DNA of 64,000 bases from the NCBI GenBank assembly GCA_008704415.1, contig VXIS01000022.1, forward strand, positions 1-64,000. Direction: 5' to 3'. The position numbers and the translations under genes were made by a program. This stretch comes from Sphaerosporella brunnea (Eukaryota > Ascomycota > Pezizomycetes > Pezizales > Pyronemataceae). Shown in pieces: positions 1-64,000 of the stretch. Position 1 is the first letter of the stretch, and each line of letters opens with the position of its first letter. Below the pieces are notes generated by a model. That model worked only from the letters and a program-made list of their open reading frames with translations, searched no databases and was not told where the DNA came from.

Positions 1-765
1 CTTGCTCTGTGCGCGTGGCGGCCCCTTGCTCCAAAATGTCAGTGGCGGGCTTCATGCGATAGACTGCTTGGCGCAGGATCTGGGTGCCGGGGTTACCATC
101 CGCGCTGGCTTCATTGACGGCGGCAAGGATTTCCTGCCGGATTATTGCCCGCACCTCTTGGGGAGTTACCGCAACAGGTGCTCGTGGGGGCGGCACCGGG
201 ATGGGGGCGGCTACGCTCTGGTTGGCGACATCCAAGATGTCGGCGAGTCCGTTATCGTCATGCGCGTCGTGAATATCAGCCAGATCGTCGTCCTCATTGT
301 CCAGTGCCGCAGCCTCATCGGGGGCCCTGCGCATGGCTTCGGGCAACACGAACGCGACGTTTTCGTCCAGAGGCGCAGGAGCATGGGCGACGGGCCAAGA
401 GGTCAGCCACTTCGCCTTCGACTGAAGCGCCGCCTTCAACAGCTTGTTAATGAACGCGTACAGCGCCATGAAGCCGTCGTTCAGCATGTACAGGCCAGGA
501 TAATGCTCGTACACGCGGGTTTCGTTCCTGTGTCGGTGTCAGCTGGCTGCTGTCTTCAGGCGGGAGGGGTCTTACGCGAGCGCACGCAACATGATTTGCG
601 CGGTGCATTGTCCGCCAGCGTCGGCTTGAAGTAACTGTCCATCTCGTGCCAGCCATTTTGCCGCATCGCCTTCACCAGGAGCTTGTGCAGAGGATATTGA
701 TCCATCTGCGCGACACCGGCGTCCTGGTACACGCCGGTGAGCGTTAATCTGTGCGACGGCGCCAT
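1..765 (-). CDS. Unknown acidic/Pro-rich protein, left copy, partial and frameshifted
   Basis: Left copy of the gene at 28422-29294. Exon 1 runs 765 to 576, the intron is 528-575, and exon 2 runs from 527 off the window edge. Exon 1 has a one-base deletion near 597 (TTT where the right arm has TTTT), which throws the frame out before the splice site. The intron ends (GTAAG...ACAG) are intact. Because the right copy is open, the break is more likely a homopolymer sequencing error than real decay. Function is not recognised. Confidence 0.6.
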
Positions 766-969
766 AGGATTGAGAATGATGGAGATTGTGTTGGGCGGTA
801 GAGGCGGGGAAGAGAAGATGAAGGGGAAAGAAGACAGAAGCGCGGTGATTGAAGTAGGGACGGTTGGTGGTAGAACTTGTTGTCAGAAGGGCTAAGTGTC
901 TACACGATGTACTAAATATTAAACCCCAATCTCGCCTCGCCTTCGATCACTCTACTTGAAACCCTAAAG

Positions 970-1320
970 TCCCTGACCACTTGATGGTGTCGGTAGATAG
1001 TGGATGATAAGATAAGATGAGAGATATGCCTGAAGCGGTAAGGTCGCGCGCCCGCCGCTACGACAGCGACAAATCCACGGCAGCGACAGGTTTACACAGC
1101 GAAAAAAAACAGACATCAAATGGAATACGGCCTCCGTCTCTACCGTTCAGTGGTCGCGGCCGGGGCCGAGGCTGCAGACTTTCGTTTCTTTGTTTCGGGG
1201 CTCCTACTCTGCCCCAGGGGCGGCCGCTCACGGTCATCACTTGACATATGAATCTCACCGCTTCAGGCATATCTCTCATCTTATCTTATCATCCACTGTC
1301 TACCATCAACTGGTCAGGGA
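970..1320. mobile_element. MITE with about 70-bp terminal inverted repeats, left copy
   Basis: The two ends are long inverted repeats. TCCCTGACCACTTGATGG opens at 970, and its near-perfect complement closes at 1320. The TIRs share the GATAAGATAAGATGAGAG core and extend inward to the CGCTTCA/TGAAGCG block. The 200 bp interior is GC-rich and carries a run of eight A residues. No transposase is encoded. Similarity may extend a few bases beyond each end (AAAG/AAAT), so the exact boundary and target duplication are uncertain. Superfamily is not assigned. Confidence 0.75.
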
Positions 1321-1555
1321 ATTTCCGTTTCCCTACCCAGGCCTTTGCTTCTTGCTTGCCGGCATCCTCACGGCTTACCGATTCAAGGTGATCGTTATCT
1401 TGGCCTCCTTGCTCTACCGGCGGAAGCCCAGCGCGCGCCACCAGCTATCAAGATGCCCGCTTCATGAGAAACCAACCACGCTGCCACCGAGACCATCAAT
1501 GACACTATTGCGCGATGGGTGAAGATCGCACCGAGATGTCTTCGACTGCGTGGTC

Positions 1556-1885
1556 TCAAACCGCCTGAGCAGGTGTCGGAACCCGTTTTTTTCTGGACCT
1601 CGTTACTTTCGTTGTGCTCCCTTGCAGTGCACCTTCGGGTAGAAGGCAAGACCGCTGCTTGCTGTTCCGAGATCCGCGTTGCGCGACAAGGTCCTTATGC
1701 CCCTCTTGGGGATGTTCCGGCTTCTGAATCGGTTCGACGTATGCTGCAGTCTGCGCTGTCTGCGAGGAGACACTGAGTCCGATCGGGTCGGCTCTGTTTA
1801 CCCGGGCTTTGAATAAGCTCGCAGGTCCGCAAATTCGTTCGCTTGCCTCCCTGCTAGTGGTAGCGAAACACATGCGTTCTATCAT
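1556..1885 (-). CDS. Unrecognised basic ORF, left copy
   Basis: Open frame of 109 codons with a basic, Arg/Lys-rich C-terminus and no recognised domain. The identical frame is open in the right arm (27301-27630). Conservation between the arms says nothing about coding, because the whole arm is duplicated. No introns or leader support it. Confidence 0.2.
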   Translation of the reverse strand: MIERMCFATTSREASERICGPASLFKARVNRADPIGLSVSSQTAQTAAYVEPIQKPEHPQEGHKDLVAQRGSRNSKQRSCLLPEGALQGSTTKVTRSRKKRVPTPAQAV

Positions 1886-2081
1886 TGCATGTTCTAGGTT
1901 ACATCATCTCGATCGGAGGGAATATGTTCCCTCTCTATTGCCACTGCACAGCAGAATTTATTATGTCCCGCAGACTACTTGCCCTAATTTCCACCTCCGG
2001 AGCAATATATTCCATCGAAACCGGCATGCAACGTGAACGCAATAGGGCCGGCACCACGCTCTGCCGCTTTTAAAAAACGCC

Positions 2082-2303
2082 TCAATCCTGCGAACGCACC
2101 AACCGCGCGAGACTAGTTGTGACCAGGGTTTTCACAGCCGCAGTGACCGCTTCGTACCAGCCAACCCAGCGATCCCGTTCAAACTCACAAAGCGTGGCTT
2201 GACGGGGCATAGGATGGCCGTGCTCGTCAAGACCTAGGGGTGCATACACTGGTAGATGCGCGGTAGCTGCGGAGTGATATCCAGTGAAGGCATCACGGGG
2301 CAT
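2082..2303 (-). CDS. Small unrecognised ORF, left copy
   Basis: A 73-codon frame, Trp- and Tyr-containing in its middle (the WVGWYEAV motif), identical to the right-arm frame at 26884-27105. It may be one exon of a longer gene; I could not connect it to neighbours with convincing splice sites. Confidence 0.25.
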   Translation of the reverse strand: MPRDAFTGYHSAATAHLPVYAPLGLDEHGHPMPRQATLCEFERDRWVGWYEAVTAAVKTLVTTSLARLVRSQD

Positions 2304-2394
2304 TTCTTGACGTTAGGTCTGGCCACCCACCCGGCTTGTTGGCTGTTAAGCACGCTGACCAGCCATCGCCCGGACACTTCACCACCACGGCACG

Positions 2395-3760
2395 TTGCTG
2401 AGGCCGTCTCAATGGTATCCGCTTGCCGAGACTGCTATTTTAAAACACGAAACCGACCGTGTCACGATCTGCAGCCCTCGACTCGATGACAAGCAATTCG
2501 CGGCGATACTGCGCGGCATCCATCGAACATTGATGCTGGAGACCTGCCACCGAGATCCTCTCCGGCTGTCCTCCGTATCAAAGTATCAGCAGGCGTTCAT
2601 GAGGTCGTTCATTCGATCACCCGACGAGAAGCAACATCCGGGATGTGAGCGAAAGGGCCACCGGCTCGCACATGACGAACATGCATCTCTCATTGCCTCT
2701 GGCTGCGCATTTGACTGTCGGGGCTGGGATAGACGCGATGTGGCTGCAAGACGCCGTAATTTTCGCTTCACCGTATCGCTTGGATGCAGCAACGGTCGAG
2801 ATTCCCCAGGAAGTACCGCCGAGTGGTTTGTCGCCTCCACCCGCGGAGACTGAAGGTCAGCAGGCAGCCGATGAGCCTGCAAACGCGTCGAACGACCGAT
2901 TCTCTGACGAAGCGACTGTGGGTGTTGGGAAAGACACCTGCAACTCGGCCTCCGACCGCGCGATGCCTGCTGCGCCGGTCGACACGACGGCTCTTGAGGT
3001 GCTGCGCGACACAGAGACCGCCAAGGACGCGCATGACGAGCTGGGACTGGAACACGCGCAGTCAGTACCAATATCCGGGTCATCGACTGGTGCCTGCCGC
3101 AACCTCGGTGCATGGCCATGCACGGACATGCCACTTGGGACAACTTGTCTGGCCATCTCAGCATCGGTCGGCTGCTGGACCTATGCCAGACCAGCCATGC
3201 ACCGAAGCTGCTCAGCAACGGAACAGCAGGACACCATGACGCGTGCAGCGCGGAAGACACTGTGTCGAGGCAACAGTGAAAGGGCGTGAATCTGTGCTCC
3301 ACAAGACGTTGACAGCCATGTGTGCGCAGACTACGTGCGGGGTTGCATCCAACCAGCTGCTTCAACGGAAGTTTGCCACGCAAAGCCTCCAAAAGCAACG
3401 GCACCAGCAACGCGTGCGGCACATGATGGTTCGGGGTCGGGCGAGCTGGGGCTGGTTTGTAACGGCGGGTATGGAGTGGCGATCGTCGCTGCAATGTCTC
3501 AGGAGCCCGCACCTCACGCTCGCTGGAGTATCGCTGTTTGTTGCCAATTCGCGCAGGATGCCAGTGCAGCTTGTCTTGTCAGATCGTCAGTCAGTCCAGC
3601 GTGGCTGTGCTCAATTTCTTCGTCCCAATACCATAATCCTGGTTGCTTGCAAGACGTGAAGGCGCAGATTATGATCCCACACAGATGGAGAGTGACTTCC
3701 ATAGTCTGGGTGACTCGTGGACGTAGAGATCCAAGGGCCACGTTGTCGCAGCAAGATTGA
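2395..3760 (+). CDS. Unrecognised gene in pieces, left copy
   Basis: Three consecutive open stretches lie on the plus strand. The first (about 2395-2650) is in one frame. The second (about 2610-3289) and the third (3320-3760) share another frame. The switch near 2640 falls at a GGG run and could be a frameshift or an unseen intron. The gap after 3286 has a GT...AG pair but would be an unusually short intron. The middle part is Ala/Asp/Glu-rich, the last part Cys- and Ser-rich. No domain or start codon is certain. Low-complexity composition means part of this may be non-coding. Confidence 0.3.
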
Positions 3761-4166
3761 TATGGCGAGATGTAGTTGCGACGGTCAACGTGCGCCCCTC
3801 CCTATTATATCGCCATTTATGTTACCCTTCGAACTGGTCGGTATGTGGCTGCTCCAGAAAAATCAGTAACGGGTAAGCGCGTGATTTCCCAGGGACTTTA
3901 GGAGGTGATCTTATAACTCTTGGCCCAGGCTTTGTAAAGATGAAACTATATTTTGCTCTTGCCGTCGATGTCAGCTGGGCCCAGGCGTGGTTTGGTCAAC
4001 GTGGAGGCTTCTGACGACCGTGCGGCACGACATGGCACCCCGGTTTTGCGACGGGAACAAAACTGAACAGCATATCTCACAACGCGCCATACCAGGCCGT
4101 GGGGAAAATAACAGGTGCCGTTGAGTTTCCGGTTCCCTTCCGATCCGTCGGACAAGCCTTCAAGAT
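3761..4166. other. Arm segment without supported gene, left
   Basis: Mirrored at about 25022-25426. Nothing recognised. Confidence 0.5.
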
Positions 4167-4512
4167 CCAGTTATCTTATGCCCACAACTCACGCTTTCGG
4201 GGAGCTAAGATCGCGCTCCCGTATCGGCAGGCGATCCTCCAAGCCCCCGTTGTTTTAAGCCCAGAACTCAGGCTTCGGGTGAGCTAGGATCGCTTCTCTT
4301 CCGATCCACAGACGATCCGTCAAGTTCCAATCGTCTTGAGCCCACAACTCAGGCTTTCGGTGAGCTACGATCGCTTCTTTTCGGTCCGCAAGCGATCGTC
4401 ACAGCTCCAGTTGTCTTACGCCCACAGCTCAGGCTGTCGGTGAGCTAAGATCGCAGGCAATCCTCCAAGCTCCAGCTGTGTTAACTCCCACAACCTCAGG
4501 GTTCCGCGGCCC
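4167..4512. repeat. Minisatellite, about 80-bp unit x5, left copy
   Basis: Units start near 4167, 4246, 4327, 4407 and 4472. Each contains a CCCACAACTCAGGCT-type block followed by a GGTGAGCTA-GATCGC block and a second GATCG. The units are diverged but clearly tandem. The array lies just beyond the 3' end of the gene at 4794-5617. Confidence 0.85.
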
Positions 4513-4793
4513 AAACTGGTCGCAAGCAGCGCGTTTTCCGACCTTGTCGCGACTTCCGTCGTCGCATCTCTTCCTGGGGTTGTCTGTTCTTATCGAAGTC
4601 GTAGCGCCGGGCTCATAACCTTTTGACCATAGGATTTGAGCAATGGACACTAAGAACTTATGTAGAAGAGATATATTGAAGGTACAGAGCTAATCAAATT
4701 ACGCAATCTCTAGCTGCATCCCTTTAATGCCCAATCAGACCATTCCTCCCCAGATATGCAGCATCACTCAGCCACTGTTTGCTCGCCCGAAAG

Positions 4794-5617
4794 TCACAAG
4801 TGCGAATCACTGATCTGCAGGCTTCCCAGGGTCGGGTTGTCAGGACCAGATACCTCAATCCAGTTGCCGTCGTCGGTGCGCACGACCACGTCATGTTCCG
4901 CAATCCTTATCTGGTGCGTCCAATCGTCATCGTCGATGCCCAGAGCCTCGAAAAAGCGCCTCCCGATAGACAATCTAACCTGCGAGATGTTCCTCGCGGA
5001 AGCATCAGTAGGTCTTGCATCGGTACACATATGTCGGGACGCTGGATCCACAGCGTCTGCACCGCGATAAATGTGGAGACTGCGAGCTCACCGGACATCT
5101 GGAGCTGGCCAATGTATGCGACCGCGATGCTGACGAGATCGCTGACAGTGAGGTTGTGCGGCCGGGGAACCGCAAGCTTGATTGTCAGGCGCTTGTCCTT
5201 GAACTGCATGGTGTACAAGGAATCCGAGAACAGCGATGCGCCAAGCACGGTGAACTTGTCCGTGTAGTATGGCCACGAGCTCCTGACTACCGGCCAGTGG
5301 GTTTCATCGATGCGATTGCCACGTGAATCCAGGACGGACTGCCGGTCGATATCCAGCTGTCCTTCTACAACGTGTTTCAGCTCCTTGATGCGCGGAGAGG
5401 CAACCCAAACGGCAGCTTGCCGGCACCAATATCCGCCACCGGATTTGTGTTGGAAAAGGATTTCGGGTGGCGACCGTGGGTCTAGATTTCTTGTTCCGTT
5501 TTCCGTGGTTGATATTTGTCCTTTTTCCTGTTGTTTTGCCCACGCGGCGCTGTATATAAAGGCCCGACGCTCGCCCTGCGGCGTCGGGAGAGAACTAAGC
5601 TTTATCTCCTCTCTCAA
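4794..5617 (-). CDS. Unknown protein, left copy, one frameshift near 5003
   Basis: The frame is open from 5617 to about 5003, where one base is missing (GGAAGCATC against GGAAGCCATC in the right arm). It resumes in the next frame to the stop at 4794. The protein would be about 274 residues. The C-terminal half looks like a real soluble domain, with a FFEALGIDDDDW motif and an ISDSHL end. The N-terminal 55 residues may be untranslated leader, so the true start is uncertain. No family is recognised. Confidence 0.5.
5553..5562 (+). promoter_or_regulatory. TATA box, left copy
   Basis: TATATAAAGG lies in a GC-rich context and is followed by a CT-rich stretch with two CTC runs (5600-5630). It faces rightward, away from the gene at 4794-5617, so it may drive the transcript covering 5640-6556. 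Confidence 0.45.
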
Positions 5618-5639
5618 CCTCGTCGTCGTTCAACAATTT

Positions 5640-5972
5640 GTGCGTAACCTGGTATGTCTGGATTTGGTCTTGCGGGATGATATAAATCCTGGGGGATCCT
5701 GGGACGACGAACTTCAACGGCAGTGCGCGTTACGTTTCACGCTCCGGGATGAGCGCGTCCATCGCGCTGCGGCGATGCAAAGTACCACTCATTGCGGAGC
5801 GGTGGAGTGGAACGCGGATACCGGTACTTTTGGGCGCACTGTGGAAACGACGATGGCGCTGGATGGGTGGTTGTGTTGGACGACAGCTGTGTCAATGAGT
5901 GGTCGCTACACTGACAAACATGTACGAGGCTGCGAGCATTCTGATCTCCCTATGACGACCGGTAAGAGGTAG
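5640..5972 (+). CDS. Unrecognised ORF downstream of TATA box, left copy
   Basis: Open to the stop at 5972, rich in charged residues and Trp. A second frame is open over much of the same stretch, so the coding frame is uncertain. The mirrored frame runs 23550 to 23215. Its position just after a TATA box and CT-rich leader is the main support. Confidence 0.2.
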   Translation: MRNLVCLDLVLRDDINPGGSWDDELQRQCALRFTLRDERVHRAAAMQSTTHCGAVEWNADTGTFGRTVETTMALDGWLCWTTAVSMSGRYTDKHVRGCEHSDLPMTTGKR

Positions 5973-6097
5973 CGGTCGGCGGCAGCGGGCGTTCAATCGC
6001 ACGGACTCGCACTCGACGCTTTCGAGTTGGGGGAATCTTATTTTCAGGGGATCGTTTGGTGCGACGGTTAGGCACCTAAAATATAACAGCCCTCACC

Positions 6098-6556
6098 TTG
6101 GAACAGCTCACCTTCGACCCCTTTGCACAGACACCAACTGCGCCTCCCCGCCCTCAAACTGGTATATCCCACACCAAACTCGTATCCTACACCACAGCAG
6201 GAGGAGCCAACAGCGATGGGCAGTGCGAGCGAGCAAAGAACCCTACATCTACAACGAGGTGGCGCCATCAATCCGGGCTCGGAAGAGCAGGCGCCTGTCT
6301 CATCGATGGTGAATCTCGCCGCTATGGCGGTTTTCTCGGCGGCGATCGTGGGGCGCAACATGAGGAAAATGATGAGGACGAGGAACAGGAACAGGAACTG
6401 GAGCAGGTGGAGGAAAGTGGACGGGAACGAGGAAATGAGTATTTGGAGAATCTCCTCGCGGATCTCCTCGTACCACCAGATCCTGAGGGCTCAGCGGAAC
6501 CAGCCAAAAGACCAAGAACGTTAAAACCTCACCCCCCCGCCCCCCGTCCGTACTGA
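6098..6556 (+). CDS. Acidic-protein ORF, left copy
   Basis: A 152-codon frame with a Glu-rich central run (about residues 90-110, a likely coiled coil) and a Pro-rich end. Three different frames are open here. The left and right arms differ by one A in an A-run near 6236 (AAAG against AAAAG), which changes which N-terminus joins the acidic part. No family is recognised. It could be an N-terminal remnant of the helicase element that follows. Confidence 0.3.
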   Translation: MEQLTFDPFAQTPTAPPRPQTGISHTKLVSYTTAGGANSDGQCERAKNPTSTTRWRHQSGLGRAGACLIDGESRRYGGFLGGDRGAQHEENDEDEEQEQELEQVEESGRERGNEYLENLLADLLVPPDPEGSAEPAKRPRTLKPHPPAPRPY

Positions 6557-6886
6557 AGGCTTGGAGGATCGCACCTGTGTTTTGTTTTTGTTTAATCATA
6601 TTGTATTCGGCCACTTGCGGCCATGACATCTCCTACTACATGGAGCAAGGTTTCCGGCGCGAAAATTTACCCGGCTTCCCAGCGAGTGACGATCCGTGCT
6701 GTCGTGTGTGACGCATTTTGGAGCAGAGCCATGGAACGAGCGCCAGTGAGATGATCACGGAGCAGAGCCATGGAATGAAATCGAAGTCGGAGCAGTTGGG
6801 GCGAGCGATTGCGAGTGAGGTCTCTCGCCTTAGTACATCACTCTTCGATCTTTCCTTGCGGCATCATCGCGATGGATTGTGGCTAA

Positions 6887-7210
6887 TTTGGGGCGACAGC
6901 TGTTATATTATCGGGCGTTGGCCTCCCAAGGATCAAGATTGTCAGTACTGCTGACGGGGATATGTCGTTCAAGTTAATCCGGCTTCAATATTCTATGCGC
7001 TTGGCGTTCCCTATGACGATGAACAAGTCCCAAGGGCAGTCGCTGAAGTACGTTGGTGTCAATGTGCAGGAGGTGGTATTCAGGCACGGACAACTATATG
7101 TGGCGCTGTCCCGTGCAACAAGCCGTGATCTCGTGCAAAGGACGGCGGGGGGTCATAATCTCCACGATCTCAAAAAAAGCAATCGTGCAAAGGACAACGA
7201 GGGGTCATGA
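6887..7210 (+). pseudogene. Helitron/PIF1-type DNA helicase, C-terminal fragment, left copy
   Basis: The frame after the in-frame stop at 6884 reads through the final motifs of a PIF1-family helicase as found in Helitrons. These are a GLPRIKI segment, a basic/aromatic block before MRLAFPMTMNKSQGQ (helicase motif V region) and HGQLYVALSRATS (motif VI). Only about 85 residues of a protein normally over 1000 long remain. The N-terminal Rep and Walker A/B parts are absent. The tail after SRATS is replaced by a short direct repeat. This is a dead fragment of a rolling-circle transposon. Confidence 0.85.
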
Positions 7211-7216
7211 TCTCCG
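7130..7216. repeat. Short direct repeat after the helicase fragment, left copy
   Basis: Two imperfect copies of a block of about 36 bases with CGTGCAAAGGAC and GGGGTCAT-ATCTCC lie side by side at the helicase 3' end. The right-arm counterpart is about 21970-22056. Confidence 0.6.
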
Positions 7217-7269
7217 CGTAACCATATAAACGTCACAGATGACCACAGACCGTGTGGTCGCCACACAGG

Positions 7270-8010
7270 TGTTCACTCGTATGTAGAAGAAAAGGCTATG
7301 CTACCCCTTCGGCAGAGCCGACGACTGAGGCCCGCGGCTCTTCCAAGGAAAAGGACTAAGGGAATCGCACCAAATTGTAAAAGCGCACCAAGGGAAAAAA
7401 AAAGTCTTATAACAGGATGCCTCTATCAGGCCATGATCCGACTTTGGTCGTGTTTAGGAAGTCCATGACGGCCTCCGTGCACCTATCATCCGCGAGCAGA
7501 GCGGAGTTGGCCGTCGCCGTCGCTTCCGTCCTCCTCCCTTCGTAGGCTCCGAAACCATCCTCCAGAGGACCCGCTGCTCGTTCTTTCACCTCTTGCAAAA
7601 CTTGAAAAGGAGGTCCCGTGTCTGGACGGCACCGCTGCCGCACCACCAGCACTTGTCATCCGCTCATCGGCCTGTCTTCCGGAGGTATGGGCCTGTCGGG
7701 GCTTTGCCGGTGCGGAACTGATAGAAACGCGACGCCAGCGACTTGTTCGTTTTGGCCGCGGCGGGGTCGTGCTTCTTTCGTCGTCGGTAGTACGTTTTGG
7801 CGGCTCAGTGCTTGGCCAGCCATTCGTCTCTGTCCCAGGACCTTGCCTGAGTGCTCTGGTGGCTGATTGCGGCGAGCGACGTGGTTCTCAGGAGGTCGTC
7901 GGTCAGGGGCTTACTTCGGCCTTGTTCTGCTGCCTTGGCGTGCTTGTCTGCCAGCTCGTTGCCCGGAATGCCTTTGTGACCTGGCACAGATCGCACCTGT
8001 TGTACAGCAG
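7270..8010 (-). pseudogene. LINE (Tad1-like) RNase H / 3' end, left copy
   Basis: On the minus strand the translation shows the end of an RNase H domain (VPGHKGIPGNELADKHAK, containing the conserved His and Asp). It then shows the C-terminal region with the CWWCG zinc-knuckle start seen in fungal non-LTR retrotransposons. Three in-frame stops and the loss of the knuckle histidine show decay. The 3' tail of about 200 bases has T-rich runs. Reverse transcriptase and endonuclease are absent, as expected for 5' truncation. Confidence 0.8.
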
Positions 8011-8462
8011 CTATCCTCTCGGCGCAGCCTTACTTCACAGGGCAGTGCAGTCGGGTTGAAGAGATTGGGAGGATGCGGGGCACCCAGTAATGTTCTATCG
8101 TAATTTCCACTGCGAACGTAGCTGGACCGAATATCACCGAGGCGTATGCAAGACCTATGGCCCGGAAGCGTTGCGACCGGCTTCCTCAGCGTTCTCGCTC
8201 GCTCACCACTCCATTGATTATCGTCAACATCTGCACCAACGGAGCCCGCCGAACTGCTGGTTCCAGGCCGCCTGAACTGTATATATTTGCAAGAAAACAG
8301 CGATTATGAGGTAGCCAGAATGAACACGTATAGCAACCTCCACCCGACAAGACGAAACACGATGAGAGTCCATTAGAGGTCGATGCTCCAAATGAGACGG
8401 TAATTGCACAAACGATTCCATGGCGCACATCGACGAGAATCGACCAGGTGGTTTCCTGAACT
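8011..8462. other. Arm segment without supported gene, left
   Basis: Between the LINE relic and the microsatellite. Mirrored at about 20723-21174. A 61-codon plus-strand frame (8090-8275) is not recognised. Confidence 0.45.
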
Positions 8463-8505
8463 GCCGACGCCGACGGCGACGCCGACGCCGACGCCCGCTC
8501 CGCGG
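8463..8505. repeat. GCCGAC hexanucleotide microsatellite, left copy
   Basis: Imperfect tandem GCCGAC/GGCGAC units. Mirrored at 20691-20722. Confidence 0.8.
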
Positions 8506-8560
8506 TGGCTGCGAGCAGGGCTGTCAAAAGTGCGGCCAGTCCGGCTTTGAGCGCGGCCTG

Positions 8561-9366
8561 AACCGGACTGATTGAAACGGGGTTTTGAAATCACGGCCCG
8601 TTTGGACCAGGCTTGTTGCATCGAGACCCAGGCGCCTACGGGCACCCGCCAGGCCCAGAAGTACCCGGCGCCCGGCAGGCCCGCCAGGCATCTGTAGTTT
8701 TTTGCTTACACATACACCAAGGAAAGAAAAATAAACGCGAGATACAGATTCAACAACCTGAGGACCTCCAGATACCCCTCCATCTCCGCCCCCCGCTGTT
8801 TCAAGTCACTCAGCATATGCTCAACCTGATGAATTTGTGAACCCGCCGCATACATCATATGTTCCCTCGCCCAGAATTGGAGGCATTCTATGGCTTCTAC
8901 AACATCGTCCCGTAATCGTGTATTGACCCCTGGGAATTGTTGTTAGTGATGCTTCCATCGACACCTACCTCAAAGGACACTCTTACCCGATGAACACACG
9001 TTCTGCTCCAGCCGACATCGCTGGAATCGCATTGAGCTCAACTCACATGCGAGGCAGACCCCGTCCGAACATTGCATTGGAGCGTTGGTTCATCGCTTTA
9101 ACCCAGTAGTCTCGCATGTCAGCGAATCCTTCGACCGGGAGTTGCTGAAATCGCTCAAATGCATCGACTGGGGAGCTTCCCAACTGGGCGCGCTATTCTG
9201 CGTTCGGCCGACCCGACCTTAATTCAAGATACCGGGCACCGTCCCGCACCTATCAGATATCGAGGGTTTTATTATGGCGGCCCGAAGCTGTGAGGCTTGC
9301 CACATCACCGGCCCGACCTGACCCACTCGTTGGGCCCCGTTCGACCTGGCGGCCGGCCGGACTATT
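8561..9366 (-). mobile_element. Dispersed GC-rich element R1, left copy
   Basis: About 806 bp. Its two ends match the ends of the unique copy at 30531-31185: a GTCCGGC-GGCC...CCAGGTC block at one end, and a CCTGGTCCAAACGGGCC block followed by a CAGTCCGG at the other. The middles differ. It looks like a non-autonomous DNA element with conserved ends. No transposase or clean target duplication was identified, so the class is open. Confidence 0.6.
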
Positions 9367-9566
9367 GACCGCCCTGGCTGCGAGGACCTTGCGACGATCG
9401 TCATGTTCGATAGGCATGTACTGATGATGCCGGAGCGAATGCTCTTGGTTGTTGGGGTCCGAGGGTTCACCTTGCGCTTGGGCTTGCGGCGCGCTTTTCC
9501 TCTATAGGCATTTTTCGGATGTGCCTAATCAGGTTCTCTTTCACCGACTGTGAACGCAGTTTCATG
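9364..9566 (-). pseudogene. 5' end of a gene cut by R1, left copy
   Basis: Reads leftward from about 9566, mirror of 19619-19817. It has a CT-rich leader and an ATG, then about 30 codons, then a basic nuclear-localisation-like RRKPKRK motif in a shifted frame. It runs into the R1 element, so the rest is lost or displaced. Confidence 0.25.
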
Positions 9567-9721
9567 ATGTCAAGAGAAACGGAAGAAGGAAAAAAAGAAG
9601 AGAATCAAGAAGAGAAGCAGGGAGGTTGTTGATGGTATAGGTGGGGTTGCGTGTCGCCAAACTTCACGCAGTGGGTATTAAGAACGTGCGTAGATGTGTT
9701 CTTTACGAGGTACGGAGCCTT

Positions 9722-9758
9722 GCGCTTGGTTCTCTCCTTGAGAGGCAGAACCAAGCGC
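9722..9758. other. Perfect 12-bp hairpin, left copy
   Basis: GCGCTTGGTTCT pairs with AGAACCAAGCGC across a 13-base loop that can itself pair CTC with GAG. The right copy (19425-19462) has one extra base in the loop. Confidence 0.8.
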
Positions 9759-9773
9759 CAGCTATCTTACCTC

Positions 9774-9787
9774 TATCTGTACAGATA
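9774..9787. promoter_or_regulatory. 14-bp perfect palindrome TATCTGTACAGATA, left copy
   Basis: A perfect dyad that would suit a dimeric DNA-binding protein. It sits 16 bp from the hairpin at 9722-9758 and near a second dyad, GTATCGATAC (about 9843). Function is not known. Confidence 0.5.
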
Positions 9788-9789
9788 CT

Positions 9790-10551
9790 CTAATTCTATC
9801 TTGTTACACCCGTTCACACTCGGCTCCCCATAGAGTAATAAAGTATCGATACTGCATAGATCAACACGCACGAAGAAGGGTTCTACAAGGGAGCCACGCA
9901 TCCGCGCCGGTACGTGGATTCAGGCACCGCCTGACGAGATTGCAGTCGCATTGCGCAGGTACTCACGGTAAGGTCTTACGATACTCAATGCGGGATGCGG
10001 TAACCGCGGCTACCCCGTAGGCGATAGGATCCTACCATGCTTGGGTGCCGAATGCGGCGTCACTGTGTGACGACTGAAGACTGAAACCGCGGGGTGACAT
10101 CTCCCACGTGGCGTATTTGATTGTGTGGAGCATCATTGGCTCTTCCCACCGACAACGGGAACCATCGAGCGGCCCCGCCTCCGAGCCTAGCTTGCACTGA
10201 TCCAGATGAGGTGGTATGTAGCCATCGAACAAGCGGCGGCGGCGTCTACGGCGCGTCTACCACCGTCGGAACATCGAACCAGGCAGAGAATGGATTCAAC
10301 CATGAGGCCCACTGAGCATGCTCGAGATGCGGCGGGAAGGCATGTCTGCCGATCGCGAGGCCTGCGAAACGATAAATGATCCAGCGGTGTTAGCAGTTAT
10401 TGGAATGATTTCCGCTCCAACTTCCGTCTGGTGGGGATTGACGTGCGTGGCGGGACGTGGTTGAGGCTTCAAGTCGCTGTGGAATCGGTGCTGCGTATGC
10501 GCGGCGTGGGTGTGGGAGGCAACATGGGGCGCAGTGTATAACTGTATGGCG
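9790..10551. other. Arm segment without supported gene, left
   Basis: Mirrored at about 18629-19395. Short frames on both strands around 10296-10890 overlap one another, and none is recognised. Confidence 0.45.
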
Positions 10552-10578
10552 AGGGGGTGGGGGTTGGGGTTGGGGTGG
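10552..10578 (+). other. G-quadruplex-capable G-run cluster, left copy
   Basis: Five runs of four or more G separated by T or TT. It could fold as a quadruplex. It is not long or regular enough to be a telomere array. Mirrored at 18602-18628 as C-runs on the plus strand. Confidence 0.6.
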
Positions 10579-12569
10579 CAGAACATATGCCATCTGCCTC
10601 GCCGGTGGATATTTTTGCTGTGGTTATGGGTTTGGAGTCCCTTCGCGCGAGAGGAACGGAGCAGGAGCGAGGTGCCTGATGGCGGAAAAATTGTAACCGT
10701 GGCAAAGGGTAAGCAGCGTCGAGTTTCCTGGTTGGCCACTCCTCCACGCGACTGCATCTCTCCGCAGGAACCGCGTGAGCCTGTCTCCATCTACGGAGCC
10801 CGGAAATACCACAGCACGACCAAACCCCGCACACCCAACGACCCACGGTACACTGAGCCCACGTTGTTGCGGCGCATCACCTCCCATTGAGGTACATGGA
10901 TGGCAAGAGCAACCGTGGAAAGTTTGATCGAGCGTTCCCGGTCAGGCTTTTCGTTGCCGTTGCGGATGTCAAGTTACAATATATGGCTGGCTGAGCAGGC
11001 CCCCCCGCGGTTATGATGTGTCCTGGCATGGTGGTGGTTAATTTATCGGATTGCAATTGAAGCATCGCTCGCAAACTGGAATTGGGTGCATTGGCGTCAC
11101 TCGCAAAACGACAATCAGTATATCAACCGGCGCTTTGGCGGAGTGGTCAAGTGTGTCGCTCTTGCGATTCACCACCGCGCTCGACACTCACCTGCAGAGT
11201 TTCCTCTTTCACTCGCGACTGTCTGGCTCGCCGAGATTCCCCCCCCCCCCCCGCCCTCAGACTCGGATGGATACCAGCATGTCACGCTCCGTGCCAGAAG
11301 CAGGAAGCAGATGCAACGCTCGACCGCATCTCCGTCGCCAACAAGCTTGCACGTTTCAACATTCCTGCTCAATGCCTCGGGGTGTAGCCGTATAGCCCCC
11401 TTAGGGATTCGTGATCTGATCTTTTCAACGTTTGCAGCACAGTTCAACCTGCAAACAGGTCTATCTGGCGACGCACACCATCGCCAGAAGGCACTAAGTA
11501 CGGATACCGTTAAGTGGGAGCTGCAAGCGAAGTACGACGATTTCTCAGTTCAGTAGAAAATGGTGCAGAAGCGCATTGCAAAACAACCAGCCGTCAGTGG
11601 TAGCGCCATTGCTGTAACCATAAATACGGGAAATTCGGCCGCCGTCCTTGTCCATTTTGATTGGGCTCCCGTTGGTACGAGCTGTGTGTCCAAGCTTGAA
11701 TGTGAGCTGACACGGCGTTGGGTTCGGTTCCGCACCATCAGCCGAGTTGCGCCTTACCTCCGCGTGTAAAAACTGACGTCCCGAAGCTCCGTAATACCCT
11801 ACGGCTCGCTGGGGGGTGTTGAGACATCAATCCATATCCATTCAACAGCAACAATTGTGGGGATCAACCGACACGGAGAATTCACTCTACCAACATGAGA
11901 GTGCAGGTTACATCGCCCTTCCGTAACCGTCGCAACGTTTGCGTTCGCACATACACTGTCATTCGACTTCTCAAACGCTCTGGCAACCTAAGGCGCTGGC
12001 AAACGGGAGCTCGGCGGGAAACATAAGCAAAGAGGGTAGAGCCGCATTGCGTCAAGCGACCATAGGGCCTAACCGTCCCATATACAGATGCGCCGGGATG
12101 CGCGGCCGCATGTAGGCTGGGAAAACAGCAAGCAGGACACGGTGGCGGAATACCGAGAGGCTGCGGACCCAGAGCTCTGTGATATACATAAGAAGTTCGA
12201 AGACCACGTTTCCATTGACTCGTGGCCCTTGGAAACCCGGAAGAGGCAGTACGCCGACGGTATACTCATTACCGCGACGGCTCCCCAGCATGACCGCCCG
12301 ACGACCTATCATCCCTAGACCGCTCAGCATACTCAATAAGGGATGAGGTCATGGTGTGTATCCCGTAGGCTAGTGAGCGAGGCTGGCGACAGGGGACTCA
12401 GAGACAGTCGGCGACTTCGCGGCGACATATATCAGGTGGCATATTCTGATCGGACGGTGCATGCTCGGCGCAGCTACTCCGGTGACCAGTGGCGGGTGGA
12501 CCCTGGGCAGTCGATGGCCGACGGCAGCCGAAGGCTACCATCACTAGTCTCGCTACTCCTGCTTCAGCT
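10579..12569. other. Arm segment without supported gene, left
   Basis: Mirrored at about 16621-18601. Only short frames, mostly interrupted differently in the two arms. A tRNA A-box-like TGGCGGAGTGG lies at about 11137, without a B box. Confidence 0.5.
11239..11252. repeat. Poly-C tract, left copy
   Basis: A run of about 14 C residues. The right arm has about 16 G residues at 17933-17949, so the length is not reliably sequenced. Confidence 0.8.
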
Positions 12570-12830
12570 CTGTTTCCCTTACCCGCGGGTCGGCGAGTTA
12601 CCCGTCAAGATGAGGCCTGGATGCAGCGGGCTCCAATGCAGCGGCTTCGAACCTTCCGAGTGTTACAGCCCAACGCAAAGTGCTCGAGCAAGGGAAGTTG
12701 TCCAGCAAGCACTTTTCATGAACTCGAAGGCAAGGATGCAAGCTTGGGCTGCCGTCTGGCGCGCAGCTTCATCGTGACCCTCTTCCACACGCTTGTTCCG
12801 TGTCTAGGTGCTTCATACTGGCGCTCGCGC
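12570..12830 (+). repeat. MULE-related dispersed repeat, left copy
   Basis: Nucleotide similarity to two separated parts of the MULE relic at 61560-62373. The block around 12590-12740 matches its upstream end (near 62250-62400). The block around 12785-12825 matches its downstream end (near 61630-61660), with the transposase core missing and the orientation of the pieces changed. It looks like an internally deleted and rearranged derivative. Short frames here are broken differently in the two arms. Confidence 0.5.
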
Positions 12831-13249
12831 ATGGCGCTTGCTTCTTCTTCTTCTTTTTCTTCTTGCGCGCGCCGTATGTTGCGGTTTTGCGGACAACCCG
12901 AAATTAGCTGGTATCCAGCTCTTTTCAAAGGTTTTGGGGCGGTATGCAGGACATATGCCGTCTTTTTATACCTGGTTACGGTGCTTTCTGGGGGTGTGGG
13001 GGTAGGCAATGACAGGCCCGGCGACGTCGGAAACAAGAAACAGCGATTGCAACGCCACACATTGAGCGACAGTCAAGCCAGCGGGGGACGAGTACTTCAA
13101 CACCCACTTCCTTTGCCGAGCCAGTGAGAGTCTGGTTGAACTTAAGAGGTGCGAGGCACAAACCCTGACCATTTAACCAACTGCAACCGACTTCACTTCA
13201 ACCCCAGCTCTCCCACACACCATTGCCCGGTACCATCCATCACCTAGTT

Positions 13250-14060
13250 CTCAGGTTGCGCCTCGCTACTCCTCCCACACGCTGAGCACTCCGCAACACA
13301 TTTCTCTGCACCTCAGTACTATCGCCAGCCGCGGCGTTCTCCGCCGAAGAGTCGTTACCACAGTCGCGGGCGTCAGCAAGCTGGATCCACCGCCGGCGGG
13401 CGCAACCAAGTTTCCGGACTGCGTATCGGTATGGCGTCCACCACATCCGCAACAACCGCATCTGATTGACACAGCGGTATACACAGCGATAGCGGGCGCC
13501 GGAATACCCAACGCGCCGCACAACGTCTCTTCATCTGGCCCGGTGGTCGGCGAAGCAGTCGCCCTGGGTGATCGTGAACAAGCAACGGAAGGAAATCGCC
13601 GCCTTGTTTCCGGAAGCTCAACGTGGTTATCGCGGATAACGCGACTTTGAGACAGCAGCCTTAGTGGAAGCACTTCGCTTCTCCCAGCGATCGAACCCGA
13701 TGCAGCGCAACTGCAAGAACTTCAGGCTAGCGCAGCCGCCGCGTACCCGAACCACCCCGATCAAGGATACTTCCGTAGGCAGGTCACCGACTGTCCGTCA
13801 GCCGCCAGGTGCGCTGGGATGTCCAAGAAAGACCTCCACGATCGCATCAAGCAACTCGACCATTCCCGTGTCCGAAGAAATTTGGTTGCCCACGAGGTGG
13901 CGGTGGACGACATCCACGCAGGGCTGCCAATAGACGCGCCAGCCCGGGGACAAAAAGGGCCCACAATGTGGGTCAGGCCGGTGCGTGCACCTGGCGCCTC
14001 GGACAGGTCCCGGGCGACCCTCTCCAGGTCTGGATATCTCATAGGTGCCTGGCGGTGCCG
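13250..14060 (+). pseudogene. Broken ORF with Cys-rich motifs near the centre, left copy
   Basis: Coding-like sequence runs toward the centre but is split over frames by many indels. Reading the two arms together shows a CPSC motif, then about 25 residues later CP-KKFGC followed by a histidine about 13 residues on, reminiscent of a zinc-binding module. Neither arm has one continuous frame. I do not recognise the family and cannot tell real decay from sequencing error. Confidence 0.3.
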
Positions 14061-14245
14061 GTTATTCGGCGATTTCCTTGGTGCCGATCATGGGGCAACC
14101 TCCGAGCGAACCAAGTGATCAAACCCCGGCATTTGAGGATGAATATCAAAGCGGCGCTTGTTGAGGAGAGCAATTGTCGATTGTTCGGGCTAATGCTGAC
14201 CTCTTCCCGGGGTCCTTGTGTTCTTTAAAAATAGTTTGATAGTTC

Positions 14246-14372
14246 AGGTGCCTGGCAGGCCCCGCGGACGCCTACATGTCGCGCTCAATGCGGGGCCCGT
14301 GGGCACCTGGATCTCGGTCCGAGATGTCTGGTCCAAACGGGCCTTGATTAGAAAAGCCGGTTTAAGTCAAAT
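14246..14372 (+). repeat. R1-like 3' end at inner edge, left arm
   Basis: Related to the 20486-20624 end of R1: a GCCTGGC-GGC block, GGCACCTGG, then TGGTCCAAACGGGCC. It lies about 100 bp from the palindrome centre, with an inverted partner at 14797-14925. Confidence 0.55.
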
Positions 14373-14468
14373 GGGTTCAGATCGCGCCGAGAGCCAGACT
14401 GGCCGCTCCATTGGCAGCCCTCCATCCGCGTGGCGATCAAATACGCCCGGGACCCGATAGAAGAAGTC

Positions 14469-14702
14469 ATGATCGGGTGGAGCTTCCACCACTATTGGGG
14501 CGTGGCCCCAGAGGCGTATGATGTGTTGGCAGATGCAGCAAAGCAGCAACTTCTGAAGAACCGGAATTGTGCAACAGTAAGTACCGATGGCGTCTGCAAC
14601 CGGTGGGGGGGCTAACGGAGCCGACAGGGTCTGACGAACAGATGGCGTTCCTGCATCGCCTTGTCACGCAGGACACAACCTAGAAACTGTTGGAAAGCAT
14701 GA
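14469..14702 (+). CDS. Two partial exons across the spacer
   Basis: The frame is open from at least 14430, with the first ATG at 14469. Exon one ends at 14576. The intron 14577-14627 (51 bp) begins GTAAGT, has CTAAC at 14612-14616 and ends ACAG. The second open stretch, 14628-14702, stops exactly at the start of the right arm. The intron is the best-formed in the window. The residues WSFHHYWGVAPEAYDVLADA look like genuine protein. It is probably an internal fragment of a gene truncated on both sides by the rearrangement. Family unknown. Confidence 0.35.
14472..14697. other. Spacer (loop) of the palindrome
   Basis: These 226 bp are the only sequence between the arms that is not inverted-repeated. 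It contains a well-formed short intron (14577-14627) between two open stretches, described separately. No telomere-like repeat, sequencing-adapter-like sequence or strong hairpin was seen in it. Confidence 0.9.
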
Positions 14703-14796
14703 CTTCTTCTATCGGGTCCGGGGTATTTGATCGCCACGCCGGATGGAGGGCTGCAATGGAGCGGCCAGCTGGCTCTCGGCGAGATCGAACCATTTG

Positions 14797-14925
14797 ACTA
14801 AACCGGCTTTTCTAATCAAGGCCCGTTGGACCCGACATCTCGGGACCGAGATCCAGGTGCCCAACGGGCCCGCATGAAGCGCGACATGTAGGGCGTCCGC
14901 GGGGCCTGCCAGGCACCTGTAACGA
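14797..14925 (-). repeat. R1-like 3' end at inner edge, right arm
   Basis: Inverted partner of 14246-14372. The two bracket the spacer, so inverted copies of a dispersed repeat lie exactly where the palindrome turns. Confidence 0.55.
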
Positions 14926-15109
14926 TCAACTATTTTTAAATAACACAAGGACCACGGGAAGCAGTCAGCATTTTAGCACCGAAACCATCGAACAATTGTA
15001 TCTCAACAAGCGACGCTTTGATATTCATCCTCAAATGCCTGGGGTTTGATCACTTGGTTCGCTCGGAGGTTGCCCCATGATCGCACCAAGGAATCGCCGA
15101 ATAACCGGC

Positions 15110-15900
15110 ACCGCCACAGGAACCTATGAGATATCACAGACCTGGAGAGGTCGCCCGGGACTGTCCGAGGCGCCAGGTGCACGCACCGGCCTGACACACA
15201 TTGTGGGGCCCTTTTTGGCCCGGGCTGGCGCGTCTATGGGCAGCCAGCGTGGAGTCGTCCACCGCCTCATCGGGGCAACCAAATTTCTTCGGACACGGGA
15301 ATGGTCGAGTGGCTTGGATGCGATCGTGGAGGTCTTTCTTGGACATCCCAGCGACCTGGCGGCAGGACGGACAGTCGGTGACCTGCCTACGGAAGTATCC
15401 TTGATCGGGTGGTTCGGGTACGCGGCGGCCTGCGTAGCGAAGTTTTGCAGTTGCGCTGCATCGGTTTCGATCGCTGGGAAGCGAAGTGCTTCCACTAAGG
15501 CTGCTGTCCAAAAGTCGCGTTATCCGCGAATAACACGTTGAGCTTCCGGAAAACAAGGCGGCGATTTTCCTTCCGTTGGTGATTCACGATCACCCAGGGC
15601 GAATGCTTCGACGCACCGGGCCAGATGAAGAGACGTTGTGCGGCGGGTGGGTATTTCCGGCGCCCGCCGCTATCGCTGTGTATACGCTGTGTCAATCAGA
15701 TGAGGTTGTTGCGGATGTGGTGGGACTCCATACCGATACGCAGTCCGGAAACTTGGTGACGCCCGCCGGGGTGGGATCCACAGCTTGCTGACGCCCGCGA
15801 CTGTGGTAAACGCTCTTCGGCAGGAGGAGAACGCCGCGGTGGCGATAGTACTGAAGGTGCAGAGAAATGTGTTGCGGGAGTGCTCAGCGTTTGGGTAGGA
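15110..15900 (-). pseudogene. Broken ORF with Cys-rich motifs, right copy
   Basis: Mirror of 13250-14060. This copy keeps CPSC and the FPCPKKFGCP stretch in a single frame (about 15134-15556), so it is better preserved here. Confidence 0.3.
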
Positions 15901-16349
15901 GTAGTAGCGAGGCGCAACCTGAGAACTAGGTGAGGATGGTACCGGGCAAATGGTGTGTGGGAGAGCTGGGGGTGAAGTGAAGTCGGTTGCAGTTGGTTAA
16001 AATGGTAGGGTTGTGCCTCGCACCTCTTAAGTTCAAACCAGACTCTCACTGGCTCGGCAAAGAAGTGGTGTGAAGTAACTCGTCCCCCGCTGGCTTGACT
16101 GTCGATCAATGTGTGGCGTTGCAATCGTGTTTCTTGTTTCCGACGTCGCAGGGCCTGTCATTGCCTACCCACACCCCACAGGAAAGCACCGTAACCAGGT
16201 ATCAAAAAGACGGCATAGTCTGCATACCGCCCCAAAAACCTTTGAAAGAGCTGGATACCAGCTAATTTCCTGGGTGTCGCAAAACCGACAACATACGGCG
16301 CGCGCAGAAGAAAAAAAGAGAAAAGAAAGCAAAAGCGCCATGCTGCGAG

Positions 16350-16620
16350 CGCCAGTATGAAGCACATAGACAACGGAACAAGCGTGGAAGAGGGTCACGA
16401 TGAAGCTGCGCCGCCAGACGGCAGCCCAAGCTTCGATCCTTGCCTTCGAGTTCATGAAAAGCTGCTTGCTGGACAACTTCCCTGCTCGAGCACTTTGCCG
16501 TTGGGCTGTAAACACTCGGAAGGTTTCGAAGCCGCGCATTGGAGCCCGCTGATCCAGGCTCAATCTTGACGGGTAACTCGCCGACCCGCGGTAAGGGAAA
16601 CAGAGCTTGAAGAGGAGTTA
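16350..16620 (-). repeat. MULE-related dispersed repeat, right copy
   Basis: Mirror of 12570-12830, with several indels against it. It carries the GAAGCACATAGAC block shared with the minus strand near 61650. Confidence 0.5.
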
Positions 16621-18601
16621 GCGAGATAGTGATGGTAGGCCTTCGGCTGCCGTCGGCCATCGACTGCCCCAGGCGTCCACCCCCGCCCCCACGCGTCACG
16701 GAGTGCTCGACCGAGCATGCAACCGTCCGATCAGGAATATGGCCACCCTGCCAGATATGCGCCGCGAAGTCGCCGACTGTCTCTGAGGTCATGTCGCCAG
16801 CCTCGCTCCACAGCCTACGGATACACACCATGAACACTATCCCTTATGAGTCGCTTGAGCGGGTCTAGGGATGATAGGTCGTCGGGCGGTCATGCTGGGA
16901 GCCGTCGCGGTAATGAGTATACCGTCGCCCCCGTACTGCCTCTTCCGGGTTCAAAGGGCCACGAGTCAATGGAACGTGGTCTTCGAACTTCTTATGTATA
17001 TCACAGAGCTCTGGGTCCGCAGCTCTCGGTATTCCGCCACCGGTGTCCTGCCTTGCTGTTTTTCCCAGCATACATGCTGCCGCGCACCCGGCGCATCTGT
17101 ATTATGGGACGTTAGGCCCTATTGTCCCACTTGACGCAATTGCGGGAGTTACCCTCTTTGCTTATGTTCCGCGAGCTCCCGTTTGCCAGCGCCTAGGTTG
17201 CCAGAGCGTTTGAGAAGTCGAATGGACAGTGTATGTGCGAACGCAAACGTTGCGACGGTACGGAAGGGCGATGTAAACCTGCACTCTCACGGTTGGTAGA
17301 GTGAATTCTCCGTGTCGTTGATCCCAACAATTGTTGTGTTGAATGATTATGGATTGATGTCTCAACACCCACAGCGAGCCGTTAGGGTATTACGGAGCTT
17401 CGGGACGTCAGTTGTTTTTACACGCGGAGGTAAGGACGAACCGGGTGATGGTGCGGAACCGACCCAACGCGGTGTCAGCTCAAATTCAAGCTTGGACACC
17501 AGCTCGTACCAACGGAGCCCAATCAAAATGGAAAGGACGGCGGCCGAATTTCCCGTATTTATGGTTTACAGCAATGGCGCTACCACTGACGGCTGGTTGT
17601 TTTGCAATTGCGCTTCAATGCACCATTTTCTACTGAACTGTAGAAATCGTCGTACTTCGCGTTGCAGCTCCCACACTTAACGGTATCCGTACTTAGTGCC
17701 TTCTGGCATGGTGGTGCGTCGCCAGATAGACTGTTGCAGGTTGAACTGTGCTGCCAAACGTTTGAAAAGATCAGATCACGAAATCCCTAAGGGGCTAACG
17801 GCCACACCCGAGGCATTGAGCAGGAATGTTGAACGTGCAAAGCTGTGGCGACGGAGATGCGGTTCGAGCGTTGCATTGCTTCCTGTTCTGGCACGAGAGT
17901 GACATGATGGTATTCCATCCGAGTCTGAGGGCGGGGGGGGGGGGGGGGAATCTCGGCGAGCCAGACAGTCGCGAGTGAAAGAGGAAACTCTGCAGGTGAG
18001 TGTCGAGCGCGGTGGTGAATCGCAAGAGCGACACACTTGACCACTCCGCCAAAGCGCCGGTTGATATACTGATTGTCGTTTTGCGAGTGACGCCAATGCA
18101 CCCAATTCCAGTTTGCGAGCGATGCTTCAATTGCAATCCGATAAATTAACCACCACCATGCCAGACACATCATAACCGCGGGGGGGCCTGCTCAGCCAGC
18201 ATATATTGTAACTTGACATCCGCAACGGCAACGAAAAGCCTGACCGGGAACGCTCGATCAAACTTTCCACGGTTGCTCTTGCCATCCATGTACCTCAATG
18301 GGAGGTGATGCGCCGCAACAACGTGGGCTCAGTGTACCGTGGGTCGTTGGGTGTGCGGGGTTTGGTCGTGCTGTGGTATTTCCGGGCTCCGTAGATGGGA
18401 GACAGGCTCACGCGGTTCCTGCGGAGAGATGCAGTCGCGTGGAGGAGTGGCCAACCAGGAAACTCGACGCTGCTACCCTTTGCCACGGTTACATTTTTCC
18501 GCCATCAGGCACCTCGCTCCTGCTCCGTTCCTCGCGCGAAGGGACTCCAACCCATACCACAGCAAAATATCCACCGGCGAGGCAGATGGCATATGTTCTG
18601 C

Positions 18602-18628
18602 CACCCCAACCCCAACCCCCACCCCCCT
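18602..18628 (-). other. G-quadruplex-capable run cluster, right copy
   Basis: Mirror of 10552-10578, with G-runs on the minus strand. Run lengths differ slightly between arms. Confidence 0.6.
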
Positions 18629-19395
18629 CGCCATACAGTTATACACTGCGCCCCATGTTGCCTCCCACACCCACGCCGCGCATACGCAGCACCGATTCCA
18701 CAGAGACTTGAAGCCTCAACCACGTCCCGCCACGCACGTCAATCCCCACCAGACGGAAGTTGGAGCGGAAATCATTCCAATAACTGCTAACACCGCTGGG
18801 ATCATTTATCGTTTCGCAGGCCCTCGCGATCGGCAGACATGCCTTCCCGCCGCATCTCGAGCATGCTCAGTGGGCCTCATGGTTGAATCCATTCTCTGCC
18901 CTGGTTTCGATGTTCCGACGGTGGTAGACGCGCCGTAGACGCCGCCGCCGCTTGTTCGATGGCTACATACCACCTCATCTGGATCAGTGCAAGCTAGGCC
19001 TCGGAGGCGGGGCCGCTCGATGGTTCCCGTTGTCGGTGGGAAGAGCCAATGATGCTCCACACAATCAAATACGCCACGTGGGAGATGTCACCCCGCGGTT
19101 TCAGTCTTCAGTCGTCACACAGTGACGCCGCATTCGGCACCAAGCATGGTAGGATCCTATCGCCTACGGGGTAGCCGCGGTTACCGCATCCCGCATTGAG
19201 TATCGTAAGACCTACCGTGAGTACCTGCGCAATGCGACTGCAATCTCGTCAGGCGGTGCCTGAATCCACGTACCGGCGCGGATGCGTGGCTCCCTTGTAG
19301 AACCCTTCTTCGTGCGTGTTGATCTATGCAGTATCGATACTTTATTACTCTATGGGGAGCCGAGTGTGAACGGGTGTAACAAGATAGAATTAGAG

Positions 19396-19409
19396 TATCT
19401 GTACAGATA
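19396..19409. promoter_or_regulatory. 14-bp perfect palindrome, right copy
   Basis: Mirror of 9774-9787. Confidence 0.5.
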
Positions 19410-19424
19410 GAGGTAAGATAGCTG

Positions 19425-19462
19425 GCGCTTGGTTCTGCCTCTCAAAGGAGAGAACCAAGCGC
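19425..19462. other. Perfect 12-bp hairpin, right copy
   Basis: Mirror of 9722-9758, with the stem intact and the loop one base longer. Confidence 0.8.
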
Positions 19463-19618
19463 AAGGCTCCGTACCTCGTAAAGAACACATCTACGCACGT
19501 TCTTAATACCCACTGCGTGAAGTTTGGCGACACGCAACCCCACCTATACCATCAACAACCTCCCTGCTTCTCTTCTTGATTCTCTTCTTTTTTTCCTTCT
19601 TCCGTTTCTCTTGACATC

Positions 19619-19817
19619 ATGAAACTGCGTTCACAGTCGGTGAAAGAGAACCTGATTAGGCACATCCGAAAAATGCCTATAGAGGAAAAGCGCGCCGCAA
19701 GCCCAAGCGCAAGGTGAACCCTCGGACCCCAACAACCAAGAGCATTCGCTCCGGCATCATCAGTACATGCCTATCGAACATGACGATCGTCGCAAGGTCC
19801 TCGCAGCCAGGGCGGTC
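19619..19817 (+). pseudogene. 5' end of a gene cut by R1, right copy
   Basis: The ATG at 19619 follows about 60 bases of CT-rich DNA, a good fungal leader. The frame gives about 32 codons. A GC dinucleotide run then separates it from an adjacent frame reading RRKPKRKVNP, a likely nuclear localisation signal. Both arms share the frame change. R1 begins at 19818. Function is unknown. Confidence 0.25.
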
Positions 19818-20624
19818 AATAGTCCGGCCGGCCGCCAGGTCGAACGGGGCCCAACGAGTGGGTCAGGTCGGGCCGGTGATGTGGCAAGCCTCACAGCTTC
19901 GGGCCGCCATAATAAAACCCTCGATATCTGATAGGTGCGGGACGGTGCCCGGTATCTTGAATTAAGGTCGGGTCGGCCGAACGCAGAATAAGCGCGCCCA
20001 GTTGGGAAGCTCCCCAGTCGATGCATTTGAGCGATTTCAGCAACTCCCGGTCGAAGGATTCGCTGACATGCGAGACTACTGGGTTAAAGCGATGAACCAA
20101 CGCTCCAATGCAATGTTCGGACGGGGTCTGCCTCGCATGTGAGTTGAGCTCAATGCGATTCCAGCGATGTCGGCTGGAGCAGAACGTGTGTTCATCGGGT
20201 AAGAGTGTCCTTTGAGGTAGGTGTCGATGGAAGCATCACTAACAACAATTCCCAGGGGTCAATACACGATTACGGGACGATGTTGTAGAAGCCATAGAAT
20301 GCCTCCAATTCTGGGCGAGGGAACATATGATGTATGCGGCGGGTTCACAAATTCATCAGGTTGAGCATATGCTGAGTGACTTGAAACAGCGGGGGGCGGA
20401 GATGGAGGGGTATCTGGAGGTCCTCAGGTTGTTGAATCTGTATCTCGCGTTTATTTTTCTTTCCTTGGTGTATGTGTAAGCAAAAAACTACAGATGCCTG
20501 GCGGGCCTGCCGGGCGCCGGGTACTTCTGGGCCTGGCGGGTGCCCGTAGGCGCCTGGGTCTCGATGCAACAAGCCTGGTCCAAACGGGCCGTGATTTCAA
20601 AACCCCGTTTCAATCAGTCCGGTT
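19818..20624 (+). mobile_element. Dispersed GC-rich element R1, right copy
   Basis: Mirror of 8561-9366. It interrupts a short ORF that starts at 19619 behind a CT-rich leader. Confidence 0.6.
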
Positions 20625-20690
20625 CAGGCCGCGCTCAAAGCCGGACTGGCCGCACTTTTGACAGCCCTGCTCGCAGCCACCGCGGAGCGG

Positions 20691-20722
20691 GCGTCGGCGT
20701 CGGCGTCGCCGTCGGCGTCGGC
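20691..20722. repeat. GTCGGC hexanucleotide microsatellite, right copy
   Basis: Imperfect GCGTCG/GTCGGC tandem units, mirror of 8463-8505. Confidence 0.8.
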
Positions 20723-21174
20723 AGTTCAGGAAACCACCTGGTCGATTCTCGTCGATGTGCGCCATGGAATCGTTTGTGCAATTACCGTCTCATTTGGAGC
20801 ATCGACCTCTAATGGGACTCTCATCGTGTTTCGTCTTGTCGGGTGGAGGTTGCTATACGTGTTCATTCTGGCTACCTCATAATCGCTGTTTTCTTGCAAA
20901 TATATACAGTTCAGGCGGCCTGGAACCAGCAGTTCGGCGGGCTCCGTTGGTGCAGATGTTGACGATAATCAATGGAGTGGTGAGCGAGCGAGAACGCTGA
21001 GGAAGCCGGTCGCAACGCTTCCGGGCCATAGGTCTTGCATACGCCTCGGTGATATTCGGTCCAGCTACGTTCGCAGTGGAAATTACGATAGAACATTACT
21101 GGGTGCCCCGCATCCTCCCAATCTCTTCAACCCGACTGCACTGCCCTGTGAAGTAAGGCTGCGCCGAGAGGATA

Positions 21175-21905
21175 GCTGCTGTACAACAGGTGCGATCTGT
21201 GCCAGGTCACAAAGGCATTCCGGGCAACGAGCTGGCAGACAAGCACGCCAAGGCAGCAGAACAAGGCCGAAGTAAGCCCCTGACCGACGACCTCCTGAGA
21301 ACCACGTCGCTCGCCGCAATCAGCCACCAGAGCACTCAGGCAAGGTCCTGGGACAGAGACGAATGGCTGGCCAAGCACTGAGCCGCCAAAACGTACTACC
21401 GACGACGAAAGAAGCACGACCCCGCCGCGGCCAAAACGAACAAGTCGCTGGCGTCGCGTTTCTATCAGTTCCGCACCGGCAAAGCCCCGACAGGCCCATA
21501 CCTCCGGAAGACAGGCCGATGAGCGGATGACAAGTGCTGGTGGTGCGGCAGCGGTGCCGTCCAGACACGGGACCTCCTTTTCAAGTTTTGCAAGAGGTGA
21601 AAGAACGAGCAGCGGGTCCTCTGGAGGATGGTTTCGGAGCCTACGAAGGGAGGAGGACGGAAGCGACGGCGACGGCCAACTCCGCTCTGCTCGCGGATGA
21701 TAGGTGCACGGAGGCCGTCATGGACTTCCTAAACACGACCAAAGTCGGATCATGGCCTGATAGAGGCATCCTGTTATAAGACTTTTTTTTCCCTTGGTGC
21801 GCTTTTACAATTTGGTGCGATTCCCTTAGTCCTTTTCCTTGGAAGAGCCGCGGGCCTCAGTCGTCGGCTCTGCCGAAGGGGTAGCATAGCCTTTTCTTCT
21901 ACATA
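21175..21905 (+). pseudogene. LINE (Tad1-like) RNase H / 3' end, right copy
   Basis: Mirror of 7270-8010. It is transcribed toward the helicase fragment, so the two dead elements converge tail to tail. The same in-frame stops are present. Confidence 0.8.
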
Positions 21906-21974
21906 CGAGTGAACACCTGTGTGGCGACCACACGGTCTGTGGTCATCTGTGACGTTTATATGGTTACGCGGAGA

Positions 21975-22298
21975 TCATGACCCCTCGTTGTCCTTTGCAC
22001 GATTGCTTTTTTTGAGATCGTGGAGATTATGACCCCCCGCCGTCCTTTGCACGAGATCACGGCTTGTTGCACGGGACAGCGCCACATATAGTTGTCCGTG
22101 CCTGAATACCACCTCCTGCACATTGACACCAACGTACTTCAGCGACTGCCCTTGGGACTTGTTCATCGTCATAGGGAACGCCAAGCGCATAGAATATTGA
22201 AGCCGGATTAACTTGAACGACATATCCCCGTCAGCAGTACTGACAATCTTGATCCTTGGGAGGCCAACGCCCGATAATATAACAGCTGTCGCCCCAAA
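21975..22298 (-). pseudogene. Helitron/PIF1-type helicase fragment, right copy
   Basis: Mirror of 6887-7210, with the same KSQGQ and HGQLYVALSRATS motifs and the same truncation. Confidence 0.85.
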
Positions 22299-22628
22299 TT
22301 AGCCACAATCCATCGCGATGATGCCGCAAGGAAAGATCGAAGAGTGATGTACTAAGGCGAGAGACCTCACTCGCAATCGCTCGCCCCAACTGCTCCGACT
22401 TCGATTTCATTCCATGGCTCTGCTCCGTGATCATCTCACTGGCGCTCGTTCCATGGCTCTGCTCCAAAATGCGTCACACACGACAGCACGGATCGTCACT
22501 CGCTGGGAAGCCGGGTAAATTTTCGCGCCGGAAACCTTGCTCCATGTAGTAGGAGATGTCATGGCCGCAAGTGGCCGAATACAATATGATTAAACAAAAA
22601 CAAAACACAGGTGCGATCCTCCAAGCCT

Positions 22629-23063
22629 TCAGTACGGACGGGGGGCGGGGGGGTGAGGTTTTAACGTTCTTGGTCTTTTGGCTGGTTCCGCTGAGCCCTC
22701 AGGATCTGGTGGTACGAGGAGATCCGCGAGGAGATTCTCCAAATACTCATTTCCTCGTTCCCGTCCACTTTCCTCCACCTGCTCCAGTTCCTGTTCCTGT
22801 TCCTCGTCCTCATCATTTTCCTCATGTTGCGCCCCACGATCGCCGCCGAGAAAACCGCCATAGCGGCGAGATTCACCATCGATGAGACAGGCGCCTGCTC
22901 TTCCGAGCCCGGATTGATGGCGCCACCTCGTTGTAGATGTAGGGTTCTTTTGCTCGCTCGCACTGCCCATCGCTGTTGGCTCCTCCTGCTGTGGTGTAGG
23001 ATACGAGTTTGGTGTGGGATATACCAGTTTGAGGGCGGGGAGGCGCAGTTGGTGTCTGTGCAA
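22629..23063 (-). CDS. Acidic-protein ORF, right copy
   Basis: Same acidic, coiled-coil-like C-terminal part as 6098-6556, but joined to a different N-terminal frame because of the extra A near 22950. 144 codons. Confidence 0.3.
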   Translation of the reverse strand: MHRHQLRLPALKLVYPTPNSYPTPQQEEPTAMGSASEQKNPTSTTRWRHQSGLGRAGACLIDGESRRYGGFLGGDRGAQHEENDEDEEQEQELEQVEESGRERGNEYLENLLADLLVPPDPEGSAEPAKRPRTLKPHPPAPRPY

Positions 23064-23214
23064 AGGGGTCGAAGGTGAGCTGTTCCAAGGTGAGGGCTGT
23101 TTATATTTTAGGTGCCTAACCGTCGCACCAAACGATCCCCTGAAAATAAGATTCCCCCAACTCGAAAGCGTCGAGTGCGAGTCCGTGCGATTGAACGCCC
23201 GCTGCCGCCGACCG

Positions 23215-23550
23215 CTACCTCTTACCGGTCGTCATAGGGAGATCAGAATGCTCGCAGCCTCGTACATGTTTGTCAGTGTAGCGACCACTCATTGACACAG
23301 CTGTCGTCCAACACAACCACCCATCCAGCGCCATCGTCGTTTCCACAGTGCGCCCAAAAGTACCGGTATCCGCGTTCCACTCCACCGCTCCGCAATGAGT
23401 GGTACTTTGCATCGCCGCAGCGCGATGGACGCGCTCATCCCGGAGCGTGAAACGTAACGCGCACTGCCGTTGAAGTTCGTCGTCCCAGGATCCCCCAGGA
23501 TTTATATCATCCCGCAAGACCAAATCCAGACATACCAGGTACGCACAAAT
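23215..23550 (-). CDS. Unrecognised ORF downstream of TATA box, right copy
   Basis: Mirror of 5640-5972, with the same sequence and the same ambiguity of frame. Confidence 0.2.
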   Translation of the reverse strand: MCAYLVCLDLVLRDDINPGGSWDDELQRQCALRFTLRDERVHRAAAMQSTTHCGAVEWNADTGTFGRTVETTMALDGWLCWTTAVSMSGRYTDKHVRGCEHSDLPMTTGKR

Positions 23551-23568
23551 TGTTGAACGACGACGAGG

Positions 23569-24394
23569 TTGAGAGAGGAGATAAAGCTTAGTTCTCTCCC
23601 GACGCCGCAGGGCGAGCGTCGGGCCTTTATATACAGCGCCGCGTGGGCAAAACAACAGGAAAAAGGACAAATATCAACCACGGAAAACGGAACAAGAAAT
23701 CTAGACCCACGGTCGCCACCCGAAATCCTTTTCCAACACAAATCCCGGTGGCGGATATTGGTGCCGGCAAGCTGCCGTTTGGGTTGCCTCTCCGCGCATC
23801 AAGGAGCTGAAACACGTTGTAGAAGGACAGCTGGATATCGACCGGCAGTCCGTCCTGGATTCACGTGGCAATCGCATCGATGAAACCCACTGGCCGGTAG
23901 TCAGGAGCTCGTGGCCATACTACACGGACAAGTTCACCGTGCTTGGCGCATCGCTGTTCTCGGATTCCTTGTACACCATGCAGTTCAAGGACAAGCGCCT
24001 GACAATCAAGCTTGCGGTTCCCCGGCCGCACAACCTCACTGTCAGCGATCTCGTCAGCATCGCGGTCGCATACATTGGCCAGCTCCAGATGTCCGGTGAG
24101 CTCGCAGTCTCCACATTTATCGCGGTGCAGACGCTGTGGATCCAGCGTCCCGACATATGTGTACCGATGCAAGACCTACTGATGGCTTCCGCGAGGAACA
24201 TCTCGCAGGTTAGATTGTCTATCGGGAGGCGCTTTTTCGAGGCTCTGGGCATCGACGATGACGATTGGACGCACCAGATAAGGATTGCGGAACATGACGT
24301 GGTCGTGCGCACCGACGACGGCAACTGGATTGAGGTATCTGGTCCTGACAACCCGACCCTGGGAAGCCTGCAGATCAGTGATTCGCACTTGTGA
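23569..24394 (+). CDS. Unknown protein, right copy, one frameshift near 23745
   Basis: Same gene as 4794-5617. Here the 3' part is open to the stop at 24394, but an extra C near 23745 (CCCGG against CCGG) breaks the 5' part. The two copies are broken at different places, and each arm is intact where the other is not. The underlying gene is therefore probably intact and the differences are read errors. Minisatellite DNA follows about 280 bp downstream. Confidence 0.5.
23624..23633 (-). promoter_or_regulatory. TATA box, right copy
   Basis: Mirror of the TATATAAAGG site at 5553. It faces leftward toward the ORFs at 22629-23550. Confidence 0.45.
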
Positions 24395-24675
24395 CTTTCG
24401 GGCGAGCAAACAGTGGCTGAGTGATGCTGCATATCTGGGGAGGAATGGTCTGATTGGGCATTAAAGGGATGCAGCTAGAGATTGCGTAATTTGATTAGCT
24501 CTGTACCTTCAATATATCTCTTCTACATAAGTTCTTAGTGTCCATTGCTCAAATCCTATGGTCAAAAGGTTATGAGCCCGGCGCTACGACTTCGATAAGA
24601 ACAGACAACCCCAGGAAGAGATGCGACGACGGAAGTCGCGACAAGGTCGGAAAACGCGCTGCTTGCGACCAGTTT

Positions 24676-25021
24676 GGGCCGCGGAACCCTGAGGTTGTGG
24701 GAGTTAACACAGCTGGAGCTTGGAGGATTGCCTGCGATCTTAGCTCACCGACAGCCTGAGCTGTGGGCGTAAGACAACTGGAGCTGTGACGATCGCTTGC
24801 GGACCGAAAAGAAGCGATCGTAGCTCACCGAAAGCCTGAGTTGTGGGCTCAAGACGATTGGAACTTGACGGATCGTCTGTGGATCGGAAGAGAAGCGATC
24901 CTAGCTCACCCGAAGCCTGAGTTCTGGGCTTAAAACAACGGGGGCTTGGAGGATCGCCTGCCGATACGGGAGCGCGATCTTAGCTCCCCGAAAGCGTGAG
25001 TTGTGGGCATAAGATAACTGG
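24676..25021. repeat. Minisatellite, about 80-bp unit x5, right copy
   Basis: Mirror of 4167-4512 with the same five units. It carries repeated GATCG-containing half-sites at near-constant spacing. Confidence 0.85.
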
Positions 25022-25426
25022 ATCTTGAAGGCTTGTCCGACGGATCGGAAGGGAACCGGAAACTCAACGGCACCTGTTATTTTCCCCACGGCCTGGTATG
25101 GCGCGTTGTGAGATATGCTGTTCAGTTTTGTTCCCGTCGCAAACCGGGGTGCCATGTCGTGCCGCACGGTCGTCAGAAGCCTCCACGTTGACCAAACCAC
25201 GCCTGGGCCCAGCTGACATCGACGGCAAGAGCAAAATATAGTTTCATCTTTACAAAGCCTGGGCCAAGAGTTATAAGATCACCTCCTAAAGTCCCTGGGA
25301 AATCACGCGCTTACCCGTTACTGATTTTTCTGGAGCAGCCACATACCGACCAGTTCGAAGGGTAACATAAATGGCGATATAATAGGGAGGGGCGCACGTT
25401 GACCGTCGCAACTACATCTCGCCATA

Positions 25427-26792
25427 TCAATCTTGCTGCGACAACGTGGCCCTTGGATCTCTACGTCCACGAGTCACCCAGACTATGGAAGTCACTCTCC
25501 ATCTGTGTGGGATCATAATCTGCGCCTTCACGTCTTGCAAGCAACCAGGATTATGGTATTGGGACGAAGAAATTGAGCACAGCCACGCTGGACTGACTGA
25601 CGATCTGACAAGACAAGCTGCACTGGCATCCTGCGCGAATTGGCAACAAACAGCGATACTCCAGCGAGCGTGAGGTGCGGGCTCCTGAGACATTGCAGCG
25701 ACGATCGCCACTCCATACCCGCCGTTACAAACCAGCCCCAGCTCGCCCGACCCCGAACCATCATGTGCCGCACGCGTTGCTGGTGCCGTTGCTTTTGGAG
25801 GCTTTGCGTGGCAAACTTCCGTTGAAGCAGCTGGTTGGATGCAACCCCGCACGTAGTCTGCGCACACATGGCTGTCAACGTCTTGTGGAGCACAGATTCA
25901 CGCCCTTTCACTGTTGCCTCGACACAGTGTCTTCCGCGCTGCACGCGTCATGGTGTCCTGCTGTTCCGTTGCTGAGCAGCTTCGGTGCATGGCTGGTCTG
26001 GCATAGGTCCAGCAGCCGACCGATGCTGAGATGGCCAGACAAGTTGTCCCAAGTGGCATGTCCGTGCATGGCCATGCACCGAGGTTGCGGCAGGCACCAG
26101 TCGATGACCCGGATATTGGTACTGACTGCGCGTGTTCCAGTCCCAGCTCGTCATGCGCGTCCTTGGCGGTCTCTGTGTCGCGCAGCACCTCAAGAGCCGT
26201 CGTGTCGACCGGCGCAGCAGGCATCGCGCGGTCGGAGGCCGAGTTGCAGGTGTCTTTCCCAACACCCACAGTCGCTTCGTCAGAGAATCGGTCGTTCGAC
26301 GCGTTTGCAGGCTCATCGGCTGCCTGCTGACCTTCAGTCTCCGCGGGTGGAGGCGACAAACCACTCGGCGGTACTTCCTGGGGAATCTCGACCGTTGCTG
26401 CATCCAAGCGATACGGTGAAGCGAAAATTACGGCGTCTTGCAGCCACATCGCGTCTATCCCAGCCCCGACAGTCAAATGCGCAGCCAGAGGCAATGAGAG
26501 ATGCATGTTCGTCATGTGCGAGCCGGTGGCCCTTTCGCTCACATCCCGGATGTTGCTTCTCGTCGGGTGATCGAATGAACGACCTCATGAACGCCTGCTG
26601 ATACTTTGATACGGAGGACAGCCGGAGAGGATCTCGGTGGCAGGTCTCCAGCATCAATGTTCGATGGATGCCGCGCAGTATCGCCGCGAATTGCTTGTCA
26701 TCGAGTCGAGGGCTGCAGATCGTGACACGGTCGGTTTCGTGTTTTAAAATAGCAGTCTCGGCAAGCGGATACCATTGAGACGGCCTCAGCAA
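25427..26792 (-). CDS. Unrecognised gene in pieces, right copy
   Basis: Mirror of 2395-3760 with the same three open stretches and the same frame change, so the change is not a one-arm sequencing slip. Long frames are also open on the opposite strand here (25675-26601), which weakens the coding call. That is common in GC-rich DNA. Confidence 0.3.
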
Positions 26793-26883
26793 CGTGCCGT
26801 GGTGGTGAAGTGTCCGGGCGATGGCTGGTCAGCGTGCTTAACAGCCAACAAGCCGGGTGGGTGGCCAGACCTAACGTCAAGAA

Positions 26884-27105
26884 ATGCCCCGTGATGCCTT
26901 CACTGGATATCACTCCGCAGCTACCGCGCATCTACCAGTGTATGCACCCCTAGGTCTTGACGAGCACGGCCATCCTATGCCCCGTCAAGCCACGCTTTGT
27001 GAGTTTGAACGGGATCGCTGGGTTGGCTGGTACGAAGCGGTCACTGCGGCTGTGAAAACCCTGGTCACAACTAGTCTCGCGCGGTTGGTGCGTTCGCAGG
27101 ATTGA
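26884..27105 (+). CDS. Small unrecognised ORF, right copy
   Basis: ATG-initiated, 73 residues, with the motif WVGWYEAV near residues 46-53 and a hydrophobic tail. Divergently oriented to the larger ORF group at 25427-26792, with about 90 bp between them. No family is recognised. Confidence 0.25.
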   Translation: MPRDAFTGYHSAATAHLPVYAPLGLDEHGHPMPRQATLCEFERDRWVGWYEAVTAAVKTLVTTSLARLVRSQD

Positions 27106-27300
27106 GGCGTTTTTAAAAGCGGCAGAGCGTGGTGCCGGCCCTATTGCGTTCACGTTGCATGCCGGTTTCGATGGAATATATTGCTCCGGAGGTGGAAATT
27201 AGGGCAAGTAGTCTGCGGGACATAATAAATTCTGCTGTGCAGTGGCAATAGAGAGGGAACATATTCCCTCCGATCGAGATGATGTAACCTAGAACATGCA

Positions 27301-27630
27301 ATGATAGAACGCATGTGTTTCGCTACCACTAGCAGGGAGGCAAGCGAACGAATTTGCGGACCTGCGAGCTTATTCAAAGCCCGGGTAAACAGAGCCGACC
27401 CGATCGGACTCAGTGTCTCCTCGCAGACAGCGCAGACTGCAGCATACGTCGAACCGATTCAGAAGCCGGAACATCCCCAAGAGGGGCATAAGGACCTTGT
27501 CGCGCAACGCGGATCTCGGAACAGCAAGCAGCGGTCTTGCCTTCTACCCGAAGGTGCACTGCAAGGGAGCACAACGAAAGTAACGAGGTCCAGAAAAAAA
27601 CGGGTTCCGACACCTGCTCAGGCGGTTTGA
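27301..27630 (+). CDS. Unrecognised basic ORF, right copy
   Basis: Starts at an ATG and encodes 109 residues, ending in a cluster of Arg and Lys. No family is recognised. It lies between the small ORF at 26884 and the MITE at 27866. It could equally be a chance frame. Confidence 0.2.
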   Translation: MIERMCFATTSREASERICGPASLFKARVNRADPIGLSVSSQTAQTAAYVEPIQKPEHPQEGHKDLVAQRGSRNSKQRSCLLPEGALQGSTTKVTRSRKKRVPTPAQAV

Positions 27631-27865
27631 GACCACGCAGTCGAAGACATCTCGGTGCGATCTTCACCCATCGCGCAATAGTGTCATTGATGGTCTCGGT
27701 GGCAGCGTGGTTGGTTTCTCATGAAGCGGGCATCTTGATAGCTGGTGGCGCGCGCTGGGCTTCCGCCGGTAGAGCAAGGAGGCCAAGATAACGATCACCT
27801 TGAATCGGTAAGCCGTGAGGATGCCGGCAAGCAAGAAGCAAAGGCCTGGGTAGGGAAACGGAAAT

Positions 27866-28217
27866 TCCCTGACCAGTTGATGGTAGACAGTGGATGATAA
27901 GATAAGATGAGAGATATGCCTGAAGCGGTGAGATTCATATGTCAAGTGATGACCCGTGAGCGGCCGCCCCTGGGGCAGAGTAGGAGCCCCGAAACAAAGA
28001 AACGAAAGTCTGCAGCCTCGGCCCCGGCCGCGACCACTGAACGGTAGAGACGGAGGCCGTATTCCATTTGATGTCTGTTTTTTTTCGCTGTGTAAACCTG
28101 TCGCTGCCGTGGATTTGTCGCTGTCGTAGCGGCGGGCGCGCGACCTTACCGCTTCAGGCATATCTCTCATCTTATCTTATCATCCACTATCTACCGACAC
28201 CATCAAGTGGTCAGGGA
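27866..28217. mobile_element. MITE with long TIRs, right copy
   Basis: Mirror of the element at 970-1320, one base longer. It sits directly upstream of the outer gene's promoter, so in both arms the element separates that gene from the inner ORFs. Confidence 0.75.
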
Positions 28218-28254
28218 CTTTAGGGTTTCAAGTAGAGTGATCGAAGGCGAGGCG

Positions 28255-28421
28255 AGATTGGGGTTTAATATTTAGTACATCGTGTAGACACTTAGCCCTT
28301 CTGACAACAAGTTCTACCACCAACCGTCCCTACTTCAATCACCGCGCTTCTGTCTTCTTTCCCCTTCATCTTCTCTTCCCCGCCTCTACCGCCCAACACA
28401 ATCTCCATCATTCTCAATCCT
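28255..28421 (+). promoter_or_regulatory. Promoter/leader of the outer palindrome gene
   Basis: An AT-rich TTTAATATTTAG stretch at about 28262 is followed by roughly 100 bases dominated by C and T, ending at the ATG at 28422. This CT-rich leader is typical of expressed fungal genes. The mirrored copy lies at about 766-932 on the minus strand. The exact transcription start cannot be read from the sequence. Confidence 0.4.
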
Positions 28422-29294
28422 ATGGCGCCGTCGCACAGATTAACGCTCACCGGCGTGTACCAGGACGCCGGTGTCGCGCAGATGGATCAATATCCTCTGC
28501 ACAAGCTCCTGGTGAAGGCGATGCGGCAAAATGGCTGGCACGAGATGGACAGTTACTTCAAGCCGACGCTGGCGGACAATGCACCGCGCAAAATCATGTT
28601 GCGTGCGCTCGCGTAAGACCCCTCCCGCCTGAAGACAGCAGCCAGCTGACACCGACACAGGAACGAAACCCGCGTGTACGAGCATTATCCTGGCCTGTAC
28701 ATGCTGAACGACGGCTTCATGGCGCTGTACGCGTTCATTAACAAGCTGTTGAAGGCGGCGCTTCAGTCGAAGGCGAAGTGGCTGACCTCTTGGCCCGTCG
28801 CCCATGCTCCTGCGCCTCTGGACGAAAACGTCGCGTTCGTGTTGCCCGAAGCCATGCGCAGGGCCCCCGATGAGGCTGCGGCACTGGACAATGAGGACGA
28901 CGATCTGGCTGATATTCACGACGCGCATGACGATAACGGACTCGCCGACATCTTGGATGTCGCCAACCAGAGCGTAGCCGCCCCCATCCCGGTGCCGCCC
29001 CCACGAGCACCTGTTGCGGTAACTCCCCAAGAGGTGCGGGCAATAATCCGGCAGGAAATCCTTGCCGCCGTCAATGAAGCCAGCGCGGATGGTAACCCCG
29101 GCACCCAGATCCTGCGCCAAGCCGTCTATCGCATGAAGCCCGCCACTGACATTTTGGAGCAAGGGGCCGCCACGCGCACAGAGCAAGAGGCCGAGCGAAA
29201 ATTCGTGCAGGCTGCGGCGGGAATCACCGGCTTGCAAGGAGACGTGGACGACGGTGTACGAGCACCGGGGGAATGTGGAGAGAGAATGGATTAG
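28422..29294 (+). CDS. Two-exon gene of unknown function, intact right copy
   Basis: Exons are 28422-28612 and 28661-29294, giving about 274 residues. The 48 bp intron has GTAAGA, a CTGAC branch site and ACAG, as is usual in basidiomycetes. I chose the ATG at 28422 because it follows a long C/T-rich leader and opens the longest frame. Residues 1-110 look like a compact alpha-rich domain with many aromatic residues. Residues 134-163 are strongly acidic, 170-182 are proline-rich, and the C-terminal third is predicted helical with alternating charge. There is no signal peptide or membrane segment. I recognise no family. The last 107 bases lie outside the part of the palindrome visible on both sides. 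The tidy intron, leader and open frame suggest an expressed gene rather than a transposon fragment. Confidence 0.7.
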
Positions 29295-29454
29295 ACACCG
29301 AGAAGCATGGATGTGGATGACTGAAACGGCGGTGATGCAGCTGGTTCGGGTACGGAAGAGGCAAGGATCAAGGCGAGAGGCGGGTGCAAGATGCTGAGGA
29401 TCACAGAAAGGCTGCGGAGGCGAAGCTTGGTCTGTGAGTGTCCGTGCGGTGTAA

Positions 29455-29740
29455 AGTATCTATAGTGTAGCTATCTGAACATGACCGTGTTTGTAAATAA
29501 AGCGTCTTACCCCAACGTCCACTGAGTTCTTGATAAAGCCCACGCATGGCATCTTCCTCTGCTGATGCGCTGAGCGCTGGCTGCTGTTCTCCGGACATGC
29601 TTTGTAGAGAAGTCGAGCTGAGCTCGAGCCCAAACCTTTTATGCCCGGGATGCTCGAACACAAAATATGTACGTTCGAGCCGGCTCTAGCTCGCACCTCG
29701 CGCTCCCAGCTCGAGCTGGCTCGGCTCGTTTGCACTACAT
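29455..29740. repeat. Dispersed repeat R2, copy 1
   Basis: Similar to 37905-38320. Both carry a TAAAGTATCTA block, then TACCCCA-CGTCCACTGA, then a tract rich in GAGCTCGAGC and GGCTCGGCTCGTTTG. It starts just after the outer palindrome gene. No coding content. Confidence 0.65.
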
Positions 29741-29879
29741 GAAAAGCTTGGCGTGCTTTCCGGCAAGCCCTATTTGCAGCTGCGAGTGAATTTATCAGCT
29801 TTTTCACTGCATGTCAGTACATATTGTCCAAAACTTTGGCAGCGAACCCTTTTGTCCTCCCGGTCATTTGCAACCGTGC

Positions 29880-30520
29880 TGGATGCCATAAGACCTGTGC
29901 TAGGCCTCCCCACAAAACGACCATCTATGGTGGGATACATCTGAGAACAGAGGGTGAAAGAGCGTTCTTTGGAAACCTATATTTGCGAGTTTCAGCTCAT
30001 TCCATTGAGAGACTGCTATTTTTGAACCGGACAAGCCATAGCACGTCCGCGCGGCCACCCTACACAACCATAAGTTATGGGGGGATAAATCTGACAACAG
30101 AGAGAGAAAGAGCGTTCGTTGGTGCCCTCTATCTAAGAGCTTGAGCCGATTCCATTAAGTCACAGCTTCCCACTATTGTTGACCCGGGGGGCTACCGGAC
30201 CCCTGGACGGCCACCCCACAAGACAACCATCTATCGGGGGATAAATCTGAGATCAGACGGAGAAAGAGCGTCCTTTGATATCCTATATCCGTGAGCTTGA
30301 GCCCATTCCATTGAGAGTAACAGCTTCCAGCTATTGTTGACCCCGGGGAGCTAGCGGACCCCTGGACGGCCACCCCACAAGACAACCATCTATCGGGGGA
30401 TAGATCTGAATGCAGCGGGTCAAAGAGCGTCCTTTGATGCCCGATAGTTGCGAGTTTCAGCTCATTCCATTGAGAGTAACAGCTTCCAGCTATTGTTGAC
30501 CCGGGGGAGCCAGGACGGTC
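29880..30520. repeat. Satellite array, four units of about 150-159 bp
   Basis: Units begin at GCC(A/T)CCC positions near 29904, 30054, 30210 and 30369, with spacings 150, 156 and 159 bp. Each has an ACCATCTAT-GGGGGATA block, GAAAGAGCGT-CTTTG, a CTCATTCCATTGAG block and TATTGTTGACC. The last two units are the most alike. A partial fifth unit is cut by R1 at 30531. On the minus strand one reading frame runs through the two youngest units (30523 to 30173) with a 52-53 residue repeat. Confidence 0.9.
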
Positions 30521-30530
30521 CATAGTCCGG

Positions 30531-31185
30531 CGGCCCGCCAGGTCAAACGGGGCCCACGGAGTGCGTCAGGTCGGGCCGGTGATGCAGCAAGCCCTACAGG
30601 TTCAGGCCGGCATAAGAAAAACCTCGATATCTGATGGCCGGTGCTCGGTATCCGGAATTAAGCCCAAAAACTACTGCTCGGAGGAGAGGCGGAATAGAAC
30701 GGCGCAGAACTGCTCACCTTTTGCTCACACATGACGCCCTTGAACCCCAAAACAGCAGCTCGGACGGGAGTCAGGATACCGCGCAGCGGAAATGCGGACG
30801 ATTTACTCACCAATCTTGCAAGTTCGACGGACTTTAGCCCGCAAAATACAGGTCGGACGAGAGGCGGATGGATATGGCTGACGTTATGCTCGCAAATCCA
30901 AAGATGTTCAAATCTATGGAGCGTGGCGTCAGAGCTATTGTGAACACACACACTACGACGGTAGCGCTGCAGTATTCCAACCTCTTTTGCGTGGCCCAGT
31001 GATATCGCTACACCCAGCACGCAGCCAGGGTGCGGAAATTTGCCGGAACTACAGATCCCTAGCGGGCCCGCCGTCCGCCGGGTACTTCTGGGCCTGCCGG
31101 GTGATCTCAGGCGCCTGGGTTTTGATCCAAAAAGCCTGGTCCAAACGGGCCGTGATTTCAAAAGCCCGTTTCCATCAGTCCGGTT
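30531..31185 (+). mobile_element. Dispersed GC-rich element R1, unique-region copy
   Basis: Matches both ends of the arm copies: about 30531-30660 matches 19818-19975, and 31047-31185 matches 20486-20624. The interior differs and is about 150 bp shorter. It inserted into or next to the last satellite unit. Confidence 0.6.
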
Positions 31186-34090
31186 GCCCAAGTCATAAGG
31201 AAAATGTGCTCTGATTGACCTCTCCTCCACACCAACTGCTCTGCTCCTACCTTCTAATCGACACTGACCAACAAGCCGGCACCCATTCAAGAGCTGCTGA
31301 ACGTGGAGGATTGAACAATGCGCCCCGCGTTGTTGTTGTAGTCGAAGTGATGAAGATATGATGGAAAACTACTCCTCCTGTTACGCCCCACCCGTACTGG
31401 CAGGAACGGTTGGTTACGAGCGGCAGTTGGTGTCAGTTGTGGATGGAGCGGTGGTGTATGCGAGCATGGCGGAGCGGGTGGCGAGCAGATTGCGCTACGC
31501 CTCATGCTTGTAATTCCCATAATAGTTTGTCTAGGATGACATGGTCGACACGCATAACCGAAGGGGGCAAAGATATCTTACGCGACGTCAGGAACCGAGG
31601 ATATTGAGCGGTCCGTTGAGCAGAACACGATGTGACTGGTCATTTCAAACTTCCATTGCAATCATGAAAGCCACCTACGCTGATGTTATATTGCCATTAG
31701 CGCTACGGTGAATGCGCCTATTCTTCCAGGCAGCATATTTTGTACCATAACGGGTTCAAATTGAATGAGTGATGCCACTCCTATCAAGTGCTCATTCGAC
31801 AGGTCGGGTAGTAACCCAGTGTTTTTTTCCTATTCGACATGTGAGAATACAAGTCAGTTCAGGGCCCTGGAGTCCCAGCGCTCAGGAATCACAAGACACG
31901 GTTATTCCTGGCGAATGGAGAGTCGTACCAATTATCACGCCTCACTGAGATCTGCTGGGTCGACACGCCTCCCGACACCTTTCGCTGCCTTGGTCCCAAT
32001 AGACTAGGACTGTGACTTCATCATTCTCGCTGTGCTGGTTGAGGTTGATGGGTTAACACCGCGGCGTGTGGACACAATCGGGCTGACAACAGCGGCATTT
32101 GGACAATATCTGAACCAACGCTTTCCAGCCCCGTGTGTCGCCTTATGGCGCAAGTACCATGAGGCTCTGGGCGATGTGAACTCACACCACCCGCCTCCAT
32201 GTCCCTTGAGTCCCCGAGGTCTCGAAACTGTCACCGACTAGCTCGCCTGCGTTCAATCATACAGGTACAACGTGCCAGACGCCATGTCGTGCCTTCTACA
32301 CCAAAAGCTGGGTCCTGCTGGCTGCATGAACCCGCAAGCTTGGTTGGCTACTTAACGAATCACATCCCGAGTCGATCTGGGACAAGGGGCCGCCTACGAG
32401 GCAGTCAGTTAACAACCGCGGTAACCCTAGCGCTGCCCTTTGTGCTCGCCGTCGTGTTGCGATGGCAGGCTGGGAGATCAGGGCCTGACCGGCCACTGTT
32501 CGAGCAAATCCATATGCGATCCGATGGTCGTTGCCTAGGTTTTACTGAACATTCAGAGTTCCAATGGCCGCTCCAACAAGCCATGGCCAGCGACGCATCT
32601 GTGAAGGGCCATCTTCGCTAGATAACGACCGGAAATAGGACTGAGGAATGGCAAAAATAGTCAGGCGGGCCTGCAACATGTAAGCCAGGGGACAACTTTG
32701 ATCAAACCGCAGAGTGCAGCGTGTTGCGTGCCACAGGCGGGGCATGGACACAGCAGCTATCTGTCCGGCCGCTGCTCAGCGTCTGTCTCGATTAGACTTT
32801 CCGCTTTCCTAGGGTCCATCAGCGGGGGAAACTGAAGACCACTAACACACTCGGTGCATATCGAGCTTAAACCATCAATCAGTGGGGTCAACCTGATCTC
32901 CACGGCTCTGACCTTCTTCCCGCAAGGTCTCTGCGGTAGCTGGAAGGAGTTTCGTAATCCTGATCCGTGGAACCTCATGAACGCTTCCAAGCTGCATGGC
33001 ATAACGCAGAAGCTCGTCGCCGCGCGTCAACCAGTTGGAGTCGCGATGGACCCGGCGAGCGGGGCGCCGCGTCACTTGGTCCGAAGCGATGCTTACATGG
33101 CCAGCGTGGAAGACAATGCGGACAACGAGTGCCGGCTACGGAATATGAACGGTATTAAATAATAATCTATAGGCACCGATGCCCCCAGACAAGCAGAAGA
33201 TGTCACATTGAGACGAATCCCGTCCCACGCACAAGCCTCTGTATACATCGCAAGGAAAGAAAGAAAAAGCAATCCCTGAGTGCACAAGCCCAAACCATGA
33301 AGGTCAATACTCTACGCCTGCCTGCTGAACCCACTGCATCCTCCCCCGCCCCCAACAGAGGCACAGCCGCGACACGGCCATCGCCACTGCGCCCTTCAGT
33401 GCCCCTTCTGCCAGGTGAGAACACCGTCAACAGGCCCCGCAGCCTGGGAAGGTATTACCTCTGCAGGGCATCGTATGGGTGCACATCGGCCGCCCAACTG
33501 TTGTAAGCCGCACTGCTAAGATTGCACGTCAAGACCTGGCCCCAACCAACGGCATGGCTGTGAGCGGCGACTGCAGCAAATGTCAACTTGCGGGCTTGGC
33601 CTTGAATCATCGATCAATCAGTGTTCGTCGCAAACTACTCAGTAGGGCCGTTGGTGTAGAATCATGACCCCATACGGGTGAAATTGCACTCCATTCAAAG
33701 TTTGCACCCAGACACAGATTAGCAGCACAGCTGGGGGTGATGCGCCACGCAATTCCGTTGTCTGCCTTCGACCCAAAGCTGCTACACAAGCAGCCAAATG
33801 GGCAACCCCTGTGTCCTGGGTCGATCTCCTCGAAGATTTTCCTGGATGGCCACATACTCAAATCGTCAGCTTAGCTTTCCACGGCGAGTCATCAATCCGC
33901 GGCGAGCGTTGAAAGCTCGAGTGACAAGCCATTCCCGAGTGGCTGTGCCCCGAATGACCTCATCCGGATCCCAACCCTGGGGAACCCTCCCCACCCACCC
34001 TGCGCAGACCCACCTTTGTCTACTGTGCTTTTCGTCACCCTACTCACCACGAGCGATAACGTTACCCTCTACCTCCATCAGGGATCAACA
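31186..34090. other. Intergenic, no gene supported
   Basis: Only short competing frames. One stretch, 32025-32241 on the plus strand, has protein-like composition but no recognised motif, start or intron. The last 130 bases before 34091 are C/T-rich and likely include the leader of the next gene. Confidence 0.5.
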
Positions 34091-36253
34091 ATGACTATAT
34101 CCGGCGATGATCTGGCCGCGTTGTTCGATCGGTTTTCACTCGCTGGCGTCCCAGGAAACGGCACTGGAGCTCAAGATCGTTACCTCACCTTCTGGGCTGA
34201 GCTCCACCAGCTGTTTAAGCTGCTGATCGATGATGAAACACGGCAACGGGCGGTCACGCTCGGGGAAATCCAGCGGTCGCGCGACAAGGTCATCTCCGCG
34301 GCCAAAGCGCAGTTCGACCGGGACCTCCAGGAGCAGGTGGACACGCTCAAGAACAGCTGGTGGGAGGAAAAAGAGCGCTTGGAGGCAAAACACGACCGGC
34401 AGAAGATCAAACTATCGGAACTCAAACAAGAGCTCAAGGATGTTCGCCAGGAGCTGAAATCCAGCATTACGACAATGGCCGATGAGAGAAAACATTGGAT
34501 GAGCGTCAACGAACATCTGCGTTGCTTGAACCAAGATCTGCGTCAGCGTATTGCGGAGATGGCCCGCGAGCTGGGTACGCGGTCAGCTACTCGTGCAGAG
34601 CGCTACAAGCGCCTGACAGATGGGAAGTGGTGGGCGGAAGATGACCTTCCGCTGACCGATCTTGATCCTCTTTCCCGTGGTGAGCAGCTCCTGATCGACC
34701 ATTTGCAAGCACTCGACTATCCGACAGAGATCAGCAGGTACAATCCGATCGTCATTGCGTTGCGCAGAATGCTCGGCGATCCCTCACAACTAGAAAAGGT
34801 CCCCGAACAAAACAGCACATCCTATCTGGATCCGAAGACTTACAGCATGCTGCGTGGACCTGCGACAGTTGGTCACAAACTGGCAACCGTCTTCCAGACC
34901 CATACGGAGCCCTTTCTCTTTGGGTACGCCCCGGACCTCGCAATATCCCACCGGGACTCGAAACAACAGAACGCTTCCACCATCCATTGCGTGGTGGAGG
35001 TGAAGCCTCACTCCACGGATAAATTCGACAACGACATGTGTGGTCAGGTTTATGATTATTTGATGGCAACAGTTCAAGCCCAGCCGAGCCGTCGCTTCGT
35101 CGTTGCCATTCTGACGTCAATCATATTGAACGTGGTGTTTCTTTACGATGCGTCCACCGGCATCACCACAATATACCGGCCCTGCAGTTTCGCTGATCTC
35201 ATCCGGTATATCCGTGGAGTTGTGCTCCAGCAGGCCGGATACGCTCCTCCACCGTCACCCTTCGCGGCCGATTTGGGCGTCCCACAACAACGGCTGGGGC
35301 AAGGACGCCACACGGCGGTCGCGAGCTTTACAGTCCAGGAAGCCTTACAAAAAGAGCTACACAGTCGAGCCGACGCCCCACCCGGGGAGTTCAGTACGGG
35401 CCTGCCGACGAAAGCAAGGCGACACAAACAAACCCGCGTTGTATGCCACTCCAGCCGCATCTCCATGACTCCCGAAGTCATGGCGGTCAAGCGCGTTGTG
35501 ACGGATACGTGGCCGGTGAGGCTGGCCTCTTCAGGTGCGACCTTTGACCCTGCTACGGACGATTACACCAGGGTCTCTGATGAGATAAACATCCTGCTCG
35601 AAGTCAACCGCCTCGGCTGCCACGACAACTTGCCAATCATCCTGTACCACACGATTGACTACCAGGAACTGGCAACGACGCCAGTAGGAAGGCCCGTCCC
35701 CAACGACCTGCCGATGTTTGAGATCCGCGGTGTAGTGCTCGATGTCCTCGACGCACTGGTCTGGCTGCATAGCAAGAACATTGTTCACCGCGACGTCCGC
35801 TGGCACAACATCGTGTGCATCGGCACTTCGTCGTCCGAGTGCGGTGTGCGCGGCGTCCTGATAGATCTCGGAGAGGCTGTCGATATTACGGATCGAAGCA
35901 GGGAGCACCTTTTCCGTGGGGGGTACATCTGCTGTCCGCTGCGGCTGATGCAGCGGCAGAACCAAGCGCTCGATGCCACACATCCGCGTTGCGATATGTA
36001 TCATCCTGAGCCGTCAGACGATCTCGTCGCGTGGCTGCTGCTTGTCAAAATCTAGATGTTTCACACGCCCTGGTCGTCGTCGATAAGGTCTTGCCGTCGG
36101 GTCCTGGACCAAGATTCCGTGGAGCAGACGAAGGTGATTGCGTTTTGGCAGGCGTTCATGGATACTGAGCCCTGGGCCCGGTATTACCACGCTGCGATCA
36201 AGCAGGACTTGGAGACCTTGAGGGGATACAAGCGGTTTTTACTTTATGCGTGA
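34091..36253 (+). CDS. Coiled coil + PD-(D/E)XK nuclease-like + protein kinase fusion, with in-frame TAG
   Basis: The ATG at 34091 opens 654 codons, ending at a TAG at 36053-36055. The same frame continues for 65 more codons to 36253. Residues about 60-165 form a charged coiled coil. Residues about 200-395 match a PD-(D/E)XK nuclease fold: PDLAI at 281-285, VVEVK with Glu303 and Lys305, then a GQVYDYL helix. Residues about 455-654 are a protein kinase, with AVK (Lys467), HRDVRWHN (566-573, catalytic Asp568 and Asn573) and DLG at 592-594 in place of DFG. Such nuclease-kinase fusions occur in fungi and among Crinkler-type effector-like proteins. The kinase resembles the fungal-type (FunK1) group. 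The TAG removes only the end of the C-lobe, and the residues after it (FHTPW, then a helical tail) look like genuine kinase continuation. It may be a recent pseudogene, a base-call error or a readthrough case. No signal peptide was seen from 34091. Confidence 0.85.
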
Positions 36254-37904
36254 ATGTGGTCACTACCTGCCGTGCCGACGGCCTTTTGTCAGTCTGAACG
36301 GTTCAATTACTGCATCACAGGATGTCTATATGGGTTATATTGACTTGATTCTATCGTCTTCTGTTTGTGTTCTCGCTCCCTTGATGATGTGTACTACCCC
36401 TATAATATTCGAATATCGCATCAATCTGCAAAACTGCGCTATCCGGTGCCCACGAGGGTGCGCAGCGAGCTGCAATGGTACACGCTTGAATGTTGCGAAG
36501 CGAAGGAAGATTCTCACTATGCTAACACCCGAATGTCGGTGAGCATTCTGCATCTGCTCGGATGAACCTCAGACTTTTGACCGCCAGGAACACCTAACTA
36601 CCACATTTCTGACGACTTTGACCGTGATGTGTGCATTCCCGTGTGTATAACGGAGCCCAGCACTTGGCACTGCCGATGAAAAATGGCTTCAAAAGTCGGC
36701 TTCGTAAAACCTGCATTCGGGATCATATCACGAGAGACTGTACATAGTCTGGCTCATATCCTATTCGTCCCCGTATTGATTGTATTCGTCCCCGTATTGA
36801 TTGAACTTCAGCCCTCGACTACGGCCCCCATTAGACCTACGACAAATGCTAAAAGAAAGCACGGTGCAACACGCACCACCTACCAAGGCCCATGGGCGAG
36901 CTCAGAAGCCACATGGTCATGTAATACTGGTATCTCCGGCTGGGGAGCTCCGTGTGTCTTCCATTCCAGGGCGACTGAACTTTGCAAGGATGTGCGTAGG
37001 CGAAAGGCTTCGATCTAAAGGAAGGCTGTGCGCTAATGATTAACACTTAAAGCTACAAGATGGTGTTTTGGGGTTCAACCTCTTCGCTGAGGCTGACCAC
37101 CCTGCATTCAAATTGGGAGCAGTTCATCAAGGCCTACATTTTCTGTTGCAGTACCGCCAAGCGCGTGTAGGAGGTGCGTTTGTTGTGTAGTCACACGCCT
37201 ATCAGCTCACATTGCTCCTCCAGCGTGTCGACAGAACACTGCCAACTGAGGTTTCAGGCGTAGAATACCACCAACTTCATCTCCTCGCGTGATGATCAGC
37301 TGAACTGGTCTCAGGCGCACGGATGACACTATCACCAAACGTCGACAATCAAGCCGGTAAACCCAGTCTGTCTCGTTCCACAGAACACCCGGTATACGGG
37401 TTCTGAGAGCGACGGGCTTTACGATTGATTGCATGCGTGAGCAGAGTGTACAGCCTTGGAATCTCTCGAATCGCGCCCCGCCTGCGGGCCTCTTTTAAGA
37501 TGGTGTTTATGGACGAAAGTGCCGATCCAAAGCTGACGATCACGAGTACGTAATTTTTGACCTACAATCGGCGAAACTGTGCGTGGCGGGTTTGCATGGC
37601 ATGGATGTCGGAGTTACTGTGGCAAATGAGCCGGCTGAAGACGCGCCCAAGGGGTGATTCGAGCCGGTCAAGCGAAATCATGTAAATTTTCAATATGTGG
37701 TTAAGCCAGGTAGATCAGTCCGATAAGTCTGAGAGGCGGGTGACGGGTGTTCTTTACCATCAGATTCAGTGTTCGCCTCACTTCCTGAATCTGCGTCTCC
37801 ATGTCTTTCCTTCCTGCCAGCAGCGACCTACTCACGTACTATTATTTTCCGGACACAGAGAAATGCCGTATATGATGAGGTTTTCTGTTCGCTGAGCGTC
37901 CACA
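36254..37904. other. Intergenic, no gene supported
   Basis: Short frames only, none with recognised motifs. A direct repeat of CGTCCCCGTATTGATTG occurs twice at about 36768-36802. Confidence 0.5.
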
Positions 37905-38320
37905 TCCCGGCGGCGGTATATAAAGTATCTAGAACTGTTAGCCTGAAGGAAGACCGCAAGGTTAAAGTTGAAGCCATACCCCAGCGTCCACTGATCTCCT
38001 TGTAGAAAACCCTCTGCTTGTGCCAGTGCACTCTATGCTCGCTGCTGGTCCGCTGACATGCTTGACTGTTTATGGACCTGAGGAAGAGCGGTCACTGTTT
38101 GACGAGCGGTTGGGGGTCGAAGTGTGGGCGGCGGGTTCACGGGTGCTCAACCTGAGGGCACCAGCGGTGAAATCTTGTTCTATCTAGAACGCTCGAGAGA
38201 CTCGAGCCGCGCTCGATCCCAAACATTTTGTGTTAGAGCTGGGTCGAGCTCAATTCGATCCGGCTCGGGCTCGCGGCTCGAGCTTTGAGCTCGATCTGGC
38301 TCGGCTCGTTTGCCACACTA
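37905..38320. repeat. Dispersed repeat R2, copy 2
   Basis: Similar to 29455-29740 in the same block order. It contains a TATATAAAGTATC box at about 37917, which may be a promoter carried by the element. It ends with the GGCTCGGCTCGTTTG tract. Confidence 0.65.
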
Positions 38321-38735
38321 GGCGGAGTTCATTCACGCAAGTTACCAAAGGGAGTGCAAGGTGCCCGCGCATTATCCATCGTAATCTGGACAGCGCTGTA
38401 CGTGGCGGTGCTTTAATCCGAGAAGTCGCATCGCAGGGTCGCACACAGGATAGGTTCTGGAGATGGCTGGGAGATGTTGCGGGCAGTCACGATTTGAGGC
38501 CAGCCTGACCACCCGCGGGAAGCTTTGGCTCTCCATGGCTCACCTAGGCTGTCTCTGGCTGCCCAGATACCCGAGCACCCTATGCCAATTAAGGGTTCCA
38601 AACTGTCATCAAGCATTGAACCAGCCAATCAACCCTATGGAGGTCTACTACATTCTTGGTGCTTTGGAGGTTTTGGGTGGGGCTAACAGCGGCTGTCACC
38701 CACAGCACCAGGGAGCACGCAGGTGCACCCACAGT

Positions 38736-39292
38736 CAGTGTTCCTAATAGCCAGCCGGAAAACGCCCGGCGGGTCGGGCGGGCTGCGAAAGAGCCACCGC
38801 CTGGCGGTTGCCTGTTACGCCGGGCTGCCTAAAATTGCGACGGGCGGGCTGTGGGCTGTATAACTACCGAGTCATAGATAGTGAGCCGCGTAATTAGAGG
38901 GGTGCCGCCAACATGCAACAGCGTCCATTGACCAGGCAATCATTCTTTCAACGCCCCACTCAACGCCAATACGCCTACCAATCCTGCGTCGCTGGGATTG
39001 CACCTGGTGGACGCCGTTCAGGCCTCGGTGCACCCCGTCCAGGAAAGGGGGTGTTTTTTTTCAGGCAGTGTAGGTGCGGGGCAACGGAGACATTTTCTTT
39101 AGCACAGTGTAGGCGCGGGACAACCGCCATATTGCGTTGCAAAAAATTGAATTTTTCTACTTGTACTACCTGTGTGGCAGCCCGCCCGCCAGCCCGTACA
39201 ATTTCTTCCGCCCAAACAGCCCGCCCGGCTTCCTTGGCAGCCCAAACAGCCCAAACACCGCCCGACGGGCGGGCTGGCGATTAGGAACACTG
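38736..39292. mobile_element. hAT-like non-autonomous element, family A, copy 1
   Basis: Flanked by a perfect 8-bp duplication, CCCACAGT, at 38728-38735 and 39293-39300. The ends are CAGTGTTCCTAATAGCC and its near-perfect complement GGCGATTAGGAACACTG. The subterminal parts are rich in GCCCGCC/GGCGGGC palindromes. 557 bp, no transposase. The 8-bp duplication and CAGTG ends fit the hAT superfamily. Confidence 0.9.
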
Positions 39293-39300
39293 CCCACAGT

Positions 39301-40444
39301 AGCATCACCTCCGCCAGTCCCGACACAAACAACACATTATTTGAAGGCTTTCTTTGATTTTGTATTTGTGCTCGCTGCACAAACGGGTGGCGGTGTTCAG
39401 GTCCAGAGTCTCAAAATCGACGGCCCTGGGTGCCAGGCCATGCACAAGCCATGGCTGCGGGGCGGGCGGGGGTGCGGCGTTAACGTTGCGGATGCGAATG
39501 ATTACGGAGGCGCGGCTTTCAGCCTTGCCCGCCAATCCAAGGCCAGTGGCGTTTGATTTCAGAAAATTTATCAAGCTGTCCAGGGATGCTAGGTCAGCCG
39601 CGCTTGGATGGGGGCCTCACACCGCGAACGTCCTGCAACAGAGACCATACCTGCCTGTTCAGGCCAGGGCTAGATTGACCGCCCCACTGCGGTCAAACAA
39701 GGTTCCGGGTCATTCAACTCTCATCCATCTTACGATTAGTACCTCATGGCACGCAATACAATCTGCCGGTGACCAATATTCTGGTATCAATTGCGGCAGA
39801 GCTTGTCGATCAGGGATTCGGGACAGGTGTAGTGGACGCAGGATGGGTGCAGACGGGCGGCCGCCAGTGAATTGACGCATTCAGTGCTCGGAGCCTGTCA
39901 GTTGATAGTTCACGATAGATAAAGCGAAAGTTCATCACTAGGTCATGTAATTTCATTTGCTCATCCGACTGGTAGGCGGTAGGAGACAGCATCATTCAGC
40001 CAGGGCGATTCCTCTATCTTGGTGTTGAGCTGATGCAACACATGACTGACCTAACTGCCGCTATCCTTGGGGCTCATCGAGCCACGAGACCCCGGGTCAT
40101 CGATCGATCTGTGGTCAATGGAATTCAAGAAGGTATTGATAACCTTTTGAATGAAGATAGGACTGCCGTAGGAATCCGCTGCTGCTGTGGGCGCAATCCG
40201 TTGAGTTACCCACTCAGTGCTCTTTCCGTTGGACGATGGGTTAACGGCGTCTCTGTGGGCGACTTGCAGGAGAGTCACGCTGGTGCTGTGTTTTCCGATC
40301 AACATGACTGGTGAACCAGTCTCTTGCTGCTCGGCGGCGTAGGAATCCATCGTTACGGTGGGTTGCATCGTCCTGGAGATAACAACCCCATCCCCGTCCT
40401 CAGTTTCGACGGTCGTGGGGTTCTGCCTATGGGAGCTGTCGAGC
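39301..40444. other. Intergenic, no gene supported
   Basis: Only short frames without motifs. It separates the two family A hAT elements. Confidence 0.5.
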
Positions 40445-40452
40445 GTGACAGC

Positions 40453-40877
40453 CAGTGTTCTCAGTAGCCAGCCCAAACAGCCGGGCGGGCTGGGCCGGCT
40501 GCTTTAAGCAGCCAGCCCGGCGGGCTTTTTGCATCAGCCCAAACGGCGCAGCCTGCTTTCGGGCCAGCCCGGCTGCAAGAGCTTTGAGTGGTCTGCGGTG
40601 AAGACCGGCCACTGCAAGTGGCGGGCTTCAATCGGCGCCGATAGACTTATCAGGATATGTGATGGTATACTAAGCTCCTATCTAGTGATCTCCTCCTAGT
40701 CATCATTTTACACGGCGAACATCTTTACGTACGTTTCATTTCTTAGCAGTAGTTTACATCACGGTGGTGGTACGTGTCGTCATTGTGGGCTGCATCCCAA
40801 ACAGCCGGGCGGGCTTTTTGATCATCCCACATCCGCCCAACGCAGCCGGCCGGGCGGGCTGGCTGTTGAGAACATTG
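40453..40877. mobile_element. hAT-like non-autonomous element, family A, copy 2
   Basis: Perfect 8-bp duplication GTGACAGC at 40445-40452 and 40878-40885. The ends are CAGTGTTCTCAGTAGCCAGCC and GGCTGGCTGTTGAGAACATTG. 425 bp, with the same AAACAGCCGGGCGGGCT subterminal block near both ends. No transposase. Confidence 0.9.
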
Positions 40878-40885
40878 GTGACAGC

Positions 40886-43800
40886 GATGGGAGCAGCGGC
40901 CATGATATCTGCATCAGCCTGCCGCTGCAACCACTCCTCCATGCAGTCGATGACCTTTAAAATCCGAGCTGTGCGCCGCTTGCCAATCTATCATTTCGAT
41001 GATGAAAACGCCCCGGAGGACGGTGTTGCCGTGGGAGCTGATCGGACAGCTGCGAGTATCGTTGAACCGCTACGCTTTCAGCGGTTAATGCGATTTCTGG
41101 AATGTCTCCTTTCATAACGGCTACGACCGCACTGATTCATCCGCCCCCAGCAATCTTCTGTCCGCATTCATTGACCGTCGTATGAGACAATGCACACTAC
41201 CCGGATATCTAGCATGCTGCGGACAGAGTGGCGATGGCCCATTGGCCAGGTGTAGTATCGACAGCAAGCGGAGCGCTTCACCGGTGTCACTATGTCGGCC
41301 GTCGACAAAGGCTGCCGGGGCGCGCATCCTTTACTGGAGTTGCGGGTACACACCCGCCGTCGTGGTACGCGTGATCACAGCGTGACGTCCGAAACAGCAG
41401 CAAATCATTCAGAAACTTATGCACTCTCCGTGACCACAAGACCGTTCACTGCAGCCACCCAATCTCGCCTCCTTGCCCGATGAGTCTCGTGATCGACAAA
41501 TGCAAGCTTGAAGAAAGATCCACTATCCGCCAACCATTCCATTTTCAGCGATCGCAAGCATCTATACCACGGGGACGTGCAGACATCCAAAAAGGCGCCC
41601 ATTAAACTCAGCTAGCTGCTCCCCAACCGTCCGACTCCGCCGCCGCCTTGTCGTCCCGCCGTACTGCCGCTCAGATCAGGAGTTCCTTCGCACCAGCATC
41701 AGAGTGACAGTTACCCACAGCTTGGGCATGGAGCTACTAACACTGCGGGCGTGTGGTGACGCAGTAAGTGGAAAATACCGCTAGTGCCACCTCAAGTGCA
41801 GATGTTTCGCGATTTGCTTAAGCTCTCCACCACGGTTTGCAGTCTGGGAGTTAAGGCTGCCTTAGAGTTTCCTTGTGATCCAGGTGGCGTCCTCAGACCA
41901 TGTGTATTGCCAGTTTTCCAAATGTTTGATATCGTCGCAGGGTTTGCGCCAGTGGTACATTCTGTCCAACGATTTCCGGAGGCCCAGTGTGTGGGTTGCT
42001 CAGAATCCCGAACTCAGTAATATAGTGATTGAACGTGCCGGCTCCCCACACGTCAATTGCTTGAACGATGCATCGCGTGGATGACAGCCAGTCCTACAAG
42101 CAAGTCCGAAAAAAGCTGATATATACGAATGTGGCTGGCTATGCGGGCTGACTGCCATTCTGGTGCGGCCTGCGGGGCTGGAAGCCATTGATCAACACAA
42201 AGCGAACTCACAGGATACTCCCGGTTACGCCGCCTCTTGTGTGAGAGTCAGATCCGTTGGGGCGAACCTCCAGCGGCAACATGCACTCCTGACGATAGTA
42301 GTGTTAAGTGGGTTCCTTCAAAGCAGCGAGTGGGGCGATATAGGCTGATGTGCGTGCAAACCCTGCCTGTTGCAATGCGTTTTCCCCTGGGATCGGTATT
42401 CACGCTGATGTTTTCCTTAACCGGCACACCATATTCCCTGTCTGGTAAGTTAATAAACAAACCAGTGACTGATGTTAGCCATAACCTAGTATCTGCTGTG
42501 TTCGTTCGATGCCTACTTTGTTGGGTGCTTTAAATACAGCTCCGGTACAGCTCGACGCAACCAGCTGCCTGCCAACACAACCATGAGAAGGTGTTGAAAG
42601 CATTCCTGCATGTGACCGAGTTCGGAGTTACAGCTGCGTATTTTACCCCCGAAGTTCAGCAATCAATTGGCGATGACGACCCAGGGAACGATGAGTCGCA
42701 GGGCATGATGCGCACAGCGGGTTCGGTGTGGCGCGGCTTCCCTGCAGGCCTCGCCTTTGAGGGTTGGACAGTCCCCATCTACGCTGTGACGCCTTCGCCG
42801 TGGGTATGAAGGTTTCCGAGTCTGCAGGATCGCCGGACCTGCGCGTTCCAAGGACATGTTACATTACCGCAACGGGTAAATACGAATGATGTTCTTCTGA
42901 GGGAAAAACATTGACTGACAAGGCTGTAAACGGAGTTTGAGGGCGGCAAACTGTGTGAAGTTGCTTTGTACTGAGGGTCTATTTGCGCTGTTGATTGTGC
43001 CTCGATATCCGGAACCTGGCGGCGCACCAATCGGTGCATGATAGCTCTGGCGACAAGTTGCAGTTTTTCCTTACCTGCCAAAGTACCGCAGTGTGAGAAC
43101 AACATTGGCTCAGGATGGTTGTGGGTTGTGTGTTCGGGTCTGTATCCGTTGTCGGGACCATGATTCTGTATTGGCTCTGATGGCACGATGCGTCTAAATA
43201 CGTGGCGTGATTGCAACGTTTCTCAACTTGAGTGACTAACCATATCGCCAGGATATTGCCAGGAAATAATATATCCTCACAGCCCGGCGTCACCCTGTCG
43301 ATCAGGTTTTCACCATGCCAGAGGATTCCAAGTGCGCCGTTTGACCTTATTGGTCATTGGAAAGCTGTTGCTGAACCGTCCTCAGTGTGACGCAAACGTG
43401 ACGGGCATCTTCTGAGTTTTGACCGGCTTATCAGCGACAGTTCGCTCGCTCTATGGATGGCAATGAAAACTGCACCAGGCTGCTTTCAGGAGCCATACGA
43501 AGCTTGCCACGCCGCTCGATTGAGCAAGACATAACGGTGATTTGCATTTGGCGCGATTAACGTCGTAAGACGTCCAAGGGCATCCACCAACGAGGAACCA
43601 GGGGTAGGACCAAACCCCGGGGCGGCATGTCGATGATTACCGGAAGCCGGTGAAGCGTCACAGATCTCGGAAGGTTCCAACTGTTGCTGATTGATTGCAA
43701 CTGTGTCTGGTTTTCACTAAACTGGTCAGCGGTCCGTCTTGAGGCGTCTATTGAATGATGAAGTGTGCGTAACAGTAGCATGGTACAACCAAGGTTGAGA

Positions 43801-46800
43801 AGGGTGGTTTGTGTTCATCCAATGTGTAGTCAATAGTCCAGATAAACCTGTTCTCCACGGTGTGTTGATGTCATCTTCAATATAAAGTATCAGCATGACG
43901 CTGAACAATGTGACCTGAGGAATGGAAGGGGAAAATGCGTAGTCTCGCATCCACCTGCAACCAAAAGATTGCATAACTCGCTCTGTAGGACTAGAATGCA
44001 TGCGGGATCATCTACAACGACAAGCTGTGTCTTCTTTCGACAGCGGTCATTCAACGAGGTCTCTTGATTGCACACAAGCGTCGACGGATACCCCATACGT
44101 GAACGCGTTGAGGCACGTTTCATTCCGAAGCATACTTTGGGTTCAATTTCATACCGGGGGCACCACACTTCGGACAACTACTCTGCTATGGAAATATGGC
44201 ATTATGTCAAATTGCGGAATGATGACCGGGAATTAACCAGGTCCAGGGCTCTCCATCTCCGGGCATTGAAGCCCCACCGGTGAACGACTGCACACCATGA
44301 TGTACTTGAACAGTGCTTTTCGCACCGCCGGAACTTCCACCGCCGATCAATCTCGCCACATAGACCGCATTGGCAACGTTTGCTGGCTGTGATGGAGACG
44401 TGCGAGAAGATGGCACTGCGTTTCCTCCACGTACGGTGAATAGATAATCCGGTGCCGAACGAAACGAACCGGCAATGCAGCTGAGGAATGAGCTTTTTGA
44501 GCTGTTGTGGGAGTTCCTTCGAGCCGACATGTAGCGACATTGCATATATCAGCTGTGACCAGAGAGGAAAGCTGAAGGAAATCAGGTGGCCCAAATATAT
44601 CACTAATAAGAGATGATGACCACGTCTTATTGGAGGTGCACCGTGCAATCCCCGGTGTATAAACAGTGGGGCAGGGGTGGGTTATCAGACCTTGGTTTTG
44701 TAACGCACCGCGTGGGCTGCCAGAGACGCGCAATGAAGTGGTTTTCTGTCCTACGGAGTGGGCTGTCCCTGGGGCTACCCTAGATCACACGAAGGAAGGT
44801 TTGAAACAACCAACAACCGATGAGGCGATTGGCCACCAAGTAGACCCCAGGCCTGAAAATAGTCGTGCAGCCCTCTGCAAACTCCTGAATTGTTGGACTC
44901 CATGACGTCGCAATCCGCGTGCAATTACTGGACTTACCACACTCACCGTCGCCGTCATTTTTTCGTCTGCACCAGCATATATTGGTAGTGTCCGGGTGCA
45001 TCAACAACATAAATCTGGTTCGCTGCGCCTGCTACATGCAGCTCTGCTACTGCCAGGACACGCTCTTCAATTCGAACTCCTTGATGATTAGAGCCGGCGT
45101 CAATGTTGGCTCTTTGCTTTCCATTTTGACCAAATATATTGGTTCCGTATAGTAGGTTCCCACACGCTGTTCGATCCGTTGGATATGTAGCACGGTAATG
45201 ATTGCTATTCACTTGTCAGCAATTCTGCTTGTAACTGGTACACCGATGGTGGCAGCATAAGGCTCGGTTTCGATACGCAAATGAATGTCGGGCGAGGCCA
45301 GAAGTCCGGAGAAGTGGAACACATAACGATGGTAGATGAGAACAGAGCGGCGGTCTTGAAAGCTGTGGCTGCGAAGGGCCTGTTTCCGGAGCCCAATGTC
45401 CGAATCTGAGCCGTCCGCGCACGTACAAAGAAGGCAGACCACACTGTGAACGACGACCCGCAACATAGAGAAGTCTACGGACCTTCCAAACCACTGCTGC
45501 CTCCGAAGATCAAAAAGCTCAACACGACCACAAGGTTACCCAGATCGCAGCGCTTGTAAGCCGTGCATTACACAATAGAATTTGCCGGTTGTGCCGCGTT
45601 TGGATAGCCCGCGTGAGTGGTTAGAGGACACGCGCCAGCGTCAACGCCTGTGAGAAGTTCAAACGAGATGTGATGGTTTCATTGATAACAAATTGGGTAT
45701 GAGACAATGATCGTGATCGAACCGGCAAATCAGGGCAGCGATTGCAGTAGGCAGAACAAACATAGGGATAGACTCCTGCAGGGGCCTCAAAGGTATTCGG
45801 GGCTTGTAACTGCATGGTTGGAAAGCCAGCAAAGGCCCCATACCTGTCCGCCGGAGCTGTAGCACCAGGCCCCCGCTTTGCTGCTGGTAACAGGCCTGAC
45901 GCCCCCACTTCATAACTTCTTCGATCCGACACCGCTTAAAGCAGTCCATTTATTGTACCATGCCATGCGTCCGCTGGTATATCCGCTCATTGAGGAGGAG
46001 ATTTTCATTCATGAACATCTGCTCTGCCTCGAGGAACGAACCCCGAAAAGTTGAAAGACGGGTGAGGGTTCCTCCACGCGGCGACGACGGCTGCCACGGT
46101 GAGCACCCCCCATCACCGCGCTGTTTGTGGGTGAAACCATGCCATGTTTTTCATGGTCGATTTGTCTCTGCATAGCAATGTGGTATCGAAGCGCTGCACC
46201 GGGGAAAGACTGTGGTCCAACCGCACGCATTCTTACAACTAACTTCAATGGCACTGACATTGACCCACGCCTGTTGAGAGGCAACCAGTGCCAGCGTTAG
46301 GTCTTTCTCCATTGCTCGGCGTGATAGGTCGCAGAGCTACATTTTGTATTGGCAATGTATGTGCAAAGCGAAGTTGGTCACGCAAAACAGCCTGAGTATG
46401 CTCACCATGGCCTCAGTCGCTCAAGAAAATTACTTCACTCCGCGCTTGTCACACGGAAAGGTGTCCTCACAGCAAGCTATGTCGTTCGATTCAGTACCTT
46501 TCAGTGAAACCTCTCAGTCCACATCCACCGATCAGAAGAGAGGCACCGCGAAGCGCGGTTTCCCCTCATGTTTTGCGAGCGGTGAGTATACGTCTCTCGG
46601 GACCGTTGCTAATTGTAAGCGCGTCAATAAAAAGCCATTGACGCACCCCCGATTGAAAATCTGCCGCTTACCCCCTATTGGTCAGTTGGTCCATCATAAG
46701 CGGTTGATGGGCGCGAGTGACGTGGATAGACGGCGGGAGACATAAAGAGATAGCGGATGATTCTTAGCATGACGGCACCTAGAGTGATTCAATGGTTGAA

Positions 46801-47703
46801 TTGGCACTTACCCACGTGTGCTGGGCCGTATCCTTATATTTACCGTCCTTTTACATGATGTTTGAATCAAAGTTACGATCCGTCACTTTTCAACAGTGCA
46901 ACCTTTTATCTGCTTCTTTCAGCGACGCCATAATCTGGCGTCCTTCAGCATCAACGTGTGGCTCTCATGATTCAAACAGTTACGACACGCATTAATCGGA
47001 CACAATACACTGCCACCCCGAACCCCGACCACATGACCTCGGCAAGAAACGGCAGAGGAATACGGGAAGTTGAGTCCTGTTGCTGAAGGCGCGCGCAACT
47101 AGGTTAGGTTCAATGCCCACTCAGGATCACTTGCGGACTAGCAGGATGGAAGCACAATCGTTGATCAAAAGCTGTTGCTGGAACAGCACAGATGCCGCTG
47201 TGCGGAACCCCGAACAACGCAGCTTTGCTGCGGCCGAGCTGCGGGTTTGCCTCTCTGAGAAGCGATATCTCAAATGATTCACGATCGCCACCTTGGTTAG
47301 CGAAATCTATGCGTCGTCAAGAATAGAGAATCCCGCATCATGTGCAATCAGTTTAAACAGCTCTGGATATTTAGACTCAGGTCACGACCATGGTTGGTCC
47401 AATCTTTGCAGTGAGGGTCAGCAATAGCTCAGAAGAACTGGATGATCAACGAGCAGGAGTTAGCAATTGCAGTACGGTTGTCATCTATCGGAGGCGGAAA
47501 ACACAGCGAGACCAGGCTATATCTCAGCTCAGTATCGGCGGCCTTGGCTTCAACAGTGGTTCCGCAGCATGCTGAGCAAGGAGCAGTAGAAGAAGATCAA
47601 TGTCCCATCGGCACAGCTCCATCTGAGGAGCGGGTTGCAATTTCGGTGAGGGTTACACGTTGTACGTCGATGTAGGCACCTGCAGTGACTATTGTATTGC
47701 TAA
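40886..47703. other. Long intergenic or decayed stretch
   Basis: Nearly 7 kb without a supportable gene. The stretch 44955-45466 on the minus strand has protein-like composition in two frames but no motif I recognise, and may be a relic. Elsewhere frames are short and compete on both strands. No tRNA or rRNA seen. Confidence 0.5.
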
Positions 47704-47968
47704 GGGTGCGTTTGGATGCATGGGGGGCTAGGTACGTCGAAGTTTTTCGGGCGTTGTAACCGGGCAACTTACGTCGAGTGTTGGAACAACGAGAAGAGTA
47801 GGTCAGACCTACTTTTCAAAATTGATGTTCCAGGGGGTCAGAACGTTGTTCCTTGACGTTTCTACTGACGTTGCCAAAGAGCGGTGGCGTTCCGTCTTCC
47901 AGCGTTCGGGTTACGTCGTTGTCACGCCCCGTCGTCCCACACAAAAACTCCGGCAGCCAAACGGGCCC
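47704..47968. mobile_element. PIF/Harbinger-type (Tourist-like) MITE, 265 bp
   Basis: Ends GGGTGCGTTTGGATGC and GGCAGCCAAACGGGCCC, flanked by TAA at 47701-47703 and 47969-47971. The TAA duplication with GGGCCCGTTTGG-like ends is the signature of PIF/Harbinger MITEs. No coding content. Confidence 0.75.
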
Positions 47969-47971
47969 TAA

Positions 47972-49739
47972 GTGATGGTTGGAAGCGATCGTGATGGTTT
48001 GGAATCAGGATCAACATGAGTCCATGTGATGGAGTGAGCAATGTGCATTGACAGCGGGATATTGAGAAGATCGTGGAGGAGGCAGGGGAAGATTGATGTC
48101 ACCCTGAGAGTCCGAGTGACATTTCGCCACCTAATCGCGCTATTTTTGACTTGGCTGGCAAAGATCTCTAGATGGCAGATTGCTTGATCGAGTCTTCCAA
48201 CGTTGGCATTCACTACACGAGACGCGGTATCATCACTATCGATGTGCTGTTCCTTATGATCAACTCAACCTAACTACAACGCATCCGAGAACAATAAGGC
48301 AAATACTTACTCGGCGGCCCTCTCAGAGGGCTCCGCAACAGCCGGTGTATTGCGTCTTTATGTTCAAACCGTGCATTTTTACGTGTGGTACCTTTCACCC
48401 AGCTGATGTCGAGAAGAAATTGAACAAACTGGAGGATGGGTCTACCACTGTCGCGACCACAATGGCGCCAGTCATTCCAAGGGGCGTGACAGGATGTGAA
48501 GGTAGACCACGTATTCAGGGAGCACAGGGTCCGGATTGCAGGCGTTCAGGCATAGCTGGGTCGAAGAAGCACGTGAGCCGTGCAGCCCGGCTGGTTACTT
48601 TCGTCAAGGCACATGTTGCGGTTCGCCGTTTGGCCATACGGTTGAAGGCAGCTCTCTAGAGTAGAACGGGCTGAACCGTTCCTTGGGGTACTTGACTTCA
48701 AAAGCCTTGCAAGCCTTAGGGATGGAGCCACCGTAGAGCCTCCCTTACCTGCGCGGATGGGGCTCGGAGCGCGGATTAATCTTTTGTTGCTGCAGTCAAT
48801 GTGAGGTTTTGTAGGCATCAATTAATGTTGTGTACATCACATACATGCGCACAAGCAGCGCTGCATACCCAATAGGAACGCTACCAATGGTGAATAGGAT
48901 GAGCATGAATGCACCCGGAACCGCTTCGCTGTTGGTCAGTACACTCCTCTCGGCGGGGAAACCACGATCTGCGCTACCGCAAAGACCACGGATGAAGCGA
49001 AATTCCGTGGCTCAGTCGTCTTAAAGCTTGGGAAATGGTCGGCGAGGCACTGTTGGAACGAAGCTTCGCTTCTGAAGTCATAGCCACCACCGACACAGAG
49101 ACTTTGAAATCCGTGGGGGAAACTTGCCCCCGAGGGGCGTCTTCAACGATGGGCAATAAGTAACGCTTTGCAGCGTTGATCAGTGGCTACGCTTTCAGCT
49201 GTGGACGCCCAGAACCGGCGACGAGTGGTTTGCGCATATCTTCGCCTGGGTGGTTGGCTTGCGGTCGCCTTGAAGGAGTGCCAGAACGCACATTGGCTGT
49301 CAACAAGGCCGGTTTGCTCTGGCCTCCGTCGCGTGCCTCTTGATGGTGAGGTAGGCGACCGTCTGGGAGGGAAGCGGACCTTGCCATCCGAGAAAGTACC
49401 GACTTCGTGGCCGTATCACATCGGAACAGTGTATACGTACGGTGAGATTTCGAGTGATGAGAGCCAGTGCGGGTGCGAAGTGAAGCACAGTGGAAGGCTG
49501 CTCGCCTACCTGCACCGACCTTTTCACATTGCACTTCAGCTGGACGGCGAACACGGCTACCAATATTCAAGCCACAACGGATACTAACCATCGAGGAGGT
49601 CGTGAAGATTGCCAGAGCAAGCTATCTGCGCTTCAACGTTGCGAAACCGCAGTGGATATAAACGGCGGCATGGCGGGAGCAGAGTCAACAAAGGTTCTTC
49701 CGCATATATACAAAACAAAACGACAGAGGTGTCGTGGCA
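47972..49739. other. Intergenic, no gene supported
   Basis: Frames up to about 159 codons (48180-48659, plus; 49183-49591, both strands) have no recognised domain. Overlapping long frames on opposite strands argue against reading any of them as a gene. Confidence 0.45.
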
Positions 49740-49747
49740 CCAGGCGG

Positions 49748-50525
49748 CAGTGTTCCTCATAGTCCAGTCCGACCAGTCATCAGTGCAGACCGGACCTGGG
49801 CCACACCAACCAGTCCAGTGCGAGAGACTGCCCAGGAACAGCAGTCCGTTGGGGTGGTATGGACTGGACCGCCTGCAAGCGACCCAGTTGACTGGATGCT
49901 TGCAGCGGAGTAATGCATTACATAAGGCCTTTATACACAAAGAGCGCGCGCCCTCAAAACCGATATACCAAACCCCGGCCATGTAGTTAATGTATCATCC
50001 CCGCGATCCAACACTCCTTCATGCCTCACGCGGAGGCTGAGTGACTTACACTTTGATGACGATAAGAGTTTGTATTCAGGGTCTCGGGGCCCACCCACAA
50101 ATTAGACGCGCATTGATGACGATAGGAGGTGGTTGTTTAGTCGTTGTGCACGTTCAAAGGTGGTTGTTTTGGGTGGCAACAGCGCAAGGCTCACGATGGT
50201 AGGATTGGCGATGGAGTCGCACCCAGATTCAATAGAAAATGGGAAATTTGCAGCGGCAGTCATGGTGTAGGTCCAGTCACGGTGGGAAAGATACAGATTT
50301 TTTTTCTTCGGCGCATGTTGGCCTCACCGTGACGCGTGCCGCTCGCACGTTAGACTCACGGCATACGGATATTACATACGGCGAGTCCAGTCCTCCGAAA
50401 TCATGGACCAGGTTTCCAGTCCTGTATTAATCGCCGACTGGATCACTTCAGTGCGCGGAGTCGACTGGACTATGGCAGACCGTCCAGGCCGATCTGAAGA
50501 CCGCCCCGGCCCGTGAGGAACACTG
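49748..50525. mobile_element. hAT-like non-autonomous element, family B, copy 1
   Basis: Starts CAGTGTTCCTCATAGTCC and ends GGCCCGTGAGGAACACTG. The flanking octamers CCAGGCGG (49740-49747) and CCAGGTAG (50526-50533) match at six of eight positions, an aged target duplication. Subterminal regions carry many CCAGTC/GACTGG motifs, unlike family A. 778 bp, no transposase. Confidence 0.8.
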
Positions 50526-50533
50526 CCAGGTAG

Positions 50534-52322
50534 ACCGTGAAAACTTCATTGCGGACTGATTATCGCGGATTCTGGGGAGAGCTCCAACAGCATCGCACTA
50601 CGACATGATCACCGATCGAGCCACGATCGGCGACGTTGAGAGGACTATAGCGTGAGTGGCATGCCTGCGCACCAAAAGGACCTGATTGAGCCGGCCGAGC
50701 GTGTCCATCTTGCTTCGCAGCAGAATATAGCTGTGTGCGAAGCGAACGCCATAGCTGGGCGCAACAACTACGCAACAGAGGAGAACACGAAAACAGAAAC
50801 CACTGCGTGGAACATAGGATCAACGAGGCAGTTCGGCGATACTGCCACCGGTGGCCCCGGAGGGCAGAGGCGGATGCAGTCAGCTGTTCGGTGGAAGACA
50901 CAAGCAATTACAGGGAATTTCTGGTCGCGGCAAAATGTGTGCCATCGTATGGCGGCTGCCTGTAAATGAGGTGCGCAGACTGTGTGAATGTTAAAACCGC
51001 GTACGTTCGAGTATCTGAGCACGCCGGGTGCGGCCGGTGCGGCAAGCAGGCTACTCAATATACCAGCTTGACTTAAGAAAACACATCCTGTGGCGGGGTG
51101 CATTTACCATTCTGCGAGACCGTTGAGAGCGTGGTGACAGCCATGCCGTTGTAAGCAATTCAGTGATATCATGACTGGAACCCGGAGCAGTCGGCCCACC
51201 GACGATTGGTACCACTGTGCCGCCAGTACGGGACCTATCCGTGAATGGCAGGACAAAGCCTGGGCGGCAGGACCTGGGTAAACTACCCGACGATGCGGAT
51301 ATTTGATCGATTCCTGCGACCGGGCTGCACGAACACCGAATCCGAATGTCTGTCATATTGCAGGAAACGCAAGACTTTGGGAGAAAGAGACAGCCACCAT
51401 GGCAAGGTCGACACATGGCGGCCTACATAGATTTGATAGGTGATCTGGCTTCGATCCTCGAGCCAACCAGCGTAGAGACGGTTACGACCACACCGCGGTG
51501 GCAACTGCATGTGTCAGCCTGGATGATAGTTTATTCTGCGCGGCGATAAACATCGTGCTGATTCAGGCCTTGCCGATGCAGTAAGACCGGCCAACGTGGG
51601 TAGAGTCAGCTTTGTGGAGCAAGGCGAGGCCGCTGTGCGCAGGAACCTGGTGGCATAGTTTCACAATCAGAGCGTGACGACCCCATTGACTGGAGTGAAC
51701 ACTCGCTTGCTCAAACTCGGATATTTTTCTTGATGACACCTCATGCGGAGGCTGAATTTTTTTTCTTTCGCTACATCCGACAACGGAACTGTCGATGGAA
51801 AGACCAAGACGGTGCTCCTCTTTCCACTGCTGCGACAATGCCGTTACCTTCTCACCTTCCCAACCCAGCACATCCGATCTGAACCGGCACACTAACTGGC
51901 GCGTACAGATGGTTGGAGCGTTGGAATATCCTTTGTGTTGACACGCCTTAGCTGTCCAAACACCGCGTGGACCACGGAGGCTGGCTGAACAGAAAATGCG
52001 ACACATTGGCTGATATGCCGCCAGCGCCGATGCCATCACTCGCAATGCCGGTGTATTGACGGTCACCGCCCCGCCAATCACAGCAACATTTGTGCGGCGT
52101 AAGCAATGGCGTTGAAAATCCAGTGGCGTTAATAAACCCCGCTGCTGCGAGTTCCGCGTGGTTGCACGGTCGAAATGACAGCCGCGAGTGATCGCCGCTC
52201 ACAGCGGGAGATTGATAACAACTTGCTCGAAAGAGCGGGAGATTGACAACGCGCCAGTGTGGTGGTGATCATGTTAGCACCATCCACAACACCTAATAAC
52301 TTGGAAGGCAGGCGCAAAGAAA
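50534..52322. other. Intergenic, no gene supported
   Basis: The longest frame (51563-52081, minus, 172 codons) has no recognised motif and no leader. Nothing else stands out. Confidence 0.45.
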
Positions 52323-52662
52323 CGTGCATGAGAAACCGCGTAATCTGTATTACCTAAAGGACCGACAAAGCGCGTCAGTGACAGATAAGGCAAAGTTCTA
52401 TCACCGGTGAACACTACGATCTTCCATTAGGCAACCGGACATGCGCATGCGTCCGTGGAGAGGGTAATACATCTGACCTTCAGGGCAAGTGACGTGCATG
52501 AGCAACCACGTAATCTGTATTACCTAAAAGACCGACAAAGCGCGTGAGTGACAGATATGGCAAATTTCTATCACCGGTGAACACTACGATCTTCTATCAG
52601 GCAACCAGACACGCGCATGCGTCCGTGGAGAGGCTACTACATCTGCCCTGCAGGGAACTGTA
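52323..52662. repeat. 170-bp tandem duplication
   Basis: Units 52323-52492 and 52493-52662 are about 90% alike. Each has CGTGCATGAG, CGTAATCTGTATTACCTAAA, ATCACCGGTGAACACTACG and ATGCGCATGCGTCCG. TATCACCGGTGA is a dyad repeated once per unit. No coding content. Confidence 0.9.
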
Positions 52663-53081
52663 TTGACCGGGTCCAACCGCCAGGTTTGCCGGCATATATC
52701 CGCGACAGAGTGGTGGGCGACAGCGCTTTTGCAGAACTGCAGGTTTGATCATGTACCAACCTGGGCACGCGGCGCCCAGCTTGCATCGCTGTAGGCGGCA
52801 ACAATCTTGTCAATCTGCATCTTTGACGGCAGTGACGGTCACAACCGCGCACGGCTGCGTCCTGGTTGACTGACTTCAAGTTTCAAGTATTTCGCACATC
52901 GTTTTATTGGAGGGAAACGAGTGGGGAGTTCAAAGTAATCGAGCACGAGCAATTGCAGATGATGAGGAGGTTTTGGGGGAAAACACAGTCGTTCAGGCCA
53001 TGCAGAAATATCACTGTCATTATCGCACACCGTGGTATATAGTAGGTTGATCGTAAAGAATCATTGCATATGGCACCCTTA

Positions 53082-54311
53082 TCAAGGTCCGCCCTCATCG
53101 GTGTCCCCCGCCGCCTTGCTCGCCTGTTTGCGACGCATCGCTCTACGACACGCCAGGAACCCATCCCACATATCCGCCACCGCATCCTGTGCCCAAATGG
53201 CCGGGAGACGAAAGACCGTGTCTCTGGATTTGCCACGCGGATGGAAGCGGCGGTGCGGACCGTAGACATCCGACAGCGTCAGTTCAAGGTATTCGGACTC
53301 CCGTGTTGCCGGGTTGGACGGCATGTACTGCGACCAAGTTAGTACATGATTGAGAAGTGGGGCGGGGGTGAAACTCACGGCGCGACCGCAACACACCGCT
53401 GCGTCGTGAGGTCGATCGCGGCTACCGCGGCTACCGTCGAAGCGCCAGAGCTCCAAGAACCCGGTGAACTGAGGCTTGTCTGCACCCGGTTCGGAGATTT
53501 CGGACTCGAAGGAATCGTCAAAGAAGCCAAGCTCAGGCAGATCGTCGGCGGAGTCATCAGCATTACCGTGGCCACTGCCAGCCAGTTCCCTGTCATTTTG
53601 AGCGTCACCTTCAACAGTACCGTGCGGCAGAAAGCGCGCTGTCGGTATGCCGGGTCGTTCCGCGTGCGGCATACATCCTTCATCCACATTGACGATCAAC
53701 ACGCAGCTGACACGGCCGTCGCCACCGACCAGCCATAGATCCTTATTTTCGAGCAGCATATTGTAGTCCTGCGACGATCCACATTCGACAACGAGTGACG
53801 GCAAGTAGTTTTTAGCCCAGCTAACGTTTTGGATCGACACGTCGGGCGCTCTTGAAGAGTGGAGATAGGGACCACGGAAATGGGTGAACAACATGTTGCT
53901 GGTCAGAGCTAGACACCCCCCGGCCTGCTTGTGTTTGAAGTCTGCACCCGGGACAAAGTCCTGCTGAACCATGGCGTCGCAGGCTTGGTGCATGAAGATT
54001 TGAATCGCGCCGCGGCACGGGGATTCCATTAAGGACAGCGTCAGGCGCTGCGTGTATGCATTATATGCGACGTTGAAGCGCTCTTGGACCGCGAGAACCA
54101 CCGACGCTGCGTCGGCGGGAGAGACGTCCGCGATGGTGTGCTTGAAGGGTTGGAGCGGGTTGATCAGGACCGTACGGCGATCGATGGCGACTTCGACGAC
54201 ACGCGAAACATCTTTGCCTTTGCCGTCGCACACTCTCTGCTGTTGTGCGTGCTGAGCCCTCGAGAAGATACTATCGGTCGATGGGGTACAGTGGCGTGAT
54301 ATGTCAGTCAT
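53082..54311 (-). CDS. PD-(D/E)XK-like fungal protein (E-x-G variant)
   Basis: ATG at 54309-54311, uninterrupted 409 codons to a TGA at 53082. The upstream 80 bases are C/T-rich on the coding strand. The core at residues about 110-215 is the nuclease-like fold common in fungal genomes: PDVSI at 156-160, then LPSLVVECGSSQ with Glu176 and Gly178, then LWLVGG and a hydrophobic VLIVNVD strand. The Lys of the canonical E-x-K is replaced by Gly, as in many fungal members, so catalytic activity is doubtful. Residues about 235-285 are Asp/Glu-rich and probably disordered. The C-terminal part is basic. No signal peptide or membrane segment. No neighbouring gene suggests a partner. Confidence 0.75.
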   Translation of the reverse strand: MTDISRHCTPSTDSIFSRAQHAQQQRVCDGKGKDVSRVVEVAIDRRTVLINPLQPFKHTIADVSPADAASVVLAVQERFNVAYNAYTQRLTLSLMESPCRGAIQIFMHQACDAMVQQDFVPGADFKHKQAGGCLALTSNMLFTHFRGPYLHSSRAPDVSIQNVSWAKNYLPSLVVECGSSQDYNMLLENKDLWLVGGDGRVSCVLIVNVDEGCMPHAERPGIPTARFLPHGTVEGDAQNDRELAGSGHGNADDSADDLPELGFFDDSFESEISEPGADKPQFTGFLELWRFDGSRGSRDRPHDAAVCCGRAVSFTPAPLLNHVLTWSQYMPSNPATRESEYLELTLSDVYGPHRRFHPRGKSRDTVFRLPAIWAQDAVADMWDGFLACRRAMRRKQASKAAGDTDEGGP

Positions 54312-55462
54312 GACGGGTGGTTTGGGCGAATTGCTTTGCGGAAGGTTTGTGCGGGAGAGGTGCTGATGGGGTGTGAAGGAGCGCGTGGATTGCGGTAGTC
54401 AGCGTTCTTACGTCAGCGCCGGCGCTTGGCCGACTTCCGCTCCAGGGATGTTGCTGGGCGCCCGCACACTCATAGCCGCTGCAAGCGCAGTGCTTGGCGA
54501 CATCGCCGCCGCTGTGTTGGAATGTTCTGGCGTGAAGGTAGTCCATTCACCCAGAATCACAGCGCGACACCTGGCAGGATCATTTCACAGGTATTATCGA
54601 AAACAATCTGACGCCCACAGACGGCTTGATTCAGACGGACTACGACTGTGAAGGGTCAGCATTGCAAGCGTGTTTCGGTTCGGTTATGATCATGCATCGA
54701 TGGTAATTGCGACTGTTGGGCAAAAACAAGACTGGCAACACTTGCAACCAACTGAAAGGCCGAAGTGTACCACACGTGGTTACGGATTGGTCGATGCTGA
54801 GCTCTCCCAGCACAGGACGGTTGGTTTGGCGCCTCAACTGTTGAAAACTTCAGGAATATTGCAATCGGTGAACGCCGATCTCTGTGGTGCTTGCTTGTCT
54901 TTGCTGTCGCGCATTGTATGCTACACATCGCTGGCTTTCAAGGAATGCCAGTGCCCACGAGATACGGCAATGTTCGTATAGCCGATACAAAACCCCCATC
55001 AAGCAGTCCGTTTTTGTGAAGTGGTTACCTGTAGCCGGCTTGAGTAAGTGCAGTGTGAGATTCAGTGAAGCAAATTTCAGTCTCTCTATGTCTGTCCTAG
55101 ACCATAGAAAACCATGGGGGCTCTTCCACGAGCAGGGTGCAGCACGATGCCGCACGCAGCCGGCGCCGGTAGCTACTACCGGACGACAGATGATCTGCGG
55201 CCTGTGCCAATGCTGTGAAGAGCCGCCAACCGAGCACTGGGACCATCGAGCGCTGTGAACCTTGTGGCGCTACGCCCCTTAACATACACAATCTTGGCAG
55301 CACACCGCTCAATGGCCAGCATCCTCGCTACTCGCCTCGAGTCCACATGCAACTCTGCACACCTTCAGTCACTGTCGACGACGTGGGTTCAATTCATCGC
55401 TAGCGCCAGTAGGCCTGGTTGGCGGTGCGAAGGTGGCGTGGAAGAAGCGGTTGTGATAAGTC
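54312..55462. other. Intergenic, no gene supported
   Basis: The first 80 bases are the probable leader and promoter of the gene at 53082-54311. The rest holds only short frames. Confidence 0.5.
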
Positions 55463-55465
55463 TAA

Positions 55466-56395
55466 GGCCCCGTTTGGCTGCGAGCCAGGAACAAAATCGC
55501 AGTGATTTTCGCGCTGCGATTACTTCCACGCCTGCGAATTTCCACGGGTTTCCACAATGGATGGCTGTCGTTGGCGCTCGGCTGAACTGCCGTTTGGCAG
55601 CTGCCAGTGAATCGGTGTGACATCACGTCGTGCGACACCCCAACACCACCAAAACCCATAGTCTCTCCACACAGCGCACGTTTTCACGACAGCGCAAGGT
55701 ATCCCCCATCCCCAATCGCCAGTTCCTCAAGCAATTAACCGGTGTGTAGGTTAACACTGCGACTATCGCCACGAGTTCACTGCACGAAAAGAAGCACCCC
55801 CGCCCATTAGCTGTCCCCGAGCAAGATCCCTCAATGCCCCGTAGCAAGCAAGCAAAGATAGATACAAGGGAGCCTAGTACAGAGCCCGAAGAATCAAGCA
55901 GTGCCAGTGGACAGGAGGAATCCAGCGAGTCTGAGCCTGCAAATGATAGCTACACGACCAACCCAGATACCAGTAGGGCTGGCGTCGAGAATAGTAATGC
56001 GAACCCCGCAGAAGCTTGAAGAACACAACGGTGAAAGCTAAAGCAGAGGCGAACACATAATGAGACGCTACTGGCGGTGCATATAATTGGGACTGTACAT
56101 AGGGTTCTTAATAAAGGGCGTTGGATTTGAACTGAATTTGGCATTGTGGTGGATGACAGGGTGGATGGTGCTCGCGGTGGTGGACGTGGTGTTGGAGCTG
56201 AGAATCGTGAGACTCACGAACAAAAAGTAGCTCCGAGCTGCTTTTTTTTTTTTCGAGTTTTTGGACAAGAATCGTTGATTTTTGAGATGGTCAAGAGGGT
56301 CGCCAAACGGGTGTGGCGAGCGGCGCGATTCGAATCGGCGATTGACGAAAAATCGCTACTAATTGCTATTGATTTGCGGGCAGCCAAACGGGGCC
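55466..56395. mobile_element. PIF/Harbinger-type element, 930 bp
   Basis: Perfect 16-bp ends GGCCCCGTTTGGCTGC and GCAGCCAAACGGGGCC with a TAA duplication at 55463-55465 and 56396-56398. It carries one small Ser/Glu-rich frame (55834-56019, 61 codons) but no recognisable transposase or Myb-like protein. Non-autonomous. The perfect ends suggest recent movement. Confidence 0.88.
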
Positions 56396-56398
56396 TAA

Positions 56399-58340
56399 GC
56401 ACGACAGGAATCGGGAGTATCGGCAGGGTTCGGCCAGCGCCGGGTGTAGAGCGGAATAACATGCGATACGTGCGGGCGTAGAGCATTCATCTTGCCAAAA
56501 ATGACCGGTATTTGTGACCTGCGACTGTTTAACGCGTGTTTTTGCCTTAAGTGTCACCAAGGCAGTCGCGTTTGCGGGAGGTATCTTCACATTTTTGGTG
56601 TGGGCGACGGGACCTTCTACCGCAACCAACCGTTGCTGGGGAGACGCTTCGAGTGAACCAGAAGCGTAGCGAGTTTCCATCTCCATGATTTTGCGTTTAG
56701 AAATCATCGATTGCGAAACCCTTCCTCCAACCTACCACCCAACATAGTCGACAACGTGGAGTCAGCCTGTATTACCGGCCCGACTTGGCTTGGAAACTCG
56801 CCAGCATGCTGTGCGGTTGGTGGCGGCTTTTGGCCCGAATTGGCGGCAAATCACAAGGTCACGCATCCTTTGGGCCGCTGCAGCTGAAGTCTCTCCTGTT
56901 TCCACCCCTCGCAGAGCCAGGGTTGCCACGATGATCCTGAAATATTACCTTGGGCTTACGAACCCTGGTGAAAACAACAGCTCCGGTGCGCGACTACCAG
57001 CTGCGTCGGCGGCGTGCCAGGCGGTCCCCAATCATGGACAAACCTTGCGCTAGTCCAGGCCGTCCAATGCAGCGTCAATCAGGCATAATCCATGGCGTTG
57101 ATACCGCTCGTCTTGCACACCATCCACTATTCCTGAAACTGACATCACATGCACAGCGCGGGCTTCGATATTGTAGGGCCCACAGAGCACACGGAGCCTT
57201 GCACTTTGATCGCGGCATTTTGGCCGGAAGTGCAATGCGGCTGATGCCGATGTCTTCCATATGAGGAGCGCGCCACGACGGTCTCCGAGGTGTGCCCTCT
57301 TCTTGCAGTGAGTAGCTTCCCAACCTCTGGGCAGAGGAGTGGTGACCTAAATTTCAGTCACTCTTCGTCACCATCTTGAGCACGATCGTCCCTAGCGCTA
57401 TCCTGGACAGAGGTACCGTGCTGATGCGGTTGATTGAGCATGCCGTGCGGAACAAAAGCGTCTGTACACGGGCCGCCAAAAAACGCTTTTTAACAATATA
57501 AGAGGTTGGAAAAATCGCCATAGCTCGGGATGTGACGACAGTACAGTATATCGTGGGAAACCAAGACGTCCGGTTATCGTTTCACGCACTCCGAAAATGG
57601 GTCCCCGGTTGTTGTCCAAAGCCATCCAGTGATGAATGATAATCCCATCGCGCAGTTACCAGCGCACACAGCCGAGCGCTGGGTACCCTCAATGTTTCTT
57701 TTTACCATTCCAGCTTGTGATAATAGCGCCCGAATCAGTTACTCGTCCATTCTACTGAACACTCGGCTCGAGCCTACCTCGCTCACGAAACCCGACCTTC
57801 GGTAGAACATGTTTCAACCCAAGATTAGCAAACCTGAATCGAAGCTTCTATCTGCGAGGGACTGTGATCTTGCGCGCTGATGCAACAGCCAGCTATCATT
57901 TTGGCCATCGACCGCCTGGGTAAAATTGCTCCGTTCAGATCCGGTACTCGCTTACAACATCCATTCCATCGCTGGATCTGACCGTGCGAGCCAACTGTCC
58001 GGGTTTCAATTTCCATGTTTGCCATCCTGTACGCGAGGAAACCCAGTCGCAAGTGCTCTCTCCAGGTCGCGAAGAGGACGTCCCAGTCGCGACCGGGGCC
58101 CACATGGCGATTGGTTTGACAATTCACGACTTGTACGGGAAAACGTAGTTGATTTCCATAAAGCGGAGAACACCAAGCGTTAAAAATTGACGTTCTTCGG
58201 TTTTTTATCATTCCACGGAGTATGGCTGCAGCAATGTCAGGCCCTGGAGGGAATGGACCCAACTTTCGCAGTTGCATACGGAGAAACATCGCCAGTTCAA
58301 TCTCTGCATCATCAGCTTCGCTGTTCTCATCCCTCTCATC
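56399..58340. other. Intergenic, no gene supported
   Basis: The longest frame is 57825-58289 on the minus strand (154 codons), without a recognised domain. A CCCAGTCGCGA-type motif occurs at 58080 and again in inverted form near 58695. Confidence 0.45.
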
Positions 58341-58392
58341 GACGTCGTTCTCGTCGTTCTTGTCGTTCTCGTCGTTCTCCTCCCGTTCGTCC
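58341..58392. repeat. TCGTCGTTC-type microsatellite
   Basis: Imperfect tandem TCGTCGTTC/TCGTTCTTG units. Unstable simple repeat in otherwise non-coding DNA. Confidence 0.8.
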
Positions 58393-61300
58393 TTGCCTGT
58401 GATTCTCTCTTCATTTCTGCTGCCACAGGCTCGTCGACCCGGCGCTGGATGTTGTAAACAGGTTATAGTTGATGTAAGTAACTCTTCACAGAGTCAATTC
58501 CGACATCAGCATGATGAAATCCCCTGTCTAACCCCCGTGATGTTACGATAGTCAATCTCAGAGTGACTTGTATTGCGTATATGATTCGGTGAGTAAGTTA
58601 AAATGCTTAACCATCAGCAGCATACGAGGACAGCACATTCACGAGTGGGAATTCCAGTGGTGATAAGGAGCCCAGTCGCGGCTGAAATGCCCTCTTCGCG
58701 ACTGGGACGTGCGAACCGCGAGGTGCATTCGCTCGCGTGCTGGCCAGCACACATACAATGGCGAAACGCGGCCGCCGCTTAACCACTGGGTGAACGACTA
58801 GATCTTGGTGTGTGATTACCATGCTGCAGGTGACCAGATTGACAGCGAATCTGCGCGAAAGGGTTGTACTGAACCGACGTAATGACTGCTAGTGCGGTAC
58901 GAGGTTTGAACTGACAAATATGCGCTGCAAGAGTTGCACTGGCACTGCGTATCTGCAACTAAGGCACGGTGTAAGTGGCCAATGGGCCGTTTTACAGGTA
59001 CAGGATTTCAAGCAGACGCTTCAATGGGGCTACGCTGGCAAGAGTAGTATCCTGCAAACCTGAATGTACAGTGGGAGTAAGAATGGCAGGACAATTCTCG
59101 TATTGACAGGTTGACACTGAACTAGAAATGCTGATATGATCAGGTTAATGTTCCCCAACATGCTCGAAGAAATAGATCCTTATTCTGAAAGAAACGAGCA
59201 TGTCCTGCTCGCCTGCACCGTGCAGAAATGGCTAATCGACAACAAAAATCAACTGATACCGAAAATCATACAAGTGACCCCACAAGGATCGAATATGAGG
59301 CTACTCAGGAAAATGATGTCAACGCTAAGCTAGAGGGCGATATGTATTCTGTAAATTGCAGTGCCACCTGTACCTGAACTACTCTGCGCAACGGCGCCAT
59401 CTATTCTCCTCATTTTACAATGCCACCATGTCACAAAATGGTTCCCGCTTTTTTTTCAGTTCCACCTTGACGCACCCAGCATTACCTACCGATTACCGTT
59501 TTCCTTTTGATTATATGACACGCACCATTTCCAGCGACCCAGACTGCTTTCAAGATCGTCGAATCGCACTGTACGTCGCGCTTGCACTACGTAACGCAGT
59601 GAACGTGTACTCATTGTCAAGGCGGAAAGTTGGTTTTGCAGCCAAAGACTTTTGGCCGGTCTTGCCTTCTTCCAACTCCTGCCAAATTTATACTCATTGC
59701 GCCGGACGATGTGATATAGGCGTAGGGTATTTGCGCAAGGGAGTTCCAGCCAGCCACTTCAGAAGAGCAAACTTTGCCCTTGGAGCCGTCAGCGGAGACG
59801 GAGTGGGAGAGGGCGTGCGTTTGGCAGCTCCAGTCATCTACGGGATGCATGGTTCCGATCTGGTTGGGGTTCGCGGGGGCGATGGACGTTCGCCAATCTG
59901 GGGGGTATTTGGCGATTACTGAGCCAGCCGAAAAATCTTGTCAAGGCTTTTCGGGACACGTTCTTTCTCCGGGGTGTTGTCCAGATATCCATACACCGAG
60001 TATAACTTCCAGAGGTTGGAATAATTCATGCCAGGCGTTTACTCATTACGAATTGCGGTCAGGGAGACATCCCCGCTGCGTGGAGAGGTAAAGGATGCTG
60101 GCGATGTCAACAACTGTTATCTGAAACCGTGTTTCTCGCATTCTTTGTACTGTTCCTCGGGGTTTGGGTCCGGTAACCCGGTGCTAGCACCACCGGATAG
60201 AAAGTTGCACCGCAAGGCGTAGACGTACGACATGACGGAGTGCCTGGCTCGTGAAGCCGAGCCGAGCCTGCAAAGCTCGAGCCAAAGCTCGAGCTGCCAT
60301 TCTATTTTTGATGAGCGAGCCGGTCCGGGTATATGAGGATCAATGTCACGGTCAGATTGTATGTACAGATCAAACCTCGCGCGCACCGTGACTATCGTTC
60401 GAGATATCACTTTATATCCGTCAAATCCAATCCCGAATTGAAGTCTTCTTGCTGCGCGTCCATCTCTTCACCCAATGCCTGGCGCCCCACCTGCATGTTC
60501 TCTGCAGCGTCCCCGTGTGGGCAAGGTTCTGATTTAGACCGTAGAGTTTCCTGTCGTGGACGGTCTTTTCATTGAGCCAACTTTTGACCAGTACAACCGC
60601 ACTGCTGGATTCCTCAAGAAGCCGCTCTCCCTTCTTTGTTATTGCATCTCCCGCCCTGCCGAGTGCAATCTAATCAGACAAGCGGTAACAAAGTTAAGGA
60701 GAAAACATACTGAGGAAATAGCTACTCGCTGGGCACACTGGAGCCCGGTATAGCGAGGTAGTCCTGGGCTCTTGTCTAGTCAACCCGGTCGGTTTACACC
60801 GACAGACATCAAGTAGCAATTACCGCAACTACCCACCATCTTCTTGTACAAAGCCTCAATTTCATCTTCCGCTGAAGTGGGAGCGGCCTGGGACCGTGCT
60901 GCCATGGTGATCTTTTTGCTGTGAGTGTGTTGCGTTGCGGTGGGGGTTGAAGAGGACATGTAGGTGGCCTTTTGTTTGAGCTTCCGCTATCCCGGAATTC
61001 GATAGAATATTGTTGCTAAACTTGACACGCAGTTTGTATTTTACGCCCCACACAGCCGTCTAGGGTCTTCTCCCACCACGGTTTTAGTGTTTTACGAATC
61101 GCCACAGAGAAGGCTTAGCGACCGGCCCTCGTGCCGTGGTGCTCAGTCAGCGGTTCGCCGACTGGGTGAAAATATATTTCAGTAGTGCGCGTCATGTTGG
61201 CGGGTGATTATTGCTTACGTGGGCGTTGGAACTGGACGTCGACCATGGAGAGTTGCCTCGGCCCGTGAGAGTGATGTCACGTCGGCGGCCCGCACATCCT

Positions 61301-61559
61301 CCTTTTGGTGGGGTCGAGGTACGCTACGAGGAGAGCGGAAGTGATCAGTGAGGTAAATGGTTTTTCATACGGCCTGTGTCCAGCGTACTACCCCGAAACC
61401 TGCGAAAAGAGCAGGATACCACCGAATTTTGGAGTTGTCTAGGATACCACAACACAAGGCGAGCGTAAGGCACAATGCGGTAAACTATGTGAACGGTGAT
61501 TTCTATTGCTAGCCACGTAGTATCACTACATATGCGGGCGGGTACGCGCCTTATGGCCG
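58393..61559. other. Intergenic, AT-richer, no gene supported
   Basis: A 188-codon frame at 59356-59922 has no recognised domain and competes with a second plus-strand frame. Contains the R2-like tract at 60235-60335. Confidence 0.45.
60235..60335. repeat. R2-like GAGCCGAGC tract
   Basis: A short CGAGCC/GCTCGAG-rich tract resembling the 3' part of R2. The rest of R2 is not present. Confidence 0.4.
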
Positions 61560-62373
61560 TGCGTGTCGCCGCAAACCCCGCCGCGTCGTGGCGAGCGGTC
61601 AGGAGCTTTATCTCGACCCGCGTTCACCCGCTTGTTCCGTGGTCTATGTGCTTCATATTTGCGCGTGCGCTTCCTCTTTGGACGTCCACGAAGTATATTT
61701 TTGAAAGTGGCGGTTTGCAGGGGTCCAAGGGAGCATCACTCAAGCCGGACAAAGAATCTGACTCTCTATGTGTGTCTGAAGAATTGTCTGGGCCGTTTGT
61801 CTCGGCGCGAGGTTTAGCAATGGCTTCCTGTGCAAGGAGGCGGACCTGCTCCATATTTATGGCCGGGAAATCCGATGGATACACCGCGACAACAGTTAAA
61901 AGAAGTCGATATGAAGGCATAAAATCCACGGGAGCTAAATTCAAGCGGTGCATGACTGAGACCGCATGTCCACAAGGCACTTGATAGCAAGTACAAGCGC
62001 GTTTCTCCAAATCTACAAGAAAACTGGCTTTGTCGTGGATATAAGAGAAAGGCGCCTGGTTGTTGCTGCTCATTCGCCAGCAGAGTCACAATTTTTGCGG
62101 AGTAGCCATTCCCAGTGGGCGACGAAGATGTGCTTCTCGCAGGCCAACGTTTTCTGAGCTGATTCAATTTCCTTAGCCCATAAAGCGTCAAGATTATCGA
62201 GAATGGGGGGTTCGCGCACACCAAATCCTGCGACTGCAGCCAAGCGTGGATTCTCCCCTGGAAGCCCTGAAAAGTGCTGAATAGCTTCGCTTCCTCCAGC
62301 ACTTTGCGTTGAGCTGTCATGCTCAGAAGGTTGAATCCCGCTGCATCCAAGCCCTGATACACTGTTGCCATCT
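61560..62373 (-). pseudogene. MULE transposase relic with SWIM zinc finger
   Basis: On the minus strand the frame 62073-61624 contains CTCYQVPCGHAVSVM, the C-x-C-x(n)-C-x-H SWIM zinc finger that ends Mutator-like (MULE) transposases, followed by a typical Tyr-rich segment. Upstream, to about 62373, similar coding sequence is interrupted by stops and a frame change. The DDE catalytic core is missing. Parts are shared with 12570-12830 and 16350-16620. Dead element. Confidence 0.75.
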
Positions 62374-63442
62374 TAACGGGTACATTGCCGCCGTACGGGT
62401 AGGGGAAGTAGCAGAAGTAGCGAGATTATCAAGGTGCTAGGGGGGAGTGGGGTGTCGTTGCCAAGCAATAAGAGTAGTACATCCAGCGGTTGGAGAGATG
62501 CAATGGAGGAGGTAGTACGCCCAAAGGATGCAGGGATGGAGTGGTTTCTACATTCAACGGGGATGAGGTTCACGAAATGGGTGATCTCCTATGTTGTGGA
62601 ATGTTGGACAACTCAAAAACTCGGTGGTATGCTTCTCTTTTCGCAGGCTTTGGGGTGGCATGGTGGACATGTGCCGTTGTTTATATGCCTGCGACTGGGT
62701 TGAAGTCCAAGCTGTACGGTGCAATACACTAGGCGACAAGGGGCTTTGCCCAGTTGAGAGAGGTGCGATGGGCGGCTCATACCGAACAGTGAACCCTGAT
62801 ATATACCCGCCATCTGGGTCCAAATGCTGCAGGATCCGAGCAGTGGGACTGGTAGGGAACCCATACCTCTTACCTGTTTCAGGCATGAACAGGCGGTATG
62901 TACGAGGAAAGGGAAAGGAATGCTGACAATGGGCGTGTATATACGTTCTAATGGGACAGAATTCCAGAGTGTCAGCTCGACCCAATCCTCGGACGCCACC
63001 CCAAACTGGGTTGACTCGTATAGGCGGAGGCTCATAATTGCGTCCGAGTTTTGGGTGTGCTTGAGCAGCAGCTCGAGTTGTTCCCACTTCACCACACTTT
63101 AAGGGCGCGGCCTCTGTTAATTCTAGGTAATAATATCGAACTCGGCTTGTATTATATAAGACGAGAAACCCGATGATGACGGGCTTAGTTTCTTCGGCGT
63201 CCGCGTCGTTTTCACTGTCTCCGATGGGTATCCGTGACCGCAACCCCATGTCCACTGGCACTTTCGCCTGCATCCTCCTTGCTTAACCTTTCACGTTTCC
63301 ACTGCTGCAAACGATTCTGCGCAAACCGGCTTTTGAGCAACAAGCAGGCGCTGCTTAACGACTGGAAGAGCCTGCGTCACTTCTTCGTAATACGACTTGC
63401 AGCTTGGGAGGAAAGACTCTCGTCCGGGACATTAGTGGCTGG
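62374..63442. other. Intergenic, unrecognised frames
   Basis: Overlapping minus-strand frames of 239 (62554-63273) and 160 codons (62613-63095) lie upstream of the MULE relic. Neither has a recognised motif. They may belong to the MULE's 5' part or be unrelated. Confidence 0.35.
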
Positions 63443-63684
63443 CAGTGTTCCTAATAGCCGGCACAAAGAGCCCGCCTGTGCGGGCGGGCTACCAAAAGGC
63501 AACAGCACGGCTGTCTCACAATCACGACGGGCTGGCTGGGGGCTGCCAAGAACTTTCGACTGAGGTGAACCTGTCTTGCAACCATCAGTTTGACCTCGTT
63601 ACGTCGTAAACTGAAGAAACTGAAGAGTGTTTCTGGGTAGCTGTTGGTGGCTGATATAGACAGATCGTCGTGCGCAATTGTGGC
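63443..63684. mobile_element. hAT family A, one end only
   Basis: Starts CAGTGTTCCTAATAGCCGGC with the GCGGGCGGGCT subterminal block of family A. No matching right end precedes the next element, so it is truncated or interrupted by the family B copy at 63685. Confidence 0.6.
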
Positions 63685-64000
63685 CAGTGTTCCTCACAGT
63701 CCAGGTTGCCCAGTCCTGAGTGCGGACCGGACCTGGACCACCTCATGCAGTCCAGTCTGAGAGGCTGCCCTGGACCGATCAGTCCTTGAAGGCGTAAGGA
63801 CTGGACTGCCCGCAGGCGATCCAGTCGACTGGATAGTTCTAGCGGAGTCATGTATTACATAATGATTTTATATACAAAGCGCATCCTCAAAACCCATCAA
63901 CCAAACTGTGTCCTCCGCACGCTCCAAAAGTCCTTTATGCCTCGCCCCCATCAGGTTCGTGGATACAGAGCGCATTTAGCATGTCCTCAAGCTCAATAAT
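63685..64000. mobile_element. hAT family B, copy 2, runs off the window
   Basis: CAGTGTTCCTCACAGTCCAG start, then the CCGGACCTGG, GGACTGGAC and GTCGACTGGAT motifs in the same order as 49748-49940. Similarity continues through GTATTACATAA and the ATACAAAG block. The right end lies beyond 64000. Confidence 0.8.

Follow-up and report, generated by a model that had tools for sequence, protein, structure and literature searches.

The palindrome at the start of a Sphaerosporella brunnea contig is very probably a fold-back misassembly

Introduction

Palindromes in contigs have been described as a sign of adapter-skipped reads; assemblers "get stuck" at these, and the palindrome enters the contig (BIGMAC, PMC5084376). 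In the synthetic test of that report, FinisherSC was among the tools that left mis-assembled contigs unchanged. Inverted, near-symmetrical long reads, as treated by Pacasus, likewise bring inverted duplications into assemblies (PMC6218980). In the fold-back artefacts treated by Breakinator, both halves of a read map to one place, the second on the opposite strand, and some of these reads have unmapped sequence between the halves (PMC12870357). Real structures of similar anatomy are the human fold-back inverted duplications with a disomic spacer; copy-number arrays and sequenced junctions were used to check them, and they terminate in a telomere or in another chromosome (PMC3907307).

The S. 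brunnea assembly was made from low-input PacBio data with FALCON, finisherSC and Arrow at 907.91x. The DNA came from cultured mycelium, the library was of 10 kb, and amplification goes unmentioned (PMC6908789).

We analyzed the first 64,000 nucleotides (the window) of the contig called C135 here. Like the BIGMAC contigs, C135 is a long-read contig with a long palindrome; unlike them, it has 226 bp that occur only once at its turn, where no remnant of an adapter was found. It shares an inverted duplication with assemblies built from Pacasus-type reads, although amplification is undocumented for the S. brunnea sample. The Breakinator artefacts are systematic in Oxford Nanopore data and virtually absent from PacBio HiFi data, whereas the S. 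brunnea reads are earlier PacBio reads. With the human cases C135 has in common the order of arm, single-copy spacer and inverted arm, but it ends at a contig edge, its raw-read errors are one-sided and its spacer is shorter. We conclude that the palindrome is very probably a fold-back misassembly at the start of C135 and not a chromosome structure.

Results

Geometry of the palindrome

Self-BLASTN of the window paired 1-14471 with 29187-14698 as its single long inverted match (14,607 columns, 97.768% identity, 73 mismatches and 229 gap openings). The first-pass annotation had drawn a palindrome at 1..29187 with a 226-bp spacer, and these coordinates are borne out. A chance match over 14 kb is impossible, and the palindrome is confirmed as present in the deposited sequence. 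The nearest exact 15-mers that pair across the centre likewise lie 226 bp apart. The fungal nuclear origin proposed for the DNA holds. Window base 1 is base 1 of C135 (278,416 bp), the left arm extends to this base, and the contig ends inside the arm. The earlier arm length of at least 14.47 kb stands, with one refinement: it is a bound because the contig ends there, and not because the window does. The palindrome thus reaches the contig end, as is expected of a misassembly. The features are as follows.

1..14471, minus strand: left arm, inverted copy of the right arm by self-BLAST, up to C135 base 1
14472..14697, plus strand: spacer, 226 bp, present once
14697..14698, no strand: fold point, in our reading an artificial joint; contig C2 stops at the adjacent base
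14698..18200, plus strand: right arm, inner part of about 3.5 kb, of raw-read quality against C2
19234..27352, plus strand: right arm, outer part, identical to C2
27353..29187, plus strand: right arm, outermost stretch, 82-84% to C2 where aligned and about 100% to the left arm
29188..64000, plus strand: C135 flank, with no long inverted partner in the window

Distribution of the differences between the arms

The arms had been called near-perfect. This holds overall, but the differences are very uneven and crowd into the inner 3.5 kb of the right arm. They were assigned to one arm by comparison with contig C2. By BLAST against C2, the first 3.5 kb or so of the right arm has an identity of 91.7%, 183 gap openings and 73 mismatches, and the equivalent inner stretch of the left arm has an identity of 99.3%, 14 gap openings and 0 mismatches. 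Equal support of both arms, which would be expected of a real duplication, was therefore not found. The innermost 4.5 kb of the right arm hold 262 difference events against C2, 254 of them within the first 3.5 kb; dynamic programming resolves the 262 into 49 substitutions and 213 indel events, of which 190 span a single base and 16 span two. This mix depends on the aligner: with MAFFT, the inner 3.5 kb of the right arm shows 161 indel columns and 224 with substitutions. The errors taper off to about 19200, and between 19234 and 27352 the right arm has no difference from C2. Measured against C2, the arm differences of C135 are sequencing errors concentrated on one side of the turn. The inner 3.5 kb or so of the right arm was probably patched in from uncorrected read sequence.

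For a baseline, the same BLAST settings gave 253 mismatches and 18 gap openings in 25 repeat-copy matches of 91-99% identity in the genome, a set that comprises few distinct repeats, several of them counted repeatedly via both contigs and both arms. The 49 substitutions of the right arm include 21 C>A, 2 G>A and 0 C>T. Therefore, RIP was ruled out as the source of the arm differences.

An old, ordinary genomic inverted repeat with diverged arms was also considered, and such repeats do exist in this genome, as on contig C138. However, the differences in C135 are restricted to one end of a single arm. Arm against arm, the remaining 11 kb or so shows 4 substitution and 30 indel columns (34 in total), and the private columns of the left arm in a three-way alignment are 32 indels and 2 substitutions. 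On this distribution the old repeat is rejected as barely credible.

The same errors bear on a rival explanation, a genuine fold-back inverted duplication formed at the end of a chromosome, in which a break beyond the spacer would let the 3' end fold back and prime synthesis, with the 226 bp left as a single-copy spacer between the inverted arms. Raw-read errors beside the fold in one arm speak against it in an assembly of about 908x. A drop in accuracy after true inverted duplicates is reported for nanopores (PMC7229812), and might have rescued a real palindrome; it was rejected here because the sequencing was PacBio (PMC6908789). Opposite-direction reads, we infer, should have mended the error-rich arm.

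Comparison with contig C2

Base 1 of C2 corresponds to window position 14696, one base inside the outer edge of the spacer. C2:1-12906 is the spacer and arm as a single unfolded copy, and C2 then continues into other sequence; C2 may therefore be a second locus. A single unfolded copy of the arm, expected beside a misassembly, is thus present in the assembly, possibly at a second locus. Identity to C2 breaks off sharply at 27352/27353. Since 27353-29187 is about 100% identical to the left arm and, where it aligns, 82-84% to C2, the left arm copies the C135 locus rather than C2. It is best taken for a doubling-back of the assembly path, not for a second locus.

Two alleles are an unlikely relation for C2 and C135, as three probes from the C135 flank (34000-36000, 38000-40500 and 56500-59000) list no C2 match; one of the searches scored 40 of 401 candidates.

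The spacer and the fold point

The spacer is continuous with the left arm: dispersed-repeat matches of 252-267 columns, on C31, C39, C224 and C254, span the 14471/14472 border unbroken. The right arm starts with a self-complementary CATG. C2 stops at the base adjacent to the fold point and shows nothing past it, and native sequence past the spacer is absent from the assembly. That C2 also stops at this base would allow a native DNA end there, in favor of the real fold-back.

C408 and C615 carry a spacer-like piece followed by an inverted copy of the innermost repeat of the arm (13917-14421), in the relative order of spacer and right arm. Because these copies show no match to the inverted 14423-14471 present in the window, we take them to be separate repeat insertions. 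Judged from them, a short native inverted repeat at the spacer, able to seed a fold, is possible, which would also suit the real fold-back.

The anatomy of arm, spacer and arm is another point for this explanation, given the single-copy spacer of the known cases, but at 226 bp the spacer falls short of the human ones, which measure 766-70,466 bp (PMC3907307). There is no unique flank beyond the left arm. Neither the window nor the first 80 kb of C2 has tandem TTAGGG/CCCTAA, and a telomere at the fold was rejected on this ground. Neither a telomere nor another chromosome was seen beyond the inverted copy, as C135 ends inside the arm. With the one-sided errors, these results make a real fold-back at C135 very improbable. 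The fold-back chromosome end, breakage-fusion product or linear replicon put forward in the first-pass annotation are unsupported, given the one-sided errors, a palindrome that runs to contig base 1 and the mirrored ends of five further contigs described below; its own rival, a fold-back read or assembly chimera, is favored.

A closed hairpin chromosome end, with one strand read through into the other, would agree with C2 and C135 stopping or turning within two bases of each other. However, read-through gives the terminal sequence twice, and the 226 bp at the turn are present once only. In addition, the turns of C83, C125 and C267, described below, have no obvious common motif by eye. The probability of a hairpin end is close to nil.

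A SMRTbell adapter remnant, expected of the missed-adapter form of misassembly only, was not found at the folds of C135, C83, C125 and C267: the local scores at these four folds were 12-14 and the maxima of shuffled controls 14-16. A plain missed-adapter read should have the spacer on both sides, and here 226 bp are missing from one.

Mirrored ends on other contigs

Seven contigs with mirrored hits were checked (C135, C83, C125, C267, C165, C23 and C138). Near-identical mirrored arms were present in six, all six reaching a contig end; the total in the assembly is at least six. The five besides C135 are listed below.

C83, 1-47626: mirrored end, three places sampled
C125, 1-4272: mirrored end
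C267, 44559-51739 (last base): mirrored end
C165, 38656-74840 (last base): mirrored end, two places sampled
C23, 66109-122843 (last base): mirrored end, two places sampled

Over the six contigs the arm lengths are about 28.4, 23.8, 18.1, 14.5, 3.6 and 2.1 kb, of which the three longest are estimates based on the sampled places. In the sampled arms of C83, 33 of the 37 difference events lie within the innermost 250 bp. C125 and C267 have just one piece in common (520 columns, 99.8%), which stretches from the C125 fold to the C267 fold within about 10 bp, and the two contigs look like two sides of one 520-bp locus. The seventh contig, C138, was rejected as a mirrored end: it holds an ordinary inverted repeat (91.7%, 25 mismatches, 8 gap openings) whose centre has no self-match.

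Terminal palindromes are not general in the assembly. None was found within 5-6 kb of 13 other contig ends or at 10 further contig starts, a count that leaves out a set of ten starts at which one high-copy repeat swamped the search.

The recurrence of such ends, two of them resembling two sides of one locus, is a further argument against a real fold-back at C135. All six (C135, C83, C165, C23, C267 and C125) could in principle be real folded-back chromosome ends or break sites, with the C2/C135 end as a hot spot and the errors at the turn due to sequencing or polishing trouble. We give this reading very little credence.

Discussion

The geometry of the palindrome, the raw-read errors on one side of its turn and the mirrored ends that terminate five other contigs are observed, and are the basis of the fold-back misassembly reading. 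Under this reading, the real DNA would run from flank through arm to spacer without turning back. A palindromic read, or a small number of them, from adapter-skipped or fold-back molecules, would turn at the outer edge of the spacer. The assembler, following such a read, would switch to the complementary strand and retrace the same locus over a further 14.5 kb before stopping. The product would be inverted arm, spacer, arm and flank. The finisherSC step fills gaps with raw reads. Palindromic reads are the presumed cause of the turn, and this gap-filling would account for the 3.5 kb that went unpolished. In C135, C83, C165 and C23 the arms exceed the stated 10-kb library; therefore, a single read does not account for a whole palindrome, and the graph must have continued along the complement.

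Such reads may have come from a missed adapter, strand snap-back or an amplification chimera. In the last, displaced 3' ends would re-prime on their own molecule during the strand-displacement synthesis of whole-genome amplification, so that inverted molecules would already exist when sequencing began. Such a chimera would be one form of the artefact, and its probability overlaps with that of the misassembly reading. Most amplification chimeras are inversions accompanied by an intervening deletion (PMC1855051), which would suit the one-sided loss of 226 bp, and the share of PacBio reads with palindromes was 43.6-47.8% when Arabidopsis DNA had been amplified versus 0.5% without amplification (PMC6218980). 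On the other hand, the low-input protocol from cultured mycelium mentions no amplification (PMC6908789), and we regard this origin as rather unlikely.

For genome scans, the result is a caution, as at least six contigs of the S. brunnea assembly appear to bear doubled-back ends. Such ends would duplicate gene models and repeats, and mimic fold-back chromosome ends. The positions of differences against an unfolded copy, together with a palindrome that reaches the contig end, form a check that needs no reads and is usable on any assembly.

In a Pfam scan of ten ORFs, nine had no domain. The ORF at 34016-36055 in the C135 flank is fungal kinase-like, with Pkinase_fungal and DUF6826.

Mirrored Sequence at the Start of Contig C135

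In a self-BLAST of the window, positions 1-14471 matched 29187-14698 in inverted orientation (97.77% over 14,607 columns, with 73 mismatches and 229 gap openings), and 226 bp (14472-14697) separate the two arms. Thus, the giant near-perfect palindrome described in the first-pass annotation, with arms of at least 14.47 kb and a 226-bp spacer, is present in the sequence. The left arm is truncated by the start of the 278,416-bp contig C135, not by the window edge (the window is C135:1-64000). The biological palindrome that the annotation had considered (a fold-back chromosome end, a breakage-fusion product, or a linear replicon) was not borne out; most likely, the palindrome is a misassembly of an already known kind.

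The published S. brunnea genome was obtained by PacBio sequencing with a low-input 10-kb protocol, FALCON 0.3.0, finisherSC 2.1, and Arrow (907.91x, 872 contigs, 51.6 Mb; PMC6908789). The assembly copy analyzed here comprises 640 contigs totalling 50.57 Mb, the small contigs presumably being omitted.

Unfolded Copy on Contig C2

Base 1 of another contig, C2 (340,893 bp), corresponds to window 14696, and C2 traverses the spacer and then the arm one time only (C2:1-12906 against window 14696-1770, 99.5%). The right arm has no differences from C2 over window 19234-27352 (C2 up to 12842), and past 27352 the identity falls sharply to 82-84% where alignable. In contrast, the left arm still matches the outer stretch of C135 itself (27353-29187) at ~100%. 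Since this match persists where C2 diverges, the left arm is a copy of C135 itself.

C135 and C2 have ~12.8 kb in common (C2:1-12842), the outer 8 kb without differences, and this gives way abruptly to paralogous sequence of 82-84% identity (C2 12843-15384, window 27353-29436). The sharing may reflect a very recent end-to-end copy made through homologous but diverged sequence, or else a second misjoin.

One-Sided Errors at the Fold

When the left arm, the right arm, and C2 were aligned by MAFFT, the right arm alone differed at 224 substitution and 161 indel columns within ~3.5 kb of the spacer, at 9 columns between ~3.5 and 4.5 kb, and at 1 column beyond. Along its entire length, the left arm stood alone at 32 indel and 2 substitution columns. 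A dynamic-programming comparison of the right arm's first 4.5 kb with C2 yielded 213 indel events, of which 190 were of a single base and 16 of two, and 49 substitutions, among them 21 C>A and 2 G>A but no C>T; 254 of the 262 events were within the first 3.5 kb. BLAST opened 183 gaps and counted 73 mismatches between the right arm's inner 3.5 kb and C2 (91.7%), the proportions of indels and substitutions there varying with the aligner; the left arm's inner end showed 14 gap openings and no mismatches. Under the same BLAST settings, repeat copies in the genome gave 253 mismatches and 18 gap openings at 91-99% identity (25 matches, which represent a few distinct repeats, several entered more than once), and 610 mismatches and 48 gap openings at 85-99% identity (38 matches).

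From this pattern in the sequence, we take the inner end of the right arm to be read sequence left uncorrected. For a true palindrome at ~908x, equal correction of both arms would be expected. Gap-filling with a raw read by finisherSC would leave a raw-quality stretch, and the 3.5 kb in C135 may be such a stretch.

Spacer and Its Dispersed Repeat

The spacer is part of a dispersed repeat. Copies on C31, C39, and C224 match 14423-14686, and one on C254 matches 14433-14684. Because these copies cross the border between arm and spacer unbroken, the left arm and the spacer are in native order. In all four copies, the piece preceding 14423 is the one ending at window 13911-13918; thus, 13917-14421, a dispersed element of ~505 bp, looks like an insertion within the larger repeat in the window copy. 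C408 and C615 carry a spacer-like piece (14437-14666 or 14672) and, after it, this element in reverse orientation, the same relative order as the spacer and the right arm. Since neither copy matches 14423-14471, which stands inverted at the beginning of the right arm, these were read as separate element insertions. Still, the region around the spacer may natively contain a short inverted repeat, one able to seed folding in vitro or in the cell.

Both C135 and C2 lose native sequence at the outer edge of the spacer. They end or turn at most two bases apart, so a native end of the DNA at this place is conceivable, and the spacer-and-arm anatomy is that of real fold-back duplications as described in PMC3907307. 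Nevertheless, we regard a real structure in the genome as very improbable.

Mirrored Ends on Other Contigs

Six other contigs with mirrored matches were checked, from match lists without systematic screening. Near-identical mirrored arms reaching the contig end were found in five (C125, C267, C83, C165, and C23); C138 was rejected as an ordinary inverted repeat. The arms of C83, C165, and C23 are known from two or three sampled places each, those of C165 and C23 lying outside the centres.

Mirrored contig ends
C125, 1-4272: 99.25%, 0 mismatches, 32 gap positions
C267, 44559-51739 (last base of contig): 99.72%
C83, outer, 1-1427 = 46200-47626 inverted: 100%
C83, middle, 16800-17861 = 29800-30861 inverted: 100%
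C83, centre, near 23830: 97.1%
C165, inner sample, 43402-44000 = 69504-70100 inverted: 99.7%, 0 mismatches
C165, last 151 bases, 74690-74840 = 38656-38806 inverted: 100%
C23, first sample, 66200-66798 = 122150-122750 inverted: 99.7%, 0 mismatches
C23, last 101 bases, 122743-122843 against 66109-66207 inverted: 91.3%

The results for C165 and C23 left the odds of a real structure unchanged. At the C83 centre, 33 of the 37 difference events in the sampled arms (central 62 bp excluded) fell in the innermost 250 bp, and the closest exact 15-mer pair is 398 bp apart. The mirrored arms of C83, C165, and C23 (about 23.8, 18.1, and 28.4 kb per arm, respectively), reaching the contig end, exceed those of C135.

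C125:1625-2144 matched C267 (about 47627-48145) at 99.8% over 520 columns, where the match stops; to within about 10 bp, its two ends lie at the fold points of C125 and C267. Most simply, there would be a single native stretch P-u-Q, where u is the shared piece and the contigs have been bounced back, one on either side of it. Just these 520 bp, between the fold points, are common to C125 (1-4500) and C267 (45500-50000), which suggests that the two contigs are chromosomal neighbours.

No palindrome was found within the 5-6 kb searched at 13 other contig ends (starts of C20, C60, C100, C140, C180, C393, and C408; ends of C135, C2, C31, C39, C254, and C224), deeper folds lying outside this range; C60, C31, and C39 alone have short local inverted matches (49-124 columns). 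With 110-base pieces, none of ten contig starts had an inverted copy on the same contig among the matches listed; ten further starts, where one repeat dominated the search, were excluded from the count. Among the matches listed, one repeat lies at 99% identity within the first few hundred bases of C217, C602, C555, C496, C485, C253, and C27 and internally in many more contigs; it is perhaps a young repeat where the assembly breaks.

Origin of the Fold

A skipped hairpin adapter yields a palindromic PacBio read. According to the BIGMAC paper (PMC5084376), such reads are places where assemblers get stuck, and a long palindrome in a contig points strongly to misassembly; other tools tested there, FinisherSC included, left synthetic mis-assembled contigs unchanged. 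The Pacasus paper (PMC6218980) classed 0.5% of non-amplified PacBio reads as palindromic, attributing these to false positives and missed adapters; for amplified Arabidopsis DNA the figure was 43.6-47.8%. Since the arms of C135, C83, C165, and C23 are longer than the stated 10-kb library, one or a few palindromic reads would supply the turn only, and the overlap graph would then run back along the complementary strand.

This account does not cover two observations: no adapter remnant was found at the fold, and 226 bp were lost on one side of it. Strand snap-back or an amplification chimera as the origin of the palindromic molecule would account for the loss; amplification chimeras usually combine an inversion with a deletion of the sequence in between (PMC1855051).

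Other Features of the Window

34016-36055: fungal kinase-like ORF, 679 aa, Pkinase_fungal and DUF6826 domains
4133-4454, 24734-25055, 30076-30510, 52322-52655: short minisatellite arrays, 80-170-bp units

The arrays at 4133-4454 and 24734-25055 are one array seen in both arms. Besides the window's own protein, a protein search with the ORF (E <= 1e-10) listed two others, both from Sphaerosporella brunnea, and related stretches are present on C190, C313, and C434.
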